Part shown: piece by piece, positions 1 through 64,000 of the stretch
Layout: each line of letters begins with the position of its first letter
Numbering within the stretch: position 1 is the first letter of the stretch
NCBI GenBank assembly: GCA_949752795.1
Contig: CATKHW010000009.1
Coordinates: 1,054,001-1,118,000, forward strand
DNA: 64,000 nt
DNA from: Hyperoodon ampullatus
Lineage: Eukaryota; Chordata; Mammalia; Artiodactyla; Ziphiidae
Direction of reading: 5' to 3'
The notes under the pieces: model-generated
Told to the model about the DNA's origin: nothing
The model's database searches: none
Seen by the model: the letters and a program-made list of their open reading frames with translations, nothing else
Made by a program: the position numbers and the translations under genes

Positions 1-1003
1 AAAATCCTCTCAGTCCCAAGTGTGCTGCCTTATGCCACATCCAGCTGTCATTGTAGATAGGGTCATTCCAGGTTTCATCAGAGCCCTTGAATGAATTGTA
101 TAAAATTTCCCAGGTTTTTTGTTTTCTTTTTGAAATTCCTTTTTATAGTGGGTTTGAGCTGATTCTCACTGCCATGTTTCTGCTAGTCTAGGCACACTTG
201 ATTCCCTGATGGAGACATATCAATACATAGGTTTTAATATTCTTACTAGTCAGATATATTCCTCTGTGGGAAATATGGTGGTTTCTGTACTTTTCACTGA
301 GGAAGGTGTAGGGATTGACTCTTCCATAGTTGGTTTTTGGAACGGTACCTGTACTAATATCAAACTCTGGTTTTATGCATCACGCCACCTCTCCTTCCCC
401 CTTAAGCAGGCATTAGAGTGTTTTCTAAATGTGAGACTCTGTTGTCTTTCCTAACTCAGTTCATGTGTAGCCATGTTTACAGGACCTTCATAAGTGATAT
501 CTTATAAGTTTCTTTTTCTCTGTGACTTATTTCACTTAGAATCATCATACCTGAATCCACTCATTTTGCTGCTACTGGCCTTATGACTTTGATTTCATGG
601 CTGAGGGATATTCCAACGTACGTAAGTACCACAATTTCTTGAAACATTTTTGTCTTTCCTGGGATATTTCAGGTGTACCCAAGTTGAAGTTCTTGTAATC
701 AGTGCAGCCCTAAATTTTGAGGTGGCTCTGTCTTACTGATTTTCAGTTTTCCCAAGGTATATTCCCTAGACTGGAAGTGCCCGTGTCTCTGTAGCTCTGT
801 TGTTTACTTTTTTTAGGGAACACAATGCACTCCTCCGGAGAGGCAGTTGGCAATTTACATTCCGCCCATCAGCATAACTAGGCTCCCTCTTCTCCAGGGC
901 CTCTCTTGCCTTTCTGGTTTTTACATATTTTGCGGATGTCCCTTTTGTCTGTTGGGAAGTGATACTGCTTTATAGTGCAGATTTGCATTGACCGCTTTCT
1001 TGC
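1..1003. repeat. Satellite block A, partial 1.74-kb monomer
   Basis: This is the right part of a ~1.74-kb satellite monomer. About 100 bp belong to the unassigned section; the rest is the L1-derived section. On the minus strand the L1-like part corresponds to the end of L1 ORF2 and the 3'UTR. It carries landmarks such as AAGTGATATCTTAT, CTTATTTCACTTAGAATCAT and GGCTGAGGGATATTCCA, which match the same places in the intact L1 at 37.7-44.3 kb (for example GGCTGAGTAATATTCCA). It is decayed with many stops, so the short open frames here are not genes. The window starts inside this monomer, so the satellite block presumably continues to the left. Confidence 0.9.
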
Positions 1004-1074
1004 TTGGCCAAAAAGGGATTATGTGTTTTCTCCTGAATATATTCAGGAGAAAACGCATACGCCCTGTTTGGCCA
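1004..1074. mobile_element. Palindromic mariner-like MITE in satellite monomer
   Basis: The sequence is a near-perfect inverted repeat beginning TTGGCCAAAAAGGG and ending CCCTGTTTGGCCA around an AATATATT centre. The TTGGCCAAAAAG ends resemble the terminal repeats of mariner-type palindromic MITEs known from ruminant and cetacean genomes. It has no coding capacity. In this copy the two arms mismatch at a few positions. Confidence 0.7.
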
Positions 1075-2702
1075 TGTGCATCATTGTCGAAGTTGTTCCC
1101 CTCTTCCTGTGCTTTAAAGGCGATTCCAATGTACCTCTTGAAATCTGGTTCCTGCTATTCTGGCTCGCTTTCAAGTCCTCCTCCTTACCTTCCCTCAACA
1201 GATTTTTGGACGATAGTTTTCCTTTATTACTCTGCCCGTTTGTGAATTGCTGTGCCCCTGAGCTCCATTTTTCATCTCGATTTTTGTGAGCTGACCGCAA
1301 GTCCAAAATTGTGGTTCAGGACCTCTACTTGTTCCCGGCGGGTGGCTGAGACTTTGATTAATTCTTCTTCCTGCCTGGAAATTAGAGTGACATGTGCCCG
1401 TCCAAATGTCTAACAGCTACTCTCTCATTGGTTCTCCATCTTACCTTTCATCCTCTTCCAATTGGCAACATGTGAGAACCAGGAGGTTAAAGGGTCTGTC
1501 TCTCCAAGTTAGGAGATTGATAGTAAAGCAGTTGGAAATTCAAACCGTAGCACCAAGAGATAGACTATTAGTTGAGTTTTAAAAACCTTTTGTATTGACA
1601 GTGTGTCCATTCTCTAGGTTTCCCGTACATGTTATACCTGTAGTACTATTCCCTTCAACCTGGTGAGTTGGAACACTTGGAATGTGTGCCACACATTATT
1701 GCTTTAAATGGTCTGCATTTGCTCACCGAATCTCACCAATCCTCTCAGTCCCAAGTGTCCTGCCTTATGCCACATCCAGCTGTCGTTGTAGATAGGGTCA
1801 TTCCAGGTTTCATCAGAGCCCCTGAAGGAATTGTAAAGAATTTCTCTGTTTGAGCTGATTCTCACTGCCATGATTCTGCTAGTGTAGACACACTTTATTC
1901 CCTGATGGAGACATATCAATACATAGGTTTTAAGATTCTTACTAGTCATATATATTCCTCTGTGGGAAATATGGGGTTTTGAGACCCTTTCACTGAGGAA
2001 GGTGTAGGGCTTGTCTCTTCCGTAGTTGGTTTTTGGAACGGTACCTGTACTAATATCAAACTCTGGTTTTATGCATCACCCCACCTCTCCTTCCCCCTTA
2101 AGCGGGCATAAGAATATTTTCTAAATGTGAGACTGTGTTCTCTTTCCTAACTCAGTTCATGTGTAGCCATGTTTACAGGACCTTCATAAGTGATATCTTA
2201 TGATAAGTTTCTATTTCTCTGTGACTTATTTCACTTAGAATCATCGTACATGAATCCACTCCTTTTGCTGCTACTGGCCTTATGCCATTGATTTCATGGC
2301 TGAGGGATATTCCATCGTATGTAATAACCCAATTTCTTCAACCATTTTTGTCTTTCCAGGGATATTTTAGGTGTACCCAAGTTGAGGTTCTTGTAAGCAG
2401 TGCAGCCCTAAATTTGGGGTGGCTCTGTCTTATTGATTTTCAGTTTTCCCAAGGTATATTCCCTAGACTGGATGTGCACTTTGCTCTGTAGCTCTGTTGC
2501 TTTCTTGTTTTAGGGAACACAATGCACTCCTTCAGAGAGGCAGTTGGCAATTTACATCCCGCCCATCAGCATAACTATGCTCCCAGTTCTAAAGGGCCTG
2601 TGTTGCCTTTCTAGGTTTTACACATTTTGTGGATGTCTCTTTTTTCTGGTGGGAAGTGATACTGCTTTGTAGTGCAGATTTGCATTGCCTGCTTGCTTGC
2701 TC
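1004..2702. repeat. Satellite block A, complete monomer (~1,699 bp)
   Basis: This monomer runs from palindrome start to next palindrome start and is about 40 bp shorter than the usual 1,738 bp. The missing bases are the T-rich tract near 1,848, where AAGAATTTCTCTG is followed directly by TTTGAGCTGATTCTC. Order: palindrome, ~770 bp unassigned section, then the L1-derived section from about 1,850. Open frames on both strands are short and disrupted in sister monomers. Confidence 0.9.
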
Positions 2703-2770
2703 GGCCAAAAAGGGGGTATGCGTTTTCTCCTGAATATATTCAGGAGAAAACGCATACCCCCTTTTTGGCC
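2703..2770. mobile_element. Perfect 68-bp palindrome (mariner-like MITE copy)
   Basis: These 68 bp equal their own reverse complement at every position, from GGCCAAAAAGGGGG to CCCCCTTTTTGGCC, with AATATATT at the centre and no spacer. Every complete monomer has the same element at the same place, but others have arm mismatches. The perfect copy differs from its sisters by a change in one arm matched in the other arm, which suggests arm-to-arm correction. Confidence 0.85.
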
Positions 2771-3936
2771 CATTGCATCATTGTCGAAGTCGTGCCCCTC
2801 TTCCTGTGCTTTAAAGGCAATTCCAATGTACCTCTTGAAATCTGATTCATGCTATTCTGGTTCCCTTTCAAGTCCACCCGGTTGCCTTCCCTCAACCGAT
2901 TTTTGGATGATTGTTGTGCGTTCTTACTCTGCCAGTTTGTGAATTGCTGTGCCCCTGAGCTCCATTTTTCAACTCGTTTTTGTGAGCTGACCGCAGGTCC
3001 AAAATTTTGGTTCAGGACCTATACTGGTTCCCGGCGGGTGGCTGAGACTTGGGTTAATTCTTCTTCCTGCCGGGAAATTAGAGTGACATGTGCCCGTCCA
3101 AATGCCTAACAGCTACTCTCTCATTGATTCTCCCTCTTCCCTTTCATCCTCTGCCAAATTGGCAACCTGTGCGAACCAGGAGGTTAAAGGGGCTGTCTCT
3201 CCAAGTTTGGAGATTGATAGTAAAGCAGTTGGAAAGTCAAACCGGAGCACCAGGAGAGGAATTATTAGTTGAGATTTAGAAACATTTCGTATTCACAGTG
3301 TGTCCATTCTCTAGGTTTCCTGTACATGTTATAACTGTAGTGATATTCCCTTTTACCTGGCGAGTTGGGACCCATGGAATTGTTGGAATGCATTATTTCT
3401 TTAAACAGTCTGTATTTTCTCGTTCAATCTCATCAATCCTCTCAGTCAAAAGTGTCCAGCCTTATGTCTCATCCAGCTGTCATTGTAGATAGGGTCATTC
3501 CAGGTTTCATCAGAGCCCCTGAATGAATTGTACAGAATTTCCCAGTTTTTTTGTTTTGTTTTTGAAAATCATTTATATAATGAGGTTGAGCTGATTTTCA
3601 CTGACGTGTTTATGCCGGTCTAGACACACTTGATTCCCTTACGGTTACATATCAATACATAGGTATTAAGATTCTTACTAGTCAGATATATTCCTCTGCA
3701 GGAATAGGTCTGTTGATTCCCGTTCACAGAGGAAGGAGTAGCTCTTGTCTATTCTGTATTTGGATTATGCAACGGTACCTGTGCTAATATCAAAATCTGG
3801 TTTTGTGCATCTCCCCACCTCTCCTTTCCCCTTAAGCATGCATATGTATGATTTCTAAATGTGAGACTCTGTTCTCTTTCCTAATTCAGTTCATGTGTAG
3901 CCATGTTTACATTTCCTTCATAAGTGATATCTTATG
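2703..3936. repeat. Satellite block A, truncated monomer at array junction
   Basis: This monomer carries the palindrome, the unassigned section and only the first ~400 bp of the L1-derived section. It breaks off at CATAAGTGATATCTTATG, where the minisatellite starts. It shares private variants with the monomer ending at 37,592: TTTACATTTCCTTCATAAG instead of TTTACAGGACC, GGATTATG before AACGGTACC, and CCTAATTCAG. Monomers inside block B lack these. Confidence 0.9.
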
Positions 3937-6900
3937 TCAGAATGCTCCATGGCTCTTGTCATCATAATGCTCCATGATGCTCGTCATCACAATTATCCAT
4001 GGCCATCTCATCACAATGCTCCACCGTCTTGCCATCACATTGCTCCATGTCCTGGTCATCACAATGCTCCATGTACCTTGTCATCACAATTCTCCACCTC
4101 TTTGTCATCACAATGCTCCCTGACACTTCTCATCACAAAGTTACATGCTCTTGTCATCACAATTCTCCATGCAATTGTCATCACAATGCTCCCTGACCCA
4201 TGTCATAGCAAGCTCCATTTGCTTGTCATCACAATGCTTCATGACATTATTATAAAAATTCTCAATGTCCCTTGTCATGACAGTGCTCCATGCCAATGTC
4301 ATCACAATTCTCCATGCAATTGTCATCACAATGCTCCCTGACCCATGTCATAGCAAGCTCCATTTGCTTGTCATCACAATGTTTCATGACATTGTTATAA
4401 AAATTCTCAATGTCCCTTGTCATGACAGTGCTCCATGCCAATGTCATCACAATGCTCCATGACACTTGTCATCACAATGCTCCAGGCCCTTGTCATCACA
4501 ATGCTCCAGGCCCTTGTCATCACAATGTTCCCTGACAACTGTCATCACAATGCTCCATGCCCCTTGTCAGTACAGTGCTCCATGATGCTCGTCATCACAA
4601 TTAACCAAGGTCTTCTCATCACAATGCTTCAGGGTTTTACCATCACAATGCTCCCTGCCCTGGTCATCTCAATGCTCCATGACCCTTGTCATCACAATTC
4701 TCCACATCCTTGTCATCACAATGCTCCTTGACACTTCTCCTCACAATGTGATATGCTCTTGTCATCACAATTCTGCATGCACTTGTCATCACAATGCTCC
4801 AGGACCCCTGTCATAGCAAGCTCCATGCACTTGTCATCACAATGTTTCAAGACGTGGTCATTAAAATTCTCTATGGCCCTTGTCATCACAATGATCCATG
4901 ATCTTGTCATCACAATGTTCCTTTACCTTTGTCATCACAATGTTCCTTTACCTTTGTCATCACAATCCTCCATGACACTTGGCATCAAAATGCTCCATGT
5001 CATTGACATCACAATGGAACATGAAATATGTCATCACAATGCTCCCTGCCAACTGTCTTAACAATAATCCATGATGTTTTCATCACAATGCTCCATGCCA
5101 TTGTCATCACAATGCTCCATGACACTTGTCATCACAATGCTCCAAGTCCTTGTCATCACAATGCTCCATGCCCTTGTCATCACAATGATCCATGACCTCT
5201 GTCATCACAATGTTCCCTGACACCTGTCATCACAGTGCTCCATGCCACTTGTCAGTACAGTGCTCCATGATGCTCGTCATCACAATTACCCAAGGTCTTC
5301 TCATCACAATGCTTCAGGGATTTACCATCAAAATGCTCCATGCCCCTGTCATCACAATGCTCCATGCCCTTGACATCCCAATGCTCCATGACCGCTGTCA
5401 TCACAATGCTCCGTGACTCCATTCATCACAATACTTCATGATCTTTGTCATCACAATGGTCAATGTCCTCATCATCACAAGGCTCTATGACCTCTGTCAC
5501 CACAATGCTCCATGAACTTTGCATCACAATTCTCCATGACCCTTGTCATCACAATGCTCCATGTCTTTCTCAGCACAATACGCAAAGACACTTGTCATCA
5601 CAATGCTCCATGCGCTTGTCAACACAATGCTCCACCAGCTTGTCATCACAATGCTCCATGCACTTCTCATCAAAATGCTCTGTCACCACTGATATCACAA
5701 TGTTCCATAACTACTCATCACAATATTCTCTCACCCTTCTCATCACAATGTTCCATGACCCCTGTCATCACAATACTACATGCCCTTATCATCACAGTGC
5801 TACATGACCCCTGACCTCACCATGCACCATAACACATGTCATCAAAATGCTCCATAACTTTTGTCATCACAAAGCTCAATGACCATTGGCATCACAATGA
5901 TCCATGTCATTGTCATCACAATGCTCCAGGAACCTTCTCATCACATTGCTCCATGCCCTTGTCATCACAAATGTCCATGACGCTTGTCATCAAATTGCTC
6001 GATGCCCTTCTCATAACAATGCTCCATGCCCTTGTCATTATAGTCCCCCATGAACCCTGTACCACAGTGTTCCAGGCCCTTGTCATCACAATGCTCCAGT
6101 CCCACTCTCATCACAATAATCCATGAAACTTTTCAGACCAATGCCCCATGGCCTTGTCATCACAATGCGCCATTACCCCTGTCATAACAATGCTCCATGA
6201 TCGCAGTCATCACAATGTTCCACAGCCTTGTCATCACAAGGCTCCATACACATGAAATCACAATGCTCCATGCCCTTGTCATCACAAAGCTCCATGATGC
6301 ATGTCTTCAGAATGCTCCATGGCCTTCTCATCACAATGCACCATTCCCTTGTCATCAGAATGCTCCACGACCCCTGTAATCACAATGCTCCATGCCCATT
6401 TTCATTAGAATGCTCCATGAGAATGTCATCACAACGCTCCATGGTTTTCTCATCACAATGCTCAAGGACCTTGTTATCACAATGCTCCTTTCTCTTGTCA
6501 TCACAATGCTCCATGACTCCTGTCATCACAATACTCCATGAACATTTTCAGCCCAGTGTTCCATGACATTCTCATCACAATACCCCATGACACCTGTCAT
6601 CACAATGCTCCATGGCCAATGTCATCACAACCCTCCATGACCCCCAACAACACAATGATCCGGGACTCTTGTCATCAAAATGCTCCATGCCCTTGTAATC
6701 ACAATGATCCATGCTCTTGTCATCCCAATGCTCCATGACCCCGTAATCACAATGCTCCGTGACGCTTGTCATCACAGTGCTCCATGACACTTGTCATTAC
6801 AATGCTCCATGCCTTTGTCATCAAAATGCTCCATGGCCTTGTCATCACAATGCTCCATGCACTTCTCATCACAATGCACCACAACCTTGTCATCAAAATG

Positions 6901-6970
6901 CTCCATGACCTTTGTCATCACAAAGCTCAATGACCCCTCTCATCACAATGCTCCAAACCTTTGTGATCAC

Positions 6971-8469
6971 AATGTTCCATAACACTTGTCATCAAAACGC
7001 TCCATGATGCCTGTCATCACAATACACCATGCCCATGTCATCACAATGCTCCACGTCCTTGTCATCACAATGCTCCATTACACCTGTCATAATAATTCTC
7101 CATGACACTTACCATCAAAAGGTTCCATGGCCTTGTCATCACAAGCCTCCATGACCCTTGTCATCACAATGCTCCAAGACCCCTCTAATCACAATGACCC
7201 ATTTCTTTGTCATCACAAAGCTCCATGATGCATGACATCAGAATGCTCCATGGCCTTCTCAACACAATGCTCCATGCCCTTGTCGTCACAATGCTCCAAC
7301 ACCCATGTAATCACAATACTCCATGCCCCTATTAATCTCAATGATCCATGAACCCTGTCATCACAATGCACCATGCCCATCATCATAATGCTTCATGCTA
7401 TTGTCATCACATTGAAATCAAAATGCTCCATGACCTCTGTCATCACAATGCTCCAAACCCTTGTGATCACAATGTTCCATAACACTTGTCATCAAAACGC
7501 TCCATGATGCCTGTCATCACAATAAACCATGCCCATGTCATCACAATGCTCCACGTCCTTGTCATCACAATGCTCCATTACCCCTGTCATAATAATGCTC
7601 CATGACACTTACCATCACAAGGTTCCATGGCCTTGTCATCACAAGCCTCCATGACCCTTGTCATCACAATGCTCCAAGACCCCTCTAATCACAATGATCC
7701 ATTTCTTTGTCATCACAAAGCTCCATGATGCATGACATCAGAATGCTCCATGGCCTTCTCATCACAATGCTCCATGCCCTTGCGTCACAATGCTCCAACA
7801 CCCATGTAATCACAATACTCCATGCCCCTATTCATCTCAATGATCCATGAACCCTGTCATCACAATGCACCATGCCCATCATCATAATGCTTCATGCTAT
7901 TGTCATCACAATGAAATCAAAATGCTCCATGACCTCTGTCATCACAATGCTCCAAACCCTTGTGATCACAATGTTCCATAACACTTGTCATCAAAACGCT
8001 CCATGATGCCTGTCATCACAATACACCATGCCCATGTCATCACAATGCTCCACGTCCTTGTCATCACAATGCTCCATTACCCCTGTCATAATAATGCTCC
8101 ATGACACTTACCATCACAAGGTTCCATGGCCTTGTCATCACAAGCCTCCATGACACTTGTCATCACAATGCTCCAAGACCCCTCTAATCACAATGATCCA
8201 TTTCTTTGTCATCACAAAGCTCCATGATGCATGACATCAGAATGCTCCATGGCCTTCTCAACACAATGCTCCATGCCCTTGTCGTCACAATGCTCCAACA
8301 CCCCTGTAATCACAATACTCCATGCCCCTATTCATCTCAATGCTCCATGAACCCTGTCATCACAATGCACCATGCCCATCATCATAATGCTTCATGCTAT
8401 TGTCATCACAATGAAATCAAAATGCTCCATGACCTCTGTCATCACAATGCTCCAAACCCTTGTGATCAC
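6971..8469. repeat. 500-bp higher-order repeat, three copies
   Basis: Three successive copies lie at 6,971-7,470, 7,471-7,969 and 7,970-8,469. Each begins AATGTTCCATAACACTTG and contains the same order of about 20 variant monomers, including GCCCATCATCATAATGCTTC and AATGAAATCAAAATGC. By eye they differ at only a handful of positions, so this is a recent amplification. After 8,469 the sequence diverges (CACAATTCCCCATGACGC rather than CAAAACGCTCC). Confidence 0.9.
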
Positions 8470-8885
8470 AATGTTCCATAACACTTGTCATCACAATTCC
8501 CCATGACGCTGGTCATTACAATTATCCATGGCCGTTTCATCACAATGCTCCATGCCCTTGTCATCACAATGCTTCAACACCCCTGTAATCACAATGCTCC
8601 ATGTCCCTTTTCATCACAATGCTCCATGAACCCTGTATCACAATGCACCGTGCCCATCACCATAATGTTGCATGCTATTGTCATCACAATGAAATCAAAA
8701 TGCTCAATGACCTCTGTCATCACAATGCACCAAACCCTTCTGATCAAAATGTTCCATAACACTTGTCATCACAATGCCCCATGACGCTGCTCATCACAAT
8801 TATCCATGGTCTTCTCATCACAATGCTCCATGATCTTTGTCATCACAATGCTCAATACACTTATCACAATGCTCCCTGACAGTTG

Positions 8886-11800
8886 TCATCAGTATGCTCC
8901 TTGAACCCTGTCATGACAAGGCTCCATGCATTTTTCCTCACAATGATCCATTCCCTATTCATCACAATGCTCCATGTCCTTGTCATCACAAAGCTCCATG
9001 ACGCATGTCATCAGAATGCTCCATTGTCTTCTCATCACAATGCTCCATGCCCTTGTAATCACATTGCTTCAAAACCCCTGTAATCTCCATGCTCCATGCA
9101 TCTTTTCATCAGAATGCTCCATGCCCTTGTCATCACAATTCTCCATGACCCTTGTCATCGCAATGTTCCAAGCCCTTGTCATCAAAATGCTCCATTACCT
9201 TTGTCATCACAATCCTCCATGACACTTGGTATCACAATGCTCCATGCCATTGTCATCACAATGGACAATGACATATGTCATCACAATGCTCCCTGACACC
9301 TGTCTTCTGAATATTCCATGACCTTGTCATCACAATGTTCCATGCCCTTGTCATCAAAATGAGCCATGCCCACTGTCATCACAATATTCCATGAAACATG
9401 TCAGACCAGTGTTCCATGCCACTCTCATCACAATGCTCCATGCTCTTTTCATCACAATGCTCCATGACCCCTGTCATCACAATGCTCCGTGACTACAGTC
9501 ATCACAATGCTTCATGACCTTTTTCCTCACAATGGTCCATGCCCTCGTCACACAAGGCTCTGTGACCTTTGTCACCACAATGCTCCCTGACCTTGTCATC
9601 TCAATGCTCCATGCCCACTGTCATCACAATAATCCATGAAACTTGTCAGACCAATGTTCCATGCCCCTGTCATCACGTTGCTCCATTCCCTTGTCGTCAC
9701 AATGCTCCATGACCCCTGCCATCACAATGCTCCGTGACTCCAGTCACCACAATGATTCATGACCTTTGTCCTCACAATGGTCCATGCTCTCATAACACAA
9801 GGCTCTGTGATATTTGTCACCACAATGCTCCATGAAATTTTAATCACAATGCTCTGTGTCCCTTGTCATCGCAATGCTCCATGCCTTTGTCAGCACAATG
9901 CTCCATGACACTTGTCATCAAAATGCTCCATGTGCTTGTCAGCACAATGCTCCATGACACATGTCATCACAATGTGCCATGCTCTTTTCATCACAATGCT
10001 CCACATACTTTTCATCACTATGCTCCATAAAACTTGTCATCACAATGCTGCATTCACTTCTCATCAAAATGCTCTCTCACCACATATATCACAATGTTCC
10101 ATCACTAGTCATCACAATACTCGCTCACCCCTGTCATCACAATGTTCCATGACCACTGTCATCACAGTGCTACATGCCCTTATCATCACAATGCTCCATG
10201 ACCCCTGACATCACCATGTTCCATAAACCCTGTCACAAAATGCTCCATGACCCATTTCATCACAATGCTTCATGACCCCTGACATCACAATATTCCATAA
10301 CCACTGTCATCAAAATATTCCATGACACTTTTATTCAAATTGCTCAATGACCCTGTCATCGCAATGCTCCCTGCCCTTCTCATCACAATGCACCACACCC
10401 TTGTCATCAAAATGCCCCATGGCATTTGTCATCACAAAACTCCATGACACTTGGCCTCACAATGCTCCATGCCATTGTCATCACAATGCTCAATGAAATC
10501 TCTCATCACATTGCTCCATGCCCTTGTCATCACAATGCTGCATTACACCTGTCATAACCGTGTTCCATGACGCCTGCCATCACAATGTTCCACGGCCTTG
10601 TCATCACAAGGCTCCATGACCCTTATCATCACAATGCTCCAAGACCTCTGTAATCACAATTCTCCATGCCACTTTTCATCTCAATGCTCCATGAACACTG
10701 TCATCACAATGCACCATGCCCATCATCATAATGATTCATGCTATTGTCATCACAATGAAATCAAAATGCTCCATGTCCTCTGTCATCACAATGCTCCAAA
10801 CCCTTCTGATCACAATGTTCCATAACACTTGTCATCACATGCCCCATGACGCTCGTCATCACAATGATGCAAGGCCTTCTCATCACAATGATCCATGACA
10901 TTTGTCACCACAATGCTCATTACACTTGGCATCACAACGCTCGCTGACACTTGTCATCAGTATGCTCCTTGAAAATTGTCATGACAATGCTCCATGCCTT
11001 TTTCATCACAATGATCCATTCCCTTTTCATCACAATGCTCCAAGACCCCTGTTATCACAATGCTCCGTGACTCCAGTCATCACAATGCTTCATGACATTT
11101 GTCATCACAGTGGTCAATGACCTCGTCACACAAAGCTCTGTGACGTTTGTCACCACAATGCTCCATGAAATTTTTATCACAATGCTCTGTGACACTTGTC
11201 ATCACAAAGCTCCATGCCTTGTCAGCACAATGCTCCATGACCCTTGTCATCACAATGCTCGATTCGCGTGTCAGCACAATGCTCCATAACCCATGTCATC
11301 AAAATGCACCATGCACTTGTCATCACAATGCTCCACATCCTTGTCATCAAAATGCTCCATAAACCTTGTCATCACAATGCTCCATGCACTTCTCCTCAAA
11401 TTCTTTCTCACCACTGATATCACAATGTTCCATCACTAGTCATCACAATATTCCCTCACCCCTGTCATCACAATATTCCATGACCCCTGTAATCACAATT
11501 CTCCATGCACTTGTCATCAAAAAGCTCCATGACGCATGTCATCAGAATGCTCCATGGCCTTCTCATCACAATGCTCCATGCCCTTGTCCTCACAATGCTC
11601 CAACACCCCTGTAATCACAATGCTCCATGTCATTTTCATCTCAATGCTCCATGAACCCTCTCATCACAATGCACCGTGCCCATCACCATAATATTTCATG
11701 CTATTGTCATCACAATGAAATCAAAATGCTCAATGACCACTGTCATCACAATGCACCAAACCCTTCTGATCTCAATGTACCAGAACACTTGTCATCGCAA

Positions 11801-14800
11801 TGCCCCATGATGCTGGTCATCACAATTATCCATGGTCTTCTCATCACAATGCTCCATGATCTTTGTCATCACAATGCTCCATACACTAATCATCACAATG
11901 CTCCCTGACAGTTGTCATCAGTATGCTCCTTGAACCCGGTCATGACAAGGCTCCATGCATTTTTCATCACAATGATCCATTCCCCTTTCATCACAATGCT
12001 CCAAGACCCCTGTAATCACAATGCTCCATGTCCTTGTCATCACAAAGGTCCATTACACATGTCATCAGAATGCTCCATTGCCTTCTCATCATAATGCTCC
12101 ATGCCCTTGTAATCACATTGCTTCAAAACCCCTGTAATCTCAATGCTCCATGCACTTTTTCATCAGAATGCTCCATGCCCTTGTCATCACAATGCTCCAT
12201 GACCCTTGTCATCGCAATGTTCCAAGCCCTTGTCATCAAAATGCTCCATTACCTTTGTCATCACAATCCTCCATGACACTTGGTATCACAATGCTCCATG
12301 CCATTGACATCACAATGGACAATGACATATGTCATCACAATGCTCCCTGACACCTGTCTTCACAATACTCCATGACCGTGTCATCACAATGTTCCATGCC
12401 CTTATCATCACAATGCACCATGCCCACTGTCATCACAATAATCCATGAAACATGTCAGACCAATGTTCCATGCCCATGTCATCACAATGCTCCATGCACT
12501 TGTCATCACAATGCTCCATGCACTTGTCTTCACAATGCTCCATGGCCCCTGTCATCACAATGCTCCGTGACTCCAGTCATCACAATGGTTCATGACCTTT
12601 GTCCTCACAATGGTCCATGCCCTCGTCACACAAGGCTCTGTGACCTTTGTCACCATAATGCTCCATGCACTTGTCATCTCAATGCTCCATGCCCCCTGTC
12701 ATCACAATAATCCATGAAACTTGTCAGACCAATGTTCCATGCCCCTGTCATCACATTGCTCCATGCCCTTGTCACCACAATGCTCCATGACACTTGTCAC
12801 CACTATGCTCGATACTCTTCTCATCACAATGCTCCATGCCCTTGTCATTACAATCCTCCATGACACATGTATCACAGTGTTCCGTTCCCTAGTCATCACA
12901 ATGTTCCATGCCGAATCTCATCACAATAATGCATGAAATTTTCAGAACAACGTTCCATGCCCTTGTCATCACAATGCTCCATGACCCCTTTCATCACAAT
13001 GCTCCGTGACTCTAGTCATCACAATGCTTCATGACCTATCTCATCACTATGGTCTATGCCCTCCTCACACAAGGCTCTGTGATCTATTTAACCACAATGC
13101 TCCATGAATATTTCATCCCAATGCTCTGTGTCCCTTGTCATCAAAATGTTCCATGCCTTTGTCAGCACAATGCTCCATGACACTGGTCATCAAAATGCTC
13201 CATGTGCTTGTCAGCACAGTGCTCCATGACCACTGTCATCACAATGCTCCTTGACTCCAGTCATCACAATGCTTCATGACTTTTGTCCTCACAATGATCC
13301 ATGCCCTCGTCACACAAGGCTCTGTGACCTTTGTCACCACAATGCTCCATGCCCTTGTCATCACAATGTGCCATGCCCACTGTCATCACAATAATCCATG
13401 AAACATGTCAGACCAATGTTCCATGCCACTGTCATCACATTGCTCCATGCCCTTGTCATCACAATGCTCCATGACCCCTGTCATCACAATGCACCGTGAC
13501 TCCAGTCATCACAAAATTTCATGACCTTTGTCCTCAGAGTGGTCCATGCCCTCGTCACACAAGGCTCTGTGATTTTTGTCACCACAATGCTCCATGAAAT
13601 TTTCATCACAATGCTCTGTGTCCCTTGTCATCACAATGCTCCAAGACCTCTGTAATCACAATTCTCCATGCCACTTTTCATCTCAATGCTCCATGAACAC
13701 TGTCATCACAATGTACCATGCCTATCATCATAATGATTCATGCTATTGTCATCACAATGAAAACAAAAAGCTCCATGTCTTCTGTCATCACAATGCTCCA
13801 AACCCTTCTGATCACAATGTTCCATAACACTTGTCATCACATGCCCCATGATGCTCGTCATCACAAAAATGCAAGGTCTTCTCATCAAGAACCCTGTTAT
13901 TCACAATGCTCCGTGACTCCAGTCATCACAATGCTTCGTGACATTTGTCATCACAATGGTCCATGACCTCATCACACAAAGCTCTGTGACCTTTGTCACC
14001 ACAATGCTCCATGAAATTTTTATCACAATGCTCTGTGACCCTTGTCATCACAAACCTCCATGCCTTTTTCAGCACAATGCTCCATGACCCTTGTCATCAC
14101 AATGCTCCATTACCCCTGTCATAACAATGCTCCATGACCCCTGCCATCACAATGTTCCACCGCCTTGGCATCCAAGGCTCCATGACCCTTGTCATCACAA
14201 TGCTCCAAGACCCCTGTAATCACAATGCTCCATGCCCCTGTCATCACAAAGATCCATGACACATGTTATCAGAATGCTCCATGGCCTTCTCATCACAATG
14301 CTCCATGACCTTGTCATCACAGTGCTCCAAGACCCCTGTAATCACAATGCTCCATGCCCCTATTCATCAGAATGCTACATTAGATTTGTCATCACAAGGC
14401 TCCATGGGCTTCCCATCACACTGCTCCAGGACCTTGTCATCAAAATGCTCCATCCCCTTGTCATCACAATGCTCCTTGACCACTGTCATCACAATACTCC
14501 ATGAACATTTTCAGGCCAATGCTCCATGACCTTCTCATCACAATGCTCCATTACCCATGTCATCACATTGCTCCATGACCCCTCTCATCACAATGCTCCA
14601 AGACACCTGTCATCACAATGCTCCATGCCCCTTGTCATTACAGTGATCCATGACGCTCTTCATCATAATTATCCATGGTCTTTTCATCACAATGCTCCAC
14701 GGTCTTGCTATCACAATTCTCCATGCCCTGTTCATCACAATTTTCCATGTCCCAAGTCATTACAATTCTCCACGTCCTTGACATCACAATGCTTCGTGAC

Positions 14801-15141
14801 ACTTCTCATCACAATGTTACATGATCTTGTCATCACAATTCTCCATGCACTTGTCATCGCAATGCTGTATGACCACTGTCCTAGCAAGCTCCATGCGCTT
14901 GTCATCACAATGCTTCACGACGTTGTCATCAAAATTCTCAATGGCCCTTGTCATCACAATGCTCCATGCCCTTGTCATCAAAATGCTGCATGAACCAAGT
15001 CATCACAATTTTCCAAGCCCTTGTCATCAGAATGCTCCATTACCTTTGTCATCACAATCCTCCATGACACTTGGTATCACAATGCTCCATGCCATTGTCA
15101 TCACAATGGACAATGACATATGTCATCACAATGCTCCCTGA
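8886..15141. repeat. ~3-kb higher-order repeat of minisatellite
   Basis: Long ordered series of variant monomers recur about 3 kb apart. The series starting AGTATGCTCCTTGAACCC at 8,891 recurs at 11,920 (3,029 bp). The series around 9,096-9,296 recurs at 12,150-12,350 (3,054 bp, one monomer more). The GGACAATGACATATG module near 9,265 and 12,319 recurs near 15,110. The copies differ by monomer insertions and point changes, so this layer is older than the 500-bp triplication. Outer limits are approximate. Confidence 0.7.
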
Positions 15142-18100
15142 CACCTGTCTTCACAGTACTCCATGCCCTTGTCATCACAATGTTCCATGCCCTTGTCATC
15201 ACAATGCGCCATGCCCACTCTCATCACAATAATCCATCATCTTGTCAGAGCAATGCTCCATGACCCCTGTCATCACAATGCTCCGTTACTCCAGTCATCA
15301 CAATGTTTCATGACCTTTGTCATCACAGTGGTCCATGTCCTCTTCAAACAAGGCTCTGTGATCTTTTACACCACAATGCTCCATGAATATTTCATCACAA
15401 TGCTCTGTGTCCCTTGTCATCACAATGCTCCATGCCTTTGTCACCACAATGCTCCATGCCCTTGTCATCTCAATGTTCCATGCCGAATGTCATCACAATA
15501 ATCCATGAAATTCGTCAGACCAATGTTCGATGCCCCTGTCATCACAATGCTCCATGCCCTTGTCATCACAATTCTCCATGACCACTTTCATCACAATGCT
15601 CCGTGGCTCAAGTCATCACAATGCTTTATGACCTATCTCATCACTATGGTACATGCCCTCGTCACACAAGGCTCTGTGGTCATTTTCACCACAATAATCC
15701 ATAAATATTTCATCACAATGCTCTGTGTCCCTTGTCATCAAAATGCTCCATGCCTTTGTCAGCACAATGCTCCATGACACGTGTCATCAAAATGCTCCAT
15801 GTGCTTTTCAGCACAATGCTCCATGACACATGTCATGACAATGCGCCCTGCGCTTGTCATACAATACTCCACATCCTTATCATTGCTATGCTCCATAACA
15901 CTTGTCATCACAATGCTCCATGCACTTCTCATCAAAATGCTCTCTCAACACATATATCACAATGTTACTTCACTAGTCATCACAATACTCCCTCACCCCA
16001 GTCATCACAGTGTTCCATGACCACTGTCATCACAGTGCTACATGCCCTTATCATCACAATGCTCCATGATCCCTGACATCACAATGTTCCATAACCCCTG
16101 TCACAAAATGCTCCATGACCCATTTCATCACAATGCTTCATGACCACTGACATCACAATGTTCCATAACCCCTGTCATCAAAATATTCCATGACCCTTTT
16201 CATCAACTTGCTACATTACCCTGTCATCACAATGCGACCTGTCCTTCTCATCTCAATGCACCATGCCCTTGTCGTCAAAATGCCCCATGACCTTTGTCAT
16301 CACAAAACTCCATGACCCTTGGCATCACAATGCTCCATGCCATTGTCATCACAATGCTCAATGAAATCTCTCATCACATTGCTTCAGGCCCTTGTCATCA
16401 CAGTGCTCCATTACACGTGTCATAACAATGCTCCATGACCCCTGCCATCACAGTGTTCCACGGCCGTGTCATCACATGGCTCCATGACCCTTGTCATCAG
16501 AATGCACCAAGACCACTGTAATCACAATTCTCCATGCCCCTTTTCATCTCAATGCTCCATGAACCCTGTCATCACAATGCACCATGCCCATCACCATAAT
16601 GATTCTTGCTATTGTCATCACAATGAAATTAAAATGCTCCATCACCTCTGTCTTCACAATGCTCCAAACCCTTCTGATCACAATGTTCCAAAACACTTGT
16701 CATCACATGCCCCATGACGCTCGTCATCACAATGATGCAAAGTCTTCTCATCACAATGCTCCATGATCTTTGTCACCACAATGCTCAATACACTTGGCAT
16801 CACAATGCTCGCTGACACTTGTCATCAGTATGCTCCTTGAACACTGTCATGACAAGGCTCCATGCCTTTTTCATCACAATGATCCATTCCCTTTTCATCA
16901 CAATGCTCCAAGACCCCTGTTATCACAATGCTCCGTGAGTCCAGTCATCACAATCCTTCATGACATTCATCATCACAATGGTCCATGACCTCGTCATACA
17001 AAGCTCTGTGACCTTTGTCACCACAATGCTCCATGAAATTTTTATCACAATGCTCTGTGACCCTTGTCATCACAAAGCTCCATACATTTGTCGGCACAAT
17101 GCTCCATTACCCTTGTCATCACAATGCTCGATGCGCGTGTCAGCACAATGCTCCATAACCCATATCATCACAATGCACCATGCACTTGTCATCACAATGC
17201 TCCACATCCTTCTCATCAAAATGCTCCATAAACCTTGTCATCACAATGCTCCATGCACTTCTCCTCAAAATGCCTTCTCACCACTGATATCACAATGTTC
17301 CATCACTAGTCATCACAATATTCCCTCACCCCTGTCATCACAATATTCCATGACCCCTGTATCACAATTCTCCATGCACTTGTCAGCACAAAGCTCCATG
17401 ACGCATGTCATCAGAATGCTCCATGACCTTCTCATCACAATGCTCCATGCCGTTGTCATCACAATGATCCAACACCACTGTAATCACAATGCTCCATGCC
17501 CCTTTTCATCTCAATGCTCCATGAACCCTGTCATCACAATGCCCCATGAGGCTGGTCATCACAATTATCCATGGTCTTCTCATCACAATGCTCCATGATC
17601 TTTGTCATCACTATGCTCAACACACTTATCATCACAATGCTCCATGACAGTTGTCATCAGTATGCTCCTTGAACACTGTCATGACAAGACTCCATGCATT
17701 TTTCATCAGAATGATCCATTCCCTTTTCATCACAATGCTCCAAGTCCCCTGTAATCACAGTGCTCCATGTCCTTGTCATCACAATGCACCAAGACCTTGT
17801 CATCAAAATGCTCCATGACCTTTGTCATCACAAAGCTTCATGACCCTTTGCTTCACAATGCTCCATGCCATTTCATCACAATGCTACATGAAACCTCTCA
17901 TCATATTGCTCCATGCCCTTGTCACCACAATGCTCCATGACACTTGTCATCACAAAGCTCCATGACCCTTTGCTTCACAATGCTCCATGCCATTTCATCA
18001 CAATGCTACATGAAACCTCTCATCATATTGCTTCATGCCCTTGTCACCACAATGCTCCATGACACTTGTCATCACAAAGCTCGATACTCTTCTCATCACA

Positions 18101-21100
18101 ATGCTCCATGCCCTTGTCATTACAATCCTCCATGACACAAGTATCACAGTGTTCTGTGCCCTATACATCAAAATGTTCCATGCCGAATCTCATCACAATA
18201 CTCCATGAAATTTTCAGACCAATGTTCCATGCCCTTGTCATCACAATGCTCAATTCCCCCTGTCATAACAATGCTCCATGACCCCTGCCATCACAATGTT
18301 CCACCGCCTTGGCATCCAAGGCTCCATGACCGTTGTCATCACAATGCTCCAAGACCCCTGTAATTACAATTTTCCATGCCCTTGTCGTCACAAAGATTCA
18401 TGACGCATGTCATCAGAACTCTCCGAGGCCTTCTCAATACAATGCTCCATTCCCTTGTCATCACAATGCTTCCAGAACCCTGTAATCACAATGCTCCATG
18501 CCCCTTGTCACTACAGGTCTCCATGACGCTCGTCATCATAATTATCCGTGATCTTCTCATCACAATGCTCCACGGTCTTGCCATCACAATGCTCCATGCC
18601 CTGGTCATCAGAATGCTCCATGTCCCATGTCATCACAATACTCCAAGTCCTTGTCATCACAATGGTCCTTGACACTTCTTATCACAATGTTACATGATAT
18701 TTTCATCACAATTCTCCATGCACTTGTCATCGCAATGCTCTATGTCCCCTGTAATCACAATGCTCCATGTCCTTCTCATCACAAAGCTCCATGACGCATG
18801 TCATCAGAATGCTCCTTTGTCTCCTCATCACAATACTCCATGCCCTTGTCATCACAATGTTCCATAACCACTCTTATCAAAATGTTCCATGACACTTTTC
18901 ATCAATTTGCTCCAAGACCCTCTCATCACAATGCTCCCTGAACTTCTCATCACAATGCACAACGACCTTGTCATCAAAATGCTCCATGACATTTGTCATC
19001 ACAATGCACCACGCGTTTGTCATCAAAGTGCCCCAAGACCTTTGTCATCAGAAAGCTCCATTACACCTGTCATAACAATGATCCATGACCCCTGCCATCA
19101 CAAGGTTCCACGGCCTTGTCATCACAAGCCTCCATGACCCTTGTCATCACAATGCTCCAAGACCCCTGTAATCACAATGCTCCATGCCCTTGTCATCACA
19201 AAGCTCCATGACGCATGTCATCAGAATGCTCCATGTCCTTTTCTTCACCATGCTCCATGCCCTTGTCATCACAATGCTCCAACACACCTGTAATCACAAT
19301 GCTCCATGCCCCTTTTCATCTCAATGCTCCATGAACCCTGTCATCACAATGCACCGTGTCCATCACCATAATATTTCATGCTATTGTTATCACAATGAAA
19401 TCAAAACGTTCAATGACCACTGTCATCACAATGCACCAAACCCTTCTGATTACAATGTTCCATAACAACTTGTCAGCACAATGCCCCATGAGGCTGGTCA
19501 TCACAATTATCCATGGATTTCTCATCACAATGCTCCATGATCTTTGTCATCACAATGCTCAATTCACTTATCATAACAGTGCTCCCTGACAGTTGTCATC
19601 AGTATGCTCCGTGAACCCTGTCATGACAAGGCTCCATGCATTTTTCATCACAATGATCCATTCCCTTTTCATCACAATGCTCCAAGACACCTGTAATCAC
19701 AATGCTCCATGTCCTTGCCATCACAAAGCACCATGACACATATCATCAGAATGCTCCATTGCTTTCTCATCACAATACTCCATGCTCTTGTCATCACAAT
19801 GCTTCAAAACCCCTGCAATCTCAATGCTCCATGCACCATTTCATCAGTATGCTCCATGACCCTTGTCATCACAAGGCTCCATGGCCTTCTCATCACAATG
19901 CTCCAGGACCTTCTCATAACATTGCTCCATTCCCTTCTCATGACAATGCTCCATGACCCCTGTCATCACAGTACTCCATGAATAATTTCAGCCAAATGCT
20001 CCATGACCTTCTCATCACAAAGCTCCATGACCCATGTCATCACAATGCTACATGACCACAGTCATCAAAATGATCCATGCCACTTGTCATCAGAATGTTC
20101 CATGTGCTTGTCATCCCAATGCTCCATGACCCCTGTAATAAAAATGCTCCTTGACGCTTGTCGTCACAGAGCTCCATGACACTTGTCATCACAATTCTCC
20201 ATGCCTTTGTCAGCAAAATGCTACATGACCTTGTCATCACAATGCTCCATGCAATTGTCATCACAATTCTCCTTTACCAGTGTCATCACAATCCTCCGTG
20301 ACCCTTGGGATCACATTGTTTCATGCCCTTGTCATCACAATGCTCCGTGATTCTTGAAATCAAAATGATCCATGACCTGTGTCATCACAATGCTCCAAAC
20401 TCTTGTGATCACATTGTTCCATAACAATTGTCATCACAACGCTCCATGATGCCTGTCATCACAGTACTCCATGCCCTTGTCATCAAAATGCTCCATGAAC
20501 TTTGTCATCACAATGCTCAATACACTTGTCATCACAATGCTCCCTGACACTTTTCGTCAGAATGCTCCTTGAACCCTGTCATGAAAAGGCTCCATGCCTT
20601 TTTCATCACAATGCTCCATGCCCTTTTCCTCACAATGCTCCATGCCATTGTCATCACAATACTCCACAAGCTTGTCATCAGAATGCTCCATGACCCTTGT
20701 CATCACAATGCTCCATGATCCCTGTCACCACAATGCTCCATGACACCTGCCATTACAATGATCCATGCCCCTTGTCATTACAGTGCTCCATGACGCTCGT
20801 CATCAAAATTATCCATGGTCTTCTCATCACAATGCTCCATGGTCTTACCATCACGATGCTCCAAGACACTTCTCATCACAATGTTACATGCTCTTGTCAT
20901 CACAGTTCTCCATGCACTTGTCATCGCAATGCTCCATGACCCCTGTCATAGCAAGCTCCATGTGCTTTTCATCACAATGCTTCAGGAACATGTTATCAAA
21001 ATTCTCAATGGCCCTTGTCATCACAATCCTCCATGCCCTTGTCATCAAAATGCTCCATGACCCTTGCCATCACAATGCTCCAAACTCCTGTCATCACAAT

Positions 21101-23884
21101 GCTCCATTAACTTTGTCATCACATTCCTCCATGACACTTGGCATCACAATACTCCATGCTATTGTCATCACAATGGACCATGACATATGTCATCACATGC
21201 CCCCAGACCCCTTTCTTCACAGTACTCCATGACCTTCTCATCACAATGCTCCATGCTCTTCTCATCAGAATGCGCCTTGCCCACTGTCATCACAATAAAC
21301 AATGAAACTTGTCAGACCAATGCACCATGCCACTGTCATCAGAATGCTCCATACCCTTGTCATCACAATGTTCCGTGACTCCAGTCATCACAATGCTTCA
21401 TGACCTTTGTCATCACAATGGTACTTAACCTCGACATCACAAGGCTCTGTGACCATTGGCACCAGAATGCTCCATGAACTTTTCATCACAATGCTCTGTG
21501 ACCGTTGTCATCACAAGGTTCCATGAATTTGTCAGCACAATGCTCCATGACCCTTGTCATCACAATGCTCCATGCGCTTCTCAGCACAATGCTCCATGAC
21601 CCATGTCATCAAAATGCGCCATGCATTTGTCAACACAATGCTCCACAGCCTTGTCATCACAATGCTCCATAAACCTTGTCATCACAATGCTCCATGCACT
21701 TCTCATCAAATTGCTTTCTCACCACTGATATCACAATGTTCCATCAGTAGTCATCACAATACTCCCTCACCACTGTCATCACAATTTTCCATGACCTCTG
21801 TCATCACAATGCCACATGCCATATCATCACAATGCTCCATGACCCCTGACATCAAAATGTTCCATATCCTCTGTCATCAGAATGCTCCATCACCCTTTTC
21901 ATCACAATGCTCCAAGACCCCTGACATCACAATGTTCCATAACCACTGTCATCAAAATGTTCCATGACCCTTTTCATCAAATTGCTCCATGACCCTGTCA
22001 TCACAATGCACCATGCCCATCATCATAATTCTTCATGCTATTGTCATCACAATGAAATAAATATGCTCCATGACCTCTGCAATCAAAATGCACCAAACCC
22101 TTGTGATCACAATGTTCCATAACCATTGTCATCACAATGCACCATGACGCTCATCATCACAATTATCCATGGTCTTCTCATCACAGTGCTCCATGACATT
22201 TGTCATCACAATGCTCAATACACTTGTCATCACAATGCTCCCTGACACTTTTCATCAGTATGCTCCTTGAACCCTGTCATGACAAGGCTCCATGCCTTTT
22301 TCATCACAATGATCCATACCATTTTCTTCACAATGCTCCAAGACCCCTGTAATCACAATGCTCCACGACCTTTAATCACAAAGCTCAATGATGCATGTCA
22401 TCAGAATGCTCCATGGCCTTCTCATCACATTGCTCCATTTCCTTGTCATAACAGTGCTCAAAGACCCCTGTCATCTCAATGTTCTGTGACTCCAGTCATC
22501 ACAAGGCTTCATGATATTTGTCATCACAATGGTCCATGTCCTCGTCACACAGGGCTCTGTGACCTTTCTCACCACAATGATCCATGAACTTTTCATCACA
22601 ATGTTCTGTGATCCTTGTCATCACCATGCTCCATGCCTTTGTCAGCACAATGCTCCATGACCGTTGTCATCACAATGCTCCATGCGCTTTTGAGCACAAT
22701 GCTCCACAACCCATGTCATCACAATGCGCCATGCTCTTGTCATCACAGAGCTCCCAAAACCTTGTCATCACAATGCTCCATGAACTTCCCATTAAAATGC
22801 TCTCTCCCCCCTGTCATCACAATGTTCCATGATCCGTGTCATGACAATGCTACATGACCTTATCATCACAATGCTCCATGAACCCTGACATCACAATGTC
22901 CCATAACCCCTGTCATCAAAATGCTCCATGACCCTTTTCATCACAATCCTCCATGACCCCTGACATCACAATGTTCCATAACCACTGTCATCAAAATATT
23001 CCATGATATTTTTCATCAAATTGCTCCATGACCCTGTCATCAAAATGCTCCCTGCACTTCTCATCACAATGCACCATGACCTTGTCATCAAAATGCCCCA
23101 TGAACTTTGTCATCAAAAACTCCATGACCCTTGGCTTCACAATGCTCCATGCCATTTCATCACAATGCTACATGAAACCTCTCATCACATTGCTCCATGC
23201 CCTTGTCACCACAATGCTCCATGACTCTTGTCATCACAATGCTCGATACTCTTCTCATCACAATGATCCATGCCCTTTTCATCACAATGCCCAAAGACCC
23301 CGGTAATCATAATGCTCCATTCCCCTTTTCATCACAAACATCCATGACACAAGTCATCAGAATGCTCCATGGCCTTCTCATCACAATGCTCCATGCCCTT
23401 GTTATCACAGTGCTCCAAGACCCCTGTCATCACAATACTCCATGAATATTTTCAGCCAAATGCTCCATGATCTTCTCATCACAATTCTCCATGATCCCTG
23501 TCATCACAACGCTCCGTGCTCCTTGAAATCAAAATGATCCATGACCTCTGTCATCACAATGCTCCAAACCCTTGTGATCACATTGTTCCACAACACTTGT
23601 CATCACAACGCTCCATGATGCCTGTCATCACAATATTCCATGCCCGTGTCATCACAATGCTCCATGACTTTTGTCATCACAATGCTCAATACAGTTGTCA
23701 TCACAATGCTCCCTGACACTTGTCGTCAGAATGCTCCTTGAACGCTGTCATGAAAAGCCTCCATGCCTTTTACATCACAATGCTCCATGCCCTTTTCATC
23801 ACAATGCTCCATGCCATTGTCATCACATTACTCCATAAGCTTGTCATCAGAATGCTCCACGACCCTTGTCATCACAATGCTCCA

Positions 23885-26800
23885 TGCCCCTTGTCATTAC
23901 AGTACTGCATGACGCTCGACATCACAATTATCCATGGTCTTCTCATCATAGTGCTCCACGATCCTGCCATCACAATTCTCCATGACACTTCTCATCACAA
24001 TGGTACATGATCTTGTCATCACAATTCTCCATGCACTTGTCATCACAATGCTCCATGACCCCTGTCATAGCAAGCTCCAAGTGCTTTTCATCACAGTGCT
24101 TCACGACATTGTCATCAAAATTCTCAATGGCCGTTGTCATCACAGTGCTCCATGCCCTTGTCATCACAGTGCTCCATGACCATTGTCATCAAAAAGCTCC
24201 AAGCCCTTGTCATCACAATGCTCCATTACCTTTGTCATCACAATCCTCCATGACACTTGGCTTCACAATGCTCCATGCCATTGTCATCACAATGCACCAA
24301 GACATATGTCATCACAATGCTCCCTGACACCTGTCTGCACAGTATTCCATGACCTTCTCATTACAATGCTGCATTCCCTGGTCATCACAATGCGCCATGC
24401 CCACTGTCATCTCAATAATCCATGAAACTTGTCAGACCAATGCTCCATGCCCCTGTCTTCACAATGCTCCATGCCCTTGTCATCACAATGCTCCGTGATT
24501 CCAGTCATCACAATGCTTCATGACCTTTGGCATCAAAATGTTCCACGCCCTCGTCATCACGGGGCTCTGTGAAATTTGTCACCATAATGCTTCATGAAAT
24601 TTTCATTCACAATGCTCTGTGACCCTTGCCGTCACAATGCTCCATGCCTTTGTCAGCAGAGTGCTCCATGACCCTTGTTATCACAATGCTCCATGCGCTT
24701 GTTATCAAAATTTTCCACAAACTTGTCATCAGAATGCTCCATAAAACTTGTCATCACAATGCTCCATGTACTTCTCATCAAAATGCTCTCTCACCACTGA
24801 TATCAAAATGTTCCATCATTAGTCATCAGAATAATACCTCACCCCTGTCATGACAATGTTCCACGGCCTTGTCATCACAAGGCTCCATGACCCTTTTCAT
24901 CACAATGCTCCAAGACCCCTGTAATCACAATGCTCCGTGCTATTGTCATGACAAAGCTCCATGACGCATGTCATCAATCTGCTCCATGGCCTTCTCATCA
25001 CAATGCTCCATGCCCTTGTCATCACAATGCTCCAAGACAACTGTAATCAAAATGCTCCATGCCACTTTTCATCTCAATGCTCCATGAACTCTGTAATCAC
25101 AATGAACCATGCCCATCATCATAATGCTTGATGCTATTGTCATCACAATGAAATCAGAATGCTCCATAACCTCTGTCAACACAATGCTCCAAACGCTTGT
25201 GATCACAATGTTCCATAACACTTGTCATCACAACGCCCCATGATGCTCATCATCACAATTATCCATGGTCTTCTCATCACAATGCTCCATGACCTTTGTC
25301 ATCACAATGCTCAATACACTTGTCATTATAATGCTCCCTGACCCTTGTCGTCAGTATTCTCCTTGAACCCTGTCATGACAAGGCTCCATGCCCTTTGCAT
25401 CACAATCACCCATGCCATTTTCATCACAATGCTCCAAGACCCATGTAATCACAATGCTCCACACTCCTTTTCATCAGAATGGTCCATGACACTTGTCATC
25501 ACAAGGCTCCATGGTCTGCTCCTCACAATGCTCCAGGACTTTGTCATCACAATGCTCCATTCCATTGTCATCGCAATGCTCCATGACCACTTCCATCACA
25601 ATACTCAATGAATATTTTCATCCCAATGCTCCATGAACTTCTCATCACAGTGCTCCATGACCCCTGTCATCACAATGATCCATGCCCTTGTCATTACAGT
25701 ACTGCATGACGCTCGACATCACAATTATCCATGGTCTTCTTATCACAGTGATCCACGGTCTTGCCATCACAATGCTCCATGACACTTCTCATCACAATGT
25801 TACATGATCTTGTCATCACAATTCTCCATGCACTTGTCATCACAATGCTCCATGACCCCTTTCATAGCAAGCTCCAAGTGCTTTTCATCACAGTGCTTCA
25901 TGACATTGTCATCAAAATTCTCAATGGCCATTGTCATCACAGTGCTCCATGCCCTTGTCATCACAGTGCTCCATGACCATTGTCATCAAAAAGCTCCAAG
26001 CTCTTGTCATCACAATGCTCCATTACCTTTGTCATCACAATCCTCCATGACACTTGGCTTCACAATGCTCCATGCCATTGTCATCACAATGCACCAAGAC
26101 ATATGTCATCACAATGCTCCCTGACACCTGTCTGCACAGTACTCCATGACCTTCTCATAACAATGCTGCATGCCCTTTTCATCACAATGCGCCATGCCCA
26201 CTGTCATCTCAATAATCCATGAAACTTGTCAGACCAATGCTCCATGCCCCTGTCATCACAATGCTCCATGCCCTTGTCATCACAATGCTCCGTGATTCCA
26301 GTCATCACAATGCTTCATGACCTTTGGCATCAAAATGGTCCATGCCCTCGTCATCACAGGGCTCTGTGAAATTTGTCACCATAATGCTCCATGAACTTTT
26401 CATTCACAATGCTCTGTGACCCTTGCCATCACAATGCTCCATGCCTTTGTCAGCAGAGTGCTCCATGACACTTGTTATCACAATGCTCCATGAGCTTGTT
26501 ATCGAAATTTTCCACAAACTTGTCATCAGAATGCTCCATAAAACTTGTCATCACAATGCTCCATGTTCTTCTCATCAAAATGCTCTCTCACCACTGATAT
26601 CAAAATGTTCCATCACTAGTCATCAGAATACTCCTTCACCCCTGTCATGACAATGTTCCACGGCCTTGTCATCACAAGGCTTCATGACCCTTGTCATCAC
26701 AATGCTCCAAGACCCCTGTAATCACAATGCTCCATGCTATTGTCATCACAAAGCTCCATGACGCATGTCATCAATCTGCTCCATGGCCTTCTCATCACAA

Positions 26801-26917
26801 TGCTCCATGCCCTTGTCATCACAATGCTCCAAGACAACTGTAATCAAAATGCTCCATGCCACTTTTCATCTCAATGCTCCATGAACTCTGTAATCACAAT
26901 GAACCATGCCCATCACC
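23885..26917. repeat. 1,797-bp higher-order repeat, ~1.7 copies
   Basis: The first copy starts near 23,885 and the second near 25,682. Anchor points such as GACGCTCGAC (23,911 and 25,708) and GAACTCTGTAATCAC (25,086 and 26,883) are all exactly 1,797 bp apart, with no visible net indel over ~1.2 kb. The second copy is cut off by the junction with satellite block B at 26,917/26,918, inside the module ACCATGCCCATCA. Confidence 0.88.
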
Positions 26918-27714
26918 ATGGAGACATATCAATACATAGGTTTTAAGATTCTTTCTAGTCAAATATATTCCTCTGCGAGAAATATGGGGTTTTGAGTCCA
27001 TTTCACTGAGGAAAGTGTAGGTCTTGTCTATTCAGTATTTGGGTTTTTGAACGGTAACTGTACGAATATCAAACTCTGGTTTTATGCATCACCCCACCTC
27101 TCCTTCGCGGTTAAGCAGGCATAAGAGTGTTTTCTAAATGTGAGACTCTGTTCTCTTTCCTAACTCAGTTCATGTGTAGCCATGTTTACAGGACCTTCAT
27201 AAGTGATATCTTATGATAAATTTCTTTTTCTCTGTGACTTATTTCACTTAGAATCATCGTAACTGAATCCACTCATTTTGCTGCTACTGGCCTTATAACA
27301 TTGATTTCTTGGCTGAGGGATATTCCATCGTATGTAAGTAACAAAATTTCTTGAACCATTTTTGTCTTTCCTAGGATATTTAAGGTGTACCCAATTTGAG
27401 GTTCTTGTAAGCAGTGCAGCACTATATTTTCAGGTGGCTCTGTCTTATTGACTTTCAGTATTCCCAAGGTATATTCCCTAGACTGGAAGTGCCATGGCTC
27501 TGTTGTTCTGTTGTTTCCTTGCTTTAGGGAACACAATGCACTCCTCCAGAGAGGCAGTTGGCAATTTACATCCTGCCCATCATCATAACTAGGCTCCCTG
27601 TTCTCCAGGGCCTGTCTTGCCTTTCTGGTTTTTACACATTTTGCGGATGTCCCTTTTGACCGGTGGGAAGTGATACTTCATTGTAGTACAGATTTGCGTT
27701 GCCCGCTTGCTTGC
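26918..27714. repeat. Satellite block B, partial first monomer
   Basis: This is the L1-derived section only, entering at GGAGACATATCAATACATAGG directly after minisatellite DNA. Relative to the break at 3,936 it starts ~290 bp earlier in the monomer, so 26,918-27,214 duplicates the sequence at about 3,643-3,936. It then continues in register to the palindrome at 27,715. Confidence 0.9.
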
Positions 27715-27786
27715 TTGGCCAAAAAGGGCTTATGCGTTTTCTCCTTAATATATTCAGGAGAAAACACATACGCCCTTTCTGGCCAA
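27715..27786. mobile_element. Palindromic MITE copy
   Basis: TTGGCCAAAAAGGG and CCCTTTCTGGCCAA form inverted arms around AATATATT. The arms mismatch at a few positions, including TTAATATATT at the centre. Confidence 0.65.
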
Positions 27787-29453
27787 GTGCATCATTGTCG
27801 AAGTTGTCCCCCTCTTCCTGTGCTTTAAATGTGATTGCAATGTACCTCTTGAAATATATTTCCTGCTATTCTGGCTCGCTTTCAAATCCACCTCGTTGCA
27901 TTCCCTCAACAGATTTTTGGACGATTGTTGTCCTTTACTTCTCTGACAGTTTGTGCATTGCTGTGCCCCTAAGCTCCATTTTTCAACTCGTTTTTTGTGA
28001 GTTGACCGCAAGTCCAAATTTTGGTTCAAGACCTCTACTGGTTCCCGGCGGGTGGCTGAGACTTCGGTTAATTCTTCTTCCTTCTGGGAAATTAGAGTGA
28101 CATATGCCCGTCCAAATGCCTAACAGCTACTCTCTCATTGGTTCTCCCTCTTCCTTTTCATCTTCTGCCAAATTGGCAACGTGTGCGACCCAGGAGGTTA
28201 AAGGGGCTGTCTTTCCAAGTGGGGAGATTGGTAGTAAATCTGTTGGAAAGTCAAACCGGAGAACCAGGAGAGGGCTTATTAGTTGAGTTTTAGAAATCTT
28301 TCATATTCACATTGTGTCCATTCTCTAGGGTTCCCTTACATGTTATTGCTGTAATAATATTCCCTTCAACATGGAGAATTGGGACCCTTGGAATGTGGGC
28401 CACTCATTATTGCTTTAAAGGGTCTGCATTTGCTCACCGAATCTCACCAATCCTCTCAGTCCCAAGAGTCCAGCCTTTTGCCACATCCAGATGTCGTTGT
28501 AGATAGGGTCATTCCAGGTTTCATCAGAGCCCCTGAAGGAATTGTAAAGAATTTCCCTGTTTTTTTGTTTTGTTTTTGAAATTCCTTTTTATAGTGGGTT
28601 TGAAATTATTCTCACTGCCATGTTTATGCCAGTCTAGACAAACTTGATTCCCTTACGGAGACATATCTAATACATAGGTTTTAAGATTCTTACCAGTCAG
28701 ATATATTCCTCTGCGGGAAATATGGCGTTTTGAGTCCCTTTCACTGAGGAAAGTGTAGGTATTTTCTATTCCGTAGTTGGTTTTTGGAACGGTACCTGTA
28801 CTAATATCAAACTCTCGTTTTATGCATCACCCTACCTCTCCTTCCCCGTTAAGCAGGCATAAGTGTGTTTTCTAAATGTGAGACTCTGTTCTCTTTCCTA
28901 ACTCAGTTCATGTGTAGCCATGTTTACAGGACCTTCATAAGTGATATCTTATGATAAGTTTCTTTTTCTCTGTAACTTATTTCACTTAGAATCATCGTAA
29001 CTGAATCCACTCATTTTGCTGCTACTGGCCTTATGACATTGATTTAATAGCTGACTGATATTCCATCGTATGTAAGTAACACAATTTCTTGAACCATTTT
29101 TGTCTTTCCTGGGATATTTAAGGTGTACCCAAGTTGAGGTTCTTGTAAGCAGTGCAGCCCTAAATTTTGCGGTGGCTGTGTCTTATTGATTTTCAGTTTT
29201 CCCAAGGTATACTCCCTAGACTTGTAGTGCCCTTGGCTCTGTAGCTCTGTTGTTTCCTTGTTTTAGGGAACACAGTGCACTCCTCCAGAGAGGCAGTTGG
29301 CACTTTACATCCTGTCCATCAGCATAACTAGGCTCCCTGTTCTCCAGGGCCTGCATTGCCTTTCTGGTTTTTACACATTTTGCAGATGTCCCTTTTGACC
29401 GGTGGGAAGTGATACTTCATTGTAGTTCAGATTTTCATTGCCCGCTTGCTTGC
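27715..29453. repeat. Satellite block B monomer 1 (1,739 bp)
   Basis: This is a complete monomer: palindrome 27,715-27,786, unassigned section to about 28,557, then the L1-derived section. It shares the palindrome variant CTCCTTAATATATT with the next two monomers, suggesting local homogenisation. No intact coding sequence is present. Confidence 0.9.
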
Positions 29454-29525
29454 TTGGCCAAAAAGAACGTATGCGTTTTCTCCTTAATATATTCAGGAGA
29501 AAACACATACGGCATTTCTGGCCAA
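29454..29525. mobile_element. Palindromic MITE copy
   Basis: Same element as in the other monomers. The left arm carries AAAAAGAACGTATG and the right arm CATACGGCATTTCTGG, so this copy has more arm mismatches than most. Confidence 0.6.
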
Positions 29526-31191
29526 GTGAATCATTGTTGAAGTTATGCCCCTCTTCCTGTGCTTTAGAGGTGATTCCAATGTACCTCTTGAAACCTGTTT
29601 CCTGCTATTCTGGCTCGCTTTGAATTCCGCCTCGTTGCCTTCCCTCAAATGATTTTTTGACCATTGTTGTCCTTTATTTCTCTGACAGTTTGTGCATTGT
29701 TGTGACCCCATGATCCATTTTTAAACTCGTTTTTTGTGAGCTGACCGAAAGTCCAAAATTTTGGTTCAGGACCTATACTGGTTCCCGGCACGTGGCTGAG
29801 ACTTTGGTTAATTCTTCTTTCTTCCGGGAAATTAGAATGACATGTGCCCGTCCAGATGCCTAACAGCTACTCTCTCATTGGTTCTCCCTCTTCCCTTTCA
29901 TCCTCTACACAATTGGCCACCTGTGAGAACCAGGAGGTTAAAGGGGCTGTCTCTCCAAGTTGGGAGATTGATAGTAAAGCAGTTGGAAAGTCAAACCGGA
30001 CCACCAGGAGAGGGATTATTAGTTGAGTTTTAGAAACCTTTCGTATTCACAATGTGTCCATTCTCTAGGTTTCCCGTGCATGTTATAGATGTAGTAATAT
30101 TCCCTTCAACCTGGAGAGTTGGAAACCTTGGAATGTGTGCCACGTGTTATTGCTTTAAAGGGTCTGCATTTGCTCACCGAATCTCACCAATCCTCTCAGT
30201 CCCAAGTGTCCAGCCTTATGACACATTCAGCTGTCGTTGTAGATAGGGTCATTCCAGGTTTCATCAGAGCCCCTGAAGGAATTGTAAAGAATTTCCCTGT
30301 TTTTTTGTTTTGTTTTTGAAATTCCTTTTTATAGTGGGTTTCAACTGATTCTCACTGCCATATTTATACCATTCTAGACAAATTGATTCCCTTACGGAGA
30401 CATATCAATACATAGGTTTTAAGATTCTTATCAGTCAGATATATTCCTCTGAGGGAAATATGGGGTTTTGAGTCCCTTTCACTGAGGAAAGTGTAGGTCT
30501 TGTCTATTCCGTATTTGGTTTTTGGAACGGTACCTGTACTAATATCAAACTCTGGTTTTATGCATCACCCCACCTCTCCTTCCCCCTTAAGCAGGCATAA
30601 GACTTTTTTCTAAATGTTAGACTCTGTTCTCTTTCCTAACTCACTTCATGTGTAGCCATGTTTACAGGACCTTCATAAGTGATATCTTATGATAAGTTTC
30701 TTTTTCTCTGTGACTTATTTCACTTAGAATCATTGTACCTGAATACACTCATTTTGAAGCTACTGGCCTTATGACATTGATTACATGGCTGACTGATATT
30801 CCATTGTACGTAAGTAAAACAATTTCTTGAACCATTTTTGTCTTTCCTGGGATATTTAAGGTGTACGCAAGTTGACGTTCTTGTAAGCAGTGCAGCCCTA
30901 AATTTTGCGGTGGCACTGTCTTATTGATTTTCAGTTTTCCCAAGGTATATTCCCTAGAGTGGAAGTGCCCTTGGCTCTGTTGCTCTGTTCTTTCCTTCTT
31001 TTAGGGAACACAATGCACTCCTCCGGAGAGGCAGATGGCAATTTACATGCTGCCCATCATCATATCTAGGCTCCCTGTTCTCCAGGGCCTGTCTTGCCTT
31101 TCTGGTTTTTACATATTTTGCAGATATCCCTTTTGACCGGTGGGAAGTGATACTTCATTTTAGTTCAGATTTGCGTTGCCCGCTTGCTTGC
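29454..31191. repeat. Satellite block B monomer 2 (1,738 bp)
   Basis: This is a good reference monomer: palindrome 29,454-29,525, unassigned section 29,526-30,298, and L1-derived section 30,299-31,191. The L1-derived section begins with a T-rich tract (remnant of an antisense poly(A) tail). It then follows the L1 3'UTR and ORF2 tail in the order seen in intact cetartiodactyl L1 copies. Confidence 0.9.
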
Positions 31192-31263
31192 TTGGCCAAA
31201 AAGGACGTACACGTTTTCTCCTTAATATATTCAGCAGAAAACACATACACTCTTGCTGGCCAA
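31192..31263. mobile_element. Palindromic MITE copy
   Basis: The arms TTGGCCAAAAAGGACG and CTTGCTGGCCAA flank CTTAATATATTCAG. The palindrome is imperfect. Confidence 0.6.
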
Positions 31264-32928
31264 GTGCATCATTGTCGAAGTTGTGCCCCTGTTCCTGTGC
31301 TTTAAAGACGATTCCAATGTACCTCTTGAAATCTGTTTCCTTCTATTCTGGCTCACTTTCAAGTCCGCCTCGTTGCCTTCCCTCAACAGATTTTCGGACG
31401 ATTGTTGTCCTTTATTACTCTGCCAGTTTGTGCATTGTTGTGCCCCTGAGTTCCATTTTTCAACTCGTTTTTTGTGAGCTGACCGCAATCCAAAATTTTG
31501 GTTCAGGACCTATACTGGTTCCCGGCGGGTGCCTGAGACTTTGGTTAATTCTTCTTCCTTCCGGGAAATTAGAGTGACATGTTCCCGTCCAAATGCCTAA
31601 CAGCTACTCTCTCACTGGTTCTCCCTCTTCCCTTTCATTCTCTACCAAATTGGCCACCTGTGCGAACCAGGAGGTTAAATGGGCTGTCTCTCCAACTTGG
31701 GAGATTGATAGTAAAGCAGTTGGAAAGTCAAACCGGATCACCAGGAGAGGGATTATTAGTTGAGTTTTAGAAACCTTTCATTTTCACAGTGTGTCCATTC
31801 TCTCGGTTTCCCGTACATGTTATAGCTGTAGTAATATTCCCTTCATCCTGTAGAGTTGGGACCCTTGGAATGTGTGCCACGCATTATTGCTTTAAAGAGT
31901 CTGTATTTGCTCACCGAATCTCACCAATCCTCTCAGTCCCAAGAGTCCAGCCTTATGCCACATCCAGCTGTCGTTTTAGATAGGGTCATTCCAGGTTTCA
32001 TCAGAGCCCCTGAAGGAATTGTAAAGAATTTCCCTGTTTTTTTGTTTTCTTTTTGAAATTCGTTTTTATAGTGGGTTTTAGCTGATTCTCACTGCCATGT
32101 TTATGCCAGTCTAGACACACTTGATTCCCTTACGGAGACATATGAATACATAGATTTTAAGATTCTTACCAGTCAGATATATTCCTCTGCGGGAAATATG
32201 GCGTTTTGAGTCCCTTTCACTGAGCAAAGTGTAGGTCTTTTCTTTTCCGTATTTGGTTTTTGGAACGGTACCTGTACTAATATCAAACTCTGGTTTTATG
32301 CATCACTCCACCTCTCCTTCCCCCTTAAGCAGGCACAAGAGTGTTTTCTAAATATGAGGCTCTGTTCTCTTTCCTAACTCAGTTCATGTGTAGCCATGTT
32401 TAGAGGACCTTCATAAGTGATATCTTATGATAAATTTATTTTTCTCTGTGAATTATTTCACTTAGAATCATCGTACCTGAATCCACTCATTTTGCTGCTA
32501 CTGGCCTTATGACATTGATTTCATGGCTGGGGGATATTACATCGTATGTAAATACCACAATTTTTGAACCATTTTTGTCTTTCCTGAGATATTTTAGGTG
32601 TACCCAAGTTGAGGTTCTTGTAAGCATTGCAGCCCTAAATTTTTGGGTGGCTCTATCTTATTGATTTTCAATTTTCCCAAGGTATATTCCCTAGACTGGA
32701 AGTGCCCTTGGTTCTGTAGCTCTGTTGTTTCCTTGTTTTAGGGAACACAATGCACTCCTCAAGAGAGGCAGTTGGCAATTTACATCCTGCCCATCAGCAT
32801 AACTAGGCTCCCTGTTCTCCATTGCCTGTCTTGTCTTTCTGGCTTTTACGGATTTTGCAGATGTAACTTTTGACCGCTGGGAAATGATACGTCATTGTAG
32901 TTGAGATTTGCATTGCCCGCTTGCTTGC
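31192..32928. repeat. Satellite block B monomer 3 (1,737 bp)
   Basis: This is a complete monomer. It shares with monomer 4 the variants TTCATCCTGTAGAGTTGGG, CATTTTAGATAGGG or CGTTTTAGATAGGG, and GAAATTCGTTTTTATA. These are absent from monomers 1, 2 and 5, so monomers 3 and 4 are closest relatives in their right halves. Confidence 0.9.
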
Positions 32929-33000
32929 TTGGCCAAAAAGGATGTATGCGTTTCCTCCTGATTATATTCAGGAAGAAACGTATACGCCCTTTTTGGCCAA
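32929..33000. mobile_element. Palindromic MITE copy
   Basis: TTGGCCAAAAAGG and CCTTTTTGGCCAA are perfect outer arms. The inner part carries CCTCCTGATTATATTCAGGAAG with several mismatches. Confidence 0.65.
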
Positions 33001-34622
33001 GTGCATCATTGTCGAAGTTGTGCCCCTCTTCCTGTGCTTTAAAGGCGATTCCAATGTACCTCTTGAAATCTGTTTCCTGCTATTCTGGCTCGCTTTGAAG
33101 TCTCCCTCGTTGCCTTCCCTCAACAGATTTTTGGCCCAATTTTGTCCTTTATTACTCTGACAGTTTGTGCTTTGTTGTGCCCCTAAGCTCCATTTTTCAA
33201 CTCGTTTTTGGTGAGCTGACCATAAGTCCAAAATTTTGGTTCAGGACCTATACTGGTTCCCGGCGGGTGGCTGAGACTTTGGTTAATTCTTCTTCCTCCT
33301 GGTAAATTAGAGTGACATATGCCCGTCCAAATGACTAACAGCTACTCTCTCATTGGTTCTCCCTCTTCCCTTTCATCCTCTGCCAAATTGGCAACCTGTT
33401 CGAACCAGGAGGTTAAAGGGGCTGTCTTTCCAAGTTGGGAGATTGATAGTAAAGCAGTTGGAAAGTCAAACCGGAGCACCAGGAGAGGGATTATTAGTTG
33501 AGTTTTAGAAACCTTTCGTATTAACAGTGTGTCCATTCTCTAAGTTTCCCGTACATGTTATAGCTCTAGTAATATTCCCTTCATCCTGTAGAGTTGGGAC
33601 CCTTGGAATGTGTGCCACGCATTATTGCTTTAAAGGGTCTGTATTTGCTCACCAAATCTCACCAATCCTCTCAGTCCCAAGTGTCCAGCCTTATGCCACA
33701 TCCAGCTGTCATTTTAGATAGGGTCATTCCAGGTTTCATCAGAGCCCCTGAAGGATTGTAAAGAATTTCCCTGTTTTTTGTTTTCTTTTTGAAATTCGTT
33801 TTTATAATGGGTTTTAGCTGATTCTCACTGCCATGTTTATTCCAGTCTAGACACACATGATTCCCTTACGGAGACATATCAATACATAGATTTTAAGATT
33901 CTTACCAGTCAGATATATTCCTCTTGGGGAAATATGGCGTTTTGAGTCCCTTTCACTGAGGAAAGTGTAGGTCTTTTCTATTCCGTATTTGGTTTTTGGA
34001 ACGGTACCTGTACTAATATCAAACTCTGGTTTTATGCATCACCCCACCTCTCCTTCCCCCTTAAGCAGGCACAAGGGTGTTTTCTAAATGTGAGGCTCTG
34101 TTCTCTTTCTTAACTCAGTTCATGTGTAGCCATGTTTAGAGGAACTTCATAAGTGATATCTTATGATAAATTTATTTTTCTCTCTGACTTATTTCACTTA
34201 GAATCATGGTACCTGAATCCACTCATTTTGCTGCTACTGGCCTTATGACATTGATTTCATGGCTGAGGGATATTACATCGTTTGTAAATACCACAATTTT
34301 TTGAACCATTTTTGTCTTTCCTGGGATATTTAAGGTGGGTGTGGCTCTATCTTATTGATTTTCAGTTTTCCCAAGGTATATTCCCTAGACTGGAAGTGCC
34401 CTTGGCTCTGTAGCTCTGTTGTTTCCTTGTTTTAGGGAACACAATGCACTCCTCCAGAGAGGCAGTTGGCAATTTACATCCTGCCCATCAGCATAACTAG
34501 GCTCCCAGTTCTCCATTGCCTGTCTTGCCTTTCTGGCTTTTACACATTTTGCGGATGTCCCTTTTGACCGCTGGGAAATGATACTTCATTGTAGTTGAGA
34601 TTTGCATTGCCCGCTTGCTTGC
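32929..34622. repeat. Satellite block B monomer 4, 48-bp deletion (1,694 bp)
   Basis: This is a complete monomer, shortened by about 45-50 bp at 34,336. There GATATTTAAGGTG joins directly to GGTGTGGCTC; other monomers have the GTACCCAAGTTGAGG stretch between. The breakpoints share a GGTG microhomology. Its left half shares TTTGTGCTTTGTTG and TTTTTGGTGAGCTGACC with the monomer at 36,356, two positions away. Confidence 0.9.
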
Positions 34623-34692
34623 TTCGCCAAAACGGCGTATGCGTTTTCTCCTGAATATATTCAGCGGAAAATGCATATGCCCTTTTTGGCCA
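34623..34692. mobile_element. Palindromic MITE copy
   Basis: The left end is altered (TTCGCCAAAACGG), the right end is CCTTTTTGGCCA, and the centre AATATATT is kept. Confidence 0.6.
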
Positions 34693-36355
34693 CTTGCATC
34701 ATTGTCGAAATTGTGCCCCTCTTCCGGTGCTTTAAAGGCAATTCAAATGTACCTCTTGAAATCTGTTTCCTGCTATTCTGGCTGGCTTTGAAGTCTGCCA
34801 CCTTGCCTTCCCTCAAAAGATATTTGGACGATTGTTGTCCTTTACTTCTCTGACAGTTTGTGCATTGTTGTGGCCCTAAGATCCATTTTTCAACTCGTTT
34901 TTTGTGAGCTGACCGCAAGTCCAAAATTTTGGTTCAGGACCTATACTGGTTCCCGGCATGTGGCTGAGACTTTGTTTAATACTTCTTCCTGCCGGGAAAT
35001 TAGAGTGACATGTGCCCGTCCAAATGCCTAACAGCTACTCTCTCATTGGTTCTCCCTCTTCCCTTTCATCCTCTGCCAAATTGGCAACCTGTGCGAACCA
35101 GGACGTTAAAGGGGCTGTCTTTCCAAGTTGGGAGATTGATAGTAAAGCAGTTGGAAAGTCAAACCGGAGCAGCAGAGGGACTATTAGTTGAGTTTAAAAA
35201 ACTTTCATATTCACAGTGTGTCCATTCTCTATGTTTCCCGAACATGTTATAGCTGTAGTAATATTCCCTGCAACCTGGAGAGTTGGGACCCTTGGAATGT
35301 GTGCCACACATTATTGCTTTAAATGGTCGGCATTTGCTCACCGAATCTCACCAATCCTCTCAGTCCCAAGTGTCCAGCCTTATGCCACATCCAGCTGTCA
35401 TTGTAGATAGGGTCATTCCAGGTTTCATCAGAGCCCCTGAAGGAATTGTAAAGAATTTCTCTGTTTTATTGTTTTGTTTTTGAAATTCCTTTTTATAGTG
35501 TGTTTGAACTGATTCTCACTGCTATGTTTATGGCAGTCAAGACACACTTCATTCCCTTACGGAGACATATCAATACATAGGTTTTAAGTTTCTTACTAGT
35601 CAGATATATACCTCTGCGGGAAATATGGGGTTTTGAGTCCCTTTCACTGAGGAAAGTATAGGTCTTTTCTGTTCCTTAGTTGGTTTTTGGAACGGTACAT
35701 GTACTGATATCAAAGTCTGGTTTTATGCATCACCCCTCCTCTCCTTCCCCCTTAAGCAGGCATAAGAGTGTTTTCTAAATGTGAGACACTGTTCTCTTTC
35801 CTAACTCAGTTCATGTGTAGCCATGTTTACAGGTCCTTCATAAGTGATATCTTATGATAAGTTTCTTTTTCTCTGTGACTTATTTCACTTAGAATCATCG
35901 TATCTCAATCCACTCATTTTGCTGCTACTGGCCTTATAACATTGATTTCATGGCTGACGGATATTCCATCGTACGTAAGTAACAAAATATCTTGAACCAT
36001 TTTTGTCTTTCTTGGGATATTTAAGGTGTACCCAAGTTGAGGTTCTTGTAAGCAGTGCAGCCCTAAATTTTGGGGTGGCTCTGTCTTGTTGATTTTCAAT
36101 TTTACCAAGGTATATTCCCTAGACTGGAAGTACCCTTGGCTCTGTAGCTCTGTTGTTTACTTGTTTTAGGGAACACAATGCAGTCCTCCAGAGAGGCAGT
36201 TGGCAGTTTACATCCTGCCCACCAGCATAACTAGGCTCCCTTTTCTCCAGGGCCTGTCTTGCCTTTCTGGTTTTTACACATTTGCGGATGTCCCTTTTGA
36301 CCGGTGGGAAGTGATACTTCATTGTCGTGTAGATTTGCATTGCCCGCTTGCTTGC
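34623..36355. repeat. Satellite block B monomer 5 (~1,733 bp)
   Basis: This is a complete monomer with palindrome, unassigned section and L1-derived section (from about 35,460). Its palindrome left arm (CGCCAAAACGGCG) resembles the diverged block C copy at 52,691 in reading ACGGCGTATG. Confidence 0.9.
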
Positions 36356-36427
36356 TTGGCCAAAAAGGGTGTATGCATTTTCTCCTGAATATATTCAGGA
36401 GAAAACACATACGCCCTTTCTGGCCAA
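36356..36427. mobile_element. Palindromic MITE copy
   Basis: TTGGCCAAAAAGGGTG and CGCCCTTTCTGGCCAA flank CTCCTGAATATATTCAGGAG. The inner 20 bp are a perfect palindrome. Confidence 0.65.
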
Positions 36428-37592
36428 GTACATCATTGTCAAAGTTGTGCCCCTCTTCCTGTGCTTTAAAGGCGATTCCAATGTACCTCTTGAAATCTGT
36501 TTCCTGCTATTCTGGCTCGCTTTGAAGTCTCCCTCGTTGCCTTCCCTCAACAGATTTTCGGCCCATTTTTGTCCTTTATTACTCTGACAGTTTGTGCTTT
36601 GTTGTGCCCCTAAGCTCCATTTTTCAACTCGTTTTTGGTGAGCTGACCGTAAGTCCAAAATTTTGGTTCAGGACCTATACTGGTTCCCGGCGGGTGGCTG
36701 AGACTTTGGTTAATTCTTCTTCCTCCTGGGAAATTAGAGTGACATATGCCCGTCCAAATGCCTAACAGCTACTCTCTCATTGGTTCTCCCTCTTCCCTTT
36801 CATCCTCTGCCAAATTGGCAACCTGTGCGAATCAGGAGGTTAAAGGGGCTGTCTTTCCAAGTTGGGAGATTGATAATAAAGCAGTTGGAAAGTCAAACCG
36901 GAGCACCAGGAGAGGGACTATTATTTGAGTTTTAGAAACCTTTCGTATTCACAGTGTGTCCATTTTCTAGGTTTCCCGTACATGTTATAGCTGTAGTAAT
37001 ATTCCCTTCAACCTGGATAGTTTGGAACCTTGGAATGTGTGCCACGCGTTATTGCTTTAAAGGGTCTGCATTTGCTCACCGAATCTCACCCATCCTCTCA
37101 GTCCCAAGTGTCCAGCCTTATGCCATATCCAGCTGTCATTGTAGATAGGGTCATTCCAGGTTTCATCAGAGCCCCTGAAGGAATTGTAAAGAATTACCCT
37201 GTTTTTTTGTTTTGTTTTTGAAATTCCTTTTTATAGTGGTTTTGAGCTGATTCTCATGGCCATGTTTATGCCAGTCTACACACACTTGATTCCCTTTCAG
37301 AGACATATCAATACATAGGTTTTAAGATTCTTACTACTCTGATATATTCCTCTGCGGGGAGCATGTGTGTTTAGTCCCGTTCACTGAGGAAGGAGTAGGT
37401 CTTGTCTATTCTGTATTTGGATTATGGAACGGTACCTGTGCTAATATCAAACTCTGGTTTTGTACATATCCCCACCTCTCTTTCCCCTTAAGCAGGCATA
37501 AGTATGTTTTCTAAATGTGTGACACTGTTCTCTTTCCTAATTCAGTTCATATGTAGCCATGTTTACATTTCCTTCATAAGTGATATCTTATG
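36356..37592. repeat. Satellite block B, truncated monomer at second junction
   Basis: This monomer stops at CATAAGTGATATCTTATG, exactly the base where block A stops at 3,936. Minisatellite of the same type and order follows: a CTCTTGTCATCATAATGCTC series, then AATTATCCATGG, then the TCTTGCCATCACATTGCTCC unit. It carries the same junction-specific variants as block A's last monomer (TTTACATTTCCTTC, GGATTATGGAACGG, CTAATTCAG). Confidence 0.92.
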
Positions 37593-37729
37593 TCATTATG
37601 CTCCATGTCTCTTGTCATCATAATGCTCTATGATGCTCTTCATCACAATTATCCATGGTCTTCTCATCACAATGCTCCACAGTCTTGCCATCACATTGCT
37701 CCATGCCCTGATCATCACAATGCTCCTTT
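37593..37729. repeat. Minisatellite array 2, left fragment
   Basis: These ~135 bp of 25-bp minisatellite precede the L1 insertion. Monomer order matches 3,937-4,075 almost base for base. The array resumes at 44,321 on the far side of the L1. Confidence 0.93.
37716..37729. repeat. L1 target-site duplication, left copy
   Basis: CACAATGCTCCTTT here repeats at 44,321-44,334. The last three T overlap the start of the L1 poly(T) (antisense tail), so the duplication is 11-14 bp long. Confidence 0.85.
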
Positions 37730-37756
37730 TTTTTTTTTTTTTTTTTTTATCACAAA

Positions 37757-37762
37757 TTTAAT
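37757..37762 (-). terminator. L1 poly(A) signal ATTAAA
   Basis: The minus strand reads ATTAAA nine bases before the poly(A) tail. The homologous position in the older L1 near 62,765 reads ATTCAC, so the signal is a change in this lineage that would end the transcript earlier than in the older copy. Confidence 0.7.
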
Positions 37763-38054
37763 CAGTTATATGTATACATATGTTCCCATATCCCCTCCCT
37801 TTTGCGTCTCCCTCCCACCCTCCCTATCCCACCCCTCCAGGCGGTCACAAAGCACCGAGCTGATCTCCCTGTGCTATGCGGCTGCTTCCCACTAGCTATC
37901 TACCTTACGTTTGGTAGTGTATATATGTCCATGCCGCTCTTTCACTTTGTCACAGCTTACCCTTCCCCCTCCCCATATCCTCAAGTCCATTCTCTAGTAG
38001 GTCTGTGTCTTTATTCCTGTCTTACCCCTATGTTCTTCATGACCTTTTTTTTTC

Positions 38055-41000
38055 TTAAATTCCATATATATGTGTCAGCATACAGTATTTGTCTTTCTCT
38101 TTCTGACTTACTTCACTCTGTATGACAGACTCTAGGTCCATCCACCTCATTACAAATAGTTCAATTTCATTTCTTTTTATGGCTGAGTAATATTCCATTG
38201 TATGTATGTGCCACATCTTCTTTACCCATTCATCCGATGATGGACACTTAGGTTGTTTCCATCTCCGGGCTATTGTAAATAGGGCTGCTATGAACATTTT
38301 GGTACATGTCTCTTTTTGAATTATGGTTTTCTCAGGGTATATGCCCAGTAGTGGGATTGCAGGGTCATATGGTAGTTCTATTTGTAGTTTTTTAAGGAAC
38401 CTCCATACCGTTCTCCATAGTGGCTGTACCAATTCACATTCCCACCAGCAGTGCAAGAGTGTTCCCTTTTTTCCACACCCTCTCCAGCATTTATTGTTTC
38501 TAGATTTTTTGATGATGGCCATTCTGACTGGTGTGAGATGATATCTCATTGTAGTTTTGATTTGCATTTCTCTAATTAGTAAAGATGTTGAGCATCCTTT
38601 CATGTGTTTGTTGGCAGTCTGTATATCTTCTGTGGAGAAATGTCTATTTAGGTCTTCTGCCCATTTTTGGATTGGGTTGTTTGTTTTTTTGTTATTGAGC
38701 TGCATGAGCTGCTTATAAATTTTGGAGATTAATCCTTTGTCAGTTGCTTCATTTGCAAATATTTTCTCCCATTCTGAGGGTTGTCTTTTGGTCTTGTTTA
38801 TGGTTTCCTTTGCTGTGCAAAAGCTTTTAAGTTTCATTAGGTCCCATGTGTTTATTTTTGTCTTTATTTCCATTTCTCTAGGAGGTGGGTCAAAAAGGAT
38901 CTTGCTGTGATTTATGTCATAGAGTGTTCTGCCTATGTTGTCCTCTAAGAGTTTGATAGTGTCTGGCCTTACATTTAGGTCTTTAATCCATTTTGAGCTT
39001 ATTTTTGTGTATGGTGTTAGGGAGTGATCGAATCTCATACTTTTACATGTCCCTGTCCAGTTTTCCCAACACCTCTTATTGAAGAGACTGTCCTTTCTCC
39101 ACTGTACATTCCTGCCTCCTTTATCAAAGATAAGGTGACCATATGTCCGTGGGTTTATCTCTGGGCTTTCTATCCTGTTCCATTGATCTATCTTTCTGTT
39201 TCTGTGCCAGTACCATACTGTCTTGATTACTGCAGCTTTGTAGTATAGTCTGAAGTCAGGGAGCCTGATTCCTCCAGCTCCATTTTTCGTTCTCAAGATT
39301 GCTTTGGCTATTCGGGGTCTTTTGTGTTTCCATACAAATTGTGAAATTTTTTGTTCTAGTTCTGTGAAAAATGCCAGTGGTATTTTGATAGGGATTGCAT
39401 TGAATCTGTAGATTGCTTTGGGTAGTAGAGTCATTTTCACAATGTTGATTCTTCCAATCCAAGAACATGGTACATCTCTCCATCTATTTGTATCATCTTT
39501 AATTTCTTTCATCAGTGTCTTATAATTTTCTGCATACAGGTCTTTTGTCTCCTTAGGTAGGTTTATTCCTAGATATTTTATTCTTTTTGTTGCAATGGTA
39601 AATGGGAGTGTTTCCTTGATTTCACTTTCAGATTTTTCATCATTAGTATATAGGAATGCCAGAGATTTCTGTGCATTAATTTTGTATCCTGCAACTTTAC
39701 CAAATTCATTGATTAGCTCTAGTAGTTTTCTGGTAGCATCTTTAGGATTCTCTATGTATAGTATCATGTCATCTGCAAACAGTGACAGCTTTACTTCTTC
39801 TTTTCCAATTTGGATTCCTTTTATTTGCTTTTCTTCTCTGATTGCTGTGGCTAAAACTTCCAAAACTATGTTGAATAAGAGTGGTGAGAGTGGGCAACCT
39901 TGTCTTGTTCCTGATCTTAGTGGAAATGGTTTCAGTTTTTCACCATTGAGGACGATGCTGGCTGTGGGTTTGTCATATATGGCCTTTATTATGTTGAGGA
40001 AAGTTCCCTCTATGCCTACTTTCTGCAGGGTTTTTATCATGAATGGGTGTTGAATTTTGTCGAAAGCTTTCTCTGCATCTATTGAGATGATCATATGGTT
40101 TTTCTCCTTCAATTTGTTAATATGGTGTATCACGTTGATTGATTTGCGTATATTGAAGAATCCTTGCATTCCTGGGATAAACCCCACTTGATCATGGTGT
40201 ATGATCCTTTTAATGTGCTGTTGGATTCTGTTTGCTAGTATTTTGTTGAGGATTTTTGCATCTATGTTCATCAGTGATATTGGCCTGTAGTTTTCTTTCT
40301 TTGTGACATCCTTGTCTGGTTTTGGTATCAAGGTGATGGTGGCCTCATAGAATGAGTTTGGGAGTGTTCCTCCCTCTGCTATATTTTGGAAGAGTTTGAG
40401 AAGGATAGGCGTTAGCTCTTCTCTAAATGCTTGATAGAATTCGCCTGTGAAGCCATCTGGTCCTGGGCTTTTGTTTGTTGGAAGATTTTTTATCACAGTT
40501 TCAATTTCAGTGCTTGTGATTGGTCTGTTCATATGTTCTATTTCTTCCTGATTCAGTCTTGGCAGGTTGTGCATTTCTAAGAATTTGTCCATTTCTTCCA
40601 GGTTGTCCATTTTATTGGCATAGAGTTGCTTATAGTAATCTCTCACGATCTTTTGTATTTCTGCAGTGTCAGTTGTTACTTCTCCTTTTTCATTTCTAAT
40701 TCTATTGATTTGAGTCTTCTCCCTTTTTTTCTTGATGAGTCTGGCTAATGGTTTATCAATTTTGTTTATCTTCTCAAAGAACCAGCTTTTAGTTTTATTG
40801 ATCTTTGCTATTGTTTCCTTAATTTCTTTTTCATTTATTTCTGATCTGATTTTTATGATTTCTTTCCTTCTGCTAACTTTGGGATGTTTTTGTTCTTCTT
40901 TCTCTAATTGCTTTAGGTGCAAGGTTAGGTTGTTTAGTCGAGATATTTCCTGTTTCTTAAGGTGGGATTGTATTGCTATAAACTTCCCTCTTAGAACTGC

Positions 41001-41873
41001 TTTTGCTGCATCCCATAGGTTTTGGGTTGTCGTGTCTCCATTGTCATTTGTTTCTAGGTATTTTTTTATTTCCTCTTTGATTTCTTCAGTGATCACTTCG
41101 TTATTAAGTAATGTATTGTTTAGCCTCCATGTGTTTGTATTTTTTATAGCTCTTTTCCTGTAATTGATATCTAGTCTCATAGCATTGTGGTCGGAAAAGA
41201 TACTTGATACAATTTCAATTTTCTTAAATTTACCAAGGCTTGATTTGTGACCCAAGATATGATCTATCCTGGAGAATGTTCCATGAGCACTTGAGAAAAA
41301 TGTGTATTCTGTTGTTTTTGGATGGAATGTCCTATAAATATCAATTAAGTCCATCTTGTTTAATGTATCATTTAAAGCTTGTGTTTCCTTATTTATTTTC
41401 ATTTTGGATGATCTGTCCATTGGTGAAAGTGGGGTGTTAAAGTCCCCTACTATGATTGTGTTACTGTCGATTTCTCCTTTTATGGCTGTTAGTGTTTGCC
41501 TTATGTATTGAGGTGCTCCTATGTTGGGTGCATAAATATTTACAATTGTTATATCTTCTTCTTGGATCGATCCCTTGATCATTATGTAGTGTCCTTCTTT
41601 GTCTCTTCTAGTAGTCTTTATTTTAAAGTCTATTTTGTCTGATATGAGAATTGCTACTCCAGCTTTCTTTTGGTTTCCATTTGCATGGAATATCTTTTTC
41701 CATCCCCTTACTTTCAGTCTGTATGTGTCTCTAGGTCTGAAGTGGGTCTCTTGTAGACAGCATATATATGGGTCTTGTTTTTGTATCCATTCAGCCAATC
41801 TGTGTCTTTTGGTGGGAGCGTTTAGTCCATTTACATTTAAGGTAATTATCGATATGTATGTTCCTATTCCCAT
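38055..41873 (-). CDS. L1 ORF2: LINE-1 ORF2p: endonuclease and reverse transcriptase
   Basis: ORF2p nicks target DNA and reverse-transcribes L1 RNA at the nick (target-primed reverse transcription). The frame is 1,272 aa, essentially the usual length of mammalian ORF2p (about 1,275), with no stop or frameshift. The N-terminal APE-like endonuclease shows LNVNGLNAP (12-20), CLQETH with E42, GDFN with D144 and N146, and SDHN with D228 and H229. The reverse transcriptase catalytic motif FADDMILY starts at F699, with D701 and D702. The C-terminal cysteine region has the CX3CX7HX4C pattern (CWRGC...HCWWEC) near residue 1,125. The start is the first Met after ORF1, 58 nt downstream of its stop, as in other L1s. 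It ends in the 3'UTR at 38,054. All residues I could check are present, so it is potentially active. Confidence 0.96.
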
Positions 41874-41931
41874 TTTCTTAATTGTTTTGGGTTCGTTATT
41901 GTAGGTCTTTTCCTTCTGTTGTGTTTCTTGC

Positions 41932-42825
41932 CTAGAGAAGTTCCTTTAGCATTTGTTGTAAAGCTGGTTTGGTGGTGCTGAACTCTCTCAGCTTTTGCTT
42001 GTGTGTAAAGGTTTTAATTTCTCCATCAAATCTGAATGAGATCCTTGCTGGGTAGAGTAATCTTGGTTGCAGGTTTCTCTCCTTCATCACTTTAATTATG
42101 TCCTGCCACTCCCTTCTGGCTTGTAGAGTTTCTGCTGAGAGATCAGCTGTTATCCTGATGGGGATTCCCTTGTGTGTTATTTGTTGTTTTTGCCTTGCTG
42201 CTTTTAATATGATTTCTTTGTGTTTAATTTTTGACAGTTTGATTAATATGTGTCTTGGCGTATTTCTCCTTGGATTTATTCTGTATGGGACTCTCTGTGC
42301 TTCTTGGACTTGATTAACTATTTCCTTTCCCATATTAGGGAAGTTTTCAACTATAATCTCTTCAAATATTTTCTCAGTCCCTTTCTTTTTCTCTTCTTCT
42401 TCTGGAACCCCTATAATTCGAATGTTGGTGCGTTTAATGTTGTCCCAGAGGTCTCTGATATTGTCCTCTGTTCTTTTCATTCTTTTCTCTTTATTTTGCT
42501 CTGCATTAGTTATTTCCACTATTTTATCTTCCACCTCACTTATCCGTTCTTCTGCCTCAGTTATTCTGCTATTGATCACATCTAGAGTATTTTTCATTTC
42601 ATTTATTGTGTTTTTAATCGATGCTTGATTCATCTTTAGTTCTACTAGGTCCTTGTTAACTGTTTCTTGCATTTTGTCTATTCTATTTCCAAGATTTTGG
42701 ATCATCTTTACTATCATTATTCTGAATTCTTTTTCAGATAGACTGCCTATTACCTCTTCATTTGTTAGGTCTGGTGGGTTTTTATCTTGCTCCTTCTCCT
42801 GCTGTGTGTTTTTCTGTCTTCTCAT
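41932..42825 (-). CDS. L1 ORF1: LINE-1 ORF1p: RNA-binding trimeric chaperone
   Basis: ORF1p coats L1 RNA in the cytoplasmic ribonucleoprotein and acts as a nucleic-acid chaperone. The frame is 297 aa and starts [13 protein letters not shown]. Residues about 30-125 form a long heptad coiled coil (for example [16 protein letters not shown] and [18 protein letters not shown]), the trimerisation region. An RRM-like domain follows with [14 protein letters not shown]. The C-terminal domain holds [22 protein letters not shown] and [12 protein letters not shown], which match the conserved RNA-binding CTD of mammalian ORF1p. Length is typical of cetartiodactyl ORF1p (human is 338). No stops or frameshifts are present. 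It precedes ORF2 on a bicistronic RNA. Confidence 0.95.
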
Positions 42826-44320
42826 TTTGCTTATGTTACTGTGTTTGGGGTCTCCTTTTTGCCGGCTGCAGGTTCGTAGTTCCTGTTGTTTTTGGTGTCT
42901 GTCCCCAGTGGCTAAGGTTGGTTTAGTGGGTTGTGTAGGTTTCCTGGTCGAGGGGACTAGTGCCTGTGTTCTGGTGGATGAGGCTGGATCTTGTCTTTCT
43001 GCTGGGCAGGTCCACGTCTGGTGGTGTGTTTTGGGGTGTCTGCAGGCTTTTTATGATTTTAGGCCACCTCTCTGCTAATGGGTGGCGTTGTGTTCCTGTC
43101 TTGCTAGTTGTTTGGCATAGGGTGTCCAGCACTGTAGCTTGCTGGTCGTTGAGTGAAGCTGGGTGCTGGTGTTGAGATGGAGATCTCTGGAAGATTTTCG
43201 CCGTTTGATATTATGTGGAGCTGGGAGGTCTCTTGTGGACCAGTGTCCTGAAGTTGGCTCTCCCACCTCAGAGGCACAGTACTGACTCCTGGCTCCTCAA
43301 TTTGGGATGATTTGTTGTCTATTCATGTATTCCACAGATGCAGGGTACATCAAGTTGATTGTGGAGCTTTAATCCGCTGCTTCTGAGGCTGCTGGGAGAG
43401 GTTTCCCTTTCTCTTCTTTGTTCTCACAGCTCCCGGGTCTCAGCTTTGGATTTGGCCCCGCCTCTGCGTGTAGGTCGCCGGAGGGCGTCTGTTCTTCGCT
43501 CAGACAGGAAAGGGTTAAAGGAGCAGCCTCTTCGGGAACTCTGGCTCACTCAGGCCGGGCGGGAGGGAGGGGCACGGAGTGCGGGGCGAGCCTGCAGCGG
43601 CAGAGGTCGGCGTGACGTTGCACCAGCCCGAGGCGTGCCGTGCGTTCTCCCAGGGAAGCCGCCCCTGGATCCCGGGACCCCGGCAGTGGCGGGCTGCACA
43701 GGCTCCCGGAAGGGCGGTGTGGACAGTGACCTGCGCTCGCACACGGGCTTCTTGGCGGCGGCAGCAGCAGCCCCAGCGTCCCACGCCCGTCACTGGGCTC
43801 CGCGCTTTCAGTCGCGACTCGCGCCCGTCTGTGGAGCCACTTTAAGCAGCGCTCTTAATCCCCTCTCCTCGCGCAGCAGGAAACCAAGAGGGAAGAACAA
43901 GTCTCTTGCCTCTTCGGCAGCTCCAGAGTTTTCCCGGACTCCCTCCCGGCTAGCTGTGGCACATTAGCCCCCTTCAGGCTGAGTTCTCGCCGCCAGCCCC
44001 AGTCCTCTCCCTGCGCTCTGACCGAAGCCCGAGCCTCAGCTTCCAGCGCCGCCCGCCCCGGCGGGCGAGCAGACAAGCCTCTCGGGCTGGTGAGTGCCGC
44101 TCGGCACCGATCCTCTGTGCGGGAATCTCTCCGCTTTGCCCTACCCAGGTATGTGGGGAGTTTCTTGCCTTTTGGGAGGTCTGGGGTCTTCTGCCAGCGT
44201 TCAGTAGGTGTTCTGTAGGAGTTGTTCCACGTGTAGCTGTATTTCTGGTGTATCCGTGAGGAGGAAGGTGATCTCCGCGTCTTACTCTTCCGCCATCTTA
44301 CCCGGAAGTCCATAGTACTC
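42826..44320 (-). promoter_or_regulatory. LINE-1 5'UTR with internal promoter, CpG-rich
   Basis: This ~1.5 kb region lies upstream of ORF1. About 43,430-44,120 is strongly GC- and CpG-rich, in sharp contrast to the CpG-poor satellites on both sides. L1 5'UTRs carry an internal RNA polymerase II promoter. The region also has a 202-codon open frame on the opposite strand (43,359-43,967), which may be only a by-product of GC-rich sequence. Confidence 0.85.
44291..44299 (-). promoter_or_regulatory. YY1-like site at L1 5' end
   Basis: The minus strand reads TAAGATGGCGG about 20 nt from the L1 5' end. The AAGATGGCG core matches the YY1 motif, which occupies a similar position in human L1 and helps set the transcription start. 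Next to it the minus strand reads ACTTCCGGGT (44,300-44,309), an ETS-type core. Confidence 0.7.
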
Positions 44321-44334
44321 CACAATGCTCCTTT
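44321..44334. repeat. L1 target-site duplication, right copy
   Basis: CACAATGCTCCTTT is identical to 37,716-37,729 and lies immediately after the L1 5' terminus. It confirms a single insertion event with no 5' truncation. Confidence 0.85.
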
Positions 44335-47300
44335 ACCTTTGTCATCACAATCCTCCATGAGACGTGTCATCACAATGCTCCATGTTATTGGAATCACAAT
44401 GGACCATGTCATATGTCATCACAATGCTCCCTGACACCTGTCTTCACTATAGTCCATGACGTTGTCATCACAATGTTCCATGCTCTTTTCATCACAGTGC
44501 ACCACGCCCACTGTCATCACAATAATCCATGAAATTTGTGAGACCAATGCTCCATGCCCCTGTCATCACAATGCTCCGTGACTCCATTCATCACAATGCT
44601 TCATGATATTTGTCATCACAATGGTCAATGCCCTTGTCATCACAAGGCTCTGTGACCTGTGTAACCACAATGTACCATGAGCTTTTCGTCACCATGCTCC
44701 ATGCCTTTCTCAGCACAACACTCAATGACACTTGTCATCACAATGCTCCATGCCTTTGTCAGCACAATGCTCCATGACATTTGTCATCACAATGCTACAT
44801 GCCCTTGTCAGCACAATGCTCCATGATCCATGTCATCACAGTGTGCCATGCGCTTGTCATCACAGTGCTCCCCAACCTTGTCATCACAATGCTCCGTAAA
44901 ACTTGTCATCACAAAGCTCCATGAATTTCACTGCAAAATGCTGTCTCACCACTAATATCATAATTTTCCAACACTAGTCATCACAATATTCCCTCTCTCC
45001 TGTCATCACAATGTTTCACGGCATTGTCATCACAAGGCTCCATGACCCAAGTAATAACAATGTTCCATGCCAATTTTCATCTCAATGCTCCATGAACCTT
45101 GTCATCACAACGAACCATGCCCATCAGCATAATGCTTCACGCTATTGTCATCACAATGAAATCAAAATGCTACATGACCACTGTCATCACAATGCTCCAA
45201 ACCCTTGTGATCACAATGCTCCATAACACTTGTCATCACAACGCCCCATGACGATTGTTATCACAATTATCCATGCAGTTCTCATCACAATGTTCCATGA
45301 CCTTTTTCATCACAATGTTCAATACACTTGTCATCACAATGCTCCCTGACACTTGTCGTCCGTATGCTCCTTGAACCCTGTCATGACAAGGCTCCATGCC
45401 TTTTTCATCACAATGATCCATGTCCTTTTCTTCACAATGCTCTAAGACCCCTGTGATCACAATGCTGCATGCACCTTTTCATCACAATTCTCCATGAGAC
45501 TTCTCATCACAAGGCTCAGTGGGCTTCTCATCACAATGCTCCAGGAACTTCTCATCACAATGCTCCAGGACTTTGTCATCACAATGTTCCATTCCCTTGT
45601 CAACACAATGTTCCATGACCCCTGCCATCACAAAACTCCATGAACATTTTCAGCCCAGTGATCTATAACCTTCTCATCACAATGTTCCATGACCACTGTC
45701 ATCACAACGCTCCATGGCCACTGACAACACAATGATCCTGGACTCTTTTCATCAAACTGCTCCATGACCCTTGTCATCACAATTATCCATTCCCTTGCCA
45801 TCCCAATGCTCCATGACACCTGTAATCAAAATGCTCCGTGACGCTTTTCATCACAGTGCTCCATTACACTTTTCATCAAAATGCTCCATGCATTTGTCAG
45901 CAAAATGCTACATGACCTTGTCATCACAATGCTCCATGCGCTTGTTATCAAAATACTCTATTCCCATTGTCATCAAAATCCTCCATGAACCTTGGGTTCA
46001 CATTGCTTCATGCCATGTCATGACAACGCTCCATGCTACTTGTAATGAAAATGATCCATGACCTCTGTCATCACAATGCTCCAAACCCTTGTGATCACAA
46101 TGTTCCATAACACTTGTCATCACAACGCTCCATGATGCCTGTCATCACAATGCTCCATGACCATTGTCATCACAATGCTCAATACAGTACACTTGTCATG
46201 ACAATGCTCACTGACACTTGACGTCAGAATGCTCCTTGAAACCTGTCATGAAAAGGTTCCATGCCTTTTTCATCACAATGCACCATGCCTTTTTCATCAC
46301 AATGCTCCATGCTATTGTCATCACAATACTCCAGAAACTTGTCATCAGAATTCTCCATGACCCTTGTTATCACAATGATCCATGACACTTGTCATCACTA
46401 TTCTCCATGCCCCGTGTCATTACAGTGCTCGATGACACTCGTCATCAAAATGCTCCATGGTCTTGCCATCACAATGCTCCACGGACATGCCATCACAATG
46501 CTCCATGCCCTGGACATCACAATGCTCCATTTCCCTTGTCATCAGAATGTTCCATGACACTTCTGATCACCATGATACATGCTCTTCTCATCACAATCCT
46601 CCATGACACTTGGCATCACAATGCTCCATGCCATTATCATCACAATGGACCATGACATATGCCATCACAATGCTCCCTGACACCTGTCTTCACAATAAGC
46701 CATGAACATGTCATAACAATGCTCCATGCCCTTGTCATCACAATGCTCCATGCCGTTGTCGTCACAATGCACCATGAACTCTGTCATCACGATGCTCCGT
46801 GGCTCCAGTCATCACAATGCTTCATGACCTTTGTCGTCACAATGGTCCATGCCCTTGTCATCACAAGTCTCTCTGACCTTTTTCAGCACAATACTCCATG
46901 AACTTTTCATCACAATGCTCCGTGACCCTTGTCATCACAATGCTCCATGATCCTTGTCATCACAATGCTCCATGCGCTTCTCAGCACAATGCTCCATGAG
47001 CCATGTCATCAGAATTGGCCATGCACTTGTCGTCACAATGCTCCACAAATTTGTCATCACAATGCTCCATAAACCTTGTCATCACAATGCTCCATTCAAT
47101 TTCATCAAAATGCTCTGTCACCACTAATATCACAATGTTCCATCACTAGTCATCACAATACTCCATCACCAGTCATCACAATGTTCCATGACCCCAGTAA
47201 TCACAATGCTCCATGCCCTTGTCATCACAAAGCTCCATGATGCATGTCATCAGAATACTCCATGGCCTTCTCATCACAATGCTCCATGACCTTGCCATTA

Positions 47301-50300
47301 CAGTGCTCCATTACCACTGTCATCACAATGCTCCATGACCACTGACGTCACAGCGCCCCATGACCCCTGACAACACAATGATCCGGGACTCTTGTCATCA
47401 AAATGCTCCATTACACTTGAAATCACAGTGATCCATGCGCTTGTCATCCCAATGCTCCATGACCCCTGTAATCAGAATGCTCCGTGACGCTTGTCATCTC
47501 AGTGCTCCATGACCCTTGGCATCACAATGCTCCATGCCATTGTCATCACAATGCTCCATGAAACCTATCATTACATTGCTCCATGCCCTTGTCATCACAA
47601 AGCTCCATAACACTTGTCATCACAATGCTCGATGCCCTTCTCATCACAATGCTCCATTACCATTGTCATCACAATGCTCAATACACTTGTCATCACAATG
47701 CTCCCTTACACTTGTCATCAGAATGCTCCTTGAACACTGTCATGAAAAGGCTCCATGCCTTATTAATCACAATGCTCCATGCCCATTTCATCACAATGCT
47801 CCATGCCATTGTCATCACATTACTCCTCAAGCTTGTCATCAGAATGGTCCATGACCCTTGTCATCACAATGATCCATGACACCTGTCATCACAATGCTCC
47901 ATGCCCCTTGTCATTACAGTGCTCCATGATGCTCATCATCACAATTATTCATGGTCTTCTCATCACAATGCTCCACGGTCTTGCCATCACAATGCTCCAT
48001 GCCCTGGTCATCACAATTCTACATGTCCTTGTCATCACAGTGCTCCATGACACTTCTCATCAAATTGTTACATGCTCTTGTCAATACAATTCTCCATGCA
48101 CTTGTCATCGCAATGCTCCATGACCCTTGTCATAACAATGCTCCATGACCCCTGCCATCACAATGTTCCCCGGCCTTTTCATCCAAGGCTCCATGACCCT
48201 TGTCATCACAATGCTCCAAGACCCTTGCAATCACAATGTTCCATGCCTTGGTCATCACAAAGATCCTTGACGCATGTCATCAGAATACTCCATGCCCTTG
48301 TTATCACAATGGTCCAAGACCCCTGTAATCGCAATGCTCCATGCCCCTTTTCATCTCAATGCTCCATGACCCCTGTCATCACAATGCTCTGTGACCCCAG
48401 TCATCAAAATGATTCATGACCTTTCTCATCACAATGGTCCATGCCCCTGTCACACAAGGCTCTGTGACATTTGTCACCACAATGCTCCATGAACTTTTCA
48501 TCACAGTGCTCTGTGACCCTTGTCATCAAAATGCACCATGCCTTTGTCAGCACAATGATACATGACACATGTCATCACAATGCTCCATGCGCTTTTCAGC
48601 ACAATGCTCCTTGACCCATGTCATCAGAATGCGCCATGCACTTGTCATCACAATGCTCCACATACTAGTCATCACAATGCTCCATAAAACTTGTAATCAC
48701 AATTCTCAATGCACTTCTCATCAAAATGCTCTCTCACCATTGATTTCACAATGTTCCATCACTATTCATCACAATACTCCCTCAACCCTGTCATCACAAT
48801 GTTCCATAACCCCAGTCATCACAATGCTACATGCCCTTATCGTCACAATGTACCAATCCCTTGTCATCAAAATGCTCCATGACCACTGTCATCACAACTC
48901 TCCATGACCGGTGACAACACAATGATCCGGGACACTTGTCATCTGAATGCTCCATTACCCTTGTAATCAAAATGATCCATGCCCTTGCCATCCCAATGCT
49001 CCATGACCCCTGTAATCACCATGCTCCGTGACGCTTGTCATCACAGTGCTCCATTACCCTTGTCATCAAAATGTTCCGTGCATTTGTCAGCAAAATGCTA
49101 CATGACCTTGTCATCACAATGCTCCATGTGCTTGTCATCACAGTACTCCATTCCGATTGTCATCAAAATCCTCGATGAAACTTGGGTTCACATTGCTTCA
49201 TGCCCTTGTCATCACAATGCTCCATGGTCGTTGAAATGAAAATGTTCCATGCCCTCTCTCATCACAATGCTCCAAACCCTTGTGATCACAATGTTCCATA
49301 ACCCTTGTCATCACAACGCTCCATGATGCCTGTCATCACAATGCTGCATGAACTTTGTCATCACAATGCTCAATACACTTGTCATCACAATGCTCCCTGA
49401 CACTTGTCGTCAGAATGCCCCTTGAAACCTGTCATGAAAAGACTCCATGCCTTTTTCATCACAATGCTCCATGCCATTTTCATCACAATGCTCCATGTCA
49501 GTGTCATCACAATACTCCACAAGCTGGTCATAAGAAGGCTCCATGACCCCTCTCATCAAAATGATCCATGACACCTGTCATCACAATGCTCCATTCCCCT
49601 TGTCATTACAGTGCTCCATGATGCTCGTCATCACAGTTACCCATGATCTTCTCATCACAATGTTCCACGGTCTTGCCATCACAATGCTGAAAGCCCTGGT
49701 CATCACAATGCTCCATGTCCCTTGTCATCACAATTCTCCACGTACCTCTCATCACAATGCGCCATGACACTTCTCATCACAATGTTACATGCTCTTGTCA
49801 TCACAATTATCCATGCACTTGTCATCGCAATGCTCCATGACCCCTGTCATAGCAATCTCCATGTGCTGGTCATCGCAATGCTTCACGACGTTGTCATCAA
49901 AATTCTCAATGGCCGTTTTCATCACAATGCTCCATGCCCTTGTCATCACAATGTTCCATGACACTTCTCATCACAATGCTTCAAGCCCTTGTCATCACAA
50001 TTCTCCATTACATATGTCATCACAATCCTCCATGACACTTGGCATCACAATGCTCCATGCCATTGTCATCACAATGCACCTTGACATATGTCATCACAAT
50101 GCTCCCTGACACCTGTCTTCACAATAATCCATGACCTTGACATCACAATGCTCCATTCCCTTGTCATCACAAGGCGCCATGCCCACTGTCATCACAATAA
50201 TCCATGAAACTTGTCAGACCAATGTTCCATGCCCCTGTCATCACAATGCTCCATGACCCTTGACAACACAATGATCCGGGACTCTTGTCATGAAAATGCT

Positions 50301-52587
50301 CAATGACCATTGCCATCACAATACTCCATGCCCTTGCCATCCCAATGATACAAGACACCTGTAATCACAATGCTCCATGCCCCTTTTCATCTTAATGCTC
50401 CTTGAACCCTCTCATCACAATGCACCATGCCCATCATCATAATGCTTCATGCTATTGTCATCACAATGAAATCAAAATGCTACATGACCGCTGTCATCAC
50501 TATGCTCCAAACCCTTGTGATCACAATGTTCCATAACACTTGTCATCACAATGCCCCATAACGCTCGTCATCACAATTTTCCATGGTCTTCTCATCACAA
50601 TGCTCCATGACCTTCGTCATCACAATGCTTCCTGACTCTTTCCGTCAGTATGCTCCTTGAACCCTGTCATGACAAGGCTCCATGCCTTTTTCATCACAAT
50701 GATCCAGAGCCTTTTCATCATAATGCTCCAAGACACCTGTAATCACAATGCTCTTTGCCCTTGTCATCACAAAGCTCCATAATGCATATCATCAGAATGC
50801 TCCTTGGCCTTCTCTCACAATTTTCCATGCCCTTGTAATCACAATGCTCCAAGACCCATGTAATCACAATGCTCCATGCCCCTTTTCATCAGAATGCTCC
50901 ATGAGACTTGTCATCACAAGGCTCCATGGTCTTCTCATCACAATGCTCCATGAAGCCTCTCATCACATTGCTCCATGCCCTTGTCATAACAAAGGTCCAT
51001 GATGCTTGTTACAATGCTCGATGCCCTTCTCATCACAATGCTCCATGCCCTTGTCATTACAATCCTCAATGACCCATGTATCACAGTGTTCCTTGCCCTT
51101 GTCATCACAATGTTCCAGGCCCACTCTCATCACAATGCTCCATGACATTTCACATCAAAATGTTACATGCTCTTGTCATCACAATTCTCCATACATTTGT
51201 CATCGCAATGCCCCATGACACCTGTCACAGCAAGCTCCATGCCTTTGTCATCAAAATGCTTCATTCCTTGTCATCAAAATTCCCAATGTCCTTTGTCATC
51301 ACAATGTTCCATGCCCCTGTCATCACAATGCTCCATGCCATTGTCATCTCAATAGACCGTGACATATGTCATCACAACGCTCCCTGTCACCTGTCTTCAC
51401 AATAATCCATGACCTTGTAATCACAATGCTCCATGCCCTTGTCATCACAATGCGCCATGCCCACTGTCATCACAATAATCCATGAAACTTGTTAGACCAA
51501 TTTTCCATGTCGCTGTCATCACAATGCTCCATGTCCTTGTCATCACAAAGCTCCATGACGCATGTCATCAGAACGCTCCATTGCCTTCTCATCACAATGC
51601 TCCATGCCCTTGTCATCACAATGCTCCAAGACCACTTTAATCACAATGCTCCATGCCCCTTTTCATCTCAATGCTCCATGAACCCTGTCATCACAATGCA
51701 CCATGCCCATCATCATAATGCTTCTTGCTATTGTCATCACAATGAAATCAAAATGCTCCATGACCTCTGTCATCACAATGCTCCAAACCGTTGTTATCAC
51801 AATGTTCCATAACACTTGTCATCACAACGCCCCATGACGCTCATCATCACAATTTTACAAGGGTTTCTCATCACAATGCTCCATGACCTTTGTCATCACA
51901 ATGCTCAATACACTTGTCATCACAATGCTCCCTGAACACTTGTCGTCAGTATGCTCCTTGAACCCTGTCATGACAAGGCTCCATGCCTTTTCCATCACAA
52001 TGATTCATGCCCTTTTCATCACAATGCTCCAAGACCTCTCTAATCACAATGCTCCATGCCCTTGTCATCCCAATTCTCCAAGACCCTTGTAATCACAATG
52101 CTCCTTGCCCCTTTTCATCAGAATGCTCCATGAGACTTGTCATCACAAGGCTCCATGGTCTTCTCATCACAGTGCTCCAGGACCTTGTCATCACAGTGCT
52201 CCATGACCCCTGTCTTCACAATACTCCATGAACATTTTCAGCCCAAAGATCCATGACCTTCTCATCTCACTTCTCCATGACCCTTGTCATCACAATGCTC
52301 CATGACCTCTGTCATCACAACCCTCCATGACACCTGACAAAACAGGGATCCGGGACTCTTGTCATTAAAATGCTCCATAACCCTTGTCATCACAATGATC
52401 CATGCCCTTTTCATCCCAATGCTCCATGATCCATGTAATCACAATGCTCCGTGAGGATTGTCATCACAGTGCTCCGTGACCCTTGTCATCACAATGCTCC
52501 ATGCCTTTGTCAGCACAATGCTACATGGCCTTGTCATCACAATCCTCCATGACCCCTGGGATCACATTGCAACATGCTCTTGTCATC
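44335..52587. repeat. Minisatellite array 2, main part (~8.3 kb)
   Basis: This is the same 25-bp monomer family and the same ordered variant series as array 1. The first ~120 bp (ACCTTTGTCATCACAATCC, then CACAATGGACCATG) match 4,935-5,060, so relative to array 1 about 0.86 kb between 4,076 and 4,935 is absent. Marker modules recur near 45,115, 50,430 and 51,704 (CCCATCATCATAATGCTTC or a variant) and near 44,945, 47,120 and 48,735 (CACCACTAATATCA types). It ends at TCTTGTCATC, where satellite block C begins. Confidence 0.95.
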
Positions 52588-52690
52588 TCTGTCTTTATTT
52601 TCTGGTTTTTACAGATTTTCGTATGTCCCTTTTGACCGGTGAGAAGTGACAATTCTTTGTAGTGTGGATTTGTATTGCGGGGTTGCTTGA
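52588..52690. repeat. Satellite block C, partial L1-derived end
   Basis: These ~100 bp are the end of the L1-derived section (TCTGGTTTTTACAGATTTTCG, then CCCTTTTGACCGGTG). They join directly to minisatellite array 2 at a monomer position different from the block A and B junctions. Confidence 0.85.
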
Positions 52691-52762
52691 TTGGCCAGAA
52701 ACGGCGTATGCCTTTTCTCCTGAATATATTCAGCAGAAAATGCATACGCCCTTTTTGGCCAA
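52691..52762. mobile_element. Palindromic MITE copy
   Basis: TTGGCCAGAAACGGCGTATG and GCATACGCCCTTTTTGGCCAA flank CTCCTGAATATATTCAGCAG. The arms are largely complementary despite the age of the monomer. Confidence 0.65.
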
Positions 52763-54432
52763 GTGCGTCATTGTCGTAGTTGTTACGCTTTTCCTGTGCT
52801 TTAAAGGTGATTCCAGTTTAACTCTTGAAATATGTTTTCTGCAATTCGGCCTCATTTTCAAGTCTGCTTCGTTGCCTTCCCTCAACAGATTTTTGGAAGA
52901 GAGTTGTCCTTTATAACTCTGCAGGTTGGTGAATTGCTGTGCCCCTGAGCTCCAATTTTCAACTCGTGTTTTTGTGAGCTGACCGCAAATCTACAATTTT
53001 GCTACAGGAGCTATACTGGTTCCGGGGGTGCAGGCTGACACTTTGGTTAATTCTTCCTTCCGGACGGGAAATTAGAGTGACATGTGTCCGTCCAAATGCC
53101 TACAGCTACTCTATGATTTGTTCTCCCTCTTTCCTTTAATCCACTGCACAATTTGCAAACTGTGCGAACCAGTAGCTTATAGGGGCTGACTCTCCAAGTT
53201 GGGAGATTGATAGTAAAGCAGTTGGAATGCCAAACTGGAGCACAAGGAGAGGAAAAATTAGGAGCCTTTTAGAAATTTTTTGCCATCACAGGGTGTCCAT
53301 TCTCTAGGTTTCCCATACATGTTATAACTGTATTGATATTCCCTTCTACCTGGAGAGTTGGGACTCATGGAATGGGTGGCATGCATTACTGCTTTAAAGG
53401 ACCTGCATTTTCTCACCCAATCTCACAAGTCCTCTCAGCCCCAAGTGTCCAGCCTTATGTCTCATCTAGCTGTCTTTGCAGATAGGGTCGTTCCAGGTTT
53501 CATCAGAACCCCTGAAGGAATTGTGTAATAATTTCGCTGTTTTTTTTTTGTTTTGTTATTGAAATTCATTTTTATAATGGGGTTGAGCTGATTTTCACCG
53601 ACGGGTTTATGCCTCTCTAGACACACTTGATTCCCTTATGGAGACATATCAATATATAGGTTTTAAGATTCTTACTAGTCAGATATATTCCTCTGTGTGG
53701 AATAGGGGTGTTGAGTCCCGTTCACAGAGGAAGGTGTAGGATTTGTCTATTCTGTATTTGCTTCATGGAATGGTACCAGTGCTAATATCAAAGTCTGGTT
53801 TTATGCATCACCCCACCTCTCCTTTCCCCTTATCAGGCATAAGAGTGTTTTCTCAATGTGAGACTCTGTTCTCTTTCCTAACTCATTTCATGTGTAGCCA
53901 TGTTTACAGGACCTTCATAAGTGATATCTTATGATAAGGTTCTTTTTCTGTGTGACTTATTTCACTTAGAATCATCGTACCTAAATCCACTCATTATGCT
54001 GTTACTGGCATTATGACATTGATTTCATGTCTGAGTGATATTCCGTTGTACAATATTACCACAAGTTCTTTACGCAATTTTCTCTTTCCTGGAATAATTA
54101 AGTTGTACTGAAGTTGAGGTTCTTGTATGCAAAGCAGCCTTAAATTTTGGGGTGCCTGTGTCTTGTTGATATTTAGTCTTCCCAAGTTATACGCCCATGA
54201 GTGGAAGTGCCCTATGCTCGGTAGCTTTGTATTTTAGATGTTATAGGAAACAGCATACACTTCTTCAGAGTGGGTCTTGGATATTTATACCACACCCATC
54301 AGCGTGACTAGCTCCCTGTTCTCCATGGCCTCTCCTGCATTTCTGGTTTGTACACATTTTTTGGATGGCCTTTCTGAGCAGTGGAAATTGAGACTTCTTT
54401 GTTGTGTGGATTTGCATTTCCCGCTTGCTTGG
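52691..54432. repeat. Satellite block C, diverged monomer 1 (~1,742 bp)
   Basis: This is a complete monomer in register with blocks A and B, but with many more substitutions. It keeps CTTATTTCACTTAGAATCATCGTACC, and its sequence before the break-homologous point (ATTCTGTATTTGCTTCATGG, GTGCTAATATCAAA) resembles the two junction monomers more than block B interior ones. This suggests an older, less homogenised state. Confidence 0.88.
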
Positions 54433-54503
54433 TTGGCCAAAAACTCTGTATGTGTTTTTTTCCTGAAGATATTCACGAAAAAACGCATACACCCTTTTGC
54501 CCA
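54433..54503. mobile_element. Palindromic MITE copy, decayed
   Basis: TTGGCCAAAAACTCTG and ACACCCTTTTGCCCAA are still recognisable arms around GAAGATATTCACG. Confidence 0.55.
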
Positions 54504-56183
54504 ACTGCATCATGTTAGAAATTCTCCTGCTTTTCATATGCTTTAAATGTGAGTCCAATCTACGTTTTGAAATCTGTTTCCTGCAATTCTGCCTCTCATT
54601 CAGATCCTCTCCGTTGCCTTACCTGAATATATTTTTGGACGTTGGTTATAATTTTTATCTTTGCAGGTCTTTGAATTGTTTGCTCCTGAGCCCCATTTTG
54701 CAACTCACATTTTTTGTGAGCTGGCCGCTAAACCATTGTATTGCTTCTGGCCCTATTCTGGTTCTGGGGAGCCAGGTTGAGCCTTTGGTAAATTCTTCTT
54801 CCTAATGGGAAATTAGAGTGGCATGTGCCTGTCAAAACTCCTACAGCTAGTCTCTCATTGGTTCCCCCTCTTCCCGTTTATCCTCTGCACAAATTGCAAA
54901 CTGTGTGAAACAGGAGGTTAAAGGTGCTGATTCTCCAAGTGGGGAGATTGTTAGTAATTTGGCTGGAATGGCGAACCCCAGCACCAGGAGATCAAAAATG
55001 AAGTGCATTTTAGACACCTTTCCTGGTCACACGGTGTACATTCGTCTTGGTTTCCCAGGCATGTTTTCGCTGTCGGAAGATTCCCTTGAACCTGCAGAAT
55101 TGGGACCCAAGGAATGGGAATCAGGCAGTATTACTTTAAAAGGTCTGCCTTTACTCACCCAGCCTCTCTAACATCTCTTAGCGTGCATAGCTTCCTGCCT
55201 TATATATCATCCTGCTGTGGGTCTACATGTGTTCAATCCATGTTACATCGTAGCCCTTCAACAAAAGTTGTAAGAAGTTTTGTCTGTCTCACTGTTTTTA
55301 TAAATATTTTTCAATTTATTTTTATATTGGTTACAGCTGATTTTCAAAGCTCTGCTTTTTGCTGCTGTACATCCACTTGATTCATGTACTGTGAGACAAC
55401 AATAAATTCTTTTTCAGATGCTTACCAGTCATTTATATTATTTTCCAGTGACCTGAGTGCGCTGAGTGCAGTTCTTTGAGGTACCATGTAGGCCTTGTCA
55501 GTTATTCAATTTGGTACTTGGAATGGTGTCTTTGCTAATTTCAACCTCCTGGATAATACCTCACCCTTCCCCACCTTTTCCATTTAGCAGCCTTATGTCT
55601 ATTTTCTACATATTTGACTATGTTTCTGTTTTGTAATTTATTTCATGTGTAGCCATTTTGGATTCCACCGTTAAGTGACATCTTATGATATGTGTCTTTT
55701 TCTTTCTGTCATATGTCACTTAGAATGATCGTATGTAACTCCTCCAGAGTTGTTACAACTGGCCTTATTTCATTGATTTCTGGATTAGTAATATTCCACT
55801 CTACATAAGTACCCCAACTCTTTTATCCATTTTATCCTTCCAGGGACATTTAGGTTATATCCAAGTTGAGGCCCTTTTTAACAGAGAGGTGGAAAATGTT
55901 GGGGTGCCTGTTTTCTGTCGATTTTTGTTTTTCCCAAGGTATACGCCCATGAGTGCAAGTGCCCTATGCTCTGTAGCTCATTTTTTCGATGTTTTAGCAA
56001 ACACAGTACACTTCTCCAGAGTGGCCGTTGGCAAATTACATTTGCACTATCAGCCTCACAGGGCTCCCTTTTCTCCTCACCCTGTCCTACATTTCCGGTG
56101 TTTACACTTTATGTGGATGGCCCTTCTGACTGATGTGAAGTGATACATTTTGTAGTATAGATTTCCAGTGCCCACCTGTTTGG
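54433..56183. repeat. Satellite block C, diverged monomer 2 (~1,751 bp)
   Basis: This monomer is strongly diverged but still co-linear: palindrome remnant 54,433-54,503, unassigned section, then L1-derived section with TCACTTAGAATGATCGTATG and AAGTGATACATTTTGTAG. Identity to block B is visibly lower than for the preceding monomer. Confidence 0.82.
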
Positions 56184-56254
56184 TTGGATAAAATGTGTGT
56201 ATGGCCTTTACTTGAATATATTCAGAAAAAAAATGCATACGCCCTTTTTGTCCA
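56184..56254. mobile_element. Palindromic MITE copy, decayed
   Basis: The left arm is eroded (TTGGATAAAATGTGTG). The right arm GCATACGCCCTTTTTG and the centre GAATATATTC are kept. Confidence 0.5.
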
Positions 56255-56860
56255 ACTGCATCATTGGCGATGTTCAGCCCCTTTTCTTTTGCTTTAATGG
56301 GGAGTCCTTTTCACCTCTTCAAATCTGTTTCCTGACAATCTCCGTTGCTTACAAGTCCTTTTCTGTGACTTACCTCAAGACATTTTTTGATGATAGATAT
56401 TTTCAACTCTGCAGTTTCATGAATTTATTGCCCCTGAGTTCCATTTTCCAACTTGTGTTTTTGGAAACTGGACAGAAAACAGCGGGATTTCCTCTAGCCC
56501 TATTCTGTTTCCGTTGGCAATTCTAGCCTTTGATGAATTTGTCTTCCGGATTGGAAATTAGAGTGGCATAGTCCTGTCTGAACACCTAGGACTTGTCTCT
56601 TAATATTTCTCATCCTTCCGCTTCATCCTCCAGAGAAATTCCAAACTGTGTGCAACAGGATGTTGACAGTGCTGATATCCCCAAGTGAGGAGACTGTTAG
56701 GAAAGATGCTGGAGGGGTGAACCCGAGCACCAGGTGATGAGGAGATGAGTTGCCTTTTCCAAAGTGTTTCCGATCAAACGGTGTACCATCCTCTAGGTGT
56801 GACAGGCATGTTTTAGCCGTAGCAATGGTCCCGTGAATGTAAGGAGAACACCAGGAATTT
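56184..56860. repeat. Satellite block C, terminal diverged monomer
   Basis: This holds the palindrome remnant and most of the unassigned section of a third diverged monomer (GAAATTAGAGTGGCATAG, GGTGTACCATCCTCTAGGT). Recognisable homology fades near 56,860, before the L1-derived part. This is the right edge of the satellite. Confidence 0.78.
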
Positions 56861-57030
56861 TTCCAAATCAGTGCCTCCCCGAACCCCAAACTGGGGAATT
56901 TTTAAGCTACAGCTACACCTATGTCCATTAAGGGCCTTGGGAAATAGGCAGAGTCCAAACTTTAGATGATTGAAATCTTCGGAATCAGAAGTGCTCACCA
57001 TCGGCCTTGTTTAGTTTACATTTTACCTGT
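56861..57030. other. Unassigned single-copy-looking stretch
   Basis: No recognisable repeat or gene lies between the last satellite monomer and the next L1 fragment. Confidence 0.4.
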
Positions 57031-57240
57031 CATTGATAGATGATGTCAATAAAAATATCTATTCTTTTTCAGATTATTTCCCCTTATAGGTTATTGCAAA
57101 ATATTCAGTGTAGTTCCCTGTGCTATACAGTAGTTCCTTGTTGATGATCTGTTTTATACATAGCAGTGTGTATGTGTTAATCCCAAACTGTTAATTTATC
57201 CCTTCTCCTACCTTTCCCCTTTGGTAATAATAAATTATAA
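57031..57240 (-). mobile_element. Old L1 3'UTR fragment
   Basis: TTTCAGATTATTTCCCCTTA, GTTCCCTGTGCTATACAGTAG and TGTTAATCCCAAACTG are typical of the antisense cetartiodactyl L1 3'UTR. The homologous places in the satellite monomers are far more diverged, so this is an independent insertion. Confidence 0.8.
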
Positions 57241-57574
57241 GATTTTATAGTTCTCAGAAATGGGGAAGCTGAAAGAGAGGTATAATTTTCAATGGAAAAG
57301 CATTCAAAACAAGATTGAACCTTCAGCCAAGAGTATTCGATGTACATCCTTGGGAATAAATCACTTCATTTCTCTAATGTTGACCTGACAAATAAGACAG
57401 ACGTCTTCACTGAACTTGCTTATAATAAAGTGATGGAAATATCAAATGTAAGTCTTAGAAACATCTTATTTTACCCGAGCCTTATACACTGCTCTATGTT
57501 AACTACAGTTTGGCTCACACATCTGTTCATTGAAGTTACAATGTTCTCAATTTCTGTTACTGATCCTCCAGAGT
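57241..57574. other. Unassigned sequence
   Basis: These ~330 bp have no repeat or gene I recognise. An open frame on the plus strand enters here and runs to 57,822, but it crosses into the putative LTR and shows no known domain. Confidence 0.35.
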
Positions 57575-57960
57575 GGACCCCAACAGGAGTCCCTGTGCCC
57601 AGTGTCATTGGAGCCAACAGATCAAGACTGAGTTTGGTTCAGAAGCAAAGGAAACTTTATATTTTGAAAACAGAATGGAGAGGTGAGAGCCTGCACTCCC
57701 CCGCGGGCTGTGGGCTGGGCTGCTGTGTAGGTATCCCGGCAGCGTCAGCAGGAGGGAGGGGATGGAGCTCTCGAGGGCTGCGTTGGCTGCAGCTCAGGCT
57801 CTGTGTCGCGGAGTCTGCATGAGACCCCAGTAGCTGAGGTGTCAGCCCAGCCATTCTGCACTAGGAAATCGGGTCTGAAGTGCCGGGTGTGGGACCTCTG
57901 CATATGGAACCCTAGGAGCACGTGAAATTAGACAAAGCACAAAGGAAAAACAGGTTAGAC
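57575..57960 (-). repeat. Possible 3' LTR of class I ERV
   Basis: On the minus strand the segment has a GC-rich U3-like part, then ATATAAAGTTTCCTTTGC and a CCAAACTCAG stretch, resembling the R/U5 part of gammaretroviral-type LTRs. It lies just downstream, in minus-strand order, of pol and env remnants. No matching 5' LTR, clear TG...CA ends or target duplication were found, so the call is tentative. Confidence 0.4.
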
Positions 57961-58369
57961 TTTATTTTATTGCCCAGATTCTCTTTTTATCTCCCAGGAA
58001 TTTTTAATGAACGTTGCCGGTGATGAACACCTCCTCTGCTTTTTGTCCCGTTCCTCATTCTTGTGGTGCTGAGGGTGCAGACCCCTCTTTTGTAACTGCT
58101 TCATGCTGAGGTGGGAGCCCTCATACACGGGGGGAGGGACAAAACTTCTCCCCAGCAGCCTCCAGGTGAGGTTGATTGTCCCAAGGCTTCCTGCCTCACT
58201 GCTCATCCACCTGAGCACCAGCATTGGAAGTGTTATAGATTCTAATGACCTTTAAGGGTCCAGGAAAGACATGCACAGAGATGCTGCGGTGGCAGTTTTC
58301 ACCCCACCCCACATTTGTTCACCGACCTTAGGCTGACGGTTTTTGCCAGCCTAGATGCTCTGACCAGTA

Positions 58370-58600
58370 GTCTGTGCTTTCTTTAATTAGGTCCCTGAAT
58401 TAATGTATAAACAGCACCATGTGTCAGAGCCCTGCCCCCTCAACTCCCAGACAGTCCAGGGTCGGTGGTGATCCAGGACCATGACGTCCACTGAGTCAAC
58501 GGCCTTTTGAAGTAGCCAGCAGTCCAGCCGGTCATAATGGCCACCATCACCGTGGTTTCTGTAGGGTTTTCTATGGTGAAAGCGTGATATACGTTTCCCC
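58370..58600 (-). pseudogene. ERV env transmembrane-subunit remnant
   Basis: A minus-strand frame contains MVLDHHR and, further on, WCCLYIN. This pattern recalls the TM ectodomain of gammaretroviral-type envelopes, where a conserved helical region precedes a CX6CC motif. Here the first cysteine and much of the intervening region are altered, and the frame ends soon after. Nearly all of the surface subunit is missing upstream. It is a dead fragment. Assignment rests on a short match plus its position after pol. Confidence 0.5.
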
Positions 58601-58714
58601 CGCCAAGCTTATTAGCTCCCGTCTGGGGGCAGTAAGTCCTGCAAGCAGTAGTCTGCTCTTTTGGGGCACAGACTTGTTTTCTGAGAGAAACTCCAGGTCA
58701 AGTGATGGTCACAC

Positions 58715-59000
58715 GAGTCATCTTGGGGGCCAATTGCCCCCGTTTGTCTCTCTGGAGGTTGGAGTTGGAGGGCCTCCACAGTCGAGGTCAGTGTGTCCAC
58801 AGAGCGACCCCTGCAACTTCAGGGCGTGATGGGTGGTTAGGATCACCACGTGGGGTCCTTTTCCCTTAGGAGGGAGCTGGCCTTGCGGGCTGCTGATTTC
58901 CAGCTTTTTAGATACCCCAGTATCCTGGCCTGATGGGGCAGTGGGCAAAGCCCTTGGTGACCATAGTTTATCATACCTGAAGGGCATTCTTGTGTTGCTC
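58715..59000 (-). pseudogene. ERV pol: integrase C-terminal remnant
   Basis: A minus-strand frame holds KGKGPHVVILTTHHALKLQG, like the C-terminal part of gammaretroviral-type integrase. It follows the reverse transcriptase remnant after only a short gap, so RNase H and most of integrase have been deleted. It leads toward the env remnant. Not functional. Confidence 0.6.
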
Positions 59001-59815
59001 CATTTCAAGTGGTCCCAGTTTTTGCACTAAGGCTCCAAGGGTGATTAATCTTTGACCGGGTATGTAAAGTTCAAAGGGTTTAGGTAAATTACGGAGTTCC
59101 TTGGCAAGGGCCTGAATTGACTGCTCTTTCCATTCTTGAAAGGCTGCTTCTGGATTCTATTCAAAAGAATCATCATCATTTCGTGTCAGTGTTTCATGTA
59201 GAGGCCCAGCTATTAGACTGTAGTTAGGGATCCAGATGCATAAAACTTTGGCCTCCCCAGGAACCCCTAAGCTGTCTTCTAGTTTTAGAAGAGGTAAGGC
59301 TGCAAATGGCTTCTTCCCTAGCCTGGGATGCGTTTCTCCGAATATCTGTGAGAATGAAGCCCAGGCATGTCACCTTAGCCTGGGATATTTGAGCCTTTTT
59401 CTTGGACACCTTCTATCCTTTCTTGGCTAGGTAGTTCAGAGGCGTCTTTAGTAGGCCTGACGATCAGAATGTCATCTGCATATTGAAGGAGTGTTCCCTT
59501 TTACAGAGGTAGAACTTTTAGGTCTTTAGAGGACATTTCCCCAATGATGGTGTGGGGATTTTTGAACCATTGGGGCAGGACGGCCCAGCATTATTGCTTT
59601 TGTTGCATGTTGTGTCCTGCCACTCACAAGCCAAAAATTCTTGTGACTCTGAGATGAGTGGAATACAGAAGAAGGCATCATTGAAGTCTAATACAGAATG
59701 TCATGGCCTGGTGGATGGTAGACTGACCAGCAGGGTGTAGGAAATAGGAGCTACTTTATGTATATCCTCAGTAGCTTCACTGACTGTCCTGATATCCTTT
59801 ACCAGGTCTCCAGCA
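59001..59815 (-). pseudogene. ERV class I pol: decayed reverse transcriptase
   Basis: Conceptual minus-strand reading in shifting frames gives a reverse transcriptase palm and thumb in correct order: a TVSEATEDIH segment, then a LDFNDAFF-like segment (59,6xx), the catalytic region YADDILI near 59,475, KKAQISQAKVTCLGF, and a thumb/connection part with NPEAAFQEW and LPKPFELYI. Several frameshifts and stops (for example a TAG just before NPEAA) make it inactive. The domain order and these motifs fit gammaretrovirus-like class I ERVs. Protease and gag were not recognised upstream. Confidence 0.75.
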
Positions 59816-60010
59816 GCGCATGGGGCTGTCGTGGTCAGGCCAATCCCAGGATATGGAGCTCACCTGGGCTGCACATCCACCCCCACAGCCCACGGGGCTC
59901 TCGTGGTCAAGTCCCTCCCAGGGTATGGAGCTCACCTGTGCAGCTATCCAGCAGCCCATGGGGCTCTCATAGTCAGGCCCTTCCCAGGATATGGAGCTCC
60001 CTTTGGGCAG
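59816..60010. repeat. Three imperfect ~66-72-bp tandem repeats
   Basis: Segments starting GCGCATGGGGCTGTCGTGG (59,816), GCCCACGGGGCTCTCGTGG (59,888) and GCCCATGGGGCTCTCATAG (59,954) each continue into CCAGG(A/G)TATGGAGCTC. Spacing is 72 and 66 bp. They lie immediately upstream of the reverse transcriptase remnant on the minus strand. Confidence 0.75.
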
Positions 60011-61195
60011 GTACCCCAGAAGGGCTGGAAACACAGGAACCGTGCACATAGCCCACCTTGCAGAGAACTCCCAGCTCACCTGTCGCTCACAGCTGACACA
60101 GAACACCTCAGAGCAGGACTTGAACTAACAAACAGCAGCTCTGACAGGTCTGTGACCCCAGGTATCACTCTGTGCGGCCTCTCTCTGCCTGGTCTTCCAG
60201 ACACTTCCACTGCAGCCAGGGCACCAGGCCTCTATCTCCACCCACCATCACTCCTCTCCCTGACTCCTGGGTTCCTCTCGTTAGGATAGGGTCTTCTTGA
60301 AGTTGTTTTCCACTCATGGACCCGATAAAATGATAAGAAAACAAGCCGCGGCTGCAGCCCCTTGTCTATCCTGACTCTCAAGAGCCCACACCTGTTCCTT
60401 GGGCCTTGCCCGTTTAGCAAGGCTCATTTTCTGCAACTATGAGCCCCTGAGGAGTGGGGATTGGCTGATTTGGGCAGCCTGACACTGCCTGCCAGCCCTC
60501 CCCAGGTGTGCCTGGGTTGAGATCAATATAAGCACCTCTCCAGTCAGCAAGAGCTCCTGTAGCTGTGTCTGACGCCATATTCTCTGCCCCGTCAGCAGTG
60601 TCGGGGCTGGGGTGGTGGGAGGGCGTGAGGGGCCATGGCTTTTTGGGTGGCCCAGTGTGAGTGGGGCTCTTCTGGACTTCCTGCAGGAGTTGCCAGGCTG
60701 TCACCTGCTAAAGAAGAGGATGTGTCACCCATACCTGCCGCTGGAATTTCTCCCCAGGCCGAGGTGAAGAAGTAAAAAAGCAGTGGGGGCCGTGGCAGGA
60801 GGGGTATCTCAGGCAGGGAAATGGAAAGCTTCCAGAAGAGCATCTGGGGCCAGGACCATCCTGGCTGTCCTGCTGGCACCAAGTCGGCCTGCATGCTGTC
60901 GCTGGTGTGGCTCCACAGCCCTTCCTCTAGGCTTGCAAGTTCTTGTACATATTCAGGTGTTTTACCTGGAAAGGGTGGGAAGATTTCAGCTGCAGCAGAA
61001 CTGGGGTACAGCTCACATTTACTCACAGACGCCTCGACATAGTCCCCCAGCTTTGCAATGAGGATGCTCCTTGTGGGGGGGAGCGCTGCTGACTGCATGG
61101 GAGATGATTTCTCACTTCTGACCAACTTAAGAATTTTTTACCACTGGAACAAGTGCCCTGATATGATTTTCCTCTGTATAAATGGTGGGTTCTGT
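60011..61195. other. Unassigned stretch, possible ERV leader or host DNA
   Basis: These ~1.2 kb are GC-richer than the flanks. Minus-strand open frames at 60,592-61,125 (177 aa) and 60,414-60,704 (96 aa) overlap each other and show no domain I recognise. By position they could be decayed gag/leader sequence of the adjoining ERV, but no gag motif was seen. Confidence 0.35.
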
Positions 61196-61330
61196 TTTAT
61201 TTTTTTTTTTCCTTTTTTTCTTTTTGGTTCAATGTAGGTTTTATTTATTCCTCTTTTTTTTAATTTAGAGATATAAACATGGAAATAATGCATTTATATA
61301 ATGACGTCTATATGAAGGGAAAAACTTTTT
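61196..61330. repeat. T-rich low-complexity stretch
   Basis: Poly(T) runs and A/T-rich sequence probably derive from antisense poly(A) tails at the 3' end of the next L1. Confidence 0.6.
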
Positions 61331-62690
61331 TTCTGTTTTATTTTATTAAATGTTATTTATTTATTTTTAATTTTTTAAAATTTATTTATTTCTTTTATAC
61401 AGCAGGTTCTTATTGGATATCTATGTTATACATATAAGTGTGCACATGTGAATCCCAGTCTCCCAATTCTTCCCACCACCACCCTCCCATGGTGTTCCCC
61501 CCTTGGTGTCCATATGTTTGTTCTCTACATCTGTGTCTCTATCTCTGCCCTGCAAACCGGTTCATCTGTACCATTTTTCTAGGTTCCACATATATGCATT
61601 CATATACAATATTTGTTTTTCTCTTTCTGACTTGCGTCACTCTGTATGACAGTCTCTATATCCATCAGGGTCTCTACAAATGACCCAATTTCATTCCCAT
61701 GTATGGCTGAGTAATATTCCATTGTATATATGTACCACATCTTTATCCATTCGTCTGTCTGTGGGCACTTAGGTTGCTTTCATTACCTGGCTATTGTAAA
61801 TAGTGCTGCAATGAACATTGTGGTGAATGTGTCTTTTTGTTTTATGGTTTTCTCTCGGTATATGCCCAGTAGTGGGATTGCTGGATTATATGGTAATTCT
61901 ATGTTTAGTTTTTTAAGGAACCTCCATTCTGTTCTCCATAGAGACTGTATCGATTTACATTCCCAACATTAGTGGAAGAAGGTTCGTTTCTCCACACCCT
62001 CTCCAGCATTTGATGTTTGTAGATTTTCTGATGATGCCCATTCTAACAGGTGTGACGTGATACCTCATTGTAGTTTCGATTTCCATTTCTCTAATAATTA
62101 GTGATGTTGAGCAGATTTTCATGTGCGTCTTGGCCATCTCTATGTCTTCTTGGAAGAAATGTCTATTTAGATCTGCTTCCATTTTTGTATTGGGTTTTTT
62201 GTCTTATTAATGTTGACCTGCATGAGCTGTTTATATATATTTGAGATTAATCATTTGTCCATTGATTTGTTTGCAAATATATTCTGCCATTCTGAGGGTT
62301 GTCTTTTCATCTTGTTTGTAGTTTCCTTTGCTTTGCAAAAGCTTTTACGTTTCATTAGGTCCCATCTGTTTAGCTTCTTCCTTTTTTATTTCATTACTAT
62401 AGGAGATGGATCAAAAAAAGATCTTGCGGTGATTTACGTCAGAGTATTCTTCGTAAGTTTTCCTCTCAGAGTTTTATACTGTCCGGTCTTACATTAAGGT
62501 CTCTAATCGATTTTGAATATATTTTTATGTATGGTGTTGGGGAGTGTTCTAATTTCATTCTTTTACATATAGCTGTCCATAATTCCCAGCACCACTGACT
62601 GAAGAAACTCTCTTTTCTCCATTGTAAAGTCTTGCCTCCTTTGTCATAGATTAGTTGAGCATAGGTGTGTAGGTTTATCCCTGGGCTTTC
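61331..62690 (-). mobile_element. 5'-truncated or interrupted L1, 3' part
   Basis: This is antisense L1 3'UTR (TACAGCAGGTTCTTATTGG, CTCCCAATTCTTCCCACC) followed by the ORF2 tail. It reads on as far as ATCCCTGGGCTTTCT, where homology to the intact L1 (same phrase near 39,165) stops because another L1 has inserted. The copy is old, with frameshifts. Confidence 0.9.
61955..62182 (-). pseudogene. L1 ORF2 C-terminal fragment
   Basis: The frame reads [19 protein letters not shown] and CWRGCGE, matching the region before and into the cysteine motif of the intact ORF2p (38.4-38.7 kb). It is frameshifted on both sides. Confidence 0.85.
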
Positions 62691-64000
62691 TTTTTTATTT
62701 TTCCTTTTCCACCTTTATTGGAGTATAATTGCTTTACAATGGAGTGTTAGTTTCTGCTGTATAACAAAGTGAATCAGCTATACATATACAAATATCAGCA
62801 GATTCCTTCCCTCTTGCATCTCCCTCCCACACTCCATATCCCACCCCTTTAGGTGGTCACAAAACACCGAGCTGATCTCCCAGTTCTATGTGGCTGCTTC
62901 CCAGTAGCTATCAGTATTACATGTGGTAATGTATTTATGTCCATGCCACTCTCTCACTTCGTCCCATCTTACCCATCCCCCTTCCGGTGTCCTCAAGTCC
63001 TTTCCCTATGTCTGTGTCCTTAATCCTGTCCTGCCACTAGGGTCTTCAAAATCTTTTTTTTTTTCCTCTTTAGATTCCGTATATCTCTGTTAACATACAG
63101 TATTTGTTTTTCCCTTTCTGACTTACTTCACTGTGTAGGACAGATTCTAAGTCCATCCACCTCAGTGCAAATAACTCAGTTTTGCTTCTTTTTATGGCTG
63201 AGTGATATTCCATTGTATATATGTGCCATATCTTCTTTATCCATTCATCTGTCAATGGACACTTAGTTTGCTTCCATGTCCTGGCTATTGTAAATAGAGC
63301 TGCAATGAACATTTTTCTACATAACTCTTTTTGAATTATGGTTTTCACAAGGCAAATGCCCAGTAGTTGGATTGTTGTGTCGTATGGTACTTCTATTGTT
63401 AGTTATTTAAAGGAACCTCCTTACTGTTCTCCCTAGTGCCCATATCAATTTACATTCCCACCCACAGTGTAAGTGTGTTCCCTTTTCTCCAATAAAGGCC
63501 TCTCCAGCATTTATTGTTTTTTAGATTTTTTTGATGATTGCCAATCTGACTGCTGTGAGGTGATACCTCACGGTAGTTTTGATTTGCATTTCTCTAATGA
63601 TTAGTGATGTTCAGCATCCTTTCACGTGTTTCTTGGTAATCTGTATATCTTCTTTGGAGAAATGTCTATTAAGGTCTTCTGCCCGTTTTTGGATTGGGTT
63701 GTTTGTTTTTGTGATATTGAGCTACATGAGGTGCTTGTAAAGTTTGGAGATTAATCCTTTGTCAATTGCTTCATTTGAAAATATTTTCTCCCATTCTGAG
63801 GGTTGTTTTTGCATCTTGTTTATGTTTTCCTGTACTGCGTAAAAGCTTTTAAGTTTCATTAGGTCCCATTTGTTGATTTCTGTTTTTATTTCCATTTCTC
63901 TAGGAGGTGGGTCAAAAAGGATCTTGCTGTGATTTATGTCATAGAGTGTTCTGCCTATGGTTTCCCCTAAGTGTTTTATAGTGTCTGGTCTTATATTTAG
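62691..64000 (-). mobile_element. Nested L1 3' part, continues past window
   Basis: The element begins with a T-rich tail and 3'UTR (CCACCTTTATTGGAGTATAA, AAAACACCGAGCTGATCTCC), then antisense ORF2 tail to the window end. It interrupts the L1 of the preceding entry. Its 3'UTR is about 80 bp longer than that of the intact L1, which ends at the position homologous to about 62,760. Confidence 0.9.
63070..63348 (-). pseudogene. L1 ORF2 C-terminal end, decayed
   Basis: This is a 92-aa frame with [20 protein letters not shown] and IWHIYTMEYHSAIKR, homologous to the last residues of intact ORF2p. Frameshifts occur upstream (for example near 63,350-63,500). Confidence 0.88.

What the first reader, a model, noticed from the sequence alone, without database searches (positions are those of the whole stretch)
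3643..37730. Satellite/minisatellite junction repeated 33,656 bp apart: a giant composite higher-order unit
Seen: the 1.74-kb satellite breaks at the same base (GATATCTTATG) at 3,936 and 37,592, and is followed by the same ordered minisatellite variants for ~135 bp. The satellite sequence just before both breaks shares private variants (TTTACATTTCCTTC, GGATTATG before AACGG, CTAATTCAG) absent from interior monomers. Inference: block plus array was duplicated as one unit of about 33.7 kb (a megasatellite built of two unrelated tandem repeats), rather than the two families meeting twice by chance.
Basis: partly seen in the sequence, partly recalled or inferred. Interest (0 to 1): 0.75.

Follow-up and report, generated by a model that had tools for sequence, protein, structure and literature searches.

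The report
Whale composite heterochromatin repeat cassette
Two unrelated tandem repeats in what looks like a whale or dolphin genome are joined at one exact base thousands of times, because whole mixed blocks of the two were copied together through the heterochromatin; the two joins in this window belong to a larger ordered block rather than to one 33.7-kb repeat.

Summary
This junction (J) occurs at least 2,607 times in the window's own assembly, control 0. Arrays return to satellite through three recurrent joins: Jb 2,215, Ja 162, Jc 11. A stretch of a second contig, C21, repeats the window region's order J-Jc-J-Ja-J-Jb-spacer. Each window junction is 97.8-98.7% identical to its same-rank partner there; the two are 87.5% identical to each other. 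Spacing of J runs from 20.6 to 69.5 kb, and satellite blocks differ by whole monomers. Best reading: a hierarchical composite satellite (L1-derived satellite, roughly 98 Mb of minisatellite, a spacer with ERV and L1 remnants) copied as multi-block cassettes on several contigs, with a later L1 insertion in the second array. Only about 335 kb was read in full, so order genome-wide rests on listings. Closest analogue: ape subterminal caps. New variant of a known kind.

The parts
1..3936 (+). End of a satellite block (1.74-kb monomers) that begins at junction Jc 14.2 kb upstream of the window (C30:1039789)
   Evidence: satellite from C30:1039789 to 1057936, starting at phase 916 of the reference monomer and ending at 1738
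3936..3937 (+). Sat-to-mini junction J (beta type); same-rank partner at C21:136058878
   Evidence: 2,607 copies genome-wide; 97.8% over 600 bp to partner
3937..26919 (+). 24-25-bp minisatellite array (23.0 kb), GC skew mostly -0.39 to -0.50 per kb
26919..26920 (+). Mini-to-sat junction Ja (satellite resumes at reference phase 1443); same join at C30:977721, C21:136079000, C21:139344797
   Evidence: (162 copies, up to 3 mismatches)
26920..37592 (+). Satellite block of about 6 monomers
37592..37593 (+). Sat-to-mini junction J (gamma type); same-rank partner at C21:136084500
   Evidence: 98.7% over 600 bp to partner
37593..37727 (+). First 135 bp of the gamma minisatellite array, left of the L1
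   Evidence: 99.2% over 130 bp to C21:136084506-136084635
37728..44318 (-). Full-length-looking L1 (T tract at 37,728, GC-rich far end at 43.4-44.3 kb) inserted into the array; CACAATGCTCC plus ambiguous Ts on both sides
   Evidence: empty site in L032
44319..52588 (+). Rest of the gamma minisatellite array; with the 135 bp about 8.4 kb
   Evidence: matched in four ordered pieces at 96.7-99.1% with C21:139355642-139364016
52588..52599 (+). Mini-to-sat junction Jb, variant A (satellite resumes at about phase 403-408)
   Evidence: 2,215 copies, up to 2 mismatches
52599..56832 (+). Degraded satellite, about 2.4 monomers
   Evidence: mean 78.7% to reference; 97.4% over 4,964 bp to the C21 copy
56833..64000 (+). 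Spacer (continues to about C30:1118236): remnants that look like broken ERV pol, a short tandem repeat, two L1 3' pieces
   Evidence: 94.5% over 7,363 bp to C30:899601-906950; left edge 1,652 copies

Best explanation
The region is part of a hierarchical composite satellite in the heterochromatin of an apparently cetacean genome. A few founder joins between an L1-derived 1.74-kb satellite and a 24-25-bp minisatellite arose, by inference once each: one sat-to-mini join (J) and three mini-to-sat joins (Ja, Jb, Jc). Multi-block cassettes carrying these joins were then copied onto several long contigs (shown by same-base joins, conserved order, 97-98% matching blocks). Inside the blocks lengths changed by whole satellite monomers and by stretches of minisatellite (shown; unequal exchange as the cause is inferred). 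Junction-proximal monomers lie outside the clade of interior monomers, as if they escaped homogenisation (inferred), so each junction keeps its own lineage. Copies carrying rarer joins nest inside commoner ones, suggesting successive amplification waves (inferred). The window holds junctions two (beta) and three (gamma) of one such cassette, with a later L1 insertion in the third minisatellite block.
For: J 1,452 + 1,155 copies up to 3 mismatches, reversed control 0; intact crossings at the same satellite position 127,099; Jb 2,215, Ja 162, Jc 11, controls 0. In the DNA read, 8 of 8 sat-to-mini transitions are J and 10 of 10 mini-to-sat transitions are Ja, Jb or Jc; but the three classes were defined on the 5 C30 joins, 4 of the 8 and 4 of the 10 lay in C21 stretches chosen because the hit was already listed, and 2 of the 8 are the finding itself. 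Same order J-Jc-J-Ja-J-Jb-spacer on C30 and C21. Tree of 15 J and 46 other rows: same-rank pairs supported 100/99, 100/100, 100/99. Jc-to-J satellite 18,148 vs 5,998 bp, seven monomers apart; first minisatellite 51.4 vs 14.6 kb with both ends about 98% alike. The 9 listed Ja with the CATATC variant all lie 26-55 kb downstream of a Jc on the same strand (100 of 162 Ja are listed).
Against: Only about 335 kb was read in full (264 kb of C30 with the window, 71 kb of C21) plus eight 3-kb loci of C7; C21 has an unread 10 kb inside the compared stretch, and its Jb and spacer come from listings. Segmentation ignored pieces under 200-300 bp, and L033-L036 were read by motif and BLAST only. The census totals use different mismatch limits and are lower bounds. 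In the 600-bp tree J needs 3 changes, well-supported branches force at least 2, and none of 200 bootstrap trees had J as one side of a branch, so a single origin of J is not shown by the tree. Intact crossings outnumber J 49 to 1 in the genome but about 8 to 1 on C30 (33 to 4), so most of the satellite seems to lie outside the composite. Waves and exchange between chromosomes are inferred; which contigs belong together is unknown.
Confidence: 0.85

Rival explanations
1. One tandem duplication of a 33.7-kb unit (minisatellite plus satellite) made the second junction from the first, giving a megasatellite with that period.
For: Exact shared break, shared order for about 134 bp and shared motifs; satellite blocks Ja-J recur on C30 at near-equal length, 10,712 and 10,673 bp.
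Against: J1 and J2 are 87.5% identical over 600 bp while each is 97.8-98.7% identical to a junction on C21; spacings range from 20.6 to 69.5 kb; the satellite resumes at different phases after the two arrays.
Confidence: 0.05
2. A breakage or insertion hotspot: the minisatellite entered the satellite many times at one preferred base.
For: One exact base in each sat-to-mini transition seen (8 of 8); J is not one clade in the tree.
Against: The satellite does not resume next to the break but at phases 1443, about 403 and 916; ten sites picked as diagnostic are shared by 14 or 15 of 15 junction rows and at most 6 of 46 others; whole blocks match in order.
Confidence: 0.03
3. The junction itself was spread by gene conversion between satellite blocks, without copying of whole units.
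For: Satellites are thought to homogenise by conversion (recalled), and J1-J2 identity is steadily high only in the last 200 bp.
Against: Block order, both ends of minisatellite blocks, the degraded satellite and the 7.4-kb spacer are shared at 92-98% over many kb.
Confidence: 0.05
4. Assembly artefact: misjoins or collapsed copies in a hard heterochromatic region.
For: Satellite regions are a common place for assembly errors (recalled); no reads were available here.
Against: The same base occurs over 2,600 times on both strands and on several contigs, with 1-2% differences between same-rank copies and block lengths differing by whole monomers.
Confidence: 0.03

Closest known systems
Common cetacean satellite, L1-derived (Kapitonov, Holmquist and Jurka 1998, not seen itself; passages citing it seen in PMC9659126 and PMC6947457)
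   Same: 1.74-kb monomer (published length outside delphinoids recalled), very high copy, similar to the 3' part of L1 on the opposite strand (64.4% over a 404-column alignment).
   Different: The passages seen say only that the monomer resembles, or comes from, the 3' part of L1; they say nothing of a second tandem family or fixed joins. Published monomer letters were not available to compare.
Ape subterminal heterochromatic caps: 32-bp pCht satellite with 32-34-kb segmental-duplication spacers, about 400-700 copies (PMC12758386, outline with abstract and passages seen)
   Same: Short-unit satellite arrays interleaved with long spacers that are copied many times; exchange between nonhomologous chromosomes proposed there.
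   Different: Here two tandem families alternate, the joins are fixed to single bases, the spacer is about 7.4 kb of repeat remnants with at least 1,652 left edges, and rarer joins nest in commoner ones. Methylation was not testable; position and exchange stayed inconclusive.
Higher-order repeats such as human alpha-satellite HORs (recalled)
   Same: Multi-member units copied as a whole, with member rank conserved between copies.
   Different: Members are blocks of two unrelated families, kilobases to tens of kb long, with variable block length, not a fixed series of one monomer family.
Human composite repeats and macrosatellites such as D4Z4 (recalled)
   Same: Units built of several repeat classes, in tandem.
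   Different: Those have regular periods of a few kb and no arrays of variable length inside (recalled).

Membership tests
Common cetacean satellite | Monomer near 1.75 kb (length outside delphinoids recalled) | tested here: met
   Nine spacings between crossings in the window: six of 1,734-1,738 bp, 1,696, 1,691, and 1,754 in the degraded part
Common cetacean satellite | Similarity to the 3' part of L1 | tested here: met
   64.4% over a 404-column alignment to the window's L1 near its 3' end, E 2e-11
Common cetacean satellite | Very high copy number | tested here: met
   127,099 intact crossings at up to 3 mismatches
Common cetacean satellite | Sequence match to the published monomer, in a named cetacean | not testable with these tools
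   69.5, 33.7, 35.7 kb on C30; 20.6, 25.6 kb on C21
   87.5% to each other; 97.8% and 98.7% to C21 partners
Spacer-punctuated satellite caps (ape type) | Short-unit satellite arrays with a spacer repeated hundreds of times | tested here: met
   Minisatellite 115,112 exact 22-mers; spacer edge 1,652
Spacer-punctuated satellite caps (ape type) | Exchange between nonhomologous chromosomes | tested here: inconclusive
   J is on C7 (117.5 Mb) and C21 (151 Mb); the 97.8-98.7% same-rank junctions compared are C30 against C21, and the chromosome of C30 (3.1 Mb) is unknown
Spacer-punctuated satellite caps (ape type) | Subterminal position | tested here: inconclusive
   Listed satellite or minisatellite places lie at the start of C1, C9, C12, both ends of C7 and the end of C21; exception C7:68.3 Mb; lengths of C1, C2, C6, C8, C9, C12 were not shown; lists are capped and telomeres were not checked
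Spacer-punctuated satellite caps (ape type) | Hypomethylated spacers | not testable with these tools
   No methylation data
Site-specific insertion | Target sequence resumes beside the break | tested here: not met
   In the 5 C30 joins mapped the satellite resumes at phases 1443, about 403-408 and 916, not at the J phase

The most novel reading that the evidence does not exclude
Roughly 5% of this genome (about 150 Mb: minisatellite 98 Mb, its satellite blocks about 37 Mb if C30 is typical, spacers about 12 Mb; my estimates) is built by nested co-amplification of cassettes of two unrelated tandem families whose single-base joins act as clonal markers: J and Jb (over 2,000 copies) contain a Ja wave (about 160), which contains a Jc wave (about 11). 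Joins resist homogenisation, so heterochromatin genealogy and exchange between chromosomes could be read directly from junction sequences.
Probability: 0.5. Interest if true: 0.72.

Novelty: new variant of a known kind. Interest (0 to 1): 0.6.

Why it matters
Satellite arrays are thought to lose their history through homogenisation. Here the joins between two satellite families keep it: same-rank joins on two contigs are 1.3-2.2% apart while joins within one cassette are 9-13% apart. That gives a countable marker for how large heterochromatin is copied and moved, in a group (cetaceans, if the identification holds) noted for karyotype uniformity (passages of PMC10815390). It also points to a minisatellite of roughly 98 Mb, 3.5% of the assembly by my estimate, that I did not see in the listings of my literature searches.

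Tried and rejected
Chance meeting of the two families: rejected by 2,607 junctions with control 0. A 33.7-kb period: rejected by spacings and by the tree. Site-specific insertion: rejected by the resumption phases. Continuing the J1-J2 minisatellite alignment beyond the L1: 400-bp windows of the second array matched many places of the first at about 77-92% with no single diagonal, so no longer agreement between J1 and J2 is claimed. Covariation of the arms of the palindrome in each monomer: not significant, 3,173 of 20,000 permutations. First monomer comparison was spoilt because the eight C7 loci were on the other strand; redone. Pfam on five spacer pieces: 4 with no family, 1 weak hit (MLV integrase C-terminal, 20.9 bits against a cutoff of 29.2), so the ERV reading rests partly on my eye. 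A text search for the minisatellite letters found 0 papers.
Full report
What is in the window. The window is C30:1054001-1118000 of a 2.83-Gb, 755-contig assembly. It reads: satellite (1-3,936), minisatellite of 24-25-bp units (3,937-26,919), satellite (26,920-37,592), minisatellite (37,593-37,727 and 44,319-52,588) split by an L1 (37,728-44,318), degraded satellite (52,599-56,832), and a spacer (56,833 to beyond the window). Six of nine satellite spacings are 1,734-1,738 bp. The monomer resembles the 3' part of L1 on the opposite strand (64.4% over a 404-column alignment, E 2e-11). Reviews cite Kapitonov et al. 1998 for an L1-derived common cetacean satellite (passages of PMC9659126 and PMC6947457).

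The observation. The minisatellite variants then agree for about 134 bp. The second array is cut there by the L1. Copy D1 on C21 lacks the L1 and is continuous across the site (left 130 bp 99.2%, right 1,377 bp 98.1%); it parts from the J1 order at the same point, so the L1 is not what limits the agreement. Of 8 junctions in the DNA read, CTAATTCAG is at 8, TTTACATT[TC]CC at 6 and GGATTATGNAACGG at 3.

The junction is genome-wide. The 42-base junction pattern, up to 3 mismatches, has 1,452 forward and 1,155 reverse copies; the pattern read backwards has none. All 8 junctions in the DNA read match within 3 mismatches. The intact crossing at the same satellite position has 127,099 copies, 47 of 61 candidate crossings in the DNA read being within the limit. 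So about one crossing in fifty is a junction in the genome, against 4 to 33 on C30: most of the satellite seems to lie outside the composite.

Return joins. On C30 the minisatellite goes back to satellite five times, in three ways: Ja at reference phase 1443 (twice), Jb at about 403-408 (twice), Jc at 916 (once). Counts: Ja 162 (up to 3 mismatches), Jb 2,215 (up to 2), Jc 11 (up to 3), controls 0. Together 2,388, close to the 2,607 of J; the limits differ and all are lower bounds. In C21 stretches five more returns fall in the same classes, but four of them (Jc 136052881, Ja 139344797, Jb 139364016, Jb 139478654) were fetched with the hit known; only Ja 136079000 was met unforeseen. Of 8 sat-to-mini transitions, all J, two are the finding, four were fetched with the hit known, and two (C30:988432 and 1127258) were met unforeseen. 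Pieces under 200-300 bp were ignored in the segmentation.

Order. C30 runs Ja(977,721)-J(988,432)-Jc(1,039,789)-J(1,057,936, window 3,936)-Ja(1,080,920)-J(1,091,592, window 37,592)-Jb(1,106,599)-spacer(1,110,832). C21 runs J(136,038,281)-Jc(136,052,881)-J(136,058,878)-Ja(136,079,000)-J(136,084,500) in fetched DNA with an unread gap 136,066,001-136,076,000, then Jb at 136,087,324 and spacer at 136,091,567 from the listings. Of the 11 Jc, 9 have a listed Ja 26-55 kb downstream on the same strand, and the 9 listed Ja with the CATATC variant are exactly these; 62 of 162 Ja places were not listed. Six of 11 Jc have a listed Ja 51-68 kb upstream.

Kinship. Over 600 bp upstream of the break, C30 and C21 partners of equal rank are 98.5%, 97.8% and 98.7% identical; the two window junctions are 87.5% identical, and the first C30 junction is 88.3% and 90.8% identical to them. 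J2 is the eleventh nearest row to J1, and J1 the fortieth nearest to J2. A tree of 15 junction rows and 46 other rows pairs the equal ranks with support 100/99, 100/100 and 100/99; 39 of the 46 other rows form one clade without any junction, the other 7 being diverged monomers near the spacers. Junctions as a group need 3 changes (shuffled mean 13.4, 0 of 500 as low); well-supported branches force at least 2, so the tree does not show one origin. Ten sites, picked for being shared by at least 85% of junction rows and at most 15% of others, are in 14 or 15 of 15 against at most 6 of 46.

Blocks move whole. C21:139344797-139369000 carries Ja, 10.7 kb of satellite, J of gamma type, 8.5 kb of minisatellite, Jb and degraded satellite running into the spacer. 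Its junction is 96.5% and 96.0% identical to the two other gamma junctions of the map; its minisatellite matches the window's gamma array in four ordered pieces at 96.7-99.1%, and its degraded satellite with the spacer edge at 97.4% over 4,964 bp. Against the Ja-satellite blocks of C30 the best satellite matches are 91.6% and 94.1%. The spacer of the window is 94.5% identical over 7,363 bp to one 211 kb upstream, and its left edge has 1,652 copies. A second Jb variant on C21 is 92.3% identical over 5.4 kb.

Lengths. Jc-to-J satellite is 18,148 bp on C30 and 5,998 on C21, a difference of seven monomers; Ja-to-J is 10,673 and 5,501, a difference of 5,172 bp, three monomers within 42 bp, the C30 block holding one monomer of 1,691 bp (arithmetic mine). 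The first minisatellite is 51.4 kb on C30 and 14.6 kb on C21, with both ends about 98% identical. This fits unequal exchange inside blocks.

Amount. The exact 22-mer CTTGTCATCACAATGCTCCATG has 115,112 copies; the arrays read hold 240 in 204.1 kb, which scales to about 98 Mb, 3.5% of the assembly. Intact crossings times monomer length give about 221 Mb of satellite, 7.8%. If C30 is typical, about 37 Mb of that is in the composite. These are my estimates.

Where. Exact J places listed are on C7, C21 and C22 because the list stops at about 100. On C21 the listed J, Jb and spacer places run forward up to 147.03 Mb and reverse from 147.12 Mb, one switch; on C22 they switch several times.

Mechanism. 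Shown: fixed joins, the same rank order on two contigs, whole-block copies, length change by monomers, one L1 insertion absent from the matching copy. Inferred: single origin of each join, amplification in waves (Jc within Ja within J/Jb), exchange between chromosomes, and escape of junction monomers from homogenisation.

Known kinds. Ape subterminal caps pair a 32-bp satellite with 32-34-kb spacers in about 400-700 copies, with evidence of exchange between nonhomologous chromosomes (PMC12758386, outline with abstract and passages). The present system resembles them in architecture; membership is not claimed. The blue whale paper (PMC10919930) and the VGP Phase I preprint (PMC13320880) were searched by term only; the passages shown say nothing of this composite. 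In searches I saw titles and starts of abstracts of the papers listed (not all that matched: for example 20 of 31, 20 of 78 and 12 of 417), and none describes it; the library lacks most subscription papers.

Noticed in passing
window 37,728-44,318: Full-length-looking minus-strand L1 inserted in the minisatellite; absent from the matching C21 copy, so it probably came after the cassettes separated.
   Followed up: yes
window 3,937-26,908 and 44,321-52,587: Minisatellite arrays have a GC skew of mostly -0.39 to -0.50 per kb over tens of kb, so the two strands differ strongly in composition.
   Followed up: no
window 57,600-61,200: Spacer holds what look like broken minus-strand ERV pol remnants (one weak MLV integrase C-terminal hit, below cutoff).
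   Followed up: partly
window about 1,003-1,075, 2,700-2,772 and eight more places: Satellite monomers hold a palindrome of about 72 bp (arms 26-35 of 36 matching in 9 of 10 copies, 15 in one); arm covariation not significant.
   Followed up: partly
window 59,809-59,999: Short tandem repeat of period about 72 bp, 2.8 copies, inside the spacer.
   Followed up: no
G000 C21, between 147,027,294 and 147,115,882: Orientation of listed junction, Jb and spacer places switches once in a 15-Mb block at the end of the contig, suggesting one large inversion.
   Followed up: no
Jb places: Jb comes in three sequence variants interleaved along C21 and C22; variant A follows Ja in four places seen and is mostly followed by a spacer edge ending GGAA, variant G by one ending GGGA, with at least one exception (C21:136237882).
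   Followed up: partly
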